A stretch of 64,000 nt of DNA from Cephalotus follicularis (taxonomy: Eukaryota; Streptophyta; Magnoliopsida; Oxalidales; Cephalotaceae). Each line of letters begins with the position of its first letter. Position 1 is the first letter of the stretch. Of the stretch, positions 1 through 64,000 are shown piece after piece. Made by a program: the position numbers and the translations under genes. The stretch spans positions 94,157-158,156 of the forward strand of contig BDDD01000351.1 in NCBI GenBank assembly GCA_001972305.1, in the 5' to 3' direction. A model generated the notes under the pieces. That model saw only the letters and a list, made by a program, of their open reading frames with translations. It made no database searches and was not told the origin of the DNA.

Positions 1-968
1 TGTAGAGCACTTTGAGTTTTTGCACACTAGATAGCTTGAATTGGATTTCTCTTGATGTTGTGTGATTGATGTAGATGATTCTGAATTGTAGTAGTTCTTG
101 ATTGTTGTACTTCTTCTGAGGTTTCATGCTTCCTTTTATAGCCTGAAAAGATTTATAGCCGTTGCTTGATTTGAGGAAGCTTTTGATTAAAGAATGTGAG
201 TTGCATTTGTTGAATTTATCTCTGCTGGCACAAAGACGTCGACTTCTTTCTGAAAGGCGTCGATGTCTTTTAGTTGATAGCCGTTATGGTGGTTAAACTA
301 GCCGTTCCAGCTTTCCCGGTTCTTGTTCACTTGTAAAGGCGTCGACTTCTTTCTAAAGGAGTCGATGTCTTTTATTTGGTAGCCGTTGGAAGTGGTTGAA
401 CTAGCCGTTCCAGCTTTCCCGGGTGTTGTCTATTTGAAAAGGCGTCGACTTCTTTTTCAAAGGCGTCGATGTCTTTTCTGGGAAACTCCAGGTTGAATGT
501 CGCCTCGATCTCTTTCCTTGGAGTCGATGCTTTTTCTGGGGATTATGAAAATGGCGTCGATCTCTATTGAAAGGCGTCGATGTCTTTTACTTGGACGTCG
601 ATGTCTTTTGGTTGAGGATCGATGTCTTTGAGTGCATTTTCTTACAGTAGCTTCTGTCTTGAAAAATGACTAAACGCGTCGATGTTTTCTCTGAAGTAGT
701 CGATGTCTTCTTTAATGTAGTCGACGTCTTCTTGAAGTAGTCGACTTCTTTTGGTACGGACGTCGATGCCAATACTGGGAGGTAGATGTTTTCTTTGCAG
801 TTAATTCTGTTACAAAGGCATCGACGCTATTTATAAAGGAGTCGACTTCTTTTTCTGCAGATGGCATTTTGCTTTGATATTCAACTTGTAATTCCTTGCA
901 CATCAAATAACTTAGTTAGATGCAAATATGTTATCATCAAAACAAGGATTGAGACTTAATCGTCAACA
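1..968 (-). repeat. SIRE-type Copia LTR, SIRE-c family, cut by window edge
   Basis: Read on the minus strand this starts TGTTGACGATT and continues with the stretch GATGATAACATATTTGCAT, matching the start of the LTR at 36093. About 228-860 is filled with degenerate copies of a GTCGAC-centred motif followed by TCTTT. A TATA box follows near 131-140. The U5 end would lie to the left of position 1. No internal region is visible, so it could be a solo LTR or the LTR of an element outside the window. Confidence 0.88.
131..140 (-). promoter_or_regulatory. LTR TATA box
   Basis: On the minus strand the sequence is TATAAAAGGA, downstream of the motif array and in the same position as TATAAAAGG at 36934 in the related LTR. 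It is the likely core promoter of the LTR. Confidence 0.6.
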
Positions 969-1240
969 AATTCAATTATTGGTTATGATGTTCTATATAT
1001 GAGCATGCATACCAAATATCAAATTTTTTGGTATTTCGAATTATTTCATTTGTATCTTATAATTTCAGTCGTTATATAATTTACTCATATATATTAAATT
1101 TGTTAATTATTTTATTATGATTGATCTGTAGTTCAAGAGAGAGAGAGAGGGGGATGAGAGCCCTCAATAGGTATTTGTTTCGAACTACACCGGTTTTCAA
1201 GACCGGAGCTATAAACCACTCTTTGATTATTCGATGGAAT

Positions 1241-2098
1241 AGCTATAAGCTATGGAGCGCCGACACGTCATAGAGGGTGGAGAGTTGGTGTCAGACATGG
1301 ACATGTATTCGACACGCTCTGGACATGAGGTCAACGTGTCGGATTTTCTTGACCATCGCCGGACACATGGTCAAAGAGTCCGACATGCTATTTTGATCGT
1401 TTTTGGAGTTATGTTTGTTTAAAAAAAAAAACAATCCCAAGATGGACATGAGGAATCTTAGGAGAAGATGAAGAATCTAAGTAGGAGAACCTGGACGATG
1501 CTAATGGAGGAATTGAAGTGATGTTATTCTGAATTTGTACTTTTCCTTATAGTATCCATGTTGATGGTATGGAATTTGAGTTACACTTGAATTTGTAGAA
1601 GAGAGAAGTTTGTAAAAGAAAGAAGAAATGTGGAGAGCATCCAGAGGCATTTGGTTGGCTAGAAAATATTGTAGCTGGTCTCTCATTTTGTAGAGAATTA
1701 GGGGAGAAGTCGAGAAGATTATTTATTCTATTTTGTGGCTTGTTGATTTATAAGGACGACACATAGCGCAACTGTCATTATTTGAAAGTTAAATGGTTTT
1801 AGCCCACAAAGAAAAGTCCACTAATTAGTAACATAGTCTTAGTTAAAAGAACCCAACAGATAACAATATTAATACATATAATTTAGTTTGTATATTAATA
1901 TGATTACATTAATTAATTGATTAAATAAAATAATTTGAAAAAATAATTTAAATAAATTATCAAAATAATAAATTATCAACATATAAAGATATATATACAC
2001 GTGTCCCAACGTGTTAAACTTCTAAGTTTTTGAATTTTTTCGTGTCGGTAAGTTGTATCGCGTGTTAGGTGTCCGTGTCAATACTACTTAGGCTATAA
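1241..2098. mobile_element. Possible non-autonomous DNA transposon with GTGTC-rich ends
   Basis: The left end contains AGCTATAAGCTATGG followed by GACACG. The right end, reverse-complemented, reads TTATAGCCTAAGTAG followed by GACACGGAC. Repeated GACACG, GTGTCGG and GTGTCCG words lie inside both ends. The inverted terminal match is imperfect, no target duplication was found and no transposase is visible, so this is only a candidate. Confidence 0.28.
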
Positions 2099-2662
2099 GG
2101 AACCGATTGGCTTAAAAATTGACATGTATGATAACGAGAAGATTTATAAAATATAAATCATGGGTTTGATATTTGTATTCTTTCACATGTAAGTTATATG
2201 TGAAAATTTACGTACTCCTTGTGTGTGTGTGTGACCGGTCACTATCACCACACCGTAACCATTTACATAGCACTTTCCAAATGTTGCGTATTCTACATCA
2301 CCAACAAAAATAACCACCAAATCCTCATTAGCATCATCGCTGATCAACACTGCTTATCACTATCCCCACATACATTGATACTTCTCCACCATCACATTCA
2401 TTAATTTTTCAATCTTAATCACTCACATCTATGTAGCACAGACATTGACACGTTGTCACAACAATTCTAAAAAAAAGGATTCCGATTTATATATATATCG
2501 GATTGTGAGGCTCTTTGCCTCCCTCAAAAAAATGAAAGGTTATTCTCCTTTGGAGTATATAATTTATATATTCAATCACCCTTATATCGCACCTATAATT
2601 AATATTGTTATATATTTTTGAAATAGTTAGAGTTCAATTGACATGAAAATTTATATAGATGA

Positions 2663-2693
<31 letters not shown>

Positions 2694-2701
2694 GGAAAAA
2701 A

Positions 2702-2722
2702 TGGATGTGAGCCTCACATCCA
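2702..2722. repeat. Perfect small hairpin
   Basis: TGGATGTGA, loop GCC, then TCACATCCA: a 9 bp stem with a 3-base loop just after a CT/TA microsatellite (about 2660-2695). It may be a MITE end or chance. Confidence 0.4.
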
Positions 2723-2799
2723 CTTATGTAAGCAATAGAGACAAGATTTTGAATTTTAAGGATAGAAGAATAATTATGCAAGGTAGAAAAATGTGGAGA

Positions 2800-4251
2800 A
2801 TACTTATTGGGGCATAGACTAAAAAATGGATCAATTTAGGGAACGAATTATTTAAATTGGATCAATTGACGACCAAATTGATACTTTTGCCCAATAAATT
2901 CAATATCTTTATGTGAAAGTCACTTGAATTGTCATGTAGTGTTTAAGTCAACATCTAATTTATCCATCTAACCAAATGAACAAGCACCTTTCAAGGGCTC
3001 TTTTCCCATCCACATCCCTGGATATTCATTCAAGATCTCTCTCTATTTAAGAAATTACATAGACGCGTTGATGTATTGGTAAAGTTGACGTTTTCCGCGT
3101 AAAATGGGTTGCAACTTCTTTTCTACCCAAATAACAAGCCCTAAACTAAATAACAACTAGCAGCTTCTCAACCACCGAACACAGACTCATGTTGGTGATG
3201 CTAGGTCAAATAAGAGAACAAACTTAATATTGCATCTCAACAGGGAAGCTTCTCTAGGCTAGGAGCATTTCCACTATGTATGTGTTCTTTCAATGCCCGT
3301 TCCCAAAGCAAGCGGGAAGAACCCTATGCCTATGGCGCATTCTTCTCTTTCAAAAAGCTTTGGTATTGCGGTCGGCGGTTTCGGTATGTAGTGGAGAAGG
3401 AGCTTTGATTCATTCAAAAAAGGGAATACAGAGGGTTTATCGATAGATGAGAAAAGTGTCCTTGAGACAAGAAAGAATGGAGAGAAGCATTGGTGGAGCG
3501 AGGATCCGAAGGAGAGAAAGAAGTCTTGACTTTCGTAGAGAAAAGAGGGATTTAGTTTGTCTTTTCTCCTATATTTTTCTCTCTAAGGTGACTCGTGGCA
3601 CACTTCGTATATGTATGATTGAATGCCAGCAGCATTTGTTCAGAGTCAAGAAGAGGAAATCCTATTTACCCCTTGTTTTAACAAGACAAGCATAGCACCA
3701 ACTGATTTGCACGAGAGTTGGGGAACAGCCCATCAACTCGTGCTTGGGGCAAGTGCGGAGCCAACCTACTATTATGATAGTGTATGACAGTGAGCGGGCA
3801 TGAGCAGGGGGCATCGGAGTTGCAGTAGGCTGCTAAGGCTCGGAAGGGGATCTTCCTCTATTGAATAGTCAGTTCATGATCCGGCATACAAATTCATTCA
3901 ATCATCTCGAGATGGAAGATACACTGTTGTTTCGGGATAAACTGATGAGTAGATAGACTTCATTTCAAGATCTTCCCCTTTAGTTTCGGCAGGAATGGAC
4001 TTTTTAGGAGCCACCCTGACCTAATTCATGATGAGCCACCAACTTCCTAGCAAGATGCCTACGGTTAAAAATTCAATATTTTTATGTATAAATAAATATG
4101 AAGTCACCCAAATTGTCATGTAGTGTTTAAGTCAATATCTAATTTATCCATTTTTTTTAGGCAAAAGTATCGATTTGGTTCTCACTTGATCCATTTTTTA
4201 TAGTTTGGTCTCTAAATTGATCCATTTTTTAGTTCAGGTCCCAATAAGTAC
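2800..4251. mobile_element. Long terminal-inverted-repeat unit (Mutator-like or foldback candidate)
   Basis: The left arm at 2800-2892 runs from ATACTTATTGG through AAAAAATGGATCAATTTAG to GATACTTTTGCC. It reappears reverse-complemented at 4160-4251, starting GGCAAAAGTATC and ending near CCAATAAGTACC. The arms are about 92 bp with visible divergence. Just inside them are 72-84 bp direct repeats (2896-2967 and 4067-4150). Long inverted arms around foreign cargo resemble Mutator-like elements that capture DNA, but no flanking 9 bp duplication and no transposase could be shown. Confidence 0.55.
2968..4066. other. Cargo inside the inverted-repeat unit, possibly organelle-derived
   Basis: From about 3230 to 4050 the composition changes to a more balanced GC content and a texture of AAGAAAGGA- and GGGAAGAA-type words, as in plant mitochondrial intergenic DNA. 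A plus-strand reading frame of 82 codons (3447-3695) is rich in Arg and Lys and was not recognised. Organellar origin is an impression from composition and word use, not a match. No gene is claimed. Confidence 0.3.
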
Positions 4252-5644
4252 CTTGAGTAAAAATTCAGGGCCCAAATTGATATTTTTACCATATATATAT
4301 TATTGAATCCAACAGTTGAATTTTTAAAATGATAAATTATAGATCCAAAAATTTGCAGCCTTTGAAATGGTTGGCTAAAACAATTCTTATAAAGAACTAT
4401 GCATTTTTTAGGTCGAAACTCAATTCAGTCTCTTCAATTTGCCAAACAATCAATTTTCAAGTTCAATTTCTAGTACATTGTATGCTACTTAAGCATTTCA
4501 ATGCACAAAACTCAACCTAAATGATTAGAATTCAAAAGCATGGATAGAACCTACTCTTGAAGGAAAACCCTTTGAAAAGCTTGAGGAAATTTAATGGGTT
4601 CTTGAAGAATAACCGAATCACCTCTTGAACAAGCTTTAATCTTCACAAGCCTCACTTCAAGCTCCCAAAGATTGCAAGAAAACACAACTCTCCCTTTATG
4701 CTCTCCCACTTTCGGGCCAACACACAAAGAAACAAGGAGGAACAAGCAAAAATGAAAAGGAAAATGGCTAAGTGCCACTTGTATACCAACCAACAAAACA
4801 AGGCAAGGGTAAAAACGTAAAAGCACATTTATCAAATTTGTGGCTTAAACTCGAAAGTTAAGCACAAACATAACTTAACGTACAATAATAATGGAAATTT
4901 AATTAGACATTAAGAAAACAAGAATTGGGGCCTCAGTCACAATTTCTAACACGAACCTGACAACACGATTCTGACTCCCATTCCCATCGAATCACAAAAA
5001 ACCCACTTAAAATGTTGATGTCTTGGTCGATGGAGTGGATAATTATATCTAATCAGTATACTACATTTGCTTTTCCCATATATGGTTGTGATGACAAGTG
5101 GTGTTGATGATGAGTAGTGATGTTGATGAGAGTTTGCTAATTGTTTTTGTTGGTAATGTGGAGTGACATGGCATTGGGAGTGTGTTTTTGGATGGTGGTG
5201 GTGTGATGATAGTGGTAGAGGCAGTAGGGTGAGGGATTGGGATTGATAGTGGAGTTGAAAAAAATCATAAGAAAAACGCTGATGTTTTGGGCGATAGAGT
5301 AGATAGCCGTATCTAGCCAGTTGACTCAATCTGCCAAATTCTTTATACACAGGGACCCTGATTATAATAAACTCCTATTGTAAACTATCCAAACTTCCTC
5401 ACAATCCTATCATTTCTGGAAAACCTTATCTGAAAGGGCAGAACATATTAAATTTTACTTATATTATTATAGAAATCCTTAGATGCTCTATTAAATTGCA
5501 GAGATTCCACAAAAGGTCTCTGTAATTGATTAAAGAATACAATTGCTAGGTACAGCCAACAACTTCAATTGTCATATTGCTCCAATAGTTTTATGTTTTT
5601 TCTGCAAATTTTTCATTTGTTTCCTTCCCTGATCTGTTTGCCAG
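4252..5644. other. Intergenic or intronic spacer
   Basis: No gene was recognised. There is a diverged direct repeat around 4996-5060 and 5274-5340, both containing GATGTTTTGG- or GATGTCTTGG-like words. This stretch could be an intron of the QTRT2 gene whose tail starts at 5645, but no upstream exon of that gene could be found here. Confidence 0.35.
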
Positions 5645-6002
5645 GAAGGATACAACACCGATTGTTGAAAGCTGTAAATGTTATACATGCCAGAATCATA
5701 CAAAAGCGTATATTAATCATCTGCTTAATGTTCATGAAATGCTGGCTCAAATTCTACTTGAAATGTACGATTTTCTATTTTCCTGATAACATTTTTAGCT
5801 TTTGTTTTCGTGTTTGGTTCGTATTTTCACCCATTCATGTATACAATTGTCTTTTATTGTGGCTAGACATAATACTCACCACTATTTGGGTTTCTTCCGC
5901 TCAATGAGAGAATCAATCAAGGAAGGGAAATTCGAGCAATTTCGACAAAATTTCATTCAGAGCAGGCGTGATCATCTTGCCAAAGCTACTGTTTGTGCCT
6001 GA
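5645..6002 (+). CDS. QTRT2: Queuine tRNA-ribosyltransferase accessory subunit 2, last two exons
   Basis: Two exons, 5645-5764 and 5867-6002, are joined across a 102 bp GT-AG intron (GTACG at 5765, GGCTAG ending 5866). A further acceptor (TTTGCCAG) precedes the first. They encode about 83 residues, the C-terminal part of the tRNA-guanine transglycosylase family, whose eukaryotic heterodimer inserts queuine at the wobble base of GUN-anticodon tRNAs. The zinc site is visible as CKCYTC plus a His 26 residues after the last Cys (in EIHNTHH), the spacing expected for the family. HTKAYINHLL and LGFFRSMRESI are typical motifs. The frame is open to a TGA stop at 6000-6002. The N-terminal roughly three quarters was not found upstream, so this is either a 3' fragment or a gene whose earlier exons lie beyond the window. 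No disabling mutation is seen. Confidence 0.85.
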
Positions 6003-7357
6003 GGTAGTCAAATTTTACAAACTTGAAATGATGCAGAGATCTTTGTAACATTACAAGAGATTGTACCACTGTGTGGTGGGGCTAATTCACATAAAGTCAT
6101 CGAACATATATTGAGAAGACCAGGAGGTTCGTATGGCAACAATGTTTGTACCTGATTTCGAAGGTACTTATTTAGATCTGTCGTGTATCATGTGTACTCT
6201 CAAGGTTTGCCCCGTTTGTTCTCTATAATTTAAAATTTTGCTGTTTAGGGTGCTTGAGGAAATTTTGAGTGCACATGGTTGTTGAACTTTTTTTTTCCCT
6301 CTTTTTTGCCCTTTTGTTTAGATAAAATTGCCCACCAATATAGTTTCTACAAAAGGAGTACTCATACTTTTTGATCCATACTATAACCTTCTTATGGTAG
6401 ATGTAACCTGTACGCCCAACGGATGGTATAAGTTGTTTTTTAGTCAGTTCATGTCCTTTTTATAGAGTGAAGCTGATAACATTAAGTAATGAACTGGTTC
6501 GTTTCATTATTTACAATATATGGGTCACAAGTTTCTTTTGTGTGTGTTGATTTGTCTTATTAAAAATGTACATATGCTTAATTAAATATGTTTCTTTATT
6601 ACATATGTAAGGTAATCCTATATTTACAAAATCTCATAGTTGTTGTAACTTGACTTTCATGATCGACTCATGTAATAGTCTCTAATATTTTAATTAGTTG
6701 AAATGTATTATTATTTATCTTTCGAAAGGTTTACTAAATCTTGTCTTAAATTTAGATCACGATACATGACTTGCAAGGATCATTCGCAACATATTTGAAT
6801 TGAAAAAAAAAAAACAATCAAAACTTACTCAGATAAGATAACATATTGTTAGTTTAACAAGAATTAGTTAATACAGTAGTTTCATCAGTATAACTTATTT
6901 ATTGTAATATACTTCTTTTCTAAAGAAAAAAATTGGGTTTTCAGTCTAGGACGGCACTGAGTTACCAAAATGAGATTATGGTGACGTCGTTTTCTTGTGC
7001 AATGTTGAAGTTGTGATGATGAAGAAGATTGTTTGATGCATTGTGGTGTTGGTATATTGTGATTTTGATTGTTGTTGGTATTTGTACAATATAGTGATGT
7101 TGAGAGTGAAGATAGAATAATATACTAATTAGTCCTCTAGTTTTGTATTATGTGTTCATTTATGCGAATGAATTGCGGAATCTGTCGTTCTTTTTTTGTC
7201 ATGCTATTTGTAGCACTATTTTGCTGCTTCTTCCCCAGTGTGCTATGGGCCGACTTCCCTTCAACGGGGCTAAGCTAACATTCTCTTCGTTCGTAGTGAC
7301 CTGCGATCACCATGCGTCATTAGCCCGTACTGTTCCCGAGAGAATACCTAGTCATAG
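6003..7357. other. Downstream region of QTRT2, no gene seen
   Basis: AT-rich sequence that includes the presumed 3' UTR of QTRT2. No convincing coding region, RNA gene or repeat was recognised. Confidence 0.4.
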
Positions 7358-7735
7358 TGTTAGGTTTGTGTTTTATATTTTATTTGTTGGATTTTTATGT
7401 ATTTGGGTTAAGTTGAGTCCAATATATTTAATGTTAAGTAGTTCAGCATTAGGGTTCAAGTTTATATATATGTAATTGTAAACTCGTATCAATGATGAAA
7501 AAGATAGATGTTTAAGAGGTTGTATCAGGAATCTCTGAGAATTGAGAGAATTATGCTAAAGATCTATTTTTTTACCGATAAAGAATAGAAGATCTTATAT
7601 AGATTTTTCATAGACGTAGGTCAATTTGGATCGAATCACGTATGTGTATTCTTGTGTGATTTTTTCTATTGTTGTTTGTGTGTGTTTTCCTTGCTTAAAT
7701 TTGCGTAAGATCGGAGAAAACTGATATTCTCAACA
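7358..7735 (+). repeat. Possible solo Copia LTR
   Basis: Candidate ends are TGTTAGG (7358) or TGTTGGA (7385) and CTCAACA ending 7735. Inside are a TATATATA run near 7460 and the phrase GACGTAGGTCAATTTGGATC with CACGTATGTG, resembling the R-U5 region of Tork-like Copia LTRs. No clean target duplication was seen, so the borders are uncertain. Confidence 0.38.
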
Positions 7736-8418
7736 TATAAGCTAACTAACCTTCCCTCTTGGAATTGATTGGACATTTAAGAGCGTTGTTATATTCCGAC
7801 AATAGAAAGCAAGCAGATTGATAAGAAAATGATATTTAATACGTTAGTCCCTGTCCCTAGACGAGGTTAACAGAGTTGTTAAATGCCAAGAGAGGGATTA
7901 ATATGTTTGGTTGACGTTCATATTTAGGGATTAGAGATGCATTTGTTAAAGTATTTTTAATATCAAATCTCATATATTAAATTTTGTTTTATCCAAATTG
8001 AATTATTAATGGTTAAATTATTGAGGTACTAATGAGTCTACTCAATATTCAAGAATTACAATGTCATTTATCAAAATGAAATGGTCAAAGTGTATGACAC
8101 CAAATGTAATAGAAAAAATTGTACTCAAGATGAGAATGAATTTTAGTAATATAGTAGACGGGTGACAATGTTGGGTGGTGATTATATTATTTATGAAGCA
8201 AAATTTGAGGTGAAGCTAATAATATGTTTAAAATCATAATTTCATGAAAACTGGAAATGAGTAAATGTTCACGTCTAATTTGTAAATAATAGACATAAAA
8301 TAGGTGACTTAAACGGACAAAAATATAATTATAACAGATGAAAATTACATAATTACTCTTATTTCTTATTGCTCACAAACTGGATGTGAGTAACTAATTT
8401 CATAACGGAGTTTCTCAC
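7736..8418. other. Spacer between LTR candidate and element O
   Basis: AT-rich unique-looking sequence. I see no gene or repeat here. Confidence 0.4.
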
Positions 8419-8574
8419 TGTTAATGCTGAAATTAACTATACAACAGTCTTCCAGGTGTGAATGTTTGATTTGTTGGAGCAAACGTGTTGGATGCCCCAA
8501 GGATAGTAGTCCTTCATGCACAAAGAGAAAGCAATCTATCAAAAGACTATGAGTTTTCACTCTCGGGGATCATT
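8419..8574 (-). repeat. 3' LTR remnant of element O
   Basis: It matches 54818-54976 in order: AACTATACAA, then TTTGATTTGTT, then CACAAAGAGAAAGCAATCTA, then GGGGA. The left end starts TGTTAATG, corresponding to TGTTGATATC at 54818. The right end is unclear because the other copy is interrupted at 54977, so the full LTR length is unknown. Confidence 0.6.
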
Positions 8575-8611
8575 TGATACTTAAGTCAGTTGTTGTGCAG
8601 AGGTATGCCGC

Positions 8612-9180
8612 ATGACTGAGGCGGTGACAGTTGCTGAGCGTCCTCTTGGCGCTGAGGAAGCCATGGATGCCGCAACAGTGAGCGGTCCTGACATCGTCCC
8701 TTCCGAGGTTGGAACCCAAATGTTTAGGACCCACTTCTATATGAGCGTACTTCGCCGTGAGAAAGTGGAGAAGCTGGCCAAAAAGTATTACTTTCCAAGA
8801 GGCTTGGTGTTCTCCCTTCCCCGAGATTCCAAAGAGGCCACAGAGAGCAGACCTGGCCTCTTCGTGGTTTTGAGGATGCTCTCTCACATGGTTTGAGACT
8901 CTATGTACCTTCTTTTGCTATTACGATTTTGAGGAGTTTTAGACTTCATCCCTTACTCTTTCAAGCACAGTCTTGGAGCTTCATAATAGGATTCTCGGTG
9001 AAGTGTTTGGAAGCTGGGGTGACTCCAACGGTGGGGCTGTTCAAGGAGTTTCATGCTCTTGCTGCGTCTCCTGAAAAGCGCGACTATTATTTTAAGCCAC
9101 GCACTGGTTTGACTAAGAAACTGTTTGTGGACACTACGAAATCCATCAAAAACTGGAGGGAGAGGTATTTCCTTATTAGG
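8612..9180 (+). pseudogene. O accessory gene, exon 1a: Transposase_28-type (putative gypsy-type transposon) domain
   Basis: It begins at ATG 8612 (MTEAVTVAERPLG) and contains YYFPRGLVFSLP, then GLRLYVPSFAITILRSF and WSFIIGF, the pattern of the plant Transposase_28 domain found in antisense genes of Tat-type elements. The reading frame shifts by one base near 8866, probably through loss of a T in GTGGTTTTGAGG; downstream of it the frame reads on smoothly. The exon is cut at 9180 by solo LTR S1 after KNWRERYFLI. The molecular role of this domain is not established. Confidence 0.75.
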
Positions 9181-12100
9181 TGTCACACCCGTTCCCGACG
9201 ATAACCGATAACCTACCGAGAACGGATGTGACTATCACGTGACAAGTCTCCTTTCGGAAACTCCACGTGATAGCTAAAAATCGTTTCGAAAGTCGTATAA
9301 AGCTATGTAATCAAATTTGAAAATCATAAAGTTAAAGTTTCCAAACAACTTCCTTTCGGAAGTCACCACATGGTTTTTATAAAACTCACTTTAAACTTGG
9401 AAATCAAACTTTGAAAATTTTTCTAACTCTTAAATTTTTACGAAAATCGGGCATGTAGTATTCGTTTATAGGACTATGCCCCCTGTAAAGTAAAACAAGT
9501 TTATAAAAACACACTCCCGAAGGAGGAATCAACAGTTTATAAAGTGGGCTCAGTCCTCAGCAACCACAAATGGGCTTAGCCCTCAGCAAACCACAATTTT
9601 TAAAGCAGTAAATATGGGTTGGGTTCAGCCTCAACCATTTTATCCAAACATGCAAAGCAAATATGTAAGGTACGGCCATTTAAAAGCAAAACTATAAAGG
9701 ACAACGTTATATGAAAACATAAGTAAATGCATGAATTTAAATGCTAATGTAGTTATGTTGTGCATGTATTGAGATCCTGGTAGCATGCCCTGCCCTCGTG
9801 GTCCATCATCTACTGAATAGATCTAACAATCGCTTACCATCTTGTCTTTATCTGGGAGGGAAAGAAAAGAGAAGGGGTTAGTCTAAATGACTAAGTGAGT
9901 AGAAACAAAAGAATACATCTCCCATATCCATATATATATCAAATAAAATGAGAAATAATACAACTCAAAGTAGAATGCAATGTAAATCTACGGCAAGAAA
10001 TGAAGTCACGAATCACAAAGGAAATCAAGATCCAAAGGATAATAAAAAACCACTGAAGATATCAAGATCCATAACAAATCACGATCCATAAAGAACATCG
10101 AGTTCCCAAAGAGATATCGAGATCACAAAGGGATATCGAGATTCCACAAAAGCTAACTCATAAAAAGGAATCAAGATAAACAAGTATAAGTGAATCTCGA
10201 TACTCAACAAATAGCTCCACAATATAACATGAGTCATAAATGAAAACAATATCATCAAAAGAGATCCACAAAGGTTCCAAGATCATCTCGATACTTAACA
10301 ATCGAATTCCACAAATGTGACCATAGACATTAACAAGGCTCCATAAATGAAACACTCGAACTTAACAACGAAGTCCACTGAACGAATATCAAAGTCAAGA
10401 CAGAAATCAAATACATGAGAGTCAACAACAAATCCAAGTATCTGAATATCAACTCAAAGATACGATCATAAATCAAATATCAAACATCAAGAATGTAATA
10501 TGTGCCCAAATAATCATAAACAACAAAAATATAAGGGGATGCTAGTACCAATCCTGTCACTGTCTCATATCCCCGCCAAATCACATGGCGTCATCACGTA
10601 ACCACTGCAGCAATAATATAGGCCAATAGGCTACAGGATGTGATCATCATCCATCATACACCGGTGCAGAGTGCCTATGGTAAGCATAACATCCATACCT
10701 CGCACGAGGGGCCGGCATATACCGCACGGACCCTAGCCCTCGCCGAGAAACCCGTATGCACACTCAACCTCATCCGAGGGACCCGCGTGCAATATATATC
10801 AACAACCAAACTCAGTACAATAGGAGGGTAATGGAGCAGCTCTGCTGCACTCACACTCAGCATACCATCATAGACAATAGTATACCGCAGATCCAGGTAT
10901 GGAACCCGGGGGCAGTTTTCACATAACACCCCATCATAGACTAATGGGCCTGTTAAGTAGAGTTGAGCGTCGAACATATACCACTCCTTGAACCGGTAAT
11001 ACATATCCTATGCATAATCCCGGTACCCAGTATCAGAGTAAAACATAGTAAAATAATATAACAAGTCACAAAGTCACAAGTGTGAGAAGGTGACCAAGTC
11101 ACCCAGAGCATCGAGCATATAACCGCTCGGAATCACATCACAATCATGAATACGTTAACCGAAGACAACCGGGATACAAATCCCAACCAAGATCACATAT
11201 CACGAGAAACCGGGCACATATGAAAACAACAGGACTCTCAAATAAAGAATTGCTCAACGGCATCAACAACAAAGCTCAAGTATAAGAATGCGGAAACCAA
11301 ACAAACTCAGCAAATCCTGCCCTCAATAGCCATTTCATAATAGAACCATAAAAAAGCACATCCCCGGCAACAAAACTCAAACATGAAAATACGAATCTAG
11401 AATGAATATAACCGTAGCAACAAAAACGATATATGTCCGCAGGAGCCAATGCGGATACGACATCGCGAAGTGAAATGAATATACGACCACAAGGTCTCAT
11501 ATCAATGTGAACATTCAATTAGAATACCGATAATGGATTCCAAAAACAATTATGGAATCAACATATCACAAATCATATCGTATGATAAAATCAAGCAACG
11601 AAGGCTATCAACAAGTATAGAAATAAACTCCAAATCAGATTATCAACAAATCAAATGATAGTTAAGAATCGTAATAAAGCACACAACAATCATCAACGAA
11701 TTTCAAAATCAAATAAGATAAAGGAAGGAGATGTTCTACTCACAAATCAATGCCGATTACTACCACGGACTAACCCCTTAAAGCTTTGAATCAACTATCG
11801 GGTTCTCGTCATCATTTCGAAACTCTATCAACCGTCACACTGCATTAACAACACATATCCGTTACTTTCTACACATACGTAACTAACACTGTGAGTCATC
11901 GGAGCTTTGGCCAATTTCCGAACAACCTGCCAAAGTTCCGACGACACCCAAAACAACACCTAAAACAACTGATCAACTCACATTATTGATCGAATCTCAT
12001 TGTGACTCGCCCGAGAACGGGCAGCCACCGCCGACAGTGAGTTGACTCACTGAGTAAACTCGCCGGTCACCCAACAATTATGGTCACTTCACAAATAAGT

Positions 12101-12799
12101 CACAGAACGACCTGGTCTACACGTCTCCGACCGTAACTCGCCGAGAATCGGCGGCTGCCGCCGCGCCAGAGCTTCGGCCGAGACGTCATTGCCCCGGTCT
12201 CACCACCACTGGCCTCCACAAGGTCCGGTCTACTTATTGGTGGCCGAGACTCGCCGGGAATCGGCGTAAAACACGACGTCCCAAGGCGACAGTGAGTCAA
12301 AACGTCGGGTTGACTCAAACGGCAAAAATCCGGCCGATTTCGGCCGACTAACGCCTCAACTGCCATCAAGATAGGAAGAGGTGGCCTTCTAGGCCATGAC
12401 CGGCCCAACCCGCGCTCAAAACGGCGGCGGAGGAGAGCCGGCAGTGTCAGCAGAGAGGAAGATAAGGAAGGAGAGAGAAGAAGAAAGGAGGGAGAAGGAA
12501 AATACCTGGCAGTGGTCACGTCATCCGCCGTCTTCCCCGGCCTCCGGCGCCTCACCCGACGTTTCTCTCCCGGCGTCTCTCCCTCTCTCTCGCGCTATCT
12601 CTCTCTTCGTCTCTGTTCTTCACACGGGTGCTGAGCGCCCGTGTCCTGTTTCATTTTATTTAAGGCCCCTTCTAGCGCCTTCTGCCGATTCCCCCTTTTT
12701 TTTTTACATATAATATTAATAATACTAATATTCTACTCGCGTGTTTTGCACGCTCACGTGTTTTGAAAATTAGCCTCGTAAATGTGACGGGGCGTCACA
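9181..12799 (-). mobile_element. S1: 3.6 kb solo LTR of a chromovirus-like Gypsy element
   Basis: On the minus strand it starts TGTGACGCCCCGTC and ends GGGTGTGACA. It is flanked by a perfect 5 bp duplication TTAGG (9176-9180 and 12800-12804). No gag, pol, PBS or PPT is present, so it is a solo LTR. Its left part parallels the LTRs at 54977 and 63170 (phrases such as ACTCCCGAAG with GAGGAATCAACAG), and its right part carries GC-rich and CT-rich blocks near 12100-12660 before the U3 end. Open frames in 12100-12713 are composition effects. Confidence 0.9.
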
Positions 12800-12804
12800 T
12801 TAGG

Positions 12805-13650
12805 AATCTCCCAGACTTTACTCCCTCCTATTGGTGTGATTCGTTGGACACCCAGCGCCTCAATCAGAGAGCAATTATATCTGAGGCAAAGAAAACAGAC
12901 CTTGCAAAACTGTTAGCGTTGGAGCCAGAGGAGGTGAACTCTACCATAACCGAGGACCGTCTGCGTGGCATTGGGCTGAGTATGTCCTCGGGACGCAGAG
13001 ACGCCTTGGATGATGATGAGGAGGAGATCCCAGTGGGGATTGAGAGAGAAGGAGTTCAAGAGAGCAGAGAAGAACCTGGAGCTGCGCCTGTTGACGAGGG
13101 GGAAAGCTGTATTAAGCCTTCCTCTCCTCCTCTACTTCTAACTCCTTCCTTTTGTTCACTGACTTTTTTTTTAATTCATGCTTTTAACTCAAATTTCATT
13201 GTTCTCTGCAGTAATGGCTTCTCGGCACCCTCTCGCAGACGTCTTAAGGGCCAACAGAGAAAAAGAACAGGGCACTGCCGAGGAGGCAAGGCGAAGAGCC
13301 TTAAGGGAAGTTGCCAAGGCGGCAAAGAAGAGAGCAGAGAAGGAGGATGTGGCTACTGTAGCTACCGAGATAAGGTCTGCCCGTGGCAAGCGAGTTGTGG
13401 AGGACCTGCCCCTTGCTCCATCCAAAAAACAAAAGAAGGGAAGAGTTGGAGAAGGCTCTTCTCGGGAGCAAACTGATGTTCTTCCCGTGGTGAGTTCTCG
13501 ATTCCCCGTTCGTCTTGGTAAGCCTCGGGACGTCGACCAGTTTGAGGAAGAGCTCGAGGCACTGGGAGACTCTGGTGTGGATTAGAATACTCCATGGGAG
13601 ATTTTTGAGCTTCGCTGGTTGTGCTTCCTTCCCGCTGAGCTAAATGCAAG
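12805..13650 (+). pseudogene. O accessory gene, exons 1b and 2
   Basis: The frame resumes exactly where S1 interrupted it (NLPDFTPSYW) and continues through an acidic segment (DDDEEEIP) to 13108. A 103 bp intron, 13109-13211, has GT at its start and TTCTCTGCAG at its end. Joining in frame gives ESLMASRHPLADVL, followed by a Lys/Arg/Glu-rich segment with the NLS-like KKQKKGR. One in-frame TAG occurs at about 13583, after which the frame reads on (WEIFELRWLCFLPAEL) to the SIRE-a insertion at 13656. The retained intron structure shows this gene was spliced in its own sense, antisense to the retroelement. Confidence 0.75.
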
Positions 13651-13655
13651 AAAGG

Positions 13656-14880
13656 TGTTGACATTTATGTCTCAATCCGAATTTTGATGATAACATATTT
13701 GCATCTGACATTGTTTTTTTTTTTTTTGTGTAAGAAAATTTGACATTGCAAAACAAAACAAAGAAGCCTTATTCATTGTAAAATTAGGGCAAAGCATCAA
13801 CGGTCATAGTGCAACTGTCAGCGCTTAGGTAAATCGATGAGGAGATATGCAAAGCGTCAACAGTTGAGCGTTCAAGACTGAAGTGAAAATGGGCAAACCG
13901 TCAACGGTTAAAATGTAACCGTCAGCGGTTTAGTACAGAGCAAGTTGAGCACTCGAAGTCAAAATTAAAATGTTCAAAGTGTCGACGGTCACAAGGAAAC
14001 CGTCAGCGCTTAAAGACCAAGACGCCAACGCTTAAGGGAAGCATGTCAGCGGTTTAGTACAGAGATGAATAAAATAATTTGATGGACTTGAAGCAGCGAC
14101 GCTTTGAAGAAACAGTCAGCGCTTTAAGCCAAACCGACGACATCAAATTCAAAGCATCAGCGGTTAAGCAAGCAAATTCAAATTTAACGCACAACGGTCA
14201 AATCTAAGCGTTGACGCTTAGATTGAATCCATCGACGCTTTGTGCGCGGAAAAGCAATAGTGGACAACTTTTCAACGCCATTTTTAATGCAACATTTCCC
14301 AATACAACTCCAATCACTCTATGACCTCTACAACGGCTATAAACTGAAGAAATCCATAAATAGGAGGAAGAAACAACATCAAACTACAACAAGAACAAGA
14401 AATACAACGACCAATCACAAAGAAAATCTGCGCTACTCATATCAAAGCTTCTTTCGAGATTTTTATTGTTATCTTGTGAGCAAATTCTAAGTTGTTGTAA
14501 GTGAGAAAATTAAGTCAAAATCCAACCTTAGAGAGGTTACACAAAACACCAAACACTCTTTGTTTACTTTGATCATAAAGGGGAGTGAACCCTTAAGTGA
14601 GAAGTGTTTGTAATTGAGTTCAACTACAAGATATTGTAAAAGTGCACCGAATAGTACCTGAAAATATATTCAGAGACTAGGGGAAACTCAAGGAGGTCGT
14701 TGGAAAAAGTGGACATAGGCAAGATTTTGGCAGAACCACTATAAATCCGTGTTTGCACTCTCTTACTCTTTCTTTACTTATATTTTTATTGATAGTCTTT
14801 TGATTGTTTATATTAATTTTATGGCTTAATCCAAAAAAGTTCATACACACTACAATTCACCCCCCTCTTGTTGTATTTCA
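13656..14880 (+). repeat. SIRE-a 5' LTR
   Basis: It starts TGTTGACATTT and ends TTGTATTTCA directly before the PBS. About 13795-14245 holds an irregular array of roughly 15 copies of a 12-15 bp imperfect palindrome of the type AAGCGTCRRCGSTTA. A TATA-like ATAAATAGG near 14356 follows the array, and a GACATAGGCA-type U5 phrase lies near 14712. Confidence 0.93.
14354..14363 (+). promoter_or_regulatory. TATA-like box of SIRE-a 5' LTR
   Basis: CCATAAATAG lies just downstream of the motif array. The 3' LTR has the same box near 24653. It is placed like the TATAAAAGG box of the SIRE-c LTR. Confidence 0.5.
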
Positions 14881-14882
14881 AT

Positions 14883-14894
14883 TGGTATCAGAGC
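14883..14894 (+). other. Primer binding site, initiator tRNA-Met type
   Basis: TGGTATCAGAGC two bases after the LTR end is the standard plant Copia primer site complementary to the 3' end of initiator tRNA-Met. It is not a tRNA gene. Confidence 0.9.
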
Positions 14895-14936
14895 GGTAGA
14901 CTTATAATTCTTAATTGTTAGTCTTAAAGATCCGCT

Positions 14937-16500
14937 ATGGAAATGAACTTGAACTCCGGAGAGAGCCAAAATATCTCCAAGCCACCATTTTTTTTATGGC
15001 AATAACTATAGCCATTGGAAGGCTAAGATGATCATCTTCATTCAATCTTTAGATTATAATTTGTGGGACCTCATTGTTGACGGTCCAAACTTGCCTACTA
15101 TAAGAAATGAAAACGATGAGATCATTTCAAAATCTAGAAGTAGTTATAATGATTAAGATAGGATGAGAGTTCAAATGAACGCTAAAGCAAAACACATTAT
15201 AATTTGTGCTATCAATTCTAGTGATTTCAATAGAGTTTCATCTTGCATTTTGGCTAAGGAAATATGGGATAGACTTGTGGTTACCTATGAAGGTACCAAT
15301 CAAGTCAAAGAAGCGAAAATTAGTATGCTAGTTCATGACTATGAAATGTTTATCATGAACGAAAATGAAGACATTAAATCCATGTTCACTAGATTTACTA
15401 ATATTATAAATGCCTTGCAAGCTTTGGATAAAGTCTATTCTAACAGTGAAATAGTGAGGAAGATTCTCAGGTGTCTACCAAGGGCATGGATGCCCAAAGT
15501 GACTGCGATTGAAGAAGCAAAATATCTCAACACCCTTCCTTTGGAGGATCTCCTAGGGTCTCTAATGACCCATGAGCTATCTATGTTGAAGAAGGATGGT
15601 GATGAAGAGAAAGAGAAAAGGAAGAAAAAGGTTGTAGCCTTGAAGTCATCTACAATTGAAGAATGCGAAGATGATAGTGATGAAGAGCTTGCTCTAATCA
15701 CGAGAAAGTTCAAGAGGTTCCCCTCAAGCAAGAAAAAATTTGGAGGCAAACCAATCAAGAAAAATCATCAAAAGGGAGAGACAAGTAAGCATGAGGAAAT
15801 CATTTACTTCGAATGCAACAAACTCTGGCACTACAAAAGTGATTGTCCGAGACTTAAAAAGAAGGAGCATTTGAAGAAAAAGAAAGCAATGCTTGCTACT
15901 TTGGATGATAGTGATGAGTCAAGCTCCGATGAAGAATCACATGAAGAAGTTACTCAATTGGCGTTGATGGCCATTGAGGAAGAAGAAGAAGACAATGTTG
16001 AGGTAAGCTACGATGAACTTGTGATTATAGTGAAAAAATATAGTTCTATTATTGCTTCCTTAAAGAAAAAGGTTAAAAGTTTAACAAATGAAAATAATCA
16101 ATTAAAAACGATTAATTTGACTAATGAAGATAATTCTAAAGTCATTGAAATAGATTTTTTAGAAAAATAAAATAAAAATCTTAAAATTGAGATAGATGCT
16201 TTAAAGATGCGTTTTTGATAAAGCTGACTTAGGATATGAGGAAATGAACAATGTTAAGCTTTATCAAAACTTCTTTAAAAGAAGGAAAATATCGAAAAAG
16301 ATAAAATTGAAAAAGTTTCTGTTAAGAAGAAAAATGTAAATATTGCTTGTAACTATTGTGGTAAACATGGACATGTATCATCATCTTATTTTTATAAGAG
16401 AAATGTCATGTATAATTCAAAATTTGTTAGAATCAAGAAAGTATGTGTTCCAAAAGGAATTATTGTAACTAACCCCAAAGGACCCAAATTTTGTTAAGTA
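14937..16500 (+). pseudogene. SIRE-a gag (capsid/nucleocapsid), broken
   Basis: A start at ATG 14937 (MEMNLNSGES) runs into a frameshift near 14990. Then comes the Copia gag core (HWKAKMIIFIQSLDYNLW; VTYEGTNQVKEAKISMLVHDYEMF), open from 15163 to 16170 after an in-frame TAA at about 15153. A zinc knuckle at about 15810 has lost its first Cys (YFECNKLWHYKSDC). A second knuckle near 16350 (CNYCGKHGHVSSSYF) has lost its last Cys. Acidic runs and a coiled-coil-like segment (KKKVKSLTNENNQLK) fit the long gag of SIRE-type elements. Gag packages the element RNA. Confidence 0.88.
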
Positions 16501-16556
16501 CCTCAAGCAAAATTTTGATATTGTTTTTATAGATATGCTTTAAGGCATCATCCAAA

Positions 16557-17990
16557 AAGACACAATGGTACTTGGATAGTGGATGCTCTAAGCATATAAC
16601 CGGCGACAAGAGCTTATTTGTCAATTTCGAATCAAAGCAAGGAGGAGACGTCACCTTTGGAGACAATGCAAAAAGAAAAATCATGGGATGCAGCTCCAAA
16701 GGTAATTATCAAACTCCTATTTCCAATGTCTTATATGTTGATGGACTCAAACACAATCTATTGAGCATAAGTCAATTATGTGACAAGAATTGTAGAGTCA
16801 CTTTTGATTTTTTTTTTTGCAAAGTAATAGATATAAAAAATAACCTAACTAAGTTTATTGGATATAGACATGACAATGTATATGTTGTAGATATAAATGA
16901 CTTACAAAATCAAAATCTTAAATGTCTAGTATCCATAAATGATGATAGTTGGTTATGGAATAGGAGACTTGATCATGTTGGTATGACAACCATTTCCAAT
17001 ATTTTAAAATATGATCTAGTTAAAGGGCTTCCTAAAATTAATTTTGAAAAAGATAAAATTTGTGAAACTTATCAACATGGGCAGCAAATTGGAACATCTT
17101 TTAAAAGTAAAAACATTGTCTCTACAACTAGGTCATTACAACTATTACATATTGATTTATTTGGACCTATAGATGTGAGAAGTCTAGGTGGTAAATCATA
17201 TGTTATTGTTATAGTTGATGACTATTCAAGATAAACATGGACTATTTTTCTTGTCCATAAAAATGAAATTTTTAAAGAATTTTCAAGTTTTTGTAAGATT
17301 GTTCAAAAAGAAAAATACACTTCTATTTTAATTATTAGAAGTGATCATGGTAACGAATTTGAAAACCATCTTTTCGAAAACTTTTGTAATGAAAATGGTT
17401 TTATTCATGAGTTTTTCACTCCTAAAACACCTCAACAAAATGGGGGTTTTTGAAAGAAAAAATAAAACTCTATAAGAAATGTGTAGAACCATTTTAAATG
17501 AAAACCATTTACCAAAATATTTTTGGGCCGATGCCATAAATATTTCGTGTTATGTCTTAAATTGAATATCGATAAGGCCAATTCTCAAAAAAACTCCATA
17601 TGAATTATGGAGGGGAAGAAAGCCTAACATTAGTTACTTCCATACATTTGGATGTAAGTGCTTCATTCATAACAACGGAAAGGATCATCTTGGTAAGTTT
17701 GACTCCAAAGTCGACGAATGTATCTTTCTTAGCTATTCTAATACTAGTAGAGCTTATAGATGTTTTAATAAGAGAACACTTCTTGTTGAAGAATCTATGC
17801 ATGTTGTTTTTGACGAATCTAACCCCATGCTTCCAAAATAAGTATTTGAATGTTGATGATGAAGAATTTGTTGAAAAGAGCATTGAAGATTTAAGCTTAG
17901 AAGAAAGAAAAATTGAAAAGAAAGATGAGGAATCAACATAAGAAGTAACTCCTCAAGAAACCTACCAAGAAGCTCTTCATGACAACCTAG
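16557..17990 (+). pseudogene. SIRE-a protease and integrase, broken
   Basis: The aspartic protease motif is YLDSGCSKHITG near 16567. The frame then passes through the GAG-pre-integrase zinc region (WLWNRRLDHVGM ... CETYQHG), where one zinc Cys is Tyr and a His is Asn. The integrase core follows with LHIDLFGP and a stop at 17232, then SDHGNEFEN and, after a frameshift at about 17450, QQNG and the C-terminal region (YFWADAINISCYVLN, FHTFGCKCF). The DDE acids are partly preserved but the gene cannot make a full product. Confidence 0.87.
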
Positions 17991-18006
17991 AAGGTAGTAA
18001 GGGGAC

Positions 18007-19111
18007 ATCCTCACGAATCAATTATAGGTAATCCTAGACAAGGTATTATTACTAAGTCTAGTGTTAATCATAACTATATTGCTTTTCTTTCTCAAATAGA
18101 GCCTAAGAATATAAAAGAAGCTGAAAAAGATGAAAATTGGATCAATGCCATGCAAGAGGAATTGAACCAATTTGAAAGAAGTAAAGTTTGGAACCTAGTA
18201 CCAATGCCTAATAATCATCATATTATTGGTACTAAATTGGTATATCGTAATAAAATGGATGATCAAGGAATAGCGATTAGAAACAAAGCTAGGTTAGTAG
18301 CTAAGGGATATTCTCAAGAATAGAGAATTGATTTTGATGAGTCGTATGCTCCCGTAGCTAGATTAGAGTCCATTCATATTTTGCTTGCATATACATCATA
18401 TAAAGATTTTACACTTTTTCAAATGGATGTAAAAAGTGCGTTTTTAAATGGTTTAATAAAGGAGGAAGTGTATGTAAAAACAACATCCCGGTTTTGAAGA
18501 TCCACATTTTCCAAACCATGTTTTTAAACTTTCAAAAGCATTATATGGTTTAAAACAAGCTCCTAGAGCTTGGTATGAAAAACTTAGTGGTTAAAAATGA
18601 TTTTAAAAGAGGTTCAATATATATAACTCTTTTTACTAAATCTATTAATGAAGATATTTTAATTGTGCAAATATATGTTGATGATATAATATTTGGATAT
18701 ACTAATAAGAGCTTGTGCAACAAGTTTGCTCAAATTATGCAAGATGAGTTCGAAATGAGCATGATGGGAGAAATCAATTTCTTCCTTGGACTACAAGTAA
18801 AACAACTCAAAGACGACATCTTCATCAACCAATCCAAATACGCAAAGATCTACTCAAAAGATTTGGAATGGAGAATGCAAAAAAGAACAAAACTCCAATG
18901 AGCAAAACTACAAGGTTAGACAAAGATGAGCAAGGTAAACTCGTTAACCAAAAACTCTATAGGAGTATGATTGGGTCTTTTCTTTATCTAACTGCTAGTA
19001 GATCAAATATTCTGTTCAGTGTATGTTTGTGTGCTCGTTTTCAAGCATGTCCAAATGAATCACACTTACATGCTGTGAAACGAATTTTTAAATATTTAGC
19101 ATATACACCTA
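18007..19111 (+). pseudogene. SIRE-a reverse transcriptase, broken
   Basis: Copia RT blocks appear in order: [63 protein letters not shown], the catalytic YVDDIIFG near 18677, FFLGLQV and RSMIGSFLYLTASR. Stops occur near 18322 and 18500, and a frameshift near 18860. The gene is cut after AYTPTL at 19116 by the S2 insertion and resumes at 21400. Confidence 0.9.
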
Positions 19112-19116
19112 CCTTA

Positions 19117-21394
19117 TGTAACGCCTGGGATTTTCGTTAAAGTGTAATATTGTATTCCCGATGTAATTTACGCGTGAATTAATGAGAACCATGTTTTTTC
19201 CCTCTTTTGTGTGTTGAAAGGTTGCAAGAAAGTGTGTGTTGGTGTGTTTTGGTACAGGGGGCAGCCGACTGCCACAGGGAGGCAGCCGACTGGACCCCTT
19301 GTTGAGGGACAACAACCAGCTGCTGTGAGGAAGCAGCCGGCTGGTGTGGGTGATGGCAGAAACAGCCGACTGCCAAGTCGAGGCAGTCGACTGCCATGCG
19401 CCAGACAGCCCACGTGCTGTCAGCTTGAAGTGACAAAAGGGGAGTGTTTTGGTTTATTTGGGCAGATGGCAGAGGAGGGGCCGGGTTCCTCTCATAAACA
19501 CACAGCTTTCCTCTCCTCAATATCCATCCTTCTCTGAGATTTCAAGTGAGTTTGAGAGTGAAAGTGCGTGTGCGTTGAGGACATACAGAGTTTGTGTTGA
19601 AACCAAAAGCTTGGAGGCTTGACAGTGGAAGATCGGACCTGTTGGAGGTTGCTGAACGTGTTAGGGAGTGTAAGAGCCTCGGATTTGGACTTAAAGAGGT
19701 GGATTGCAGCTCCTAACTTGGAGTTCTAAGGTAGGGGGAAAGTCGTTTTCGTACGTAATTTCAACTGTTAATGTTTCTTCAAAATGAAACGCATGTTTAT
19801 GTTATATTGCGAGCCTAGAATGTGTTGTTGCATAAATGTGATGTTTTGGGTTATGTTGGGTGTGTGTTGTGGCTGGTTTTAGCCGCTGGTTTTTACATCT
19901 GCTGCAGAATCCAGCCGACTGCCCCCGTTGGGCAGTCGACTGCTCAATGGGTCCAGCCGACTGTTCTTGAGAGGCCAGTCAACTGCCCATGTGTGTGTCT
20001 TCGAGAAGTGTCTGCAGAGGTTGTGTAGTCGATTGCTATAGGTCAGCAGCCGACTGTTGGGTGTGGACAGCCGACTGTCCTGAGACACAGCCGACTGTCT
20101 AGTGATACAACCGACTGTCCAGTATGTGTAGTCGACTGCCTGGGTTGGGCAGCAGACTATTGTGAGGGGAACAGCCGACTGTTAGGGCCTGTTTTGCCCT
20201 GTGAACATGTGATGCATCGTATATTGTGATGAACTGCTTTGTAAAGCTTTATGAACTGTTTTGAGCATTGTGATTATTGAGTTCGAACTGTTATATCATC
20301 TTTCTGGAAGTGCATTGTAGTTAATGAAAATCATTACTTTACACGAAAATGTATGTTTTTAGAAAATATATATTTTTGAACCGTGAAAATGACTTCCAAA
20401 AACACCGTGAACCGAGTTTTGTGATATTGAGAACCGAGAACCGTGACATCGTGAAAATGAGTTTGTTTTCAAGTATTTTGTTTTATAAATTACTTGGAAA
20501 ATTGTTTTGAGCATCGAGATGACTGTGATTGTGATTGAGTTGACTGTGGTTTGCTGATTGTGATTTTGATTGTGACCGTACTAGTTACGTGGTGGAGATG
20601 CCAGCGATGACTAGTGGTCGGGTTGACTCAGGGGCCAGGAGTTGGCTGGGTGACTCATTGTACCGTGACTTGCTTCGTGCCGTCCGGAGTCGGGGCCGAT
20701 GTCAGGAGTACGACGTCGGGGCCAGGAGTTGGCGACGCTCTTCGTACCTACCATGAACCGTGAACCGAGTATTGTGTAGTCCTTTGGACTTGTTTGAGAC
20801 CGTGAATTGTGACATTGTGACATTGTGACATCGTGGTTGGCATATATACATATACATATACACACACACACATATATTATATATATATATATATATGTAC
20901 GCATCGAGATATAGTATGTACTGCATCATGTTGCATTCATGCTTGGGTTTTGTTGATCTTATGTTGCTTTTATGACTTTGACCGAGTGAGGACAAAGGCT
21001 AACCCCCTACTGTTACAGATTGAAGCAGCGTTTTGGATATCGCTGATCAAGGCTATGTCGGGATGTGATGTGACCGAGTTTATTTTGCTTTAATGTTTTG
21101 TAAAACAGTGTACTTAAAAACATGATGTACTTTGGATTAATGTACTAATGTTTTACTGTTGTTGATCGACTTTTGGATCATGCTTCGTTTGCGGGCTTTT
21201 TATCTATGTTATGCTATGGATGTTGTAGGAAGCATGTGGTATGGGACGCATGGTTCCGTTTGCTTTCAGCTTATATAAATGCTTCCGCAAGTTTGATGTC
21301 TGTTTAAAAGTTTTAAATTTTATCGTTCTCTGTATGAGCTGGATATTTGTTAAATTGCCATGTTGTATGTTGTTAATGCAAGCGGGGTGTGACA
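19117..21394 (+). mobile_element. S2: solo LTR of Tekay-family Gypsy inside SIRE-a
   Basis: It starts TGTAACGCCTGGG and ends GGGGTGTGACA, with a perfect CCTTA duplication (19112-19116 and 21395-21399). It is a diverged relative of the Tekay LTR (25641-28199) in opposite orientation, sharing for example GAGTGAGGACAAAGGCTAAC near 20985. Two clusters of CAGCCGACTG-type motifs lie at about 19260-19410 and 19910-20185. A CA/TA microsatellite is at about 20842-20896. No coding region belongs to it; repeated peptides in its frames come from the motif array. Confidence 0.92.
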
Positions 21395-21399
21395 CCTTA

Positions 21400-21900
21400 G
21401 GACTATGGTATCCTAGAAACTCCTCTTTTGACTTGCATACATATTCAGATACTGATTTTGGAGGTTATAAGGTAGATAGAAAAAGTACTAGTGGCACTTG
21501 CTAATTCTTAGGAAATATGCTCATTTCTTGGTTTAGCAAGAAACAAAATTTGGTGGCACTTTCAACTACCAAAGATAAGTATATTGCAGCAGGAAGTTGT
21601 TGCGCACAAGTCTTATGGATGAAACAACAACTCTTAGATTATGGCTTCAAAATTGAAAATGTGCCTATAAGATGTGATAACACTAACGCAATATGCTTAG
21701 GTAAAAATCTCGTGCGTCACTCTAGAACCAAGCATATAGATATAATATATCATTTTATAAAAAATCACATAGAAAAAGGAGATGTCAAACTAATCTTCGT
21801 GCCTACTCAAGACCAAATTGCGAACATCTTCACTAAACCCCTTGATGAGCAAACCTTTTTTAAATTTAGAATGGAATTGGGTTTATGTGATATTGAATGA
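21400..21900 (+). pseudogene. SIRE-a RNase H, end of pol
   Basis: This continues RT after S2: SDTDFGGYKVDRKSTSGTC, a TAA stop near 21503, then ISWFSKKQNLVALSTT, IRCDNTNAICL and FTKPLDEQTF. The usual acidic STTEAEY block reads STTKDKY, so a catalytic Glu is lost. The frame ends with a TGA at 21898-21900. Confidence 0.9.
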
Positions 21901-22009
21901 TTGATATGTTTATATGATTATGTATTGTTGCTTGATGTCTTCATATGATTGTTCACCAATCACTTCATTCATAAAATCGTTTAATTTTTAAATCGGCAGA
22001 AAACAGACA

Positions 22010-22130
22010 AAAGCGACGACGCTTATATTACAAGCGTCAGCGGTTAGCTCTGCGATTTTAGAGTTTAGTTCTTTGATAAGCGACACCGCTTTACTAAAAG
22101 CGTCGACGCTTATGACGCATTTTATAAAAG
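22010..22130 (+). promoter_or_regulatory. Internal motif cluster and TATA box before the accessory ORF
   Basis: Four to five copies of the SIRE-a LTR motif (GCGACGACGCTT, AAGCGTCAGCGGTTA, AAGCGTCGACGCTTA and variants) lie between the end of pol and TTTATAAAAG at 22121-22130, about 150 bp before the accessory ORF start. The layout mirrors the LTR promoter, so an internal promoter is inferred. Confidence 0.5.
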
Positions 22131-22278
22131 AAAGCATCGTCGTTGGTCATTTTCTATGAAACCCTAACTATTTAAAACGTTTCTCTGGCGATTTTGAGGC
22201 GAAACCAAGTCGAAAAACCACTACTAAACTTCTCATAAACACCATCTCCTATCATCTCTTCATAAAACCTGCTAAAAA

Positions 22279-23337
22279 ATGCCTAGAACAAAGAGTGTTG
22301 AGGTAGGAGAAGGCTCAAGAAAGAGAAAAAGCATTGGAAGAAAAAGAAGGGCTAGAGATGCTGGATATCAAACTCTACAAGAAGAAATATCTCAAGGAAT
22401 AAGGTATCCCCAAGCCTATTTTGAAAGAAAAATCTTAGTAGGAAAAACTCTAGACTTCGATTTCTGCATAGATGAAGGTTTTCCTATTGTAGATTGGCTA
22501 AATGCTCAATAATTAGGACCACTGTTTACAATTAATCTTCCTCATTATCCAGATTTAATGAAGGAATTCTATGCCTATATTCTTATGTGTATCGATTACG
22601 AATTGTTCACTAGGGTGAAAAATAGATATATTGAGATAGATTTTTCCACTCTAGCCTCTATTTTGACAATTCTGTTTGATGGCATTAGAGCTTGGTGCCA
22701 AAGATATTGGGTTGTAGACTGTGTTTTTAATAAGGAAGAATGTGTGCATTTGCTTTTTGGAGAAAATGCACAAGTTTTACAAAAAATGTATTCTAGGAAT
22801 CTTAGGCTTGATCATCGATTCTTGCATCGTGCAATTGCAACCCATATTTTGCCAAAAGCCGGTGATTTTGACGAATTGACCCATATGGAGGCATTTACTA
22901 TGTTCCATATCATTACTGGTAGAAGAATATTTGTGCCACGCCCAATTTCGAACCATATGAAGGCAATGCAATCGAGAGAGAATGCAAGGTTACCCTATAG
23001 CAACATCATAACTAAGATCCTTATGCATTTTGATGTGGACTTAGATGGAGAAGTGCATCATGCACTTCAAGACTCTGACAAGCAAGGAAAAGGAACCTTA
23101 GGGAGAATGGGGTTCAACAAACATAAACGGCTTAGGACATGGGTTCCCAAAGATGAAGATTCGAACAGAATAAATGGAGAAGAAGAAGAGGGAGGAGAAG
23201 AAGAGATGGCTCTGCAAGCTGACCCCGCTCCTAGTTTTAATCTTCCTAATAGTCAGTTTGATGAAATTATGCGAGCTATTAGAGGTTTAGAAATGAGTAT
23301 TCAAAGGGTAGAAAGAACCGGTCAAAAGATAGAGTGA
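22279..23337 (+). pseudogene. SIRE-a 3' accessory ORF (putative plant transposon protein domain plus coiled coil)
   Basis: One frame of 352 codons with a single TAA at 22510-22512. The N-terminus is strongly basic (SRKRKSIGRKRRARD), suggesting a nuclear localisation signal. The middle holds a globular domain (MKEFYAYILMCID, RNLRLDHRFLHRAIATHILP) like the 'putative plant transposon protein' domain. An acidic run (GEEEEGGEEE) follows, then a short amphipathic helix at the end (FDEIMRAIRGLEMSIQRVER). It sits where the env-like ORF lies in SIRE elements, but I see no signal peptide or membrane segment. Its function is unknown. Related copies are at 30564-31676 and 34386-35438. Confidence 0.75.
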
Positions 23338-23961
23338 AGGCAAAAAAGGCTAGAAAGAAAGCTTGTTGAGAGAGGAGTGGTTGGAAACGAAGACATTTCA
23401 CCTCTGTCAAGCCAAGAAGATCAAGCAAATCAAAGAGAAGAACAAGAAGACACAGATGTCATGGGCGATAATGATGAGGACGATCATAGGGATGATTGAG
23501 TTTCAGCTTTTCATATCATCATTCATTTTGCATCTTGTTATGTTTTGTTCCTCGAAAACTTTGAACTTACTATGGTTTGTATTTTGAAAACATTGGATGG
23601 TTTGTTTGGATGATGTATGGAAACATTGGATGTGTACTTTGAAAACTTTGATGATGTGTATGATAACTTATTTAATGCTTTGTTCTTACGATATTGGTAT
23701 GGATGTTTTGTATTATTTGATAACATTCCTCTTATCTTTTTGATGTTATGCAAAAAAGGGGGAGAATGTACTAAGTTGAAAAAATGTACAAGTTGAAATG
23801 AAAAAGGTAACCATTGTCATACTAAGGGGGAGTATGTATCTCTTCGACTTCAACTTGTGTTCATTCAAATTCTTTGCGTCAATATTATATCAAAAATTAA
23901 ATTTTGCAACTTATGCCCATACTGCAGCAAATTTTTGTCATCATCAAAAAGGGGGAGATTA
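23338..23961 (+). other. SIRE-a 3' untranslated region with polypurine tract
   Basis: Non-coding stretch between the accessory ORF and the 3' LTR. It contains AAGGGGGAG words near 23755 and 23823. It ends with the polypurine tract AAAAAGGGGGAGAT at 23948-23961, the primer for plus-strand synthesis. Confidence 0.8.
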
Positions 23962-25187
23962 TTGACATTTATGTCTCAATCCGAATTTTGATGATAACAT
24001 ATTTGCATCTGACATTGTTTCTTTTTGTGCAAGAAAAGTTGACATTGCAAAACAAAACAAAGAACCCTTATTCATTGTAAAATCAAGGCAAAGCGTTGAC
24101 GGTCATAGTGCAACCGTCAGCGCTTAGGTAAACCGACGAGGAGATATGCAAAGCGTCAACAGTTGAGCGTTCAAGACTGAAGTGAAAATGGGCAAACCGT
24201 CGACGGTTAAAAGTAACCGTCAGCGGTTTAGTACAGAGCAAGTTGAGCACTCGAAGTCAAAATTAAAATGTTCAAAGCATCGACGGCCACAAGGAAACTG
24301 TTAGCGCTTAAAAACCAATACGCCAGCGCTTAAGGGAAGCATGTCAGCGGTTTAGTACAGAGATGAATAAAATCATTTGATGGACTTGAAGCGGTGACGC
24401 TCTGAAGAAATCGTCAGCGCTTTAAGCCAAACCGATGACATCAAATTCAAAGCATCAACGGTTAAGTAGGCAAATTCAAATTTAACGAACAACGGTCAAA
24501 TCTAAGCATCGAGCTTAGATTGAATCCATCGACACTTTGTGTGTGGAAAAGCAATCGTGGACAACTTTTTCAACGCCATTTTTAATGCAACATTTCCCAA
24601 TACAACTCTAACGACTCTATGATCTCTACAACGGCTATAAACTGAAGCAATACATAAATAGGAGGAAGAAGCAACATCAAATTACAACAGGATCAACAAG
24701 AACAAGAAATACAGCAACCAATCACAAATAAAATCTGCTCTACTCATATCAAAGCTTCTTTCAAGATTTTTATTGTTATCTTGTGAGCAAATTCTAAGTT
24801 GTTTTAAGTGAGCAAATTAAGTCAAAATCTAACCTTAGAGAGGTTACACAAAACACCAAACACTCTTTGTTTAGTTTGATCATAAAAGGGAGTGAACCAT
24901 TAAGTGAGAAGTGTTTATAGTTGAGTTCAACTACAAGATATTGTAAAGGTGCATCGAATAGTACTTGAAAAGATATTCGGAGACTAGTAGAAACTCAAGG
25001 AAGTCCTTGGGAAATGTGGACGTAGGCAAGAATTTGGCCGAACCACTATAAATCTGTGTTTGCACTCTCGTACTCTCTCTTTACTTATATTTTTATTGAT
25101 AGTCTTTTGATTGTTTGTATTAATTTTAAAGCTTAATCTGAAAAAGTTCATGCAGACTACAATTCACCCCTCTCTTGTAGTATTTCA
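23962..25187 (+). repeat. SIRE-a 3' LTR
   Basis: It is homologous end to end with 13656-14880 but starts TATTGACA instead of TGTTGACA, so the terminal TG is mutated. It carries the same GTCRRC palindrome array (about 24090-24535) and ends TAGTATTTCA before the AAAGG duplication. Many differences from the 5' LTR are transitions. Confidence 0.93.
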
Positions 25188-25192
25188 AAAGG

Positions 25193-25635
25193 GTTGGACC
25201 ATTAACCATCTTTGGAATCACTTCGTTCAGAGCAGTATTAGAGTATTAGGGTATGTTACTTCTTCCTATTTTTCTTTTTAGACGCACCTTATTCTCTTCT
25301 TTTGACTCTAGTCTTTCTTTGACAGGCTCTGAATGATATCCATCTGATGAGGGAAAACTCTAAGGCCGAACATGAAATTATCAACCAGCTTCGAGGAGAG
25401 GTCGCAGAGCTCAAGCAAGCAGCTAATTCGGCCCACGCCCAGCTGGAGGAGGTTCTTGGGGACTAAGAGTCTGTTCTAGAAGAGAAGAGGCAGGCTCTTA
25501 AAGCTTTGTGATCTGCTACAGGCTGCGAATGAAAGGTTCTCTAAGATCTAAGAGTTGGAAGTTGCTCGGACTTAAGTGGCTATGGACAAAGCCCTTATGG
25601 AGTTCAAAGTTTTGGCTGAATTCCATACGTTGATA
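25193..25635 (+). pseudogene. O accessory gene, exons 2 (end) and 3: coiled-coil part
   Basis: After SIRE-a the frame resumes as WTINHLWNHFVQSSIRVL up to about 25250. A 75 bp GT-AG intron follows (GTATGTTACT at 25251, TTTGACAG ending 25325). The next exon (ALNDIHLMREN, LRGEVAELKQAANSAH) is a coiled coil with stops near 25465, 25510, 25549 and 25574. It is interrupted at 25641 by the Tekay element within TLIE. The exact splice phase is uncertain, since a direct join gives a stop. Confidence 0.65.
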
Positions 25636-25640
25636 GAAAC

Positions 25641-28199
25641 TGTCACGCCCCGGTTTCAGGTAGACACACAAAAAGTAGTAAAGGCCATTAACATTAAGAT
25701 TCAGCTAATGCAACATAAAATTTAAACTTTTCAAATAAGATATCAGTTGCGGAAGCATTAAACTCATAAGCTGAAAAATACGTAACGTGCATCCCATACG
25801 GCACGCTACTCAATACAAGTCTGTCATTGTTAAAAGCCCACAAAACTGATCGTGATCCATAATACATAATCCAGTAACATCAGAAAGTTTAGTAAACTGG
25901 AAAACATAGTACACAACACTCAAAGGTACATAACCCCTGGTGAAAACATAAATAAAAACTTGTACTTCGTCCATGTTGATTCCCAAGTCAGTCCACTGCA
26001 TCAATATGTAAAGTAGGGGGTTAGCCTTTGTCCTCACTCGGCTAAGTCATAAAAGTAGTTTGGGACCAAAATTACATGCATGTCATGTGATGTATGCACG
26101 GATAATGCAGTACAGTAGAATACCAGTTTATATAGATATGAAAAAATATATATAATTTAACAGTACGGTAAAATATCAGTAGGAACATATATAAAAAAAT
26201 ATATGTATGCAACAACAGTACAGTGGTAGCCCGACCAGGGCTACATCAACAGGCACAGTAGTGTCCGAGTAGGACCAGTAAACAGTACAGTAAGTCCACA
26301 AAGGGACCACAACAGACAGGTAGTATGTGTAACGTCGCCAACTGCTGGCCCCACGCTAGACTCCCACTTTGGTTCCTTCTCTAGGCAACCAAGCAAGACA
26401 ACAGTACAGTATAGTGAGTTACCCAGCCAACTCCTGGCTCCTAGGTCAACCCTACCACTAGCCAACGCTGGTAGCCTACACCATGCAACTAGTGGCTCAA
26501 ACACAAACACATAAAATTCACAGAGCAAACAGTGAATTTTCACAGTAAACAGTATAGTAAACGGTACAGTAATGATCGCTAGATCAACAACAGGCAGTCC
26601 ATTTCAAAATGTTTTCAAGAGTCATAACATTTGAAATATGTATTTTAAGTAGTGGAAAATACTTTTAAACAGTTCAGTGGGTGTAAATCACTTTCCCAGT
26701 TGTTCAAAAATGTGTTATATCAAATATTTATTTTGTATTCAAAATAGTCATTTTCAGTTTCACATATGCATTTCTAAATTAACGTTGTAATCTAGAAATC
26801 ATAAACAGTTACAATCAGTCAATAAACAGGCAGTAAACAGTATATATGCAATGCATACAAATGCTCTAATGCATCCTAAACGGAGTCGGGATCGTCGCGC
26901 ATCGTTTTAAGCAAGAGAGACCCAAATAGCAGCTTGGCAGTCGGCTGGATTCTTCACCAGTCGGCTGTTCTAAGTAATCAGTACATGAATAGTCGGCTGG
27001 TTCCTTCCACCAGTCAACTTGATCATCAGGCAGTCGGCTGTTATCCTTCAACAGTCGATTGTTTCGGTTGAGCAGTCGGCTGTCTTCCTTCGACAGTCGA
27101 CTGTTCTGGGAAACCAATTACATGCAGTCCAATATACATCATTCAAACGGATCATTGCAAGCATCCATATACATTCTCAAGACAGGATATCATCAATCAG
27201 TCCTCAAAAGGTTCATAGAACACAACAGTAAACATGCATTTTATCTAGCAATTCAATACCAAGATAAAACTCAACATGCATGTACCTAATCTCAATTGAT
27301 TCTCAACAGTAGCCATGGTAAATGGAAAATCAGTAGTCATCATGGTACAACAACTGAAACTCACAGTTCACACGACCATGCATTCAATCATAGGACATCC
27401 AGTAACTTTGAGCTCAAAACGTAAACATAACTTCCCCTACCTTTTGATTCCAAGTTAGGAATCTGTAAGTCCACCGCTTTTAGTACGAACCACAGCTCCT
27501 CCAAGCTTCCCAGGTCCGGTTTGCAAGTCTAGGTTCGAGCTCCAAGCCCCAGTTCCTTTGGTTTCACAGAGAAGGTAAAGTCTCCATTTTCTCCCTCAAA
27601 ATCTCTCTTGTTTTCTCTTCACAGTAGTGTTTCTTCCCCTCGAAGATCATAGGTTCTTTCTGGCTTAGTGGCTCGGCATATGAGGAGAAAGGAAAAGCTT
27701 TAAACGGCTGAAAACTCTCCCTCCTTCATTAACCCAAAAAAGCATGCCCATGTGCCATTTCCTCCACTCTTAGGCAACTCCTAAGCACCATCTGTCAAAA
27801 ACTGCCTCAGATTCAGTCTGGATAGCATGCAGGTGTTGCCTCAGTCCCCTGCATGAGCCGCATGACGCCTAGGTGTTTCCCTACTTCTCCTTGTCAGTCG
27901 TTGCATGTGATTTCATCATATGCAAATATAACAGAGCATAAACCAGCTGGCTGTTCTTCCCTGATAGTCGGCTGTCATCTACGCTGTGGTTACCAGGTGG
28001 CTCGATAGCCCTCCAGTCGGCTGGTCTATTACACCACTCGACTGTCCCTGTCAATATTTCAACAATCATACTTCTAAGTGTTTTGATTTGATTTGCGAAT
28101 CAAAGATATTAGCCGGGAAATTATCTTTCTCATTAATTTAATAACAAGATTACAGTTGGAAATCAAATATTACAACGTGCGAAAACCCCGAGCGTTACA
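25641..28199 (-). repeat. Tekay 3' LTR
   Basis: On the minus strand it starts TGTAACGCTCGGGG and ends GGGCGTGACA. It matches 44137-46745 along its length. CAGTCGGCTG-type motifs cluster at about 26938-27110 and again at 27945-28050, the second cluster close to the LTR start. An ACAGTACAGTAA-rich stretch lies at about 26260-26570. Confidence 0.93.
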
Positions 28200-28210
28200 T
28201 CCACCCCTCC
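28200..28210 (-). other. Tekay polypurine tract
   Basis: The minus strand reads GGAGGGGTGGA immediately before the 3' LTR. Confidence 0.7.
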
Positions 28211-28245
28211 TTCAAGGAATTTCGTCCTCGAAATTAAAAACAATA

Positions 28246-28732
28246 CTAGAAAAAGTACGGGTAACGCTCTCGGATACCCTCCTCACATTCCCAAGTGGCC
28301 TCATCCGGTCGATGGAACTGCCATTGAACCTTGACCATGGGGATGGTTCGGTTCCTCAAAGTCTGCGTCTTCCAATCTAGGATCCGCACAGGTAACTCCT
28401 CACCAGATAAGTCATCTCGTACAGGAACAGTATCATAATCCAGGACACGTGATGGATCCGAGATATATCTCCTCAGCATAGATACATGAAAGACGTCGTG
28501 CACGTTTAACAGTGAAGGAGGTAAGGCAAGTTGGTAGGCTACCTCCCCAACTCTCTCCAAAATCTCAAAAGGACCAACATAGCGTGGAGCTAATTTGCCC
28601 TTTTTCCCAAATCTTTGGACGCCCTTCCATGGTGAGACCTTTAAGAACACATGATCACCAACACTGAAGGTCAAACGCCTCCTTTTGACACTGTCCACAT
28701 AGCTCTTCTGCCAGCTCTGAGCAGCAAGTAGC
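28246..28732 (-). pseudogene. Tekay integrase C-terminus with chromodomain
   Basis: The frame runs from the SIRE-b insertion point (EKLLAAQSWQKSYVDSVKRR) through FSVGDHVFLKVSPWKG, the SH3-like GPFEILERVG block and a chromodomain (VKVQWQFHRPDEATWECEE) to a stop near 28246. Chromodomains of this clade direct integration to particular chromatin. The rest of the integrase lies at 39985-40995; the two parts join as IIKE-KLL across the TTCTC duplication. Confidence 0.9.
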
Positions 28733-28737
28733 TTCTC

Positions 28738-29999
28738 TGTAGGAAGTCTAGAGGGGGGGGGGGGGGGGGGGGTGAATAGACTTATAAAAATAAACTAGCA
28801 AATATCCCAGAAACAAAATAAACACAATCAATCAAAAGCAAAAATTAAAGAGTGTAGGGTTGAGAGAGTTGCAAACAAATATATAGTGGTTCGGCAAACC
28901 GTCTGCGTCCACTCCCCAAGCCCCCCCTTGAGTGTTTCACTAGTTAGCCCCAATCCAGGCTTGAAGTTCCAACCGAGCTTCAACGACTTTTGCTTCAACC
29001 AAGCGAGTACAAGATTGCTCTCTCTGAGCTATACATGAGACAACCTCTCTTGTTTACAAGTAAATTGAAAGTGTTTGAATGGTTTACAAATTCTCAACGA
29101 ATTTGTTTACAATTTTAGCTCAAATCTAACAAAGCTTCTAGTGATTGAGAATGTATAAACGGAAGGCTTTGTAATGTGTGAAATTGCTTCAATATGATCT
29201 CTTTTGGTGTTGAGAGTGTTTAGAATGATGCTTGAGTTGCCTTGAATGATTATCCAACTTGATTGCTTAAAGATCTTTGAAAAATGCTTCACTTTGGCTT
29301 ATAAACATGTGCTCCAACGGATCTATTTTTGAATGTCTGACACAATCCAGTCAGCTGGAATTTCTGGGCAGTCAGCTAGAGTTGATGGCGCGTTTTTCAA
29401 ATATACCCATTGGTGAAGGCAGTCGGCTGCTTCCTCTGGACAATCGGCTGTTTCTCTTGGGCAGTCGGCTGGTGCTTTGTTCCAGTTGGCTGCTTGAGGT
29501 GGATTGGAATTCCAAAAAGCTACTGCCTCATTTTGACACACTTGACAGTCGGCTGGAGATGTTGACAGTCGACTGGTGACCCTTGACAGTCAATTGGTGT
29601 CCTGCTTCAGTCGGCTGGTTGAGGTGGTATGGAGTTCAAAAACCTACTGCCTCATTTTGACACACTTGACAGTTGACTGGACCTCCTTGGCAGTCGGCTG
29701 CTCCCCTGATGCAGTCGGCTGGTGTGGAGTGTACCTGCAGTTACTGGGATTCCTTTAAGAACCAGTCGGCTGTTTAATCCAAACAGTCGACTGCTCAACC
29801 AAAACAGTCGGCTGCCCAACCTGGGCAGTCGGCTGTTTTTGCCTGTATCTGCAGAAATAGCCTTTGCACAACTTTGGACATTTAAACAAGTGAGTATATG
29901 AATTGATGGTTCAGAGAATTATGCATACAGGTATTACATGTTTGTTAATCATCAAAATAACACATGTTAAGGCAATTAACGGGGTGGCAAGGGCCAACA
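28738..29999 (-). repeat. SIRE-b 3' LTR
   Basis: On the minus strand it starts TGTTGGCCCTTGCC and ends CTAGACTTCCTACA. Between 29347 and 29850 are about 15 copies of CAGTCGGCTG or CAGTCGACTG and variants, spaced irregularly. A 20-base G run (28753-28772) near the U5 end replaces the shorter C-run found in other SIRE LTRs. The U5 phrase GGACGCAGAC with GCCGAACCAC is visible near 28890. Confidence 0.9.
28753..28772 (+). repeat. Run of 20 G
   Basis: Uninterrupted G homopolymer within the SIRE-b 3' LTR, corresponding to the C-run of ATTCACCCCCC in SIRE-a. It may be a true expansion or an assembly artefact. Confidence 0.85.
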
Positions 30000-30563
30000 A
30001 TCTCCCCATTTTTGATGATTGATAAAACATACAAATTTTGCATAACTTTTTGACACACTATACACTTTTAACACCCAAAGTTCAATATAATCAGTTCTGT
30101 CATAATCATTGCATTTCATAGCATAAGGCATAACAAATTACAGTTGCACAACACAAAAATTAATAAAATTCATAAAGTTTCATACTTTTTCTCAACGAAC
30201 ATCATTTACACAAAATTCAACTTCTCAAACATTTCTCCCCCTTTTTGTCAAACAACAAAAAGATTGTAGGCTCCCCCTCAACCCAAGCATGTGATTTAAA
30301 AACTCCCCCTCAACATTTGCATACTGAATTTACATATCAAGAGAGATTAAAAAGTAAGAATGGATAAGCATTAAAACATAAATGACAAGAAAATGAATAA
30401 CTAACCATACTTTCTTTAAACGAAAAGAGGCAAGTACATAATCCAACTTCAAATGTCATTACAATAGAAACATCTCATAAACAAACTAAGAATTGTATTA
30501 CATCTTCAACCTTCAACATTTTTAATTCAAAATACAAGAAAACATGTAATGCAACAGTGTAGC
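30000..30563 (-). other. SIRE-b 3' untranslated region with polypurine tract
   Basis: The minus-strand polypurine tract AAAAATGGGGAGAT occupies 30000-30013. Further purine-rich patches (GAGGGGGAG type) lie near 30236-30310. No coding sequence is seen. Confidence 0.75.
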
Positions 30564-31676
30564 TCATGACGATCCGAGAGGGGGGTTTTGTGGAAAAGAA
30601 TTTTGGAACATCTGGATGAGAGTGGCTTGGCCTTCATAGATTTGATCCACTCTCCCTCTAAGGTATTCAATGTCCACTTGTGCCAAGTCCATTCTTGCCT
30701 GAAGAGACTCTAGAGTGGGTCTGCTGCCACTGCTGCTGCTCGCACCAACGTTTGTCCTCATTTCAAACTGTTGAGCATCATCTTCTTCTTCCTCTTCATC
30801 CCCATCTCCTCCGGCTCTCATAGCTGGTTCCCTCGCAGGTTCTCTGCCTCCGACCAGTTGTTTTACCCACACACCATCCTCGAACTTAATATTGCAGCTT
30901 CTAAGCCCGGCTTTGTTAACGAGTTGCTTATGGGATGGTTTAACCTTGTGCTCATTATCGGGTATATCAAGGTTAAGGGATGCTAGGATCCTACTTATAA
31001 GCATTGGGTAGGGAATGTGGTTTATTCTAGACAGCATATGATTAACAATAAGATAGGGAAGGTTCACAAGAGTGCCATTTTTTATGCAAGCCACAAGTTT
31101 AAGGTCTCGCTCGGATGGGAGTGTGTGCGAGTCTTCTCTAGGTAAAAGAGTGTTTGTAATTATTAAGAGGAGAATGTGGGTGGCTATGGGAAGATGGCTA
31201 CTAGTCACGGTCAAGATAGGGTTAAAATCAGGGCGTTCTAAGCAAATACCTATTGCTTCCAATTTCTCAATGTCATTAAAGTGAGTAATGCCGAAATTAG
31301 GTATTCCTAAGGTTTCGGCAATAAGATCCAGGGTTATAGACACCAGGTTACCTAAGATAAAGGATTTGGCTACGCAGGTTGTAGAATTATCAAGATTGGC
31401 ATAAAAAAGTTTCACAAGTCTAGGGTAAATGGTGTGTGATGAGCACAAATATTCAAACCATCCCATTTGCTCTAGCCAAGACTTAATAACAGCAATATTA
31501 CTAACTAGAATATCACTAGAAAGCCATTTTTCATTGTGCAATTTAACGGAATTAAGGACGGAGTGATACCTAGTCTCTTTCTCTTTGGAGAGAAAAAGTT
31601 CGTCATCATAGTCAATCACACCCTGAGATGCCCGTGGTTGCCTTGTTGCTACGCTCTTTCTTCTCTTGGATGCCAT
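30564..31676 (-). CDS. SIRE-b 3' accessory ORF, intact (370 aa)
   Basis: An uninterrupted frame of 370 codons starting at ATG 31676 (MASKRRKSVATRQPRAS), with a basic N-terminus. Residues about 45-270 form a domain (WLSSDILVSNI, LVKLFYANLDN, LGNLVSITLDLIAETLGI, HLPIATHILLLII) like the 'putative plant transposon protein' domain. An acidic run (GDEEEEEDD) follows near residue 290, and a coiled-coil-like C-terminus (LESLQARMDLAQVDIEYLRG). It parallels the ORF at 22279-23337 in layout though the sequence is well diverged. Its position between RNase H and the PPT matches the env-like ORF of SIRE elements, but no signal peptide or transmembrane helix is evident. A motif cluster and TATA box lie upstream. 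Function unknown. Confidence 0.8.
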   Translation of the reverse strand: MASKRRKSVATRQPRASQGVIDYDDELFLSKEKETRYHSVLNSVKLHNEKWLSSDILVSNIAVIKSWLEQMGWFEYLCSSHTIYPRLVKLFYANLDNSTTCVAKSFILGNLVSITLDLIAETLGIPNFGITHFNDIEKLEAIGICLERPDFNPILTVTSSHLPIATHILLLIITNTLLPREDSHTLPSERDLKLVACIKNGTLVNLPYLIVNHMLSRINHIPYPMLISRILASLNLDIPDNEHKVKPSHKQLVNKAGLRSCNIKFEDGVWVKQLVGGREPAREPAMRAGGDGDEEEEEDDAQQFEMRTNVGASSSSGSRPTLESLQARMDLAQVDIEYLRGRVDQIYEGQATLIQMFQNSFPQNPPLGSS

Positions 31677-31764
31677 TTGAATCGATTGCAGCTCGTTTGT
31701 AGAGAGAGTTAGGGTTTTGGGCAGGTTTTGAGAAAGAAGAGGTAAGAGAAAAGAGGGGAAATCG

Positions 31765-31868
31765 GGTTTATAAAACCTGATTCCCGAGCCTCCAGTCGAC
31801 TGGGCTATTTTGTCCAGTCGGCTGGATGTTTAGGCAGTCGACTGGATAATGAGTCCAGTCGGCTGGTT
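31765..31868 (-). promoter_or_regulatory. Internal motif cluster and TATA box before the SIRE-b accessory ORF
   Basis: Four motifs, two CAGTCGACTG and two CAGTCGGCTG, lie in 31792-31866. On the minus strand they are followed by GGTTTTATAAACC (31766-31778), about 90 bp before the accessory ORF ATG. The same motif fills the SIRE-b LTR. An internal promoter is inferred. Confidence 0.5.
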
Positions 31869-32099
31869 TCTGCAGAACTTGGAAAATGCAAAAAATTGCC
31901 TATCCCTTTGATTCGCAAACCTTTAGTCAACTATTATGGACTAATAGTAACTTAGGTACATGAGAAATTTGATGTAATTGAGTTAAAAACTCAATGTTGA
32001 ATGCATGATAAATTTTAAAAATCATTTTTCATACCAATTCACACAACTTTTAGCCAATCGTTACAAATGTGCATATAATGAGATTTAAGAGGGATTTTG

Positions 32100-33101
32100 C
32101 ATACCTAGCTCCCTTCGCAATGTGCAGAATCTCTCATTGTCCAAAGGCTTGGTAAAAATATCTGCAACTTGATTCAAAGTGTCAATATATTCAAGAAAAA
32201 TATCTCATTTTTCAACATGATCTCTAAGGAAGTGATGTCTAATTTCAATGTGTTTTGACTTGAGTGTTGAACAGGGTTCTTACTCAAATTAATTGCACTA
32301 GTATTATCACATTTTATGCACACATTGTCAATGCGAATGCCAAAATCACAAAGTTGTTGTTTTAACCACAATGCTTGTGCACAACAACTTACTGCCGCTA
32401 CATATTCGGCTTCGGTGGTGGAAAGAGCAACACTATTTTGTTTCTTAGAAAACCATGACACTAAGGAGTTGCCAAGAAATTGGCAAGTGCCACTAGTGCT
32501 CTTTCTATCTAGTTTACACCCACCATAATCAGCATCGGAAAAAGCATGCAAGTTAAACAAGGAATCATTTGAGTAAAACAAACCTAGTAAAGGAGTATAT
32601 GCAAGATATCTAAAGATATACTTAACCGCAATTAAGTGAGTTTCTTTAGGTGAAGATTGGAACCTAGCACAAAGACACACACTAAACATAATATACGGTC
32701 TACTAGCGGTAAGATAAAGGAGAGATCCTATCATGCTTCTATAGAGTTTTTGATCTACTTCTTTACCATTTTCATCTTTGTCGAGTTTGGTAGTAGTGCT
32801 CATCGGAGTCTTGCAAGGCTTTGAGTTTTCCATTCCAAATCGTTTGAGTAGATCTTTTGTGTATTTGGATTGGTTGATGAAGGTGTCTTCATTCCCTTGT
32901 GAGATTTGAAATCCAAGGAAGTACTTGAGTTCACCCATCATACTCATCTCGAATTCACCTTGCATAATGTTAGCAAACTCAACACAAAGAGAGTCATTAG
33001 TAGAACCGAAAATGATATCATCAACATAGATTTGTACAATTAAAATGTCATTAAGTTTGGTTTTTACAAAAAGAGTTTTGTCAACTAAACCTCTTTTAAA
33101 A
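32100..33101 (-). pseudogene. SIRE-b RT palm and RNase H
   Basis: Minus-strand blocks are FKRGLVDKTLF, the catalytic YVDDIIFGST, KYFLGFQI, KDLLKRFGMENSKPCKTPMS, RSMIGSLLYLTASRP and RNase H with SDADYGG, LSTTEAEY and KCDNTSAI. The RNase H acidic residues are kept. A frameshift near 32265 separates the last piece (VADIFTKPLD at about 32150). The RT fingers and all upstream domains are missing at the junction with SIRE-c near 33101. Confidence 0.9.
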
Positions 33102-33509
33102 GTATTTGATAAAGCGGGACTAGGATTTGAAGAAATGAATAATGTCAAGCTTTATCAAACATTCTTTGATCGAAAAGAGAAAATTGAAAAGGAAAAGATT
33201 GAAAAGGCCAAGATTAAAAAGAAAATGTTGTGTGATTATTGTGGTAAAATAGGACACACATCCTTGACTTGCTTTCACAAAAAGAATGCCATGTTTAGGA
33301 AGAATGTAATTAAATCATGCAATTTTTGTGGTAAACATGGACACACACACTCACAATGTTATCATAGGAGAAATGCCATGATTAAGAAAAATATTATTTG
33401 TACACATTGTGGTAAATATGATCATGCATTTTCATCATGTTTTCATAAACAAAATGTGTTGAAGGACTTGAATTTCTCAAAGGCAAAGAGAAATTGGGTT
33501 CCGAAATAA
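33102..33509 (+). pseudogene. SIRE-c gag C-terminus with three zinc knuckles
   Basis: Starting at the junction the frame encodes GLGFEEMNNVKLYQTFF, also seen in SIRE-a near 16230. A Lys-rich segment and three CCHC-type knuckles follow: CDYCGKIGHTSLTC, CNFCGKHGHTHSQC and CTHCGKYDHAFSSC. The frame ends at NWVPK and a TAA near 33507. Such knuckles bind element RNA. Confidence 0.87.
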
Positions 33510-33583
33510 ACTATTTTGACTAACCCTAAAGGACCCAAGATTTGTTGGGTACCTCAAACGAAAATTTGAAATTTGTGTTGTAG

Positions 33584-34385
33584 GTGTGCTTGAAGGCATT
33601 ATCCAAGAAGACACAATGGTACTTGGATAGTGGATGCTCCAAGCATATGACGGGTGACAAGAGTTTCTTCGTCAAATATGAATCAAAGGAAGGAGGAGAA
33701 GTAACTTTCGGAGACAATGCAAAAGGAAAAATCAAAGGTGCTGGCTCCATAGGTAATCTCAAAACTTCTATTCATAATGTGTTATTTGTTGATGGACTTA
33801 TGCACAATCTATTGAGCATAAGTCAATTATGTGACAAAGATTGTAAGGTCATTTTTGAAAAGGACATATGCAAAGTCATAGACATAAATAGTGGTCAAGT
33901 AAAGTTTATTGGACATAGGCATGGAAATGTATATGTAGTAGACATAGATGACTTAGTTAACATTAAATGCTTAGTTTCCATGAATGATGATTGTTGGCTA
34001 TGGCATAGAAGATTAGGTCATGTAGGAATGTCAACCATTTCAAAACTTTTGAAACATGAACTAGTTAAAGGACTACCTAAGATTAGCTTTGAAAAAGATA
34101 GAGTTTGTGATGCATGCCAATATGGTAAACAAACTAGAGCCTCTTTTCAAAGTAAGAACATAGTATCTACAACTAGGCTTTTACAACTTTTACATCTAGA
34201 CTTATTTGGACCAATAGATGTTAGAAGCCTAGGAGGAAAATCATATGCCATGGTCATTGTAGACGATTTTTATAGATATACATGGACTATTTTCTTAGCC
34301 CACAAAAGTGAAGCTTTTAAAGAATTTTTAATTTTTTGTAAAATCGTTCAAAATGAAAAAGACACTTCAATTTCTAAATTTCTGA
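33584..34385 (+). pseudogene. SIRE-c protease and N-terminal integrase
   Basis: One open frame carries YLDSGCSKHMTGDKSFF (protease active site), [12 protein letters not shown] with CDACQYGKQ (integrase zinc finger, all ligands present) and LHLDLFGPIDVRSLGGKSY with VDDFYRYTW (start of the integrase core, first catalytic Asp). It stops making sense near 34380, where the sequence jumps to the accessory ORF. The integrase core end, RT and RNase H are deleted. Confidence 0.88.
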
Positions 34386-35438
34386 CCCTTTCTATATCAA
34401 ATTGGTCAAGGAATTTTATTCTAACCTTAGGATGGTTTCTAACCAAAATGAGGAATTTGCCCTCTCTTCTTCTGTTAAAGGAGAAAGGATCTATCTAAAT
34501 GCTAGGATTCTAGCTTCCATTTTACATATTCCACACACCGGTCTATATGTCTTTGAACACAAGAAATGGCCGGAGGTTGAGGGTTTTCACCCTAACTAAA
34601 TTTTGTCATTTTGTACCCTAACGATCCAAATGTACATCCAAGTATGGCACTGACCACAAATCGATTGTCAGTAGATCATAGACTTCTCCACCATCTCATT
34701 GTTCATCAAATCTTACCCACCGGTGGAGGGTATGCTAAGTTGTCTAGAATGCAAGTCTTTCTTATGTGGTGCATTCTTTCCAAAATTGAGTTTTATTTCC
34801 CTCTCCTTATGCTTAAGACTATGGTTAGAGCTTTTTCACAAAAGAAATCCGTACTCCCTTTTGGCTCTATCCTTACCAAAGTCTTCCAACACTTTCACAT
34901 TTGACTTGAAAGAGAGGTTGCAACAAAGTTAAAGAAAGAAGACACATACAATAAGACCACGTTAAATCGGATGGGGTGGAAGAAACAGGAAGGAATCTGG
35001 ACAGATTGCCCCAAAGTGGATCAAGCACCAAGGATTGCAAGGGAAGAGCACGAAGACAACCCTCCTTGGGAAGCTCAAGAACAAGCTGCCCCTACTCAGC
35101 CTCAAGCTCCTGCTCAAAGCTCCTCATCCACAACTGATTATGACAGGATGATGGAGTTCATGCAATCTCAGTTTGCTTCCATGCAAGCTTCGCTTGATGA
35201 TAAATTTAGGCAAGTCAACACACGGCTCGGTAAATTGGAGGCGAATCATAAAATACTTCATTCCAAATACGAACATGTTGATGACGACATCTTCTACGAT
35301 CTAAGAGTTGTTAAGACGCGTCTTAAAAGAATGGAACGTAAGCTTGCCGACTCAAAGACTATCGATCGTTGCGAAGAGACTTCGGGCGATGAAGGCGATG
35401 AATCCTCCGATTCCGATACCCCTACTGCTGCTGAATGA
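34386..35438 (+). pseudogene. SIRE-c 3' accessory ORF, frameshifted
   Basis: Segments in successive frames read VKEFYSNLRMVSNQNEEF, YLNARILASILHIP, LSVDHRLLHHLIVHQILP and KKSVLPFGSILTKVFQHF, then, after a stop and frameshifts near 34600 and 34905, NRMGWKKQEGIW. A Gln/Ala-rich linker and a long coiled-coil end follow (SQFASMQASLDDKFRQ, RLKRMERKLADSK) with an acidic Ser-rich tail. It is the same domain family as 22279-23337 and 30564-31676. The N-terminal part is missing at the 34385 deletion junction. Confidence 0.72.
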
Positions 35439-36092
35439 TCTTGATTGTTTGTTGCTGTTTTTTTTTGTTGTTGTTTCAATGGACCTTGATGTTCATTTGT
35501 ATTTCCTTTATAAAATTCTTGTAAAAGACAATGTTGTCAATACTTTTATGATATTAATGAAATGTTTATGTGTTCATGGATTTGTGTTTATGAAATGATG
35601 TTGTGACTTAATGCTTATGTTTTTGATTTATGATATAAATTGTGTTGAATGAATGAGTTTATGATATGTTGCATAAATGTGGTTTCATATATTCATTGCC
35701 GATACTTTGATATTTTTATGCAAAATGCCTATACTCACTCTTTTCACCCTTCCTTATATTAAGGTGGAGCTAACGTTTTCTGCCTTTTTGTAGTACTTTT
35801 TGATGCTTTACAAAAAAGGGGGAGAATAAGCTCAAAATATATGTTAGTGTCAAAGAAGGAGAACAAAAGGGAAGTTTAGAGCTTAAACTCAAAAGTTAAT
35901 GTTATTTTGGAGAAAAGGCTCACATATTGGAGAAAGTGTTCAAGGAAGCATAACTTAACTTATTTGAATATTGCACACTCAATATCATCTCTGCAAAAGA
36001 TATATCCATTCTCTCTTATGTTTTTTAAATTGGTATTACTTTTAATTTATGCCTTTTGAGCAAATTTTTGTCATCATCAAAAAGGGGGAGAT
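35439..36092 (+). other. SIRE-c 3' untranslated region with polypurine tract
   Basis: No coding sequence. A GGGGGAGAA patch occurs at about 35818, and the polypurine tract AAAAAGGGGGAGAT at 36079-36092 is identical to that of SIRE-a. Confidence 0.8.
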
Positions 36093-37415
36093 TGTTGACG
36101 ATTTAGTCTCAATCCTTGTTTTGATGATAACATATTTGCATTTAACAAGTCTACTTAATGTGCAAGATCAATACCAAAGCATTATACCATTTGTAGAAGA
36201 AGACATCGACTTTCAAGGAATAAACATCGATGTACGTACGAAAAAAGTCGACCCCTTTATAAAAGACATCGACTACTTTCATGCCTGAAGTTACAGGACA
36301 ATTTCACATGAAGACATCAACATCTAAAGGCAAAGACATCGACGTCCATACAAAAAGACATCGACTCTCAAAGAAATGACATCGACGACTTTAGTGAAAG
36401 ATCAAATTACAATGAAGACATAGTCCTTCCAGTAATGACATCGACGTCCATACCGAAAGACATCGACTACTTCCAAGAAGACATCGACGTCTTTAGATGC
36501 CAAAGTTACAGGACATTTTCATGCAATGACATCGACGCTTATCAGTAAAGACATCGACGTCCGTACTAAAAACATCGACGTCTTTCCATGGACATCAACG
36601 CCTTTCTAGAGCAACCTGGATTTCCCAAAAAACACATCGACTCTCACAGAGGAAGTCGACGAGATGTTCAAAGTGTCAATACCTGGAGATTTCCCAGAAA
36701 AGACATCGACGCCTTTTGGAAAGAAGTCGACGTCTTTTTAAATGAACAAGACCCGAGAAACCTGGAACGGCTAGTTCAAGCACTACAACGGCTACCAGCT
36801 ACAAAGACATCGACGCCTTTTGAAAGAAGTCGACGTCTTTATACCAGCAGATACAAAAATCAAAGATTGCAACTACACATTTATTAATCAAAAGCTTCCA
36901 CAAATCATGCAACGGCTACAAACCTTTTATGGCTATAAAAGGAAGACAAAAACCTCAGAGAACAGGTGGTGAAGAATATCAAACATACAAAGATCAAGCA
37001 AAACAAACATACAAAAATCAAATCAAAATTCAAAGAGCTTTCTATTCACACTTTAATCTATTTTCTTGTTCTCACTGAATTGAGCAATTATATCTTGTAA
37101 TATCCAACCTGTGAGAGGTTTAGCTACAAACACTATATTTTATACTTCGATTGTAATAGGGGAGTGAACCCTAGTGAATTTGGGGAGTGAACCCAAAGAG
37201 AGTTGTAAGTGATTGAGGTCAATCACAAAGGTGTACCGAATAGCACCCGCAATTGTATTCGGAGAACTAGTGGAAACTCAAGGAGATCCTTGGGAAAAGT
37301 GGACGTAGGCAAGAGTTTGGCCGAACCACTCCAAACTAGTGTTTGCAAATCTCTCTAGCTCTATCTCTTTAAATTATTGTTTACATTGAGATTGTTCATT
37401 ATTATTGTTCATTTC
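36093..37415 (+). repeat. SIRE-c 3' LTR, end missing
   Basis: It starts TGTTGACGATTTAG. Between about 36205 and 36845 are roughly 20 copies of GACATCGACGTC/TCTTT-type motifs. TATAAAAGG at 36934-36942 and a GGACGTAGGCA U5 phrase near 37299 follow. It is the same family as 1-968. The usual ATTCACCCC terminus is absent and SIRE-b sequence starts near 37415. Confidence 0.9.
36934..36942 (+). promoter_or_regulatory. LTR TATA box of SIRE-c
   Basis: TATAAAAGG downstream of the motif array, conserved in the 1-968 copy. Confidence 0.6.
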
Positions 37416-37870
37416 ATATGCCAAAGCCATTTATCATTTGTATTAGTATTGAAACAAACATTTTTGGAAAACATTTCTTTTAAATACACAACATACACAT
37501 TTCCTTGTCTATGACCAACAAACTTTACATCATTGGTGCTAGTATCAATAATGTGACAAAGTGAGGATTCAAAATTAACTTTATATCCTTTATCACATAA
37601 TTGGCTAACACTAAGCAAATTATGCTTGAGCCCTACAACATAAGAAACATTTTCGATTAAGATATTGAATACGTTACCTATCGAGCCAATGCCAACAATC
37701 TTGGCTTTGTTGTTATCTCCAAAGGTGACCTTTCCTCCATCAACTTCTTTAAGATCAAAGAAGAGGCTTTTGTCACCGGTCATGTGCTTTGAGCAATCGC
37801 TATCCAGGTACCATGGTTCTTCCTCCTTGTGATTTGCTCGTAAACATCTTTCCACCTACAAAGGTGTTAA
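37415..37870 (-). pseudogene. SIRE-b protease and pre-integrase start
   Basis: The minus-strand frame contains PWYLDSDCSKHMTGDKSLFF, in which the expected DSG of the aspartic protease is DSD. LLSVSQLCDKGYKVNFE and GHRQGNVYVVYL follow, ending in NDKWLWHM at the SIRE-c junction. The zinc finger Cys pair and the integrase core are lost. Confidence 0.87.
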
Positions 37871-37922
37871 ATAATTTTGATCTTGGTACCCATTGTTTAT
37901 TTGGTCCATTAATGTTACATTT

Positions 37923-39480
37923 TTATTTTATTATTCCTTTAGGAACCCAAATTTGTCTAAATGTGATAGCATTGTGATTTGGAGAAGGTATAGTATGTGA
38001 ATGATAATGAGCAATCTTTTTAAAGCATTTATCAACAACATGTCCTACCTTATGACAATATGTGCAATGAGGTCTTGTTTTAGTGTTCTTTAATTTTGCC
38101 TTAACCTCTAAAGGAGTATAACCTATACCGGTTTTATCTAGGTAAGGTCTTTGGATAGCAAGCATTTCTTCTAGTTTCATGCTTCCTAGTGTGAATTTGC
38201 TAAAGGACTTCTCTAGGTTCACATTTTTCTTTTTAAATGATTCTACTTCCTTTTCTAGATTTATATTGTCACAAGAAGTAGTCTTAACTACACAATCAAC
38301 CTTTTTAGCAAGTTCATGTTCCAAGATACTAATATCATTTTTCAAATGCTCATTTTCAATAACTAGCAAGTCCTTTTCTTTTTCAATACTAGCCATATTT
38401 TTCTTAAGTGATGAGTATTGAGAGCATTTCTTTTTAAATTCTACAAGAAATTCATCAAAAGCAAATTGTAATTCACCAAAGGTAGAGGAATCGTCAACCT
38501 CATTATCGCTTTCCTCGTTGTCACTCGATGCCATGAAGCAAAGTTTGGCAACTTGTTTGGTGACTTCATCATCGGAAGATTCGTCATCACTTAAGTGCCA
38601 TGCTTTGAGAGCTTTCTTCTTGAAGAGCTTCTTCTTCTTCAATTGAGGACAATCCACCTTGATGTGTCCCGGTTTGTTGCACTCAAAGCAAGTAGGAGGA
38701 TCCATCTTGCTTCCTTCTCCTTTGTTGGGGTTTTTCTTTTGAAAACGTCTAGCTTTATTCATCTTTGCGAATTTTGTGAATCGTTTCTCAAAGAGAACGT
38801 AGTCTTCTTCTTCTAACTCTTCATCACTCGAGATTTCTTCTTTGTGAGTGCTTTTGAAGGCAATGTCCTTCCTCCTTTCTTCTTGAGGCTTTTTCTCCAC
38901 AAGGTTGGCGGATTTTTTGTTCAATTTCACCTCATGAGTCATGAGGGAGCCAAGTAGTTCTTCGATCTCCATGACCTTTAGGTCCTTCGACTCTTCAATT
39001 GCCATGACCTTTGGTTCCCACTCATCATTAAGGCACCCGAGCAATTTCCTAACGAGTTCATCTTTGCCAAAAACCTTGCCAAGGGCCAAGAAGAGCATTA
39101 GTGATATCAAGCAAACGATTATATAAATTTTTGATAGATTCGTTTGGTTGCATTTTAAATAATTCATAGTCTCTATTCAACAAAGCAAGTTTGGCATTTT
39201 TAACTTGCTCGGTACCTTCATGGGTAAGGATGAGCAATTTCCACACTTGATGTGCGGAGGTGCATCTCCTAACAAGATTATATTCAGCCTTATCTAAAGA
39301 TACAAGCAAAATATTTAGGGCCTTGTTATCTATGGTCAATTTTTTAAAATCATCATCATCCCATTCGTCTTCCGTTTTAGCAACGCATTCATTTTTATCA
39401 TTTATTTTTATGGGGATGTGAGGACCATTTTTGACACTAAGTCAATTCTTGAAGTCTCTAGACTTAAGTAAATCTCCATA
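37923..39480 (-). pseudogene. SIRE-b gag, frameshifted
   Basis: Upstream piece 39058-39339: NKALNILLVSLDKAEYNLV, VWKLLILTHEGTEQVKNAKL. After a frameshift near 39090 the frame is open to 37923. It has two intact zinc knuckles (CFECNKPGHIKVDC, CTYCHKVGHVVDKC), an acidic segment and a long coiled coil (MASIEKEKDLLVIENEHL). The N-terminal start (about 39340-39480) is degraded. The domain order matches the SIRE-a gag. Confidence 0.87.
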
Positions 39481-39549
39481 CGACTTTTCCAATAGGGAAA
39501 ATCGTCACCACTGGTACCTTAAATTCGGAGACATCGTCATGGTTTCTAG

Positions 39550-39837
39550 TTTCTGTAGATACAGGCAAAAACAACCGACTGCCCAGGTTGGGCAGCCGAC
39601 TGTTTTGGTTGAGCAGTCGACTATTTGGATTAAACAGCCGACTGGTTCTTGAAGGAATCCATACGACTGGCAGTCGGCTGCTCCCCTGATGCAGTCGGCT
39701 GGTGTGGAGGGTACCTGCAGTTGCTGGGATTCCTTCAAGAACCAGTCGGCTGTTTAATCCAAATAGTCGACTGCTCAACCAAAACAGTCGGCTGCCCAAC
39801 CTGGGCAGTCGGCTATTTTTGCCTGTACCTACAGAAA
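39550..39837. repeat. 111 bp inverted repeat in the SIRE-b 5' LTR
   Basis: Arm 39550-39660 is the reverse complement of arm 39727-39837 with about three mismatches. The loop is 66 bp. Each arm carries four to five CAGTCGGCTG-type motifs and corresponds to LTR sequence at about 29740-29851. The inner arm is inverted relative to a normal LTR. Confidence 0.93.
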
Positions 39838-39979
39838 TAGCCTTTGCACAACTTTGGACATTAAAACAAGTGAGTATATGAATTGATGGTTCAGAGAATT
39901 ATGCATACAGGTATTACATGTTTATTAAACATCGAAATAACACATGTTAAGGCAATTAATGGGGTGGCAAGGGCCAACA
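39661..39979 (-). repeat. SIRE-b 5' LTR, only the first part kept
   Basis: It matches the U3 start of the 3' LTR (29684-29999). The rest of U3, R, U5 and the PBS are missing; the inverted copy (39550-39660) and then degraded gag follow. It lacks the TATA region. Confidence 0.85.
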
Positions 39980-39984
39980 TTCTC

Positions 39985-40995
39985 TTTAATAATCCTGATC
40001 TTTTCTGAAGTTTCCTCCACTAACTCAGTCCCGAGTAAAGGTCGCTCCCCAGCCTCATCCCAACAAACAGGAGATCTGCACTTCCTCCCTTACAGTGCTT
40101 CAAACGGTGCCATGTCGATACTGGAATGATAGCTGTTATTATAAGAGAACTCTATCAAAGGAATGTGATCCACCCATGTACCAGCAAAGTCAATAACGCA
40201 AGCCCGTAGCATATCCTCCAAGGTCTGGATGGTACGCTCAGACTGCCCATCGGTCTGAGGGTGAAAGGCAGTACTCAGGTTCAGCTTCGTCCCGAAAGCT
40301 GTTTGAAATCTCTTCCAAAAGTTGGAAGTGAAGATGGCATCTCTATCATATACGATGCTAACTGGAACACCGTGTAGCCTCCCTATATCCTTCACATACA
40401 AACGAGTTAGCTTACTCGCAGAATCAGTAACGGGTGTATGAAGAAAGTGCGCTGATTTGGTGAGTCTATCTGCGATAACCCACACGGCGTTGTGACGGTT
40501 CTGAGTCAGAGGAAAACCCAAAACAAAATCCATTGTAACATGTTCCCACTTCCACTCTGGAATTGGTAAAGGCTGTAATAACCCTGCCGGTCTCTGGTGC
40601 TCGGCTTTAACTGTTTGGCAAGTCAAACACCTTGCCACATACTCGACTATCTCTCGTTTCATGCCAAGACACCAGTAATCCCTCCTCATGTCTTGGTACA
40701 TTTTTGTGCTACCAGGGTGAATGTTGTATTGAGATCTATGGGCCCCGTAAAGCAACTCACTCTTCAACCCATGCTCATTCGGAAGACACACCCATCCCCA
40801 AAATCTTAAGACACCATCGGCATGTACCCGAAAATCAGACTCCGAGCCCACATTCTCCCGAATCTTTTGCAATTCAGGATCGTGTGCTTGAGCGCTCTTT
40901 ATTTCGTCAAGAAAAACCGGTTGTACCCTCATGCTAGCCATAAAGACTCCAGGTGACTGATTAAACGGAAACCACTCTTGGAAGTCTTCTAACAT
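39985..40995 (-). pseudogene. Tekay integrase, N-terminal and core part
   Basis: The minus-strand frame has a zinc region ending [16 protein letters not shown] and the core with [26 protein letters not shown] and [19 protein letters not shown], so the DDE acids are present. It ends [18 protein letters not shown] replaces the Tyr codon of the usual ALYGRKCRSP block near 40090, after which the frame reads CRSPVCWDEAGERP up to SIRE-b at 39984. Confidence 0.92.
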
Positions 40996-41004
40996 CTTCC
41001 ATTG

Positions 41005-41316
41005 CTACACCATCGCACTGGCAATCATAGCCTTGTGACTCAAGGCATCAGCGACCATATTCGCTTTCCCCGGGTGGTACTGAACACTGCAATCATAATC
41101 GTTAAAGAATTCTACCCATATTCGTTGCCTCATGTTCAGTGTATCCTGACAGAACAGGTACCTCAAACTCTTATGATCTGTAAAGATCTCAAACTGCGCC
41201 CCATAAAGATAGTGCCTCCACTTCTGAAGGGCGAAGATAATAGCTGCAAGTTCAAGGTCATGTGTCGGGTAGTTTTCTTCGTATGGCTTTAGCTTCCTGG
41301 AAGCATAAGCAATCAC
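41005..41316 (-). pseudogene. Tekay RNase H
   Basis: Typical Gypsy RNase [58 protein letters not shown] at 41002-41004 separates it from the integrase and another stop near 41325 separates it from RT; all are in line with one original pol frame. Confidence 0.92.
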
Positions 41317-41325
41317 TCTTCCTCG

Positions 41326-42225
41326 CTACATCATCACGCAGCCCAAGCCCTTACCCGATGCATCACTATAGACTGCAAAGCCCTTATTACCATCAGGTAA
41401 TGCCAAGATAGGAGCGGAAACTAACCGATCCTTCAGTTCACGGAAACTAGCTTCACAATCTTCATCCCAGACAAATAAGGTCTTCTTCTGGGCCAGTCTA
41501 GTCAAAGGCACGGCTATCGTTGAAAAGTTCTGGATAAACCTCCTGTAATGTCCTGCCAAGCCAAGAAAACTACGTACCTCCATCACATTCTTCGGTTGTG
41601 GCCAGTCTCGCACTACTTCAGTCTTTGACGGATCCACCGCCAAGCCTTCCCCAGATACGATGTGACCAAGAAAGATCACATGATCAAGCCAGAATTCACA
41701 CTTGCCAAACTTGGTGTACAACCGATGCTCTCTGAGAACCTGCAATACCAGCCTCAGATGATGAGTGTGTTCCTCCTCACTCCTTGAATATACCAGTATG
41801 TCATCAATAAACACTACGACAAGCTGATCCAGGTATGGTCGAAATACGTCATTCATAAATGACATGAAAGCTGTCGGTGCATTGGTAACACCACACGGCA
41901 TCACCAAGAACTCGTAATGACCATACCGTGTCCGAAAGACAGTCTTCTTAATGTCTCCCTCCCATACTCTCAGCTGGTGATAACCCGATCTCAAATCGAG
42001 CTTGGAAAACACCATTGATCCTTGCAACTGGTCAGACAAATCCTCAATGTGGGGTAAAGGATACTTGTTCTTGATAGTTGCCTTGTTCAACATTCTGTAG
42101 TCGATACAAAGTCTCATCGACCCATCTTTCTTCTTGACAAATAACACCGGTGCACCCCACGGAGAAACACTGGGTCTAACAAAACCCTTATCAATCAGGT
42201 CTTGTAACTGTAACTTCAGCTCTCA
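41326..42225 (-). pseudogene. Tekay reverse transcriptase
   Basis: Long open stretch with [35 protein letters not shown], the catalytic [17 protein letters not shown] and [17 protein letters not shown], ending [14 protein letters not shown]. The upstream piece with [11 protein letters not shown] lies at about 42150-42225, with a stop at about 42222. Nearly all RT residues look functional. Confidence 0.93.
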
Positions 42226-42286
42226 CAACTCGGCAGGAGCCATCCGATAAGGTGATTTAGAGATAGGAGCTGTTCCAGGAACAAGA

Positions 42287-42850
42287 TCAATAACAAACTC
42301 CATACTCCTCCTCGGTGGTATCAAGAAATACATCCGGAAATTCACACACAACCTGAATTTCCTCCATACTCAAACCTTTCTCTTTCCTTCTGTCAATTAC
42401 ATAAGCCAGGTATCCCTCGCATCCCTTCTCTAGATACTTCGATGCTCGAATAAAGGATATGATCGGTGTCGAGAACCCTTTGTCTCCCTTGAACTGGAAT
42501 GTCATTCCGTCGGGTAGACAAAAATCCACAATTTTATTATAACAATCCATGTGAGCACGGTGTGCTGATAGCCAATCCATCCCCAGTATAACATCGAAGT
42601 CACGGATAGGCAGTACTATCAAATCTGCATACAAAGAAATGTCTGCCATAGACATCTCACAACTCCTATATATCGAGTCAGTGTACATAGAAGTCCCAAT
42701 CGGTGTACTCACATCAAGCATATATGACATGTAGTCAGTGGTGACATCTAAACAAGATACAAAACGTGCAGATATAAAAGAATGCGATGCTCCAGAATCC
42801 ATCAACACTCTAGCAGAAAACCCATATATATACAGAGTACCTCCAACAAC
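42287..42850 (-). pseudogene. Tekay protease
   Basis: It contains VLMDSGASHSFIS (active site DSG) and VLPIRDFDVILGMDWLSAHR, the retroviral-protease type of Gypsy elements, and leads into RT through [12 protein letters not shown]. The frame is open for 173 codons. Confidence 0.92.
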
Positions 42851-42869
42851 AGAAGTCGACTATGGAACC

Positions 42870-44024
42870 TCTGTCTGAGCAAGTACAAAACTCTACCTTT
42901 TGCGACGCCCTTGCCGGTGTCCTTCCTCTATGACAGTCCCGCCGCCGCACCACTACTACTTCCTGGCCCGGTAGGTGCTATAGCTGAACTCTTCAGACAG
43001 TCTTTCACCGAATGACCAGGTGCCCGACACCTCAAGTACCAGCCATTAAACCTCCAGAGCGACCACAATATTAACAACCTCCGGATCTAGCATTAATCCC
43101 TTGGCTGGGAGAACCCTATGAAGCTGTCTGCTGAGATTTGCTCTTGGACGACTTTGTCAGAGAACCACCATCCTTCCATTTTGACAATGCTGGTCTGGAC
43201 TGTGTAGGACTCTGTTTATTCTGTTGTGCGCGAGCTCTCTCAGCCCGGTCTTCACTGGATATGCTCTCCAGTAGTCTTGCTTTCTGTGAAACCTCCACAA
43301 AAGTTCCCAGTTCCATAGCCCTAATTCTTGATCGAAGGTTCGGCCGTAGACCTCTTAGAAACCTCTGTATCTTCTTCACTTCATCAGCTACCAGATAGGG
43401 TGAATGTCTGACTAGCTCCATGAATCTTTCTTGATACTCTGTCACCGTCATCTCTCCCTATCGCAACTCCAAGAGCTCTATCTCCTATCGCTCTTGTTCA
43501 ATCCGTGGAACATAGGTCTCCAAGAACTCTGTCTGGAATCTGCCCCAAGTGTTGTCAAGCCTCTGAGATTCCCATTTTGTTTTGACCATTTCCCACCAAT
43601 GAGTGGCCTCACCCCACAGACGGTATACAGCAAACTTCAGTTTTTGATTGTCAGTACAGTCCATCACTTCAAAGATTTTTTCCAAATCCTGCAGCCATCT
43701 CTCAGCAATGGTGGCATCAAGTTCCCCCCAGAAACTGGGTGGATTCTGCCTCATGAACCTTTCAATGTCCCTCACAAACTGGTTACCATCCTCTCCCGGG
43801 CAGTGGTCAGGAGCTCTATGTTGCGGCCGAGCTTGCACGTAGTACTGGCGCATCTCTTCCGCATTCGCCATATTAAAGGCCATATGTTGTTGAAAATAAA
43901 CCACAATTCGGGTCATCGGATCTCTCTCATCCTGGGGGACATTCATCCCTTGCGGAACATTCGCTTCATCAGGGGCATTGGCTCCAACAGCTCTAGCCCT
44001 AGCACGTGTTCTCCTTCGGTCCAT
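42870..44024 (-). pseudogene. Tekay gag
   Basis: The start is ATG 44024 (MDRRRTRARARAVGAN). The retrotransposon gag domain has NPPSFWGELDATIAERWLQD, GEATHWWEMVK and FQTEFLETYVP. Two in-frame stops near 43485 and 43461 interrupt QER and LLELR; both fit Gln codons changed by C-to-T. The frame goes on through FMELVRHSPYLVADEVKKIQ to a Ser/Lys-rich tail. The single zinc knuckle near 43020 (RCRAPGHSVKDC) is partly degraded. Confidence 0.9.
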
Positions 44025-44121
44025 TGGTTCCTATAAGAAGGATGACGATTAGTCACGACTTTAGGAAAACAATTCATTAATTCCCAAGGAAAATATCCTA
44101 GCTAGGCATATATGGAATATA

Positions 44122-44132
44122 CTCTGATACCA
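44122..44132 (-). other. Tekay primer binding site
   Basis: The minus strand reads TGGTATCAGAG a few bases after the 5' LTR end: initiator tRNA-Met type. Confidence 0.85.
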
Positions 44133-44136
44133 CTCT

Positions 44137-46745
44137 TGTCACGGCCCGGTTTCAGGTAGACACACAAAAAGTGGTAAAGGCCATTAACATTAAGATCCAG
44201 CTCATGTAAAAACCATAAAACTTAAACTTTTCTAATAAGATATCAGTTGCAGAAACATTAAACTCATAAGCTGAAAAACACGTAACATGCATCCCATAAT
44301 GCACGCTACTCAATACAAGTCTGTCATTGTTAAAAGCCCACAAAATGGAGCGTGATCCATAATACATTATCTAGTAACATCATAAAGTTTAGTAAACTGG
44401 AAAATACAATACACAACAATCAAAAGGACATAACCCCTGGTGAAAACATAAATAAAAACTTGTATTTCGTCCATGTTGATTCCCAAGCCAGTCCACTGCA
44501 TCAATCTGTAAAGTAGGGGGTTAGCCTTTGTCCTCACTCGGCTAAGTCATAAAAGTAGTTTGGGACCAAAATTACATACATGTCATGTGATGTATGCATG
44601 GATGATGCAGTACAGTAGAATACCAGTTTATATATATATGAAAAAATATATATAATTTAACAGTATGGTAAAATATCAGTAGGAACATATATAAAAAAAT
44701 ATATGTATGCAAAAATAGTACAGTGGTAGCCCGGGCAGGGCTACATCAACAGGAACAGTAGTGTCCGAGTAGGACCAGTAAACAGTACAGTAAGTCCACA
44801 AAGGGACCATAACAGGCAGGCAGTATGTGTAACGTCGCCAACTCCTGGCCCCACCCTACACTCCCACTTCGGTTCCTTCTCCAGGCAACCAAGCAAGACA
44901 ATAGTACAGTACAGTGAGTTACCCAGCCAACTCCTGGCTCCTAGGTCAACCCTACCACTAGTCAATGCTGGCAGCCTCCGCCATGCAACTAGTGGCTCAA
45001 ACACAAACACATAAAATTCACAGAGCAAATAGTGAATTGTCACAGTAACAGTACAGTAAACGGTACAGTAATGATCATTAGATCAACAACAGGCAGTCCA
45101 TTTCAAAATGTTTTCAAGAGTCATAACATTTGAAATATGTATTTTAAGTAGTGAAAAATACTTTTAAACACTTCAGTGGGTGGAAATCACTTTCCCAGTT
45201 GTTCGAAAATGTGTTATATCAAATATCTATTTTGTATTCAAAATAGTCATTTTCAGTTTCACATATGCATTTCTAAATTAACGTTGTAATCTAGAAATCA
45301 TAAACAGTTATAATCAGTCAATAAACAGGCAGTAAACAGTACATATGCAATGCATACAAATGCTCTAATGAATCTTAAATGGAGTCGGGATCGTCGCGCA
45401 TCGTTTTAAGCAAGAAAGACCCAAACAACAGCTTGGCAATTGACTGGATTCTTCACCAGTCGGTTGTTCTAAGTAATCAGTACATGAATAGTCAGCTGGT
45501 TCCTTCCACCAGTCGACTTGTTCATCAGGCAGTCGACTGTTATCCTTCAACAGTCGATTGTTTCAGTTGAGCAGTCGGTTGTCTTCCTTCGATAGTCAAC
45601 TGTTCTGGGAAACCATTTACATGCAGTCCAATATACATCATTCAAACGGATCATTGCAATCATCCATATACATTCTCAAGGCAGGATAACATCAATCAGT
45701 CCTCAAAAGGTTCATAGAACACAACAGTAAACATGCATTTTATCCAGCAATTCAATACCAAGATAAAACTCAACATGCATGTACCTAATCTCAATTGATT
45801 CTCAATAGTAGGCATGGTAGATGGAAAATCAGTAGTAATCATGGTACAACAACTGAAACTCACAGTTCACACGACCATGCATTCAATCATAGGACATCCA
45901 GTAACTTTGAGCTCAAAACACAAACATAACTTCCCCTACCTTTTGATTCCAAGTTAGGAATCTGTAAGTCCACCTCTTTTAGTATGAACCACAGCTCCTC
46001 CAAGCTTCCCAGGTCTGGTTTGCAAGTCCAGGTTCGAGTTCTAGGCCCCAGTTCCTTTGGTTTCACAGAGGAGGTAAAGTCTCCCTTTTCTCCCTCAAAA
46101 TCTCTCTTGTTTTCTCTTCACAATAGTGTTTCTTCCCCTCAAAGATCACAGGTTCTTTCTGGCTTAGTGGCTCGGCAGATGAGGAGAAAGGAGAAGCTTT
46201 AAACAGCTGAAAACTCTCCCTCCTTCATTAACCCGAAAAAGCATGCCCATGTGCCATTTCCTCTACTCTTTGGAAACTTCTAAGCACCATCTATCAAAAA
46301 CTGCCTCAGATTCGGTCTGGACAGCATGCAGGTGTTACCTCAGTCCCCTGCATGAGCAGCATGACACAGGTGTCACCCCACTTCTCCTTGTCAGTCGTTA
46401 CATGTGATTTTGTCACATGCAAATAAAACAGAGCATAAACCAATCGGCTGTTCTTCCCTGACAGTCGGCTGTCCTCTAGGCTGTTGTTGCCAGGTGGCTC
46501 GACAGCCCTCCAGTCGGCTGGTTCGTCCCACCAGTCCACAATTCCGTTAAACGGTCCACCAGTCAGCTGGTCTATTACACCAGTCGACTGTCCCTGTCAA
46601 TATTTCTACAATCACACTTCTAAGTGTTTTGATTTGATTTGCGAATCAAAGATATTAGCCGGGAAATTATCTTTCTCATTAATTTAATAACAAGATTACA
46701 TTTGGAAATCAAATATTACAACGTGCGAAAACCCCGAGCGTTACA
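44137..46745 (-). repeat. Tekay 5' LTR
   Basis: Homologous to 25641-28199. CAGTCGGCTG-type motifs cluster at about 45430-45605 and 46440-46590. The second cluster has extra copies compared with the 3' LTR (an added CAGTCGGCTGGTTCG unit near 46510), so the arrays change copy number between sister LTRs. Confidence 0.93.
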
Positions 46746-46750
46746 GAAAA

Positions 46751-47150
46751 TGTCGTGGAGGACTATAAGGCTTCCTCGGCTTTTGAGGAGGAAGTCTTGA
46801 AGGAATCTGCGGCATTTTTTGGCCTGGGTTTCTACAATTGCCGCAACTGGGTGACTGCTCTTCATCCGGACGTTCCCTTGGCTCTTATTGTTTGTTGTCA
46901 GGCAGCGAAGGCCTTCGATTTCTTTCCTGAGGGGGTTGAGGCAGCGGAAGAGAAGGCTAGCCTCGCCACATAATGAGGAAATCACTTCGCCCAAGAGGAT
47001 GAAGAGTTAGAGAGGGCAGACCACTCAGGTATGATTGTCCCTTACTCTGGACCTGCTACAGAGATTGTCTTGACTCCTCAACCCAAGAACTTCCAAGAGC
47101 CTTGTTCTTCTTATGTAAATAGTGTCCCTTTAAGGGATGATAATGTTTAA
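46751..47150 (+). pseudogene. O accessory gene, last exon
   Basis: It continues the host frame after the Tekay element: NVVEDYKASSAFEEEVLKES, FFGLGFYNCRNWVTALHPDV. Two consecutive stops (TAA TGA at 46971-46976) are followed by the same frame (FAQEDEELERADHSG ... SVPLRDDNV) to a TAA at 47148-47150. The composition and C-terminal layout fit genes with the Transposase_28 domain. The whole accessory gene, reassembled from 8612 to 47150, would be about 2.1 kb of exon. Confidence 0.7.
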
Positions 47151-47190
47151 ATTTTTTCTTTGCACACTTATGTAATTTTTACTCTTGAGT

Positions 47191-47196
47191 AATAAA
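47191..47196 (+). terminator. Poly(A) signal of the O accessory gene
   Basis: AATAAA lies about 40 bases after the accessory gene's final stop, in the antisense orientation relative to O. Confidence 0.4.
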
Positions 47197-47219
47197 ACTT
47201 AATTTTAGCTTCATTTGAG

Positions 47220-48100
47220 CTTTTTCAATTCCCATAAGAAATTTTACTTAGTCTATTGGGTTCTTATGTGTTCATAGACCAATATTTGTTTATGGTCTGA
47301 CAAGTTCTTACGGGTTTGCAGACCAGGATTTTGTCTGGTCTGATGTTTTTTAGACCAGGTCAACTGAGCTTTTTAGCCCCCATGGGGACAGTTGTATCAA
47401 AGCGCCCATCCAACAAACTTGATCTTTGCGAGTTCTTATGAGTTCGCAGATCAAGATACGATTTTAAGACTGGTCTGACAAGTTCTTATGGGTTTTCCAA
47501 CCAGTGTTTGCTCCCTTGGGAGTCTTTTGTTAATTTCTCCCTTAGGATTCTTCTTTGATTTCTCCCTTATGAGTCTTTTTTTATTTCTCCCTTTAGGAGT
47601 ATTCTTTGATTTCTCCCTTAGGAGTCTTATCTGACTGGCCCCCTTAGGGATCTTTTTTTATTGCTCCCTTAGGAGTCTTCTTTGATTTCTCATTTAGGAG
47701 TCTTCTCTGACTACCCCCCTTAGGGGTCTTTTAGTGTTGAAGTGTTAAGGGTGTTCATTGAACATCCTTGTCTGACAGCTCCCTTGGGAGTCTTCTCCGG
47801 TGGCTCCCTCAGAAGTCTACTCTAACAAGGGACTTTAGTTTGTTCACGTTATTCTGCTCTAACTGGAGACTTTAGTCTGCTCTGATAAGCTTGTATTAAA
47901 ACTTTTATTTAGGGAACTGTTGGAGGCTATTCAGAGGTTTAAGGACGTGAACATTAGATCACCTGTCCCTTTCAAACTTGGAACCGACTCTTGAGTTTAA
48001 TAAGAAACATATTTATTGATAAGTCTTGAACATTTGTACATGTTTTAAAACTTCATTGATAGTACTTCGTACGGTGCTCGGAATTCCAAGTCCTAGGAAT
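47220..48100 (+). repeat. Spacer with degenerate tandem repeats between accessory gene and pol of O
   Basis: At about 47500-47830 there are eight to nine degenerate copies of a roughly 30 bp unit around TCTCCCTTAGGAGTCTTCTT. Before it, at 47270-47500, a longer unit with CAAGTTCTTATGGGTT and GACCAG recurs. No coding sequence is seen. Confidence 0.7.
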
Positions 48101-49090
48101 CTATCTGCCCCCCAGAGTTTCAAGTTTTAATGTTCTTGGTCGGAACACCATCTTCACCTTATACGGTCCCTCCCAATTAGGAGCTAATTTCCCTTTAGTG
48201 TTGGTAGGATCAACAATTGATGCGTTTCTGAGGACTAAGTCTCCCTCCCTTAGTGGTCTGGGGTTTATCCTATAGCGGCTCACCCTCTGCTGGTAGGCTG
48301 CTACTCTAATAGCTGCTTTATCTCTGAGCTCTTCCATTAAGTCGAGGAGTGCCCTTAAGCCTTCTTCATTCTTAGTTTGATTGAAATGTACAACCCTAAG
48401 AGATTGCACTCTAATCTCGACTGGTATCATAGCTTCTGATCCAAAACAAAGGTTAAATGATGACTCTCCAGTTGTGGTTCGAGGAGTAGTTCTATAAGCC
48501 CATAATACACTAGGGAGTTCCTCTATCCATCTTCCTTTTCTAGCTTCAAGGCGTTTTAAAGATGATTTCTCTGTTAATAACCTCTGCTTGACCATTGCTC
48601 TGCGGGTAGGCTATGGAGGCAAGCCTATGTTCAATCCTCCATTCTTTGCAAAAATTTTGGAAGGCTTCACAATCAAATTGCTTCCCATTATCAAAGACGA
48701 CTACTCTGGGGACTCCAAATCTGTAAATGATTGATTTCCAGACAAAGCTCTCTGTCTTGTTCTCCGTTATTGTGGCCAAGGGCTCTGCTTCCACCTATTG
48801 GGTGAAGTAGTCCACTGCTACGATTAAGAACTTTCTCTACCCTGATGCCACAGGTAATGGTCCTATAAAGTCTATTCCCCAATGCACGAAGGGCCAAGGG
48901 GCAGTGATGGATGTCAGAGGCTCTGATAGTCTTCTGCTGATGTTGGCATTCCTCTAACAATTATCACATTTTCGCATGAAATTGATGGCATCTTGGTGCA
49001 TGGCACGCCAGAAATATCTTTGTCTCAACAATTTATTGGACAAGGTTCTACCCCCCATGTGATTTCCACAAACTCCTTCATGGACCTCCC
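48101..49090 (-). pseudogene. O integrase
   Basis: Minus-strand pieces in order: CGNHMGGRTL with a zinc region (MRKCDNC), HWGIDFIGPLPVASG (first Asp), VVVFDNGKQFDC, YPQSNGQAEVINR (Glu) and the C-terminal part (ELPSVLWAYRTTPRTTTGES, LREGDLVLRN, KGKLAPNWEGPYKV). Stops near 48604, 48797 and 48957 and a frame change near 48590 disable it. There is no chromodomain, as expected for Tat. Confidence 0.88.
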
Positions 49091-49384
49091 TTAGAGCGTA
49101 ATCGGCCTATGAGGGGTTAGACATCTTAACAAAGGAAAAGAGAAAGACCTTTTGTACAAATTCCCTTCTCTGAATTGGTAGCGGTTGAATCTATATACCA
49201 ACTTTCTCGCCTCCTCTGGGTCCTCTGGTAAAACGCCAACTCTTAGCCAACTAATGAATGGAGTCATCCAATTTGGCTCCTGTTGGATATCGATGGCCAT
49301 CATCTCTACCTCAGAAAGAGTAGGCTTGTCTAGGTAATCTACTAGCACAGTTTGATTTTTCTCCAAATCTCCTACTGTAGCTAG

Positions 49385-49755
49385 TTTTGACAACAGTTAT
49401 GCTCTAGCATTTTCTGCTCTGGGAACTTTCAAGTTCTGACAAACTTGGAAAGCAGACTTCAAACTTTGCACATGGGCTAAGTATTTAGCCATGGTATTTT
49501 CTCTGGCTTCGTACTCTCCTCTTGTCAGACCAATCACCAACTGAGAATCACTAGAGACTTTTAGTTTTTGAACCTCTAAGTGCTTCGCTATTTTAAATCT
49601 GGAAATCAGAGCTTCCCATTATGCCTCATTATTTTTTGCTTTGAATCCAAATCTCAGAGCATACTCTAAGGTCCACCCGTCTGGGCTGGTCAACAGCAAT
49701 CCTGCTCCACTTTCAAAGACGCAGGATGACCCATTAACTGACAGCTTCCACATGC
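49385..49755 (-). pseudogene. O second RNase H (archaeal-type, aRNH)
   Basis: The block GMWKLSVNGSS, GAGLLLTSPDGW, NNEA, LKVSSDSQLVIGL, EYEARENTMAKYL is the extra RNase H that marks the Tat lineage. The first catalytic position reads Asn (SVNGSS) where VDGSS is usual, a single G-to-A change. A TAA sits near 49618. The connection to the integrase (49091-49393) is largely open. Confidence 0.85.
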
Positions 49756-49799
49756 CCTTCTCGCTTTTAGAGGAGTCCTCTTCCATACACTCCATAGGT

Positions 49800-50350
49800 G
49801 TATTGTCTCCCACAAAATCATCCAAGACCTGAGACTTTATCGCTGGTCTGGCCTCATACCTCATGTCGTATTCGCCCAATTCGACAGGCCACTTGACTAG
49901 CCTTCCTGACATATCTAGCTTTGCTAGCACCTGTCTAAATGGTTTGTTGGTTAATACTTTGATAGTGTGGGCTTGAAAATACGGTCTGAGTTTTCTCGTC
50001 GCAATGATCAGAGCATATGCATATTTCTCCACCTCTGGATACCTTCCCTCAGCATCATTCAAGGCCTTGCTTACATAATACACCTGCCTTGGAACCTTGT
50101 CTTCTTTACTTACTAGCACTGCACTCACTATGCCTTGTGTCGCCGCTAAGTACAAACACAAGTCTTCCTAATCTTTTGGTTTTGACATCATAGGAGGGGA
50201 AGCCAAATATTCCTTCAATTCTTCGAAGGCTGCTTGACATTCTTCAGTCCAAGGAAACCTCTTGGGGTCCCTTAATATTTTGAAGAAAGCAAGACACTTC
50301 TCTACTGACTTAGAGATGAATCTGTTCAGAGCTGTAATCTTTCCATTCAA
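49800..50350 (-). pseudogene. O first RNase H and connection domain
   Basis: NGKITALNRFISKSVEKCL and PWTEECQAAFEELKEYL follow RT. After a TAG at 50168-50170 come LCLYLAATQGIVSAVLV, QVYYVSKALNDAEGRYP and TIKVLTNKPFRQVL. This is the degenerate connection RNase H of Tat elements, where TDHKSL reads TNKPFR. Confidence 0.87.
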
Positions 50351-50354
50351 CTTC

Positions 50355-51030
50355 TACACATCCCTTATAGATTATGGAGATTGCATGCTCTGTATAGCTG
50401 AGATCTTTTTTGGGTTGGCCTCTATTGCTCTGCTGGAGACCATAAACCTGAGATCCAAAAGTTCACTTGGAAGGATTGAGGCGCATCTTGTATTTTCTCA
50501 ACACCCCAAAGGTCTCCTCCAAGTCTCTGATATGCGGACTCCTCACTGGTGTCTTGACGAGCATGTCGTCAATATAAACCTCCATGTTTCTCCAAATTTG
50601 AGGTTGAAAATTTTTATTGACCAACCGTTGGTAGGTCGCTCCAGCATTTTTTAAACCGAAGGGCATGACTTTATAACAATACATACTCTTGTCTGTGATG
50701 AAGGCTGTCTTGCTTTCATCTGGTCCATACATAGGAATCTAATTGTAGCCAGAGTAAGCGTTCAAGAAGCTCCACATCCTATAGCTGGAAGTTGCATCCA
50801 CTAGTTGATCAATTTTTGGGAGAGGAAAGTGATCTTTTGGCCAAGCCTTGTTGAGGTCTGTGAAGTCTATACTCATCCTCCACTTGCCATTTGCTTTCTT
50901 GACTAGTATCGGGTTCGCCAGCCAGTCAGATTAGTGCACTTCGCTTATAAACCCCGCTTGCAGTAGCTTATTCACTTCGTCCTCTATTGCTTGATGCCTC
51001 TAGGGAGTGAAGTTTCTCTTCTTTTGCCTG
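50355..51030 (-). pseudogene. O reverse transcriptase
   Basis: Blocks on the minus strand: AIEDEVNKLLQAGFISEV, NGKWRMSIDFTDLNKAWPKD, PLPKIDQLVDATS, AFITDKSMYCYKVMPFGL and the catalytic VYIDDMLVKT near 50570. Several TAG/TAA stops (near 50370, 50741 and 50929) interrupt it. Confidence 0.9.
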
Positions 51031-51038
51031 TTCGGAGG

Positions 51039-51932
51039 CTACATTGGTTCCACACTGAGCTTGTGGACCATTACCTCTAGGCTGATCCCCGGGACCTCCT
51101 TTGCCGAACAGGCGAATACATCCCTATTGTTCTTGAGGAACGTTATTAGTTCATCTTTCTCCACCTCTCCTAGTTGGGAACCAACTTGGAAGACCTTCTC
51201 TACATCGCCTTCTTCTAAAGGCACCTGCACTACATCATCTACCGGCTGTGGACGCTCAGGCTTTACCTCTCCTCTGAGCTCCATATTAGCTATCAGAAGG
51301 GCTTTTCCCTTCCCTTTGTCCTTTATGGTAGTCTGGTAGCACTACCTTTCCACTTGTTGATCTCCTTTGACTTGTCCCACACCAAACTTGGTCAGAAACT
51401 TCATGAGTAAGTGCCTTGTTGACATTATCGCCTCCATCATGTTCAATCCTGGATGCCCAATTATTGCATTGTATGGGCTTGGTGTATCAACCACCAAGAA
51501 AGTCATTTGCACTTGGGTCTGGTAAGGGGCTGTACCTGCAACAATGAACAAGTTGATATATCCCAATGGATGGGCCATCTCTCAAGCAAAGCCTACAAGA
51601 GGAGTCTTCACCGGCCTTAGCTGGTCCTCTGGAATTCTCAACTGATCAAAAGCATGTTTGTAGAGGATATTCACCAAGCTCCCACTATCTAAGAGGATTC
51701 TCTTCATGGTGAATAACTCCACCTGAAGAGTGACTACCATTGGATCATCATGAGAGAGACGTACTCCCTTCAAGTCCGCCTCTGAGAAGGATATTACCTC
51801 ATCTTCTCCATCAGTCTTCAACCTTTTTCCCTGCGGGTATTGTTGAACGAAAAATTTTTGTATAGCATAGACTTTTCGAGCCCTACTGTGATCGCCTCCA
51901 GATGCGACCCCTCCAGAAATGGTGTGTATCAT
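51039..51932 (-). pseudogene. O protease and linker to RT
   Basis: Protease motif ILLDSGSLVNILY near 51690 (DSG kept) and YNAIIGHPGLNMMEAIMST near 51440. A stop at about 51581 splits it and another precedes the linker (EKDELITFLKNNRDVFACSA), which leads into RT. Typical Tat protease. Confidence 0.88.
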
Positions 51933-52017
51933 ACCTTTGGGTTATTGCTCCGCTTCTTGCTGTGAAGCTTCTTCTCTGTGCTCCCTTCTTCCCTGCGGAG
52001 CATCTCTATCTACATAT

Positions 52018-53310
52018 TGATAAGCATAAAAATGTGTGATTTAAAATGATTTATTTATTATATTTTTATGCTTGGAATAGACTACTGTGGTGGTGTTTAT
52101 TTGATTTTCAGGTATTATTTAATTATTGCGGGATGAGAGAAAATTAAGCTAAAACGCTGCTTTTCGAGTTAAAGTGGTTTGAAGTCAACGATCGGTTAAA
52201 GAGTGAACCCACTTAAGCGAGACAAGTCAAGATTTAAGGCTCGAAAGATATTGAATATTGGGCTCATTTTGTTCATAAAATTATTTGGAGCATTTTTCGT
52301 TCTTGGGTTGACTCATTTTGAAGATCCGACGAAAAGATATCATAAGAAAAACAAAGGTTGAATTAATCAAAGTCTTCAGCATCGCCACGTGTCGCAGCCA
52401 TACCAGCCAATTCAATTTCTGCTGAATCAAAGTATCAGCAACGCCACGTGTCGCCATGCAACAGGCCACAGCTTCCATAATCTGCCGAATCAAAGCCTCA
52501 TGCGCGTCATCCATGTAACAATTAGCCCATGCATACAAGTCCATGCATCACGTCTCCATCCATGCACCAAAAGCAATACGCCACCAGCCCAACATTCACA
52601 TGTATACAAGAGACATCAAGGCTTCAACCCATGCGTCAAATATACGTGTTTAATTAAATTAGGTTTAGGTCGGCAGTGACATATATATATATTGCAACGC
52701 AAAACGAAATTAAAGGGGGGGAGCTGCAACGAAAGACAAACGCAAGACAGAGGCAGACAATTGGAGATAGCAGTAGGCGAGAGACGCAGTAGCAGCCGAC
52801 AATGGAGGCAGTGAATTTATTGAAGATATTTGTCTCCGTAGTCATGTACGGCTAAGTATTTTTAATCCCTAGATGTAGATGAACACATGTTATATATATA
52901 TTTTAATTTTGGTTTCAAGTTTAATTGCATGTTTGTGAGACAATTTTTCTTGTTAATGTAGTGACAACGTTGATGAGAATAATTTTTAATATATAAAATC
53001 TGTGTTAATGACATGCAATATATTTTTTTTATGTGATTGAACCAATGACAGCCTTTAACCAATCAACCTTTTGAGAGTATCAAGGTGTGACAGGATAAGT
53101 TGTACCTAGGTAAAATCACTAGTTTGCTGTGTTAATCAAAGACAGTCTTTAACCAATCAACATTTTGAGAGTATCAAGGTTTGACAGGATAGGTTGTACC
53201 TAGGTTAATTCGGTAAATTTCTGCGCTAAACTGAAACTTGTGCCATGAATTTGAATATATATATATATATACATGCGGAGATTCTCACATCTACGGGATT
53301 GCTGTTTCAT

Positions 53311-53341
<31 letters not shown>

Positions 53342-53614
53342 TGTTAGCTTACGTTAGATATTTAATTTGAATTGTTTAGTTTTTTTTTATTATTATTAAA
53401 TTAGTTTAATCCAAATCAATTCTCTCTTTTCAATTTATTTATTTGCATTGCTAGCTTAGATTAAATTAATTTAGTATTTGTTATTTTTGTTTAGTTAAAT
53501 CTTAAGTTTATTTTTATAGCATCTCCTTTCAGCTCTTCGTGGGAACGATCCCTATTTCCACTTACTAAATTGTTAGATTAGGGTAATTTTGATTCGGCCT
53601 AACGACGCCCATCA
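52018..53614 (+). mobile_element. S3: solo LTR of a Tat/Athila-like Gypsy element
   Basis: It starts TGATAAGCATAAAAATG and ends AACGACGCCCATCA, with a perfect CATAT duplication (52013-52017 and 53615-53619). The U5-like phrase CTCTTCGTGGGAACGATCC near 53535 is typical of Tat/Athila LTRs. A TATATATATA run near 52681 may be its TATA box. TTTA microsatellite repeats lie at about 53312-53342. There is a tandem-like duplication of AACCAATCAAC...TATCAAGG at 53038-53100 and 53151-53205. It interrupts O gag between GYLRKYV and DRDAPQ. Confidence 0.85.
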
Positions 53615-53621
53615 CATATTT

Positions 53622-54770
53622 CCTTAGATAACCTTTGCGGATCATATCCTCTATTCGATTCTTCAAATGCCTACACTCTACCATATCATGGGTTGGCTTC
53701 TTCATCAGTCAGAAGGTGAAAGCTGAGTTGTCTTTCAACCCGCTGTTCAAAGCTGCCATAGCAAAAGATGGTTCCAAGTCCTTCACCATCAAAGACTCCT
53801 TATTGAATCGAGTTACGCAGTCTCTGAGGGATTCGTTCTTCCCTTACACCACGTTGATCAGATGGTTTGAATTCTTTCTCTGGGTGGTGCTGTTTAGGAA
53901 CTTGGTGACAAACATCTCGCTGAATTGCTCGAAGTTTGCCACTGATTTGGGGAGAAATGTGGCATACCACGTATGAGCTGCTTCTGTCAAAGTAGCCAAA
54001 AATCCACGGCAGAGGACAACATCTGAGGCTTGATGCACTAACATAATTTGAGTATAATACCTCACATGTTGTATGGGATCAGAGGACCCATCATATTCTT
54101 TAAATGTGGAAAGTCTGAACCCTCTCGGCATGCGCTCCCTCAGTATCTCTGGAGCGAAGGAAGTGCAATTTAAATTCCCCACCTCTGATAGGTACCCCCT
54201 AGTCTTCTTGGCTCCTCTGAGCCTCATCTCCATCTCTGTAAACCTCTTATTTATGGTCCACTCAATGTCTTCCAAGTTCCTAGTCTTGCTAGAAACCTGA
54301 GATGGCCTTGGTCTGACCGAGTAGTCTGACCTGCTCCTCACTCTTGACACGGTCCTATGAGAAGCGTAGGAATGAGTAGGAGGCTCCTCTGCCTCTGCTA
54401 AGTAGTCCTCCTCCATTGGATCCTGCTCGGGTAAGTCTTTCTGTGGATCATAGTTATAGTCCCTAGTGTTGGAGGACTCTGCTCTCAGATATGTATCAAT
54501 CTCTGACTCCCTTGGAGGGCGCATGGCCCTCCTTTGCGGGTTCCACCTAGCCTTTTGAGGCTGTTGTAGTTCCGTTGCTGGCCTGCTCTGTCCAACCTGA
54601 TCCTGGATGGCTGGTCGACTTGGTCCAGCCTAATTTTGGCTGGCCAAGTTATTTGCCAGCAAGGTTGTACGCCTCTTCATTTCTTGAAGGAGCTGGTTGA
54701 ACTGCTCTCCAGTAAGAGGAGCTTGATCGGGAGCGGCCGCGGAACTTGTAGTTCTTCTCGGAGGAATTGT
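53622..54770 (-). pseudogene. O gag
   Basis: From TGEQFNQLLQEMKRRT near 54700, through a linker with a stop near 54630, to 54524-53844 open (GFRLSTFKEYDGSSDPIQHV, AHTWYATFLPKSVANFEQFS, EMFVTKFLNST). After a further stop near 53843 comes LRDCVTRFNKESLMV and ECRHLKNRIEDMIRKGYL. This is the retrotransposon gag domain. The gene is cut by S3 at 53615 and continues at 52012 as a charged tail. Confidence 0.87.
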
Positions 54771-54798
54771 TGAATTAATTGGAATAACTAACGTCGTT

Positions 54799-54815
54799 TC
54801 TCACAGACGGCGCCA
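54799..54815 (-). other. Element O primer binding site
   Basis: The minus strand reads TGGCGCCGTCTGTGAGA two bases inside the 5' LTR border, the primer site typical of Tat-type elements. Confidence 0.85.
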
Positions 54816-54817
54816 AC

Positions 54818-54976
54818 TGTTGATATCAACTATACAATAGTCCTCCACTTGTGAAGGTTTGATTTGTTACAGGAAACACGCTGGATGCTCCGAGGATGAT
54901 GTTTATGTTCTTTAGTCCTCCCTACACAAAGAGAAAGCAATCTATCCAAAGATCAGGAGTTTGCACTCCTGGGGAC
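54818..54976 (-). repeat. 5' LTR remnant of element O, interrupted
   Basis: LTR end TGTTGATATCAACTATACAA and following sequence shared with 8419-8574. It is cut at 54977 by Gypsy-3. The remainder would lie beyond the window. Confidence 0.75.
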
Positions 54977-57906
54977 TGTCACGCCCCGAATCATGAGGAA
55001 ACCCCCACAACTCAACACGTGAACACCGTCCCTTCAATCCATTCATATCATAATATAAATCATACTCCAAAAGTTCTATAAATTTAAAACTTTAAATCAA
55101 AGTCATGCAAGCGGAATAATCAATTCAAATAAAAACTAACTCTTAGAATTTCCCGAAAATAGGGCATGATGTATTTGTTTATCGGACTATTCCCCCTATA
55201 AAGAAAAACACATTTATATATATCCGTACTCCCGAAGGAGGAATCAACAGTTTATAAATTTAGGCTCAGCCCTCAAATGCCATAACTAACTCAGAACGAC
55301 ATCATTCTAATCTCAAGTGATGAACCCATGCATATCCAATATATCAACACACACTTCTTAAGCACTGCCACATGTCGGCAGGTTGATAGCTGAAATAAAA
55401 AATGTTTATAGATTGTCTCTTATACATGGAGTCCTTTTACCAACTTAAATACACAAAATAAAATATAATTATTAAATCATAATATACCTTAGACATCCCA
55501 TCAGTCTCGGTCTATCTCATTGCAATCCTTTACCTATGCCTGACTCATTCCATTACAATGAAATGGGTCAGCGACATATAGTCGGGTAGGTATACTGTAT
55601 GCTATGCATACGACAGTATAACAGTATGCAATGTATGCATCAGTGTAACAGTGTGACAGTGTACAGTATAACAATATGTATGCATGGCATGTTATATATA
55701 TATGAATGACAATTGCGGACAGTTTCGGTATACCAACCGTCCCTAAGCAGTGGTATACTTAGCTAGTCCTAATCACATCAATGGCCATAGGCCTGCAGAC
55801 ACTCTGTACAAGCAATCCATAATCATCCATGGGAACAAAAAATCCGTAAGGTCAAGTACTCCTCTGCCTCTCCGGCCCGAGATAGTAGCCCCCACTGTTC
55901 ATGCACCCTCTGTGCCATAGCAGTGTGGAACATAGGATAACACCGGCCACATAATCCGTATCGTACCATAATCCTAGACCCGAAGGTACTAACCCATAAT
56001 AGAGATCTCTATGAGCTGTGTCATGCATGACATACTGTGTCCGTAGACACACCATATCTGTATCCCTCAACAATGCGGTGATTTCTCAAGTCACCCAAAA
56101 AGGGAGGAAACTGTAACCATAAAATATGTGGCCTGCATCCATAATTCTCCATGACGGAAATGAAGAATTATGAACGGGTTATCTCGTAAGGTCTCAAACA
56201 ACCATATCCATACCAAACCCCTAACCCGTAACTGTATTTCTGTGAAAATGATAGGGACCTAATAGAAAGGATCGCATAGGATCCACATCCGTCAAAACCG
56301 TTTATAAAACCATTTTCGGTAACCGTTTGTAAAACCGTTTCCGTATCCATATTTTCGAAACCGTAAAAACCGTTTGTTGCTCCCTATCAAAGTTTATAAA
56401 ACAATGGAGAGGAAGTTCGACTAGAATATCCGCTTTCAGACATCCCAATCAAACTATCCTAACCATCCGTTGAAAACCATTTTGAAAGCTATTGAAAACC
56501 ATTTCGAAATCCATTGAAAACCATGTTGTATAAAATCTCCTTTTTATAAAACATTCTTTAAAGATTCATTTGAAAATTGATCCGTAGTTTAAAAGTGTTA
56601 CAAGAGGATTTCCATAGGCTACAAGGCTTTAGGGAAGCTTCCTATGAAATCCATTGAAAATAAAACCGTTTGGGATTGAAAATCATGTAAAACCATAAAA
56701 TTCGGATAAACATAGCCTTAAGTGTCGATGCCTTTGCACTAGGCGTCGACGGTTAAGGCATTATGCCTTAAGCGTCAACGCATAGCCGTTTACAACGCAT
56801 AAGCGACGATCAATTACGCATGAGTGTTGATTAATCAACACAAAGCGTTAATTGATCAACCCCAAGGCATCGACGGTTTGTCAAAAAATGGGCAGTTCAT
56901 CAATAGTTCAAGAAAACCATATGAAAATCCATTTCAAGTCAGTTTACAATTGTTCAAAAGAAGTTATAATCTCCAAACATAAATTGAAACTCAAAACCAG
57001 TTTCAAAAACCATTAAAATCCATTTTCAAAACCCTTGAATTGAGAGAAGGCGGAATTCAACTTCTCTCGATTCTCCGTCCCGTCCGTATACCCATACACA
57101 GTGAATTAAACATGAAATCATCAATCATGCATAACCGTAACAACACAATCATCAATTAACAGTCGAATCAATCCATACAATCCGTGCAAAATGCATGAAT
57201 GCAAGCAAATACTATAACCTACCTCAACAGTGACAATTGAGCTTGGAAACCTCATATCCTTGGTCAATCTCTTCACACTGCATACACAATACATTTCCGT
57301 TACACTCTACACATAGGAATCAAACACAGTCACCACTGGAGCTCCGTCCAGATTCCAACCATCACACTAGGGCTCCAACCGTATCACCATCAGCCTCTAA
57401 ATCGGCTGATCTACACATAATTACCACAGAACCACCGTCACTCCCCGCGAAACTCGCTGTCACGGCCGGCAGGGAGTCCGACTCATTGAGTATACTCGCC
57501 GATCATCAACAACTCCGGCCACCTCACAAACGGACCTCCACAAGACTCGTTCTACACATCCCTACCCGAGACTCACTGTGACTCGATGCCAAACGTCATG
57601 TCACAGGCGATAGCAAGATAAACTCACTAAGTCAACTCGGCAATTGATTTCAGGCCGATTCTGGAGGAAACACGCCTCAGCGGTCATCACGATGGGTGTA
57701 GCTGGTTTTCACGATGAAAATCCGCCCCACCCACGAGGATAACCGGCTGTGGAAGTGCACGATAGTGACGCCACGCTCGAGGAGGAAGAAGGAAAAAGAG
57801 GGAGAAGGAGAGGAAGAGACTTACCGCAATGGAGCTCACCTCTTCTCTTCCTGGTCGCCATCCCGGTGCCTCATACCTGACGCTCTCTCCCTTTCTCTCC
57901 CGCTCT

Positions 57907-57951
<45 letters not shown>

Positions 57952-59271
57952 GTCATCCCTTTCTTTTCTTAAGAGTCTGGTGTTTCTAGAAAATGCCCCC
58001 ATAAAGTGGGTCTTGCAATGGTTCTCCTCACAGTCCTCTCACAATCAGTGTCCCTTGTAGGTCCATCCATAAAGTTGATCCGGTGATGCCTCTGTCAGAC
58101 TAAGCGGCTACCTCCCTAACCCCATGACAAAGTGGAGAATGGAAGTGGGTTATCTCGTCAGAGCTCAACAATGTCAAGCAAAGTTATGATCAGAGAGGTC
58201 TGCCTGCAAGTACAAGGCCTACCTTCTATTACCGAGGTTTACCTTCTAGTGCCGATGTTTGACTTCTAGTACCAAGGTCTGCGTTCGAGTACGAGGTCTT
58301 GCCTTCATATACGAGGTCTGCCTTCGAGTACCGAGGTCTACCATCTAGTACGAGATCTGCCTTCTAGTACAAGGCCTGTCTTCTAGTACAAGGTTTGCCT
58401 TCAAGTACTGAGGTCTTGCCTTCAACTACTGAGGTTTGCCTTCATGTACAAGGTATGCCTTCTAGTACGAGGTCTTGCCTTCAGCCTTCAAGCACCAAGG
58501 TTTGCCCTCGAGTATCGAGGTCCACCTTCAAGTATTGCGGTCCGCCTTCAAGTATTGAGATCTGCCTTCAAGTTCTAAGCTCCGACTTCAAGTACCGAGG
58601 TCTGGATCGGCAGAGAGATGATATTAGGCCTATAACCTTTAACTCTCAATTTTCTCGCTTATTTCTATTTTAATCAGTCATGCATTGGGTCAATCACCCT
58701 AGCTCATGCATCTAGTCCTGATCTAGTAGTTCATAACCGTATAATCCATCATTCAAGGCAGAAATATGCATGAGTTCAAAGCATATATGTAGAGCCTACG
58801 TCGATAACTAACGAGTTGCAGATCTGTAAGAGTTTGCTGCTAAAAACCTTGATCATGTTCTTCCTTCATGTTCTACACACCGCTAGTAGCCAAGGACTCC
58901 TTCTTTACTTGATTTTTCCCACACTCTCTCTAAGAGTGACACTGAAAGCGAAGTACCAAGCTTCAGTGTGGAGGGGGAAGAAGGAGAAATGGTGAGGAAG
59001 AGATCCGCAAAGAGGAGGAACTCGTGGTTCACTTGCTCCCCCCATGAACGGCCGGCGGTAATTGCCCACTGTTCCTTTCTCTATCTTCCTCTAGAACAGG
59101 AGGCGAGAGAATGAGAATGAAAGAGTTGACCATCTATAGAGACTTTCACAGGCGGAAAATCCAGAAACCTGCCCTATCTAGAAATAGCCAAAAGACAAAT
59201 ATGAAAATATCATATACATGCCACGCCATCATACGGAATTGGACAATATTATATAAGTACAAGCAGTTACA
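54977..59271 (-). repeat. Gypsy-3 3' LTR
   Basis: It ends (left) at TGTCACGCCCCG and shares with S1 the phrases ACTCCCGAAG and GAGGAATCAACAG. The right border is set tentatively at GCAGTTACA (59271) because a polypyrimidine stretch, TTCCTCCCCTC, follows. 56717-56880 holds AAGCGTCAACG, GGCGTCGACGGTTAAG and related motifs. A CT microsatellite lies at 57911-57948. The unusual length and the separate blocks after 58000 suggest another insertion inside it. Confidence 0.65.
58195..58625 (+). repeat. Tandem array of about 20 bp units
   Basis: About 20 degenerate copies of a unit like AGGTCTGCCTTCAAGTACCG run head to tail. Unit length varies from 19 to 21 bp and sequence varies by several bases. The array lies within the Gypsy-3 LTR block and has no counterpart in S1. 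Confidence 0.9.
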
Positions 59272-59899
59272 TATAAAACTCAAGGCTTACTTCCTCCCCT
59301 CATTGGAGAAATCTCATCCCGAAATTCCTTAGGTTAAAACATGTAAGGGTACAATGCATTCATTTCATCCTCATGTCCTATGTGGCTTTCTCAAGCCCAA
59401 AACATAATCAGTCATTAATCACCCCCTGAGATCTATAGACACATACGATCTACCATTTGTATATGACCGTCCCATACAGGCGTATAGGAATGGGATCAAA
59501 TCAATAATCATCTAGGGATCCATCCCATAATCATTCCATAACCTTTCCATGACTATGCTTTACCATACACACCAGGTAGTTAGGGTTGTTGATCCTTCGA
59601 ATATAATCATCAAATCCCTATATAAAAGGAATTAATGGTCCCCTTTTTCATTGGAATAATGGATCAGAACAAAACTTTATCATCTCTAACCATTCGATCC
59701 ATGACCATACAATCCGTAACTGTACAATCCGTAACTATATAACCCATTCCATCGCCATTTAGCGTCCATATCATTCCAAAACCATCTCTGTATATATATA
59801 TATATGAGTTCTCATTGACGTTCTTCGTCGTTTCTTGCACAAACTTTGGTCCCAAAAGACTCTGTTCACTTACTTCAAACCAACAAATTGGGGTTCTTC

Positions 59900-60720
59900 A
59901 CTTCCTATCATAGAGAGCCTCGAATGGTGCCATTCTAATACTGGTATGACAACTGTTATAATATGAGAACTCTACTAACGGCAGATGTTCATCCCAACTG
60001 CCATCCGCATGCCCACAGCATGTCTTCTAGAGTATAAATAGTTCACTCATATTGGCCATCAGTTTGAGGGTGAAAAGCTATGCTAGAGTTTAATTGGGTA
60101 CCATATGCGGTTTGTAGCTTCTTCCAAAACAGCTATGTAAATCGGGGGTCTCTGTCGGACACCACACTTATTGGTACTCCATGAAGCCTTACAATCTCTG
60201 TTACGTACAAGGATGCCAACCATTCAAAAGAATACATTGTCTTGATCGCTAGAAGATGAGCAGACTTGGAAAAGCAATCGACGATAACCCATATGGCATC
60301 GTGGTTAGTCCTTGTTCTTGGCAACCCAGATACAAAATCCATGGCAATATGCTCTCATTTCTATTGAGCAACAGGCAGTGGCTGAAGTAGTCCAGCAGGC
60401 CTCTGGTGTTCTGCCTTGATTCGCTGGCATGTCAGACAGGAAGAAACATATTATGCTATTTCCCTCTTCATATCATCCCACCAGTAATTAAGCTTCAGAT
60501 CTCGGTACATCTTGCTAATCGCCGGATGCACTAAGAAACTGGAGCGATGGCTTACAATAGCAATTCATCCTACAGCTCTTGATGTCAGGAACACATATTC
60601 TGTCCTGAAACTTTATCAATCCGTCACCATGGATAGAGAATTCGGGCTTCTAACCACCCTATTCATTTGATTCAGCTTTAAGCAAGATTCCATCCACCTT
60701 CTTTGCTTCATGGTCAGGTC
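59900..60720 (-). pseudogene. Gypsy-3 integrase
   Basis: Minus-strand remnants: PANQGRTPEACWTT near 60430, HIAMDFVSGLPRTRTNHDAIW near 60340, [38 protein letters not shown]. Core acids are visible with stops at about 60129 and 60050. After LLGPKFVQETTKNV (about 59845) the expected C-terminal and chromodomain are gone, replaced by AT-rich and GTTACGGATT-type repeats at 59660-59810. Confidence 0.8.
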
Positions 60721-61437
60721 CATTTAGGAGAAAAACTGCTTTAAACTTTTGTGATCTGTATATACTTCAAACTTCGTACCATACAGATAATGTCTTCATT
60801 TGCGTAGAGCATGGGCTAACGCTGCAAATTCTAGGTCATGAGTGGAATAACTTACTCATGATGTTCTAACTTTCGTTGAGACATTGGCACTCACTTCCCC
60901 ATACAACTTCAAAACACAATTCAAATTGTTTCCTTCATAACTATCATCCCATACAATCACCGTCCTTTCTGTGTCGATCGGTTCAAAACGTAGCAATCCG
61001 TGAGAACCTTTCGACAAGGCAGCGGTAATAGCCCGCTAAGTCTAAGAAACTACGGATCTCAGTCACGTTGGTTGGTCGTTCCAATCCTTCGTTGCTTCTA
61101 TCCTCGTTAGAACCACAGATGAACCGGCACTGGAGACAATGTGACTGAGGAGAACTACCTCCGATAACTAAAATTCATATTTACTGAACTTGGCATACCA
61201 TCAACGATCTCGCAAGCCCCGCCATGCTCAGCGCAACTGCTTCCCATGGCATTCCGTAGACTTGGAATGCAATAACACATCATCGAAGATCATGATGATT
61301 TTGTCAAGATGTGGATTACACACCCCTTTTCGTAAGATTCACGAATGCAGTAGGGCATTGGTCTCCCTAAACGACATTATGATCGATTCATAAAGTCCAT
61401 ATCGTGACTTGGAGGCTGCCGATAACAATACATATCC
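60721..61437 (-). pseudogene. Gypsy-3 RT palm to RNase H
   Basis: SRYGLYESIIMSFRETNA at 61430-61340, the catalytic box degraded to MIFDDVLLHSKS near 61290, GHIVSSAG-like sequence near 61145, EIRSFLDLAGYYRCLV near 61040 and traces of RNase H (IVWDDSYEG near 60960). Many stops occur. Confidence 0.7.
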
Positions 61438-61700
61438 GTATCGATCCATCCCTAGAATCACTTCAAACTCATCCATCGGCAACACTAAGAGGTTTGCCAT
61501 CATATAAGGTCGGCTATCTCTATAGCCAACACTCACACACCCATTCGGGATTAATAGATTCTCCTATTGGGGTGTTAACTTATGAAACATTCCATAAAGG
61601 TTCGGATTTCACATCAGCATGACATATGAATTATAAGGCAATGCATGAATAGAGTGAACCCAGATCCATAAAAGTCCATACTATCTATAAGTAGATAAGA
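61438..61700 (-). pseudogene. Gypsy-3 protease, N-terminal part, displaced
   Basis: A DSG-like segment (TFMDLGSLYSCIAL near 61675, with Leu for the catalytic-loop Ser) and GYRDSRPYMMANLLVLPMDE followed by FEVILGMD. The segment then passes directly into RT palm sequence. The matching C-terminal half of the protease is upstream at 62616. Confidence 0.65.
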
Positions 61701-61999
61701 ACAATACCTCCAAATGCTGAAACAGATCCTTATGTAGCCCTTTGGTCCATAACACAACTCTACTCTTCTGGAGGCATCAATCCCAAAGACCGTTTACCTT
61801 GACCTCTTCTCGCATGAGAAGGTGAACCAGTACCAGGGTGGTCCTGATACAGCTGTTAAAATCACGACTTGGCTGATAGGCGATACCCTGGTCTCAATGA
61901 AATTCTCCTTGAGACTAACCCATACCTTGTCCTTACTGACTCTCAGAACCATACCGTTCACGGGACACTCTCTAAGATGTTCTTGGAATGTTTCCAACT

Positions 62000-62616
62000 C
62001 TAATCCTTAGCTAATGATGTTTCAACTTAGAGAACACTGAAGCACCTTTCAATTGATTAAAAAATTCATCATTGTACGACAACGGGTACTTCTCCTTAAC
62101 AGTACTCTATGCAGTTGCCGATAATCAATGCACATTTAGAGGGATCCATCCTTTTTCTTCACAACAACTTAGGTGTTCCTCAGGGAGAAACACTTAGCCT
62201 GATAAAACCTCTATCGAGTAACTCCTGCAATTGAACTTTCAACTCCTTCGACTCAGGAGGGGCCATACGATAGGAGTTATCGATATCGGTGCCGTCTTTG
62301 GAAGCAAATCAATCACAACTCTGAATCCCTCTCTGGAGGTAAGGATGTCAACTCCTCCGGAAACACATCCGGGTATTCACAGAAAACTGGAACATCCTCC
62401 AACCTCGGTACTCCTTTCCCTGTTATCGGTCACATATTCCAAGTATCCACTGCAACCATGTCTCAACAGTGTGTTGGCATGGATAGCGGAAACCTTATGA
62501 ACTGACAGGTGCTCTAAGGTTCCAATAAACTGGAACTGAGATTGTCCTGGCACACTGAAGATCATAACCTTCCTGCAACAATTCATATGGGCATACTGTG
62601 CTTCTAACCAATCCAT
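62000..62616 (-). pseudogene. Gypsy-3 protease C-terminus and RT start, displaced
   Basis: It starts MDWLEAQYAHMNCCRKV (protease end), then [52 protein letters not shown], a KKDGS block and MCIDYRQL near 62110 and, after frameshifts, GASVFSKL near 62030. It would fit exactly between the two neighbouring segments at 61437/61438, so the block order is swapped. Confidence 0.68.
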
Positions 62617-62639
62617 CCCATATCTAACAGATCCATAAC

Positions 62640-63154
62640 CATCTGTTCCATATCCATCCGTTTGGTGACAATAGAAAGGTTAACTAAATACACATACTGT
62701 CCATACCAGCATATATAAGTAGTTAACCATATACCATCATCTAACTATACCATTCCATAACCACCGTACCATTTCGTAATTGTACTGTTTCTTAACCATG
62801 CTATTTCGTAACCGTACCATCAGCCCATATCATAAAACCATGAGACTAAGTCAATTTGCCTGCCCTCAGGCTCCCCTCCTTTTTCCTTCCACATTTACCT
62901 TGTATAAGAGACAAAAGAATCAGCTATCGATTTCCATAATCATAATCCAAGATGATTACAGAATCACAATTCATCAATATCACTCAATTCCATTAAGAGC
63001 AAACGTATCCATATCACTTAACCTCTAAGAACTCAACATAACACTTATTATTATTCTGTTATTCCAATTGACTCCAAATAGAACTTTATCTCCATCAATC
63101 ATTCTCAATTCCCAATAGCCAAGGACTCTAACCTGGTGTATCCAGAATAACCTC
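62640..63154 (-). other. Gypsy-3 leader and gag region, not recognisable
   Basis: Short repeats of CCATATC, CCGTACC and TAACCATACC occur between 62640 and 62850. No gag domain or zinc knuckle could be read. Confidence 0.4.
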
Positions 63155-63166
63155 GCTCTGATACCA
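63155..63166 (-). other. Gypsy-3 primer binding site
   Basis: The minus strand reads TGGTATCAGAGC three bases after the LTR end at 63170: initiator tRNA-Met type. Confidence 0.88.
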
Positions 63167-63169
63167 GAC

Positions 63170-64000
63170 TGTCCCGCCATGAACCGTGAGGAAACCCCCA
63201 TTACTCGACACGTAAACACCGTCCCTTCAATCCATTCATATCATAATATAAATCATACTCCAAAAGTGCTATAGATTTAAAACTTTAAATCAAAGTCATG
63301 CAGGTGGAATAATCAATTCAAATAAAAACTAGCTCTTAGAATTTCCTGAAAATCGGGCATGATGTATTCGTTTATCGGACTATGCCCCATGTAAAGAAAA
63401 ACACATTTATATATATCTGCACTCCCGAAGCAGGAATCAACTGTATATAAATTTGGGCTCAGCCCTCAACAGCCACAACTAACTCAGAACTACATCATTC
63501 TAATCTCAAGTGATGAACCCATGCATATCCAATACATAAACACACATTTCTTAAGCACTGCCACATGCCGGCAGGTCGATAGCTGAAATAAAACATGTTT
63601 ATAGATTGTCTCTTATACATGGAGTCCTTTTACCAACTTATATACACAAAATAAAATATAATTATTAAATCATAATATACCTTAGACATCCCATCCGTCT
63701 CGGTCTATCTCATTGCAATCCTTTACCTGTGCCTGACCCATTCCGTTACAATGAAATGGGTCAGGGATATATAGTCGGGTAGGTATACTATATGCTATGC
63801 ATGCGACAATATAACAATATGCAATGTATGCATCAGTGTAACAATGTGATAGTGTATAGTATAACAATATGTATGCATGGCATGCCATATATATATATGA
63901 ATGACAATTACGGACAGTTTCGGTATACCAACCGTCCCTAAGCGGTGGTATACTTAGCTAGTCCTAATCATATCAAAGGCCATAGGCCTGCAGACACTCC
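63170..64000 (-). repeat. Gypsy-3 5' LTR, partial
   Basis: It starts (left, U5 end) TGTCCCGCCATG and is collinear with 54977-55800, including CACGTGAACA/CACGTAAACA, ACTCCCGAAG and GAAATGGGTCAG. It continues past the window end. Confidence 0.88.

Follow-up and report, generated by a model that had tools for sequence, protein, structure and literature searches.

Phased palindromic boxes in the LTRs of Copia and Gypsy retrotransposons of Cephalotus follicularis

In a 64-kb stretch of Cephalotus follicularis DNA, here called the window, the LTRs of SIRE elements (Copia) and of Tekay-type elements (Gypsy) carry arrays of the same short motif. The locus raises the question of how unrelated LTRs came to share it, for which the original prediction named independent gain, exchange or a common host factor. 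That prediction was unaware that the SIRE arrays are an established feature of Sireviruses, the RM boxes, described in excerpts of Bousios et al. (2010, PMC2829016) as palindromes present in many copies in the upper LTR half, just ahead of a conserved TATA, with extra copies before the ENV-position gene. As excerpted, the paper reports RM boxes as Sirevirus-specific among the Ty1/copia elements compared, leaves their function open, and finds a CGG-CCG core signature in 12 of 13 published boxes, Tnd-1 being without it. The occurrence of the boxes in Tekay-type Gypsy and Tork-like Copia LTRs, beyond the known Sirevirus half, is new. An oddity of one clade would thus become a cross-family regulatory code, and the question of a shared activator is made testable.

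Boxes in the window and in the genome

The window contained 22 exact copies of CAGTCGGCTG, 9 of CAGTCGACTG and 11 of CAGCCGACTG which, with CAGCCGGCTG included, gave a total of 43. All 43 were confined to stretches totalling 4,266 bp, while a first-order Markov resample (200 runs) produced a mean of 0.075 copies and a maximum of 2. Boxes were present in the S2, Tekay and SIRE-b arrays at each place originally named, and an additional array that had been overlooked precedes the SIRE-b 3' ORF and its TATA box (Table 1). The boxes have dyad symmetry, CAGTCGACTG and AAGCGTCGACGCTT being palindromic in the very form found within the arrays. In the unrearranged arrays of the window, exact asymmetric copies all read CAGCCGACTG on the sense strand of the element. 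A fixed sense polarity was rejected as a universal rule, since Gypsy locus L016 was reversed and the Tork-like arrays were mixed. In the right SIRE-b array, part of the sequence is duplicated in inverted orientation (39550-39669 / 39718-39837).

Table 1. Elements, box arrays and TATA-like boxes of the window
Feature	Position	Strand	Remarks
S2, solo LTR of Tekay/Del-type Gypsy family	19117..21394	+	nested in SIRE-a pol region; 5-bp target duplication CCTTA on both flanks, LTR ends, SIRE-a homology broken here
S2 array c1, slot near LTR start	19262..19393	+	5 boxes, <=1 mismatch
S2 array c2, slot ~800 bp into LTR	19912..20181	+	10 boxes, <=1 mismatch
Tekay-type Gypsy 3' LTR	25641..28199	-	92.5% LTR pair with 44137-46745; SH3_Tf2-1 and weak Chromo match adjoining
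Tekay 3' LTR c1 array	27944..28044	-	4 boxes, 1 exact
Tekay 3' LTR c2 array	26938..27103	-	8 boxes, 5 exact
Tekay-type Gypsy 5' LTR	44137..46745	-	LTR pair with 25641-28199
Tekay 5' LTR c1 array	46441..46590	-	5 boxes, 3 exact
Tekay 5' LTR c2 array	45437..45602	-	8 boxes, 1 exact
SIRE-b 3' LTR, nested in Tekay	28738..29999	-	repeat; target duplication TTCTC at 28733-28737 and 39980-39984, read directly
SIRE-b U3 array	29348..29835	-	17 boxes, <=2 mismatches, 11 exact
TTTATAAGCC, TATA-like box of SIRE-b LTR	29296..29305	-	just over 40 nt downstream of U3 array
Fifth array, upstream of SIRE-b 3' ORF	31793..31865	-	4 exact boxes
TATA box of SIRE-b 3' ORF	31765..31776	-	20 nt downstream of fifth array
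SIRE-b 'ENV-position' ORF, 370 aa, PF20167 Putative plant transposon protein	30564..31676	-	
Array in truncated, inverted-duplicated SIRE-b 5' LTR remnant	39572..39815	-	
SIRE-a 5' LTR	13658..14881	+	dialect-C array about 13817-14213; TATA-like box 14354-14364
Dialect-C boxes upstream of SIRE-a PF20167 ORF	22011..22111	+	TATA-like box 22168-22179
SIRE-c U3 array, dialect B (AAGACRTCGAYGTCTT)	36200..36842	+	TATA box 36933-36942
Dialect-B array of another SIRE LTR fragment, window's left edge	232..830	-	TATA box 132-141

Genome-wide, CAGTCGGCTG occurred at 177,392 sites compared with 1,330 for its reversed control (133-fold), and CAGTCGACTG at 197,377 compared with 939 (210-fold). Together these two words, the most frequent forms of one dialect, amount to about 375,000 exact copies in 1.58 Gb, a large supply of potential binding sites by which host genes could be rewired. 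The excess over background held when mismatches were counted: a sample of twenty 10-kb stretches, their positions set beforehand, contained 150 sites with at most one mismatch and 25 for the reversed words. Half of these stretches (10 of 20) had no site at all, and isolated sites were rare, only 3 of the 150 being without another within 130 bp.

The spacing, originally described as irregular, proved to be regular. Steps of 20-22 nt made up 79 of 109 successive spacings in nine SIRE arrays, 89 of 108 in 18 Tekay-type arrays and 13 of 18 in two Tork-like arrays, and phased arrays reached 22 boxes. Box pairs across the genome gave 111,360 strand-wise matches at an 11-nt gap and 560 at 16 nt, with pairs of two palindromes counted on both strands at either gap. 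Longer spacings fell within 1.5 nt of a multiple of 10.5 in 14 of 26 cases for SIRE, 4 of 18 for Tekay-type and 1 of 4 for Tork-like arrays, where about 29% is expected. Taken together, these longer distances show no clear helical period, and for the Tekay-type arrays such phasing was rejected. A scan of viral contigs found no phased CAGTCGACTG pair.

Element families and box dialects

The SIRE elements have a Copia reverse transcriptase (RVT_2) and a PF20167 ENV-position ORF between pol and the 3' LTR. At the integrase end of the Gypsy element the SH3_Tf2-1 match was strong, while those to Chromo (E 0.0024 and 0.0004) were under Pfam's cut-off, and the Tekay lineage name was taken from the original prediction. 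A third family, L028, is Tork-like Copia (RT 31% to SIRE-b), and it is tentatively placed in the Tork/Tnt1 lineage from the resemblance of its RT-RH sequence. One set of 12 loci was chosen around one-strand motif matches on contig C1 and is not a random sample; L001 and L007 possibly represent both LTRs of a single element, and L002-L006 and L008 were dropped as overlapping them.

The claim that unrelated LTRs have a box in common was borne out, also outside the window. The same boxes occupy two slots of the chromovirus-like (Tekay/Del-type) Gypsy LTRs, one array close to where the LTR begins and another some 0.8-1.2 kb into it, and they also occur in the LTR of L028. The single motif originally envisaged was, however, an incomplete picture, since two further palindromes that are shared likewise had been missed. 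The three dialects, A (CAGYCGACTG), B (AAGACRTCGAYGTCTT) and C (AAGCGTCGACGCTT), were each found in SIRE as well as Tekay-type LTRs; for dialect B the Gypsy case is a single element, L025. When the core-seeded matrices of 26 arrays were clustered and cut at three groups, every group had SIRE and Tekay-type members; the TCGA centre is partly built in by the seeding, and the matrices were symmetrised and so are not separate proof of palindromy. A core-free scan gave the same box types. Simple capture by nesting was rejected for S2, as its dialect-A array sits inside SIRE-a, which has dialect C.

The placement of the TATA box differed among the families. In the unrearranged SIRE U3 arrays of dialect A, the TATAA core began 43-44 nt past the last box in 8 of 8, of which four were measured by script and four, missed by a stricter TATA[AT]A regex, were counted on printed flanks; the rearranged 39572-39815 array was left out. 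Both Tork-like arrays had a TATA-like box 12 nt past the last box, the SIRE and the Tork-like cases each being related families and not independent events. The array before the L013 ORF had no TATA-like box within the 55 nt displayed, and none of the Tekay arrays was directly before a clear TATA.

Constraint on the boxes and similarity of the spacers

Outer box positions differed at 8 of 88 and spacers at 68 of 234 positions between the window and the SIRE locus L013 (P 1e-4), and at 4 of 87 and 40 of 236 between L013 and L035 (P 0.003). Two of the six SIRE pairs, both including L013, showed the constraint clearly, while pairs of intermediate divergence showed little of it (L001-L040, 4/75 vs 23/251; L007-L040, 6/81 vs 26/261). 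Homogenisation could mimic selection in this contrast between boxes and spacers. The second spacer base was never G in the deduplicated spacers (0 of 26 SIRE, 0 of 35 Tekay-type).

Spacers of SIRE and Tekay-type arrays that were alike in at least 9 of 11 positions numbered five pairs compared with 0.87 expected (P 0.005; column-shuffled null, both orientations), and at the five cut-offs applied P was 0.009, 0.009, 0.005, 0.07 and 1, that is, 0.005-0.009 at 7 to 9 of 11. The test took 11-nt spacers only, from 10 SIRE and 18 Tekay-type arrays, with 63 SIRE and 58 Tekay-type spacers before near-duplicates were removed; copies related to one another were filtered out by a similarity rule only. Arrays of uncertain lineage or not needed were left out (L010, L014:182, L028:4691, L030, L034, L037, L038, L039 and the other two arrays of L016). 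Motif-masked alignments gave z up to 156 within families and a median z of 1.3 over 54 SIRE-Tekay pairs; six of the 54 exceeded all 60 shuffles, a set that includes L034, mislabelled SIRE. The L034 array lies in a Gypsy-type LTR adjoining a SIRE ORF, and it was also left out of the spacing tally. An array edge of the form TACAGGACATTCCAG, a candidate shared edge, was common to SIRE L035 and Gypsy L024. Alignment of spacers between families, which the original prediction named as counting against it, was seen weakly, in scattered spacers, and did not take the form of a block acquired through nesting.

Shared factors, rival readings and known systems

That unrelated jumping genes share boxes in three matched versions suggests that rival elements respond to common control proteins and have part of their control sequences in common. 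Among the options originally listed, common factors are best supported by several observations, 1) the identical box, 2) the same excluded adjoining base, 3) the same 21-nt step, 4) the box constraint in two diverged SIRE comparisons and 5) the position ahead of TATA in SIRE and Tork-like LTRs, and some exchange is indicated by the spacer similarity and the candidate shared edge. We consider it probable, from sequence comparison, that the arrays are promoter or enhancer modules for one or more shared DNA-binding factors, with some exchange of array pieces. The LTR arrays would act as cis-regulatory modules of promoters, each box being a dyad of about 14 bp that may be bound by a sequence-specific protein. 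A 21-bp repeat is two helix turns, which would let many molecules line up along the same side of the double helix; the Tekay-type arrays probably flank the promoter. Reliance of SIRE, Tekay-type and Tork-like elements on the same nuclear factor or factors would account for the recurrence of the dialects among them, and modest evidence points to exchange of array pieces between elements as the source of part of the sharing. The host probably encodes the factor, which may be several related proteins that share a TCGA core but differ in their outer preferences; the existence of three dialects would then be accounted for.

Convergence, in which each lineage acquired its boxes separately, through slippage and selection for a single host factor and without any exchange of sequence, seems rather unlikely. 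It agrees with within-family alignments that dwarf those across families and with the fact that most spacers differ, but it leaves the spacer excess and the candidate edge of L035 and L024 unaccounted for, and three matched dialects would require three parallel convergences. It is very improbable that the arrays are non-functional, satellite-like slippage repeats carried along by transposition. The arrays do contain tandem repeats at a step of about 21 nt as well as local duplications, recent copies show no box protection, and between the paired Tekay LTRs change in the box CpG outpaced that in the spacers (5/32 vs 126/2396, P 0.03); against this, the boxes within one array agree while the spacers mostly differ, box change is below spacer change in two diverged SIRE pairs, and the same boxes adjoin TATA and recur in three lineages.

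The boxes might instead be sites of a retrotransposon-encoded trans factor such as the SIRE PF20167 ORF, an activator or an anti-silencing protein like VANC, with the Tekay-type and Tork-like arrays as mimics using that factor, although we judge this improbable. The SIRE-b ORF is preceded by boxes and a TATA of its own, and it shares only 24% identity with the SIRE-a ORF, each of the two being associated with a different dialect, but this correspondence was seen in very few subfamilies. The ORF rows used were L053, L056 and L057; L054 and L055 were excluded because the ORF start was set too far inside. VANDAL motifs reportedly lie in non-coding parts, are read by a sequence-specific protein and diverge between families. 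Excerpts on VANC of the Arabidopsis VANDAL transposons (PMC5735166, PMC10398659) provide a precedent of protein and motif; VANDALs are, however, DNA transposons with an element-encoded reader, whereas here the motif crosses superfamilies. Moreover, a DNA-binding fold could not be demonstrated for the PF20167 protein, whose AlphaFold2 model is of low confidence (mean pLDDT 39.6), its only solved-structure matches were two PilJ chains (E 0.026) over the C-terminal helix, and in the excerpts of PMC2829016 four published Sireviruses without ENV also carry boxes. A more speculative extension, which we hold only tentatively, is that the dialects are a shared code moving between superfamilies, with SIRE, Tekay-type and Tork-like elements exchanging or copying whole arrays and tracking diversifying readers that are possibly SIRE-encoded. 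If true, the transcriptional or anti-silencing machinery of one family would be pirated by others.

A 2016 Genome Research paper reportedly treats the palindromes of maize Sireviruses. Searches for the literal motif gave no plant-retrotransposon title among the matches listed, and those of the full text of open papers gave, among the matches listed, no published Copia-Gypsy sharing of LTR palindromes. Compared with the RM boxes as excerpted (PMC2829016), the Cephalotus arrays are alike in having at least eight copies grouped in the upper LTR half (17 in the SIRE-b 3' LTR), in being dyad palindromes with TATA shortly downstream in all eight dialect-A SIRE U3 arrays, and in having extra copies before the ENV-position gene of both SIRE-b and SIRE-a. 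They differ in that the common forms have at most one half of CGG-CCG, that a 21-nt step and three dialects are found in one genome, and that they occur outside Sireviruses too, in Tekay-type Gypsy and Tork-like Copia LTRs. The CpG islands of Del (Tekay) LTRs (PMC4029996) resemble them as CpG-rich LTR stretches of variable placement in the same Gypsy lineage, and a word search of the main text of that paper finds neither 'palindrom' nor 'tandem'. For stress-activated plant retrotransposons, excerpts of PMC11656987 describe sites for a single family of host factors (DREB/CBF or heat-shock) in both Copia and Gypsy elements within one genome; factor sites across both superfamilies are the likeness, but those are motif matches, while here phased arrays of matched dialects are found.

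The form of the sites offers one lead to the factor. DRE/CRT sites for DREB/CBF factors have the core RCCGAC, and from the resemblance of GCCGAC/GTCGAC to this site we presume DREB/CBF proteins to be worth pursuing. GCCGAC is present in the asymmetric form of dialect A.

Distribution of the palindromic box

Three elements in the window carried the palindromic box in the version designated dialect A: SIRE-b, a Sirevirus-type Copia element; a Gypsy element; and S2, a solo LTR of the same Gypsy type. The lineage name Tekay was given to the Gypsy element by the initial sequence reading; the element had an SH3_Tf2-1 match and a chromodomain match below threshold. Every interval listed in the original prediction contained box copies, and a fifth array, absent from that prediction, was found upstream of the ENV-position PF20167 ORF of SIRE-b and of that ORF's own TATA box. 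In the SIRE-b LTR, TATAAG lay 44 nt beyond the end of the array. In the Gypsy LTRs, arrays occupied two slots: one, c1, close to where the LTR begins, and another, c2, approximately 0.8-1.2 kb inside it.

Features of the window and of two further loci of the same assembly (window positions unless a locus is named)
Feature	Position	Description
SIRE-b		minus strand; inside the Tekay-type Gypsy element; target duplication TTCTC
S2		solo LTR; inside SIRE-a; target duplication CCTTA
PF20167 ORF of SIRE-b	30564-31676	minus strand
G run	28753-28772	20 consecutive G close to the left terminus of the SIRE-b LTR
Inverted duplication	39550-39669 / 39718-39837	120 bp of box array in the truncated right SIRE-b LTR; arms 94% complementary, 48 nt between
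Tandem array	47508-47732	25-nt unit CTCCCTTAGGAGTCTTCTTTGATTT; possibly another box family
LTR pair of a further element	54974-55804 / 63167-63999	93%; zero dialect-A box copies
Array	58195-58604	about 20 copies of the 20-nt unit GAGGTCTGCCTTCAAGTAC
Locus L034	1-1324 / 1324-2000	Gypsy-type LTR with dialect-A boxes adjoining a SIRE PF20167 ORF; either one element nested in the other or a junction made by recombination
Locus L022	7437-7774	GGGCTGAGC box array, steps mostly 19-23 nt; apparently a further dialect

The four-word box family had 43 exact copies in the window, where a Markov model predicts 0.075; all 43 lay within 4,266 bp. In the 1.577-Gb assembly, CAGTCGGCTG occurred 177,392 times and CAGTCGACTG 197,377 times, versus 1,330 and 939 for the respective reversed words. 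A preset sample of 20 stretches of 10 kb contained 150 sites with at most one mismatch and 25 for the reversed words; 147 of the 150 had a neighbouring site within 130 bp, and 10 of the stretches had no box site. By these figures the motif belongs to arrays and is not a property of this genome's DNA in general.

Arrays at the fetched loci were assigned by tblastn with the window proteins and by nucleotide comparison. The box was present in SIRE LTRs (L001, L007, L009, L013, L032, L035, L040), in Gypsy LTRs adjoining Gypsy pol/gag (L014, L016, L024, the second element of L025, L029, L030) and in LTRs assigned to Gypsy by nucleotide likeness to S2, to Tekay or to each other (L010, L021, L031, L033, L036). 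At L028, a Copia RT 31% identical to that of SIRE, which we take to resemble Tork/Tnt1, was followed by an array within an LTR and by a TATAAA box, and L023 had the same LTR family.

Sireviruses are already known to have palindromic arrays ahead of the TATA box and of the ENV gene; PMC2829016 describes these arrays as Sirevirus-specific and lacking in the classic Ty1/copia elements of its comparison, whereas here the boxes were also found in Gypsy and Tork-like Copia LTRs. CpG islands are known in Del LTRs (PMC4029996), and a word search of its main text returned neither 'palindrom' nor 'tandem'. Maize stress-activated Gypsy and Copia elements are said to contain DREB/CBF motifs (PMC11656987). 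Among the matches listed from the open-access literature, there was no report of Copia and Gypsy LTRs with the same palindrome array or with matched dialects.

Dialects and spacing

Arrays of other boxes were present at the equivalent positions of SIRE-a and SIRE-c, two more Sirevirus-type elements of the window, and these box types filled the c1 and c2 slots of Tekay-type LTRs at L025 and L019, the second L019 LTR being called Tekay-type by resemblance alone. Symmetrised weight matrices from 26 hand-chosen arrays, seeded with TCGA, CCGA or TCGG, fell into three groups, 1) dialect A, CAGYCGACTG, in 4 SIRE, 5 Tekay-type and 1 Tork-like array, 2) dialect B, AAGACRTCGAYGTCTT, in 5 SIRE and 1 Tekay-type array, and 3) dialect C, AAGCGTCGACGCTT, in the SIRE-a LTR and ORF promoter, 2 more SIRE ORF promoters, 3 Tekay-type arrays from two elements and 3 others. 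When four or five groups were cut, C divided while A and B remained whole, and a core-free scan had earlier recovered the same box types. The TCGA centre common to the dialects was visible in the arrays and also served as a matrix seed. The dialect-C word AAGCGTCGACGC was massively enriched, with 73,291 strand-wise matches versus 78 for the control. At L053, L056 and L057, the SIRE ORF promoters carried dialect C in a variant form, GCGTTAACGC/GCGTCAACGC, upstream of a TATATA box and of the PF20167 ORF.

The spacing, originally described as irregular, proved to be regular, with 79/109 SIRE, 89/108 Tekay-type and 13/18 Tork-like spacings at 20-22 nt. Exact box pairs with an 11-nt gap gave 111,360 strand-wise matches genome-wide (reversed control, 325), and those with a 16-nt gap gave 560.

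Probable selection and exchange

In two comparisons of diverged SIRE arrays, the outer box positions had changed less than the spacers: between the window and L013 (8/88 versus 68/234, P 1e-4) and between L013 and L035 (4/87 versus 40/236, P 0.003). The remaining four SIRE pairs had little difference between boxes and spacers: the window and L009 (4/102 versus 22/359), L001 and L007 (1/75 versus 3/257), L001 and L040 (4/75 versus 23/251) and L007 and L040 (6/81 versus 26/261). No protection of the boxes was found in the Tekay LTR pair (7/96 box versus 126/2396 changes), where box CpG decayed faster (5/32 changed, P 0.03). The pattern fits selection acting as long as a lineage lives, with neutral decay of each copy once it has inserted, and homogenisation of the arrays could also have produced it. 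The second spacer base beside the box was never G (0/26 and 0/35 spacers in the two superfamilies), and avoidance of the same base in both suggests a single binding protein or close relatives.

The original prediction held that the motif was gained independently, exchanged or selected. SIRE and Tekay-type spacers, compared in either orientation against a column-shuffled null with near-duplicates removed, included 14 pairs alike at 8/11 positions or more (6.5 shuffled, P 0.009), 5 at 9/11 or more (0.87 shuffled, P 0.005) and 1 at 10/11 (0.07 shuffled, P 0.07); with near-duplicates kept, the count was 21 versus 2.5. A candidate array edge common to SIRE L035 and Gypsy L024 stood in inverted orientation with respect to the elements. 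Pieces of the arrays were thus probably exchanged between elements, in a direction that we infer. Spacer likeness across the families exceeded the shuffled null, but the majority of spacers were unlike, and common selection is needed to account for the boxes.

The putative reader

Each array is most likely an upstream regulatory module for a dimeric or otherwise symmetric DNA-binding protein, a function and a factor that we infer, and the 21-nt step would place the sites on one face of the helix. The asymmetric box contains GCCGAC and the symmetric box GTCGAC, reminiscent of DREB/CBF sites, which we treat as a lead only. Alternatively, the reader may be encoded by SIRE itself, a possibility consistent with the array that precedes the SIRE-b ORF and with the SIRE-a and SIRE-b ORFs, which are 24% identical and are paired with different dialects; structure prediction for the SIRE-b PF20167 protein gave no usable model. 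A first look for PF20167 genome-wide returned 13,073 candidates, and all 150 of the 150 scored were over the cut-off, many with open frames of at least 300 aa.
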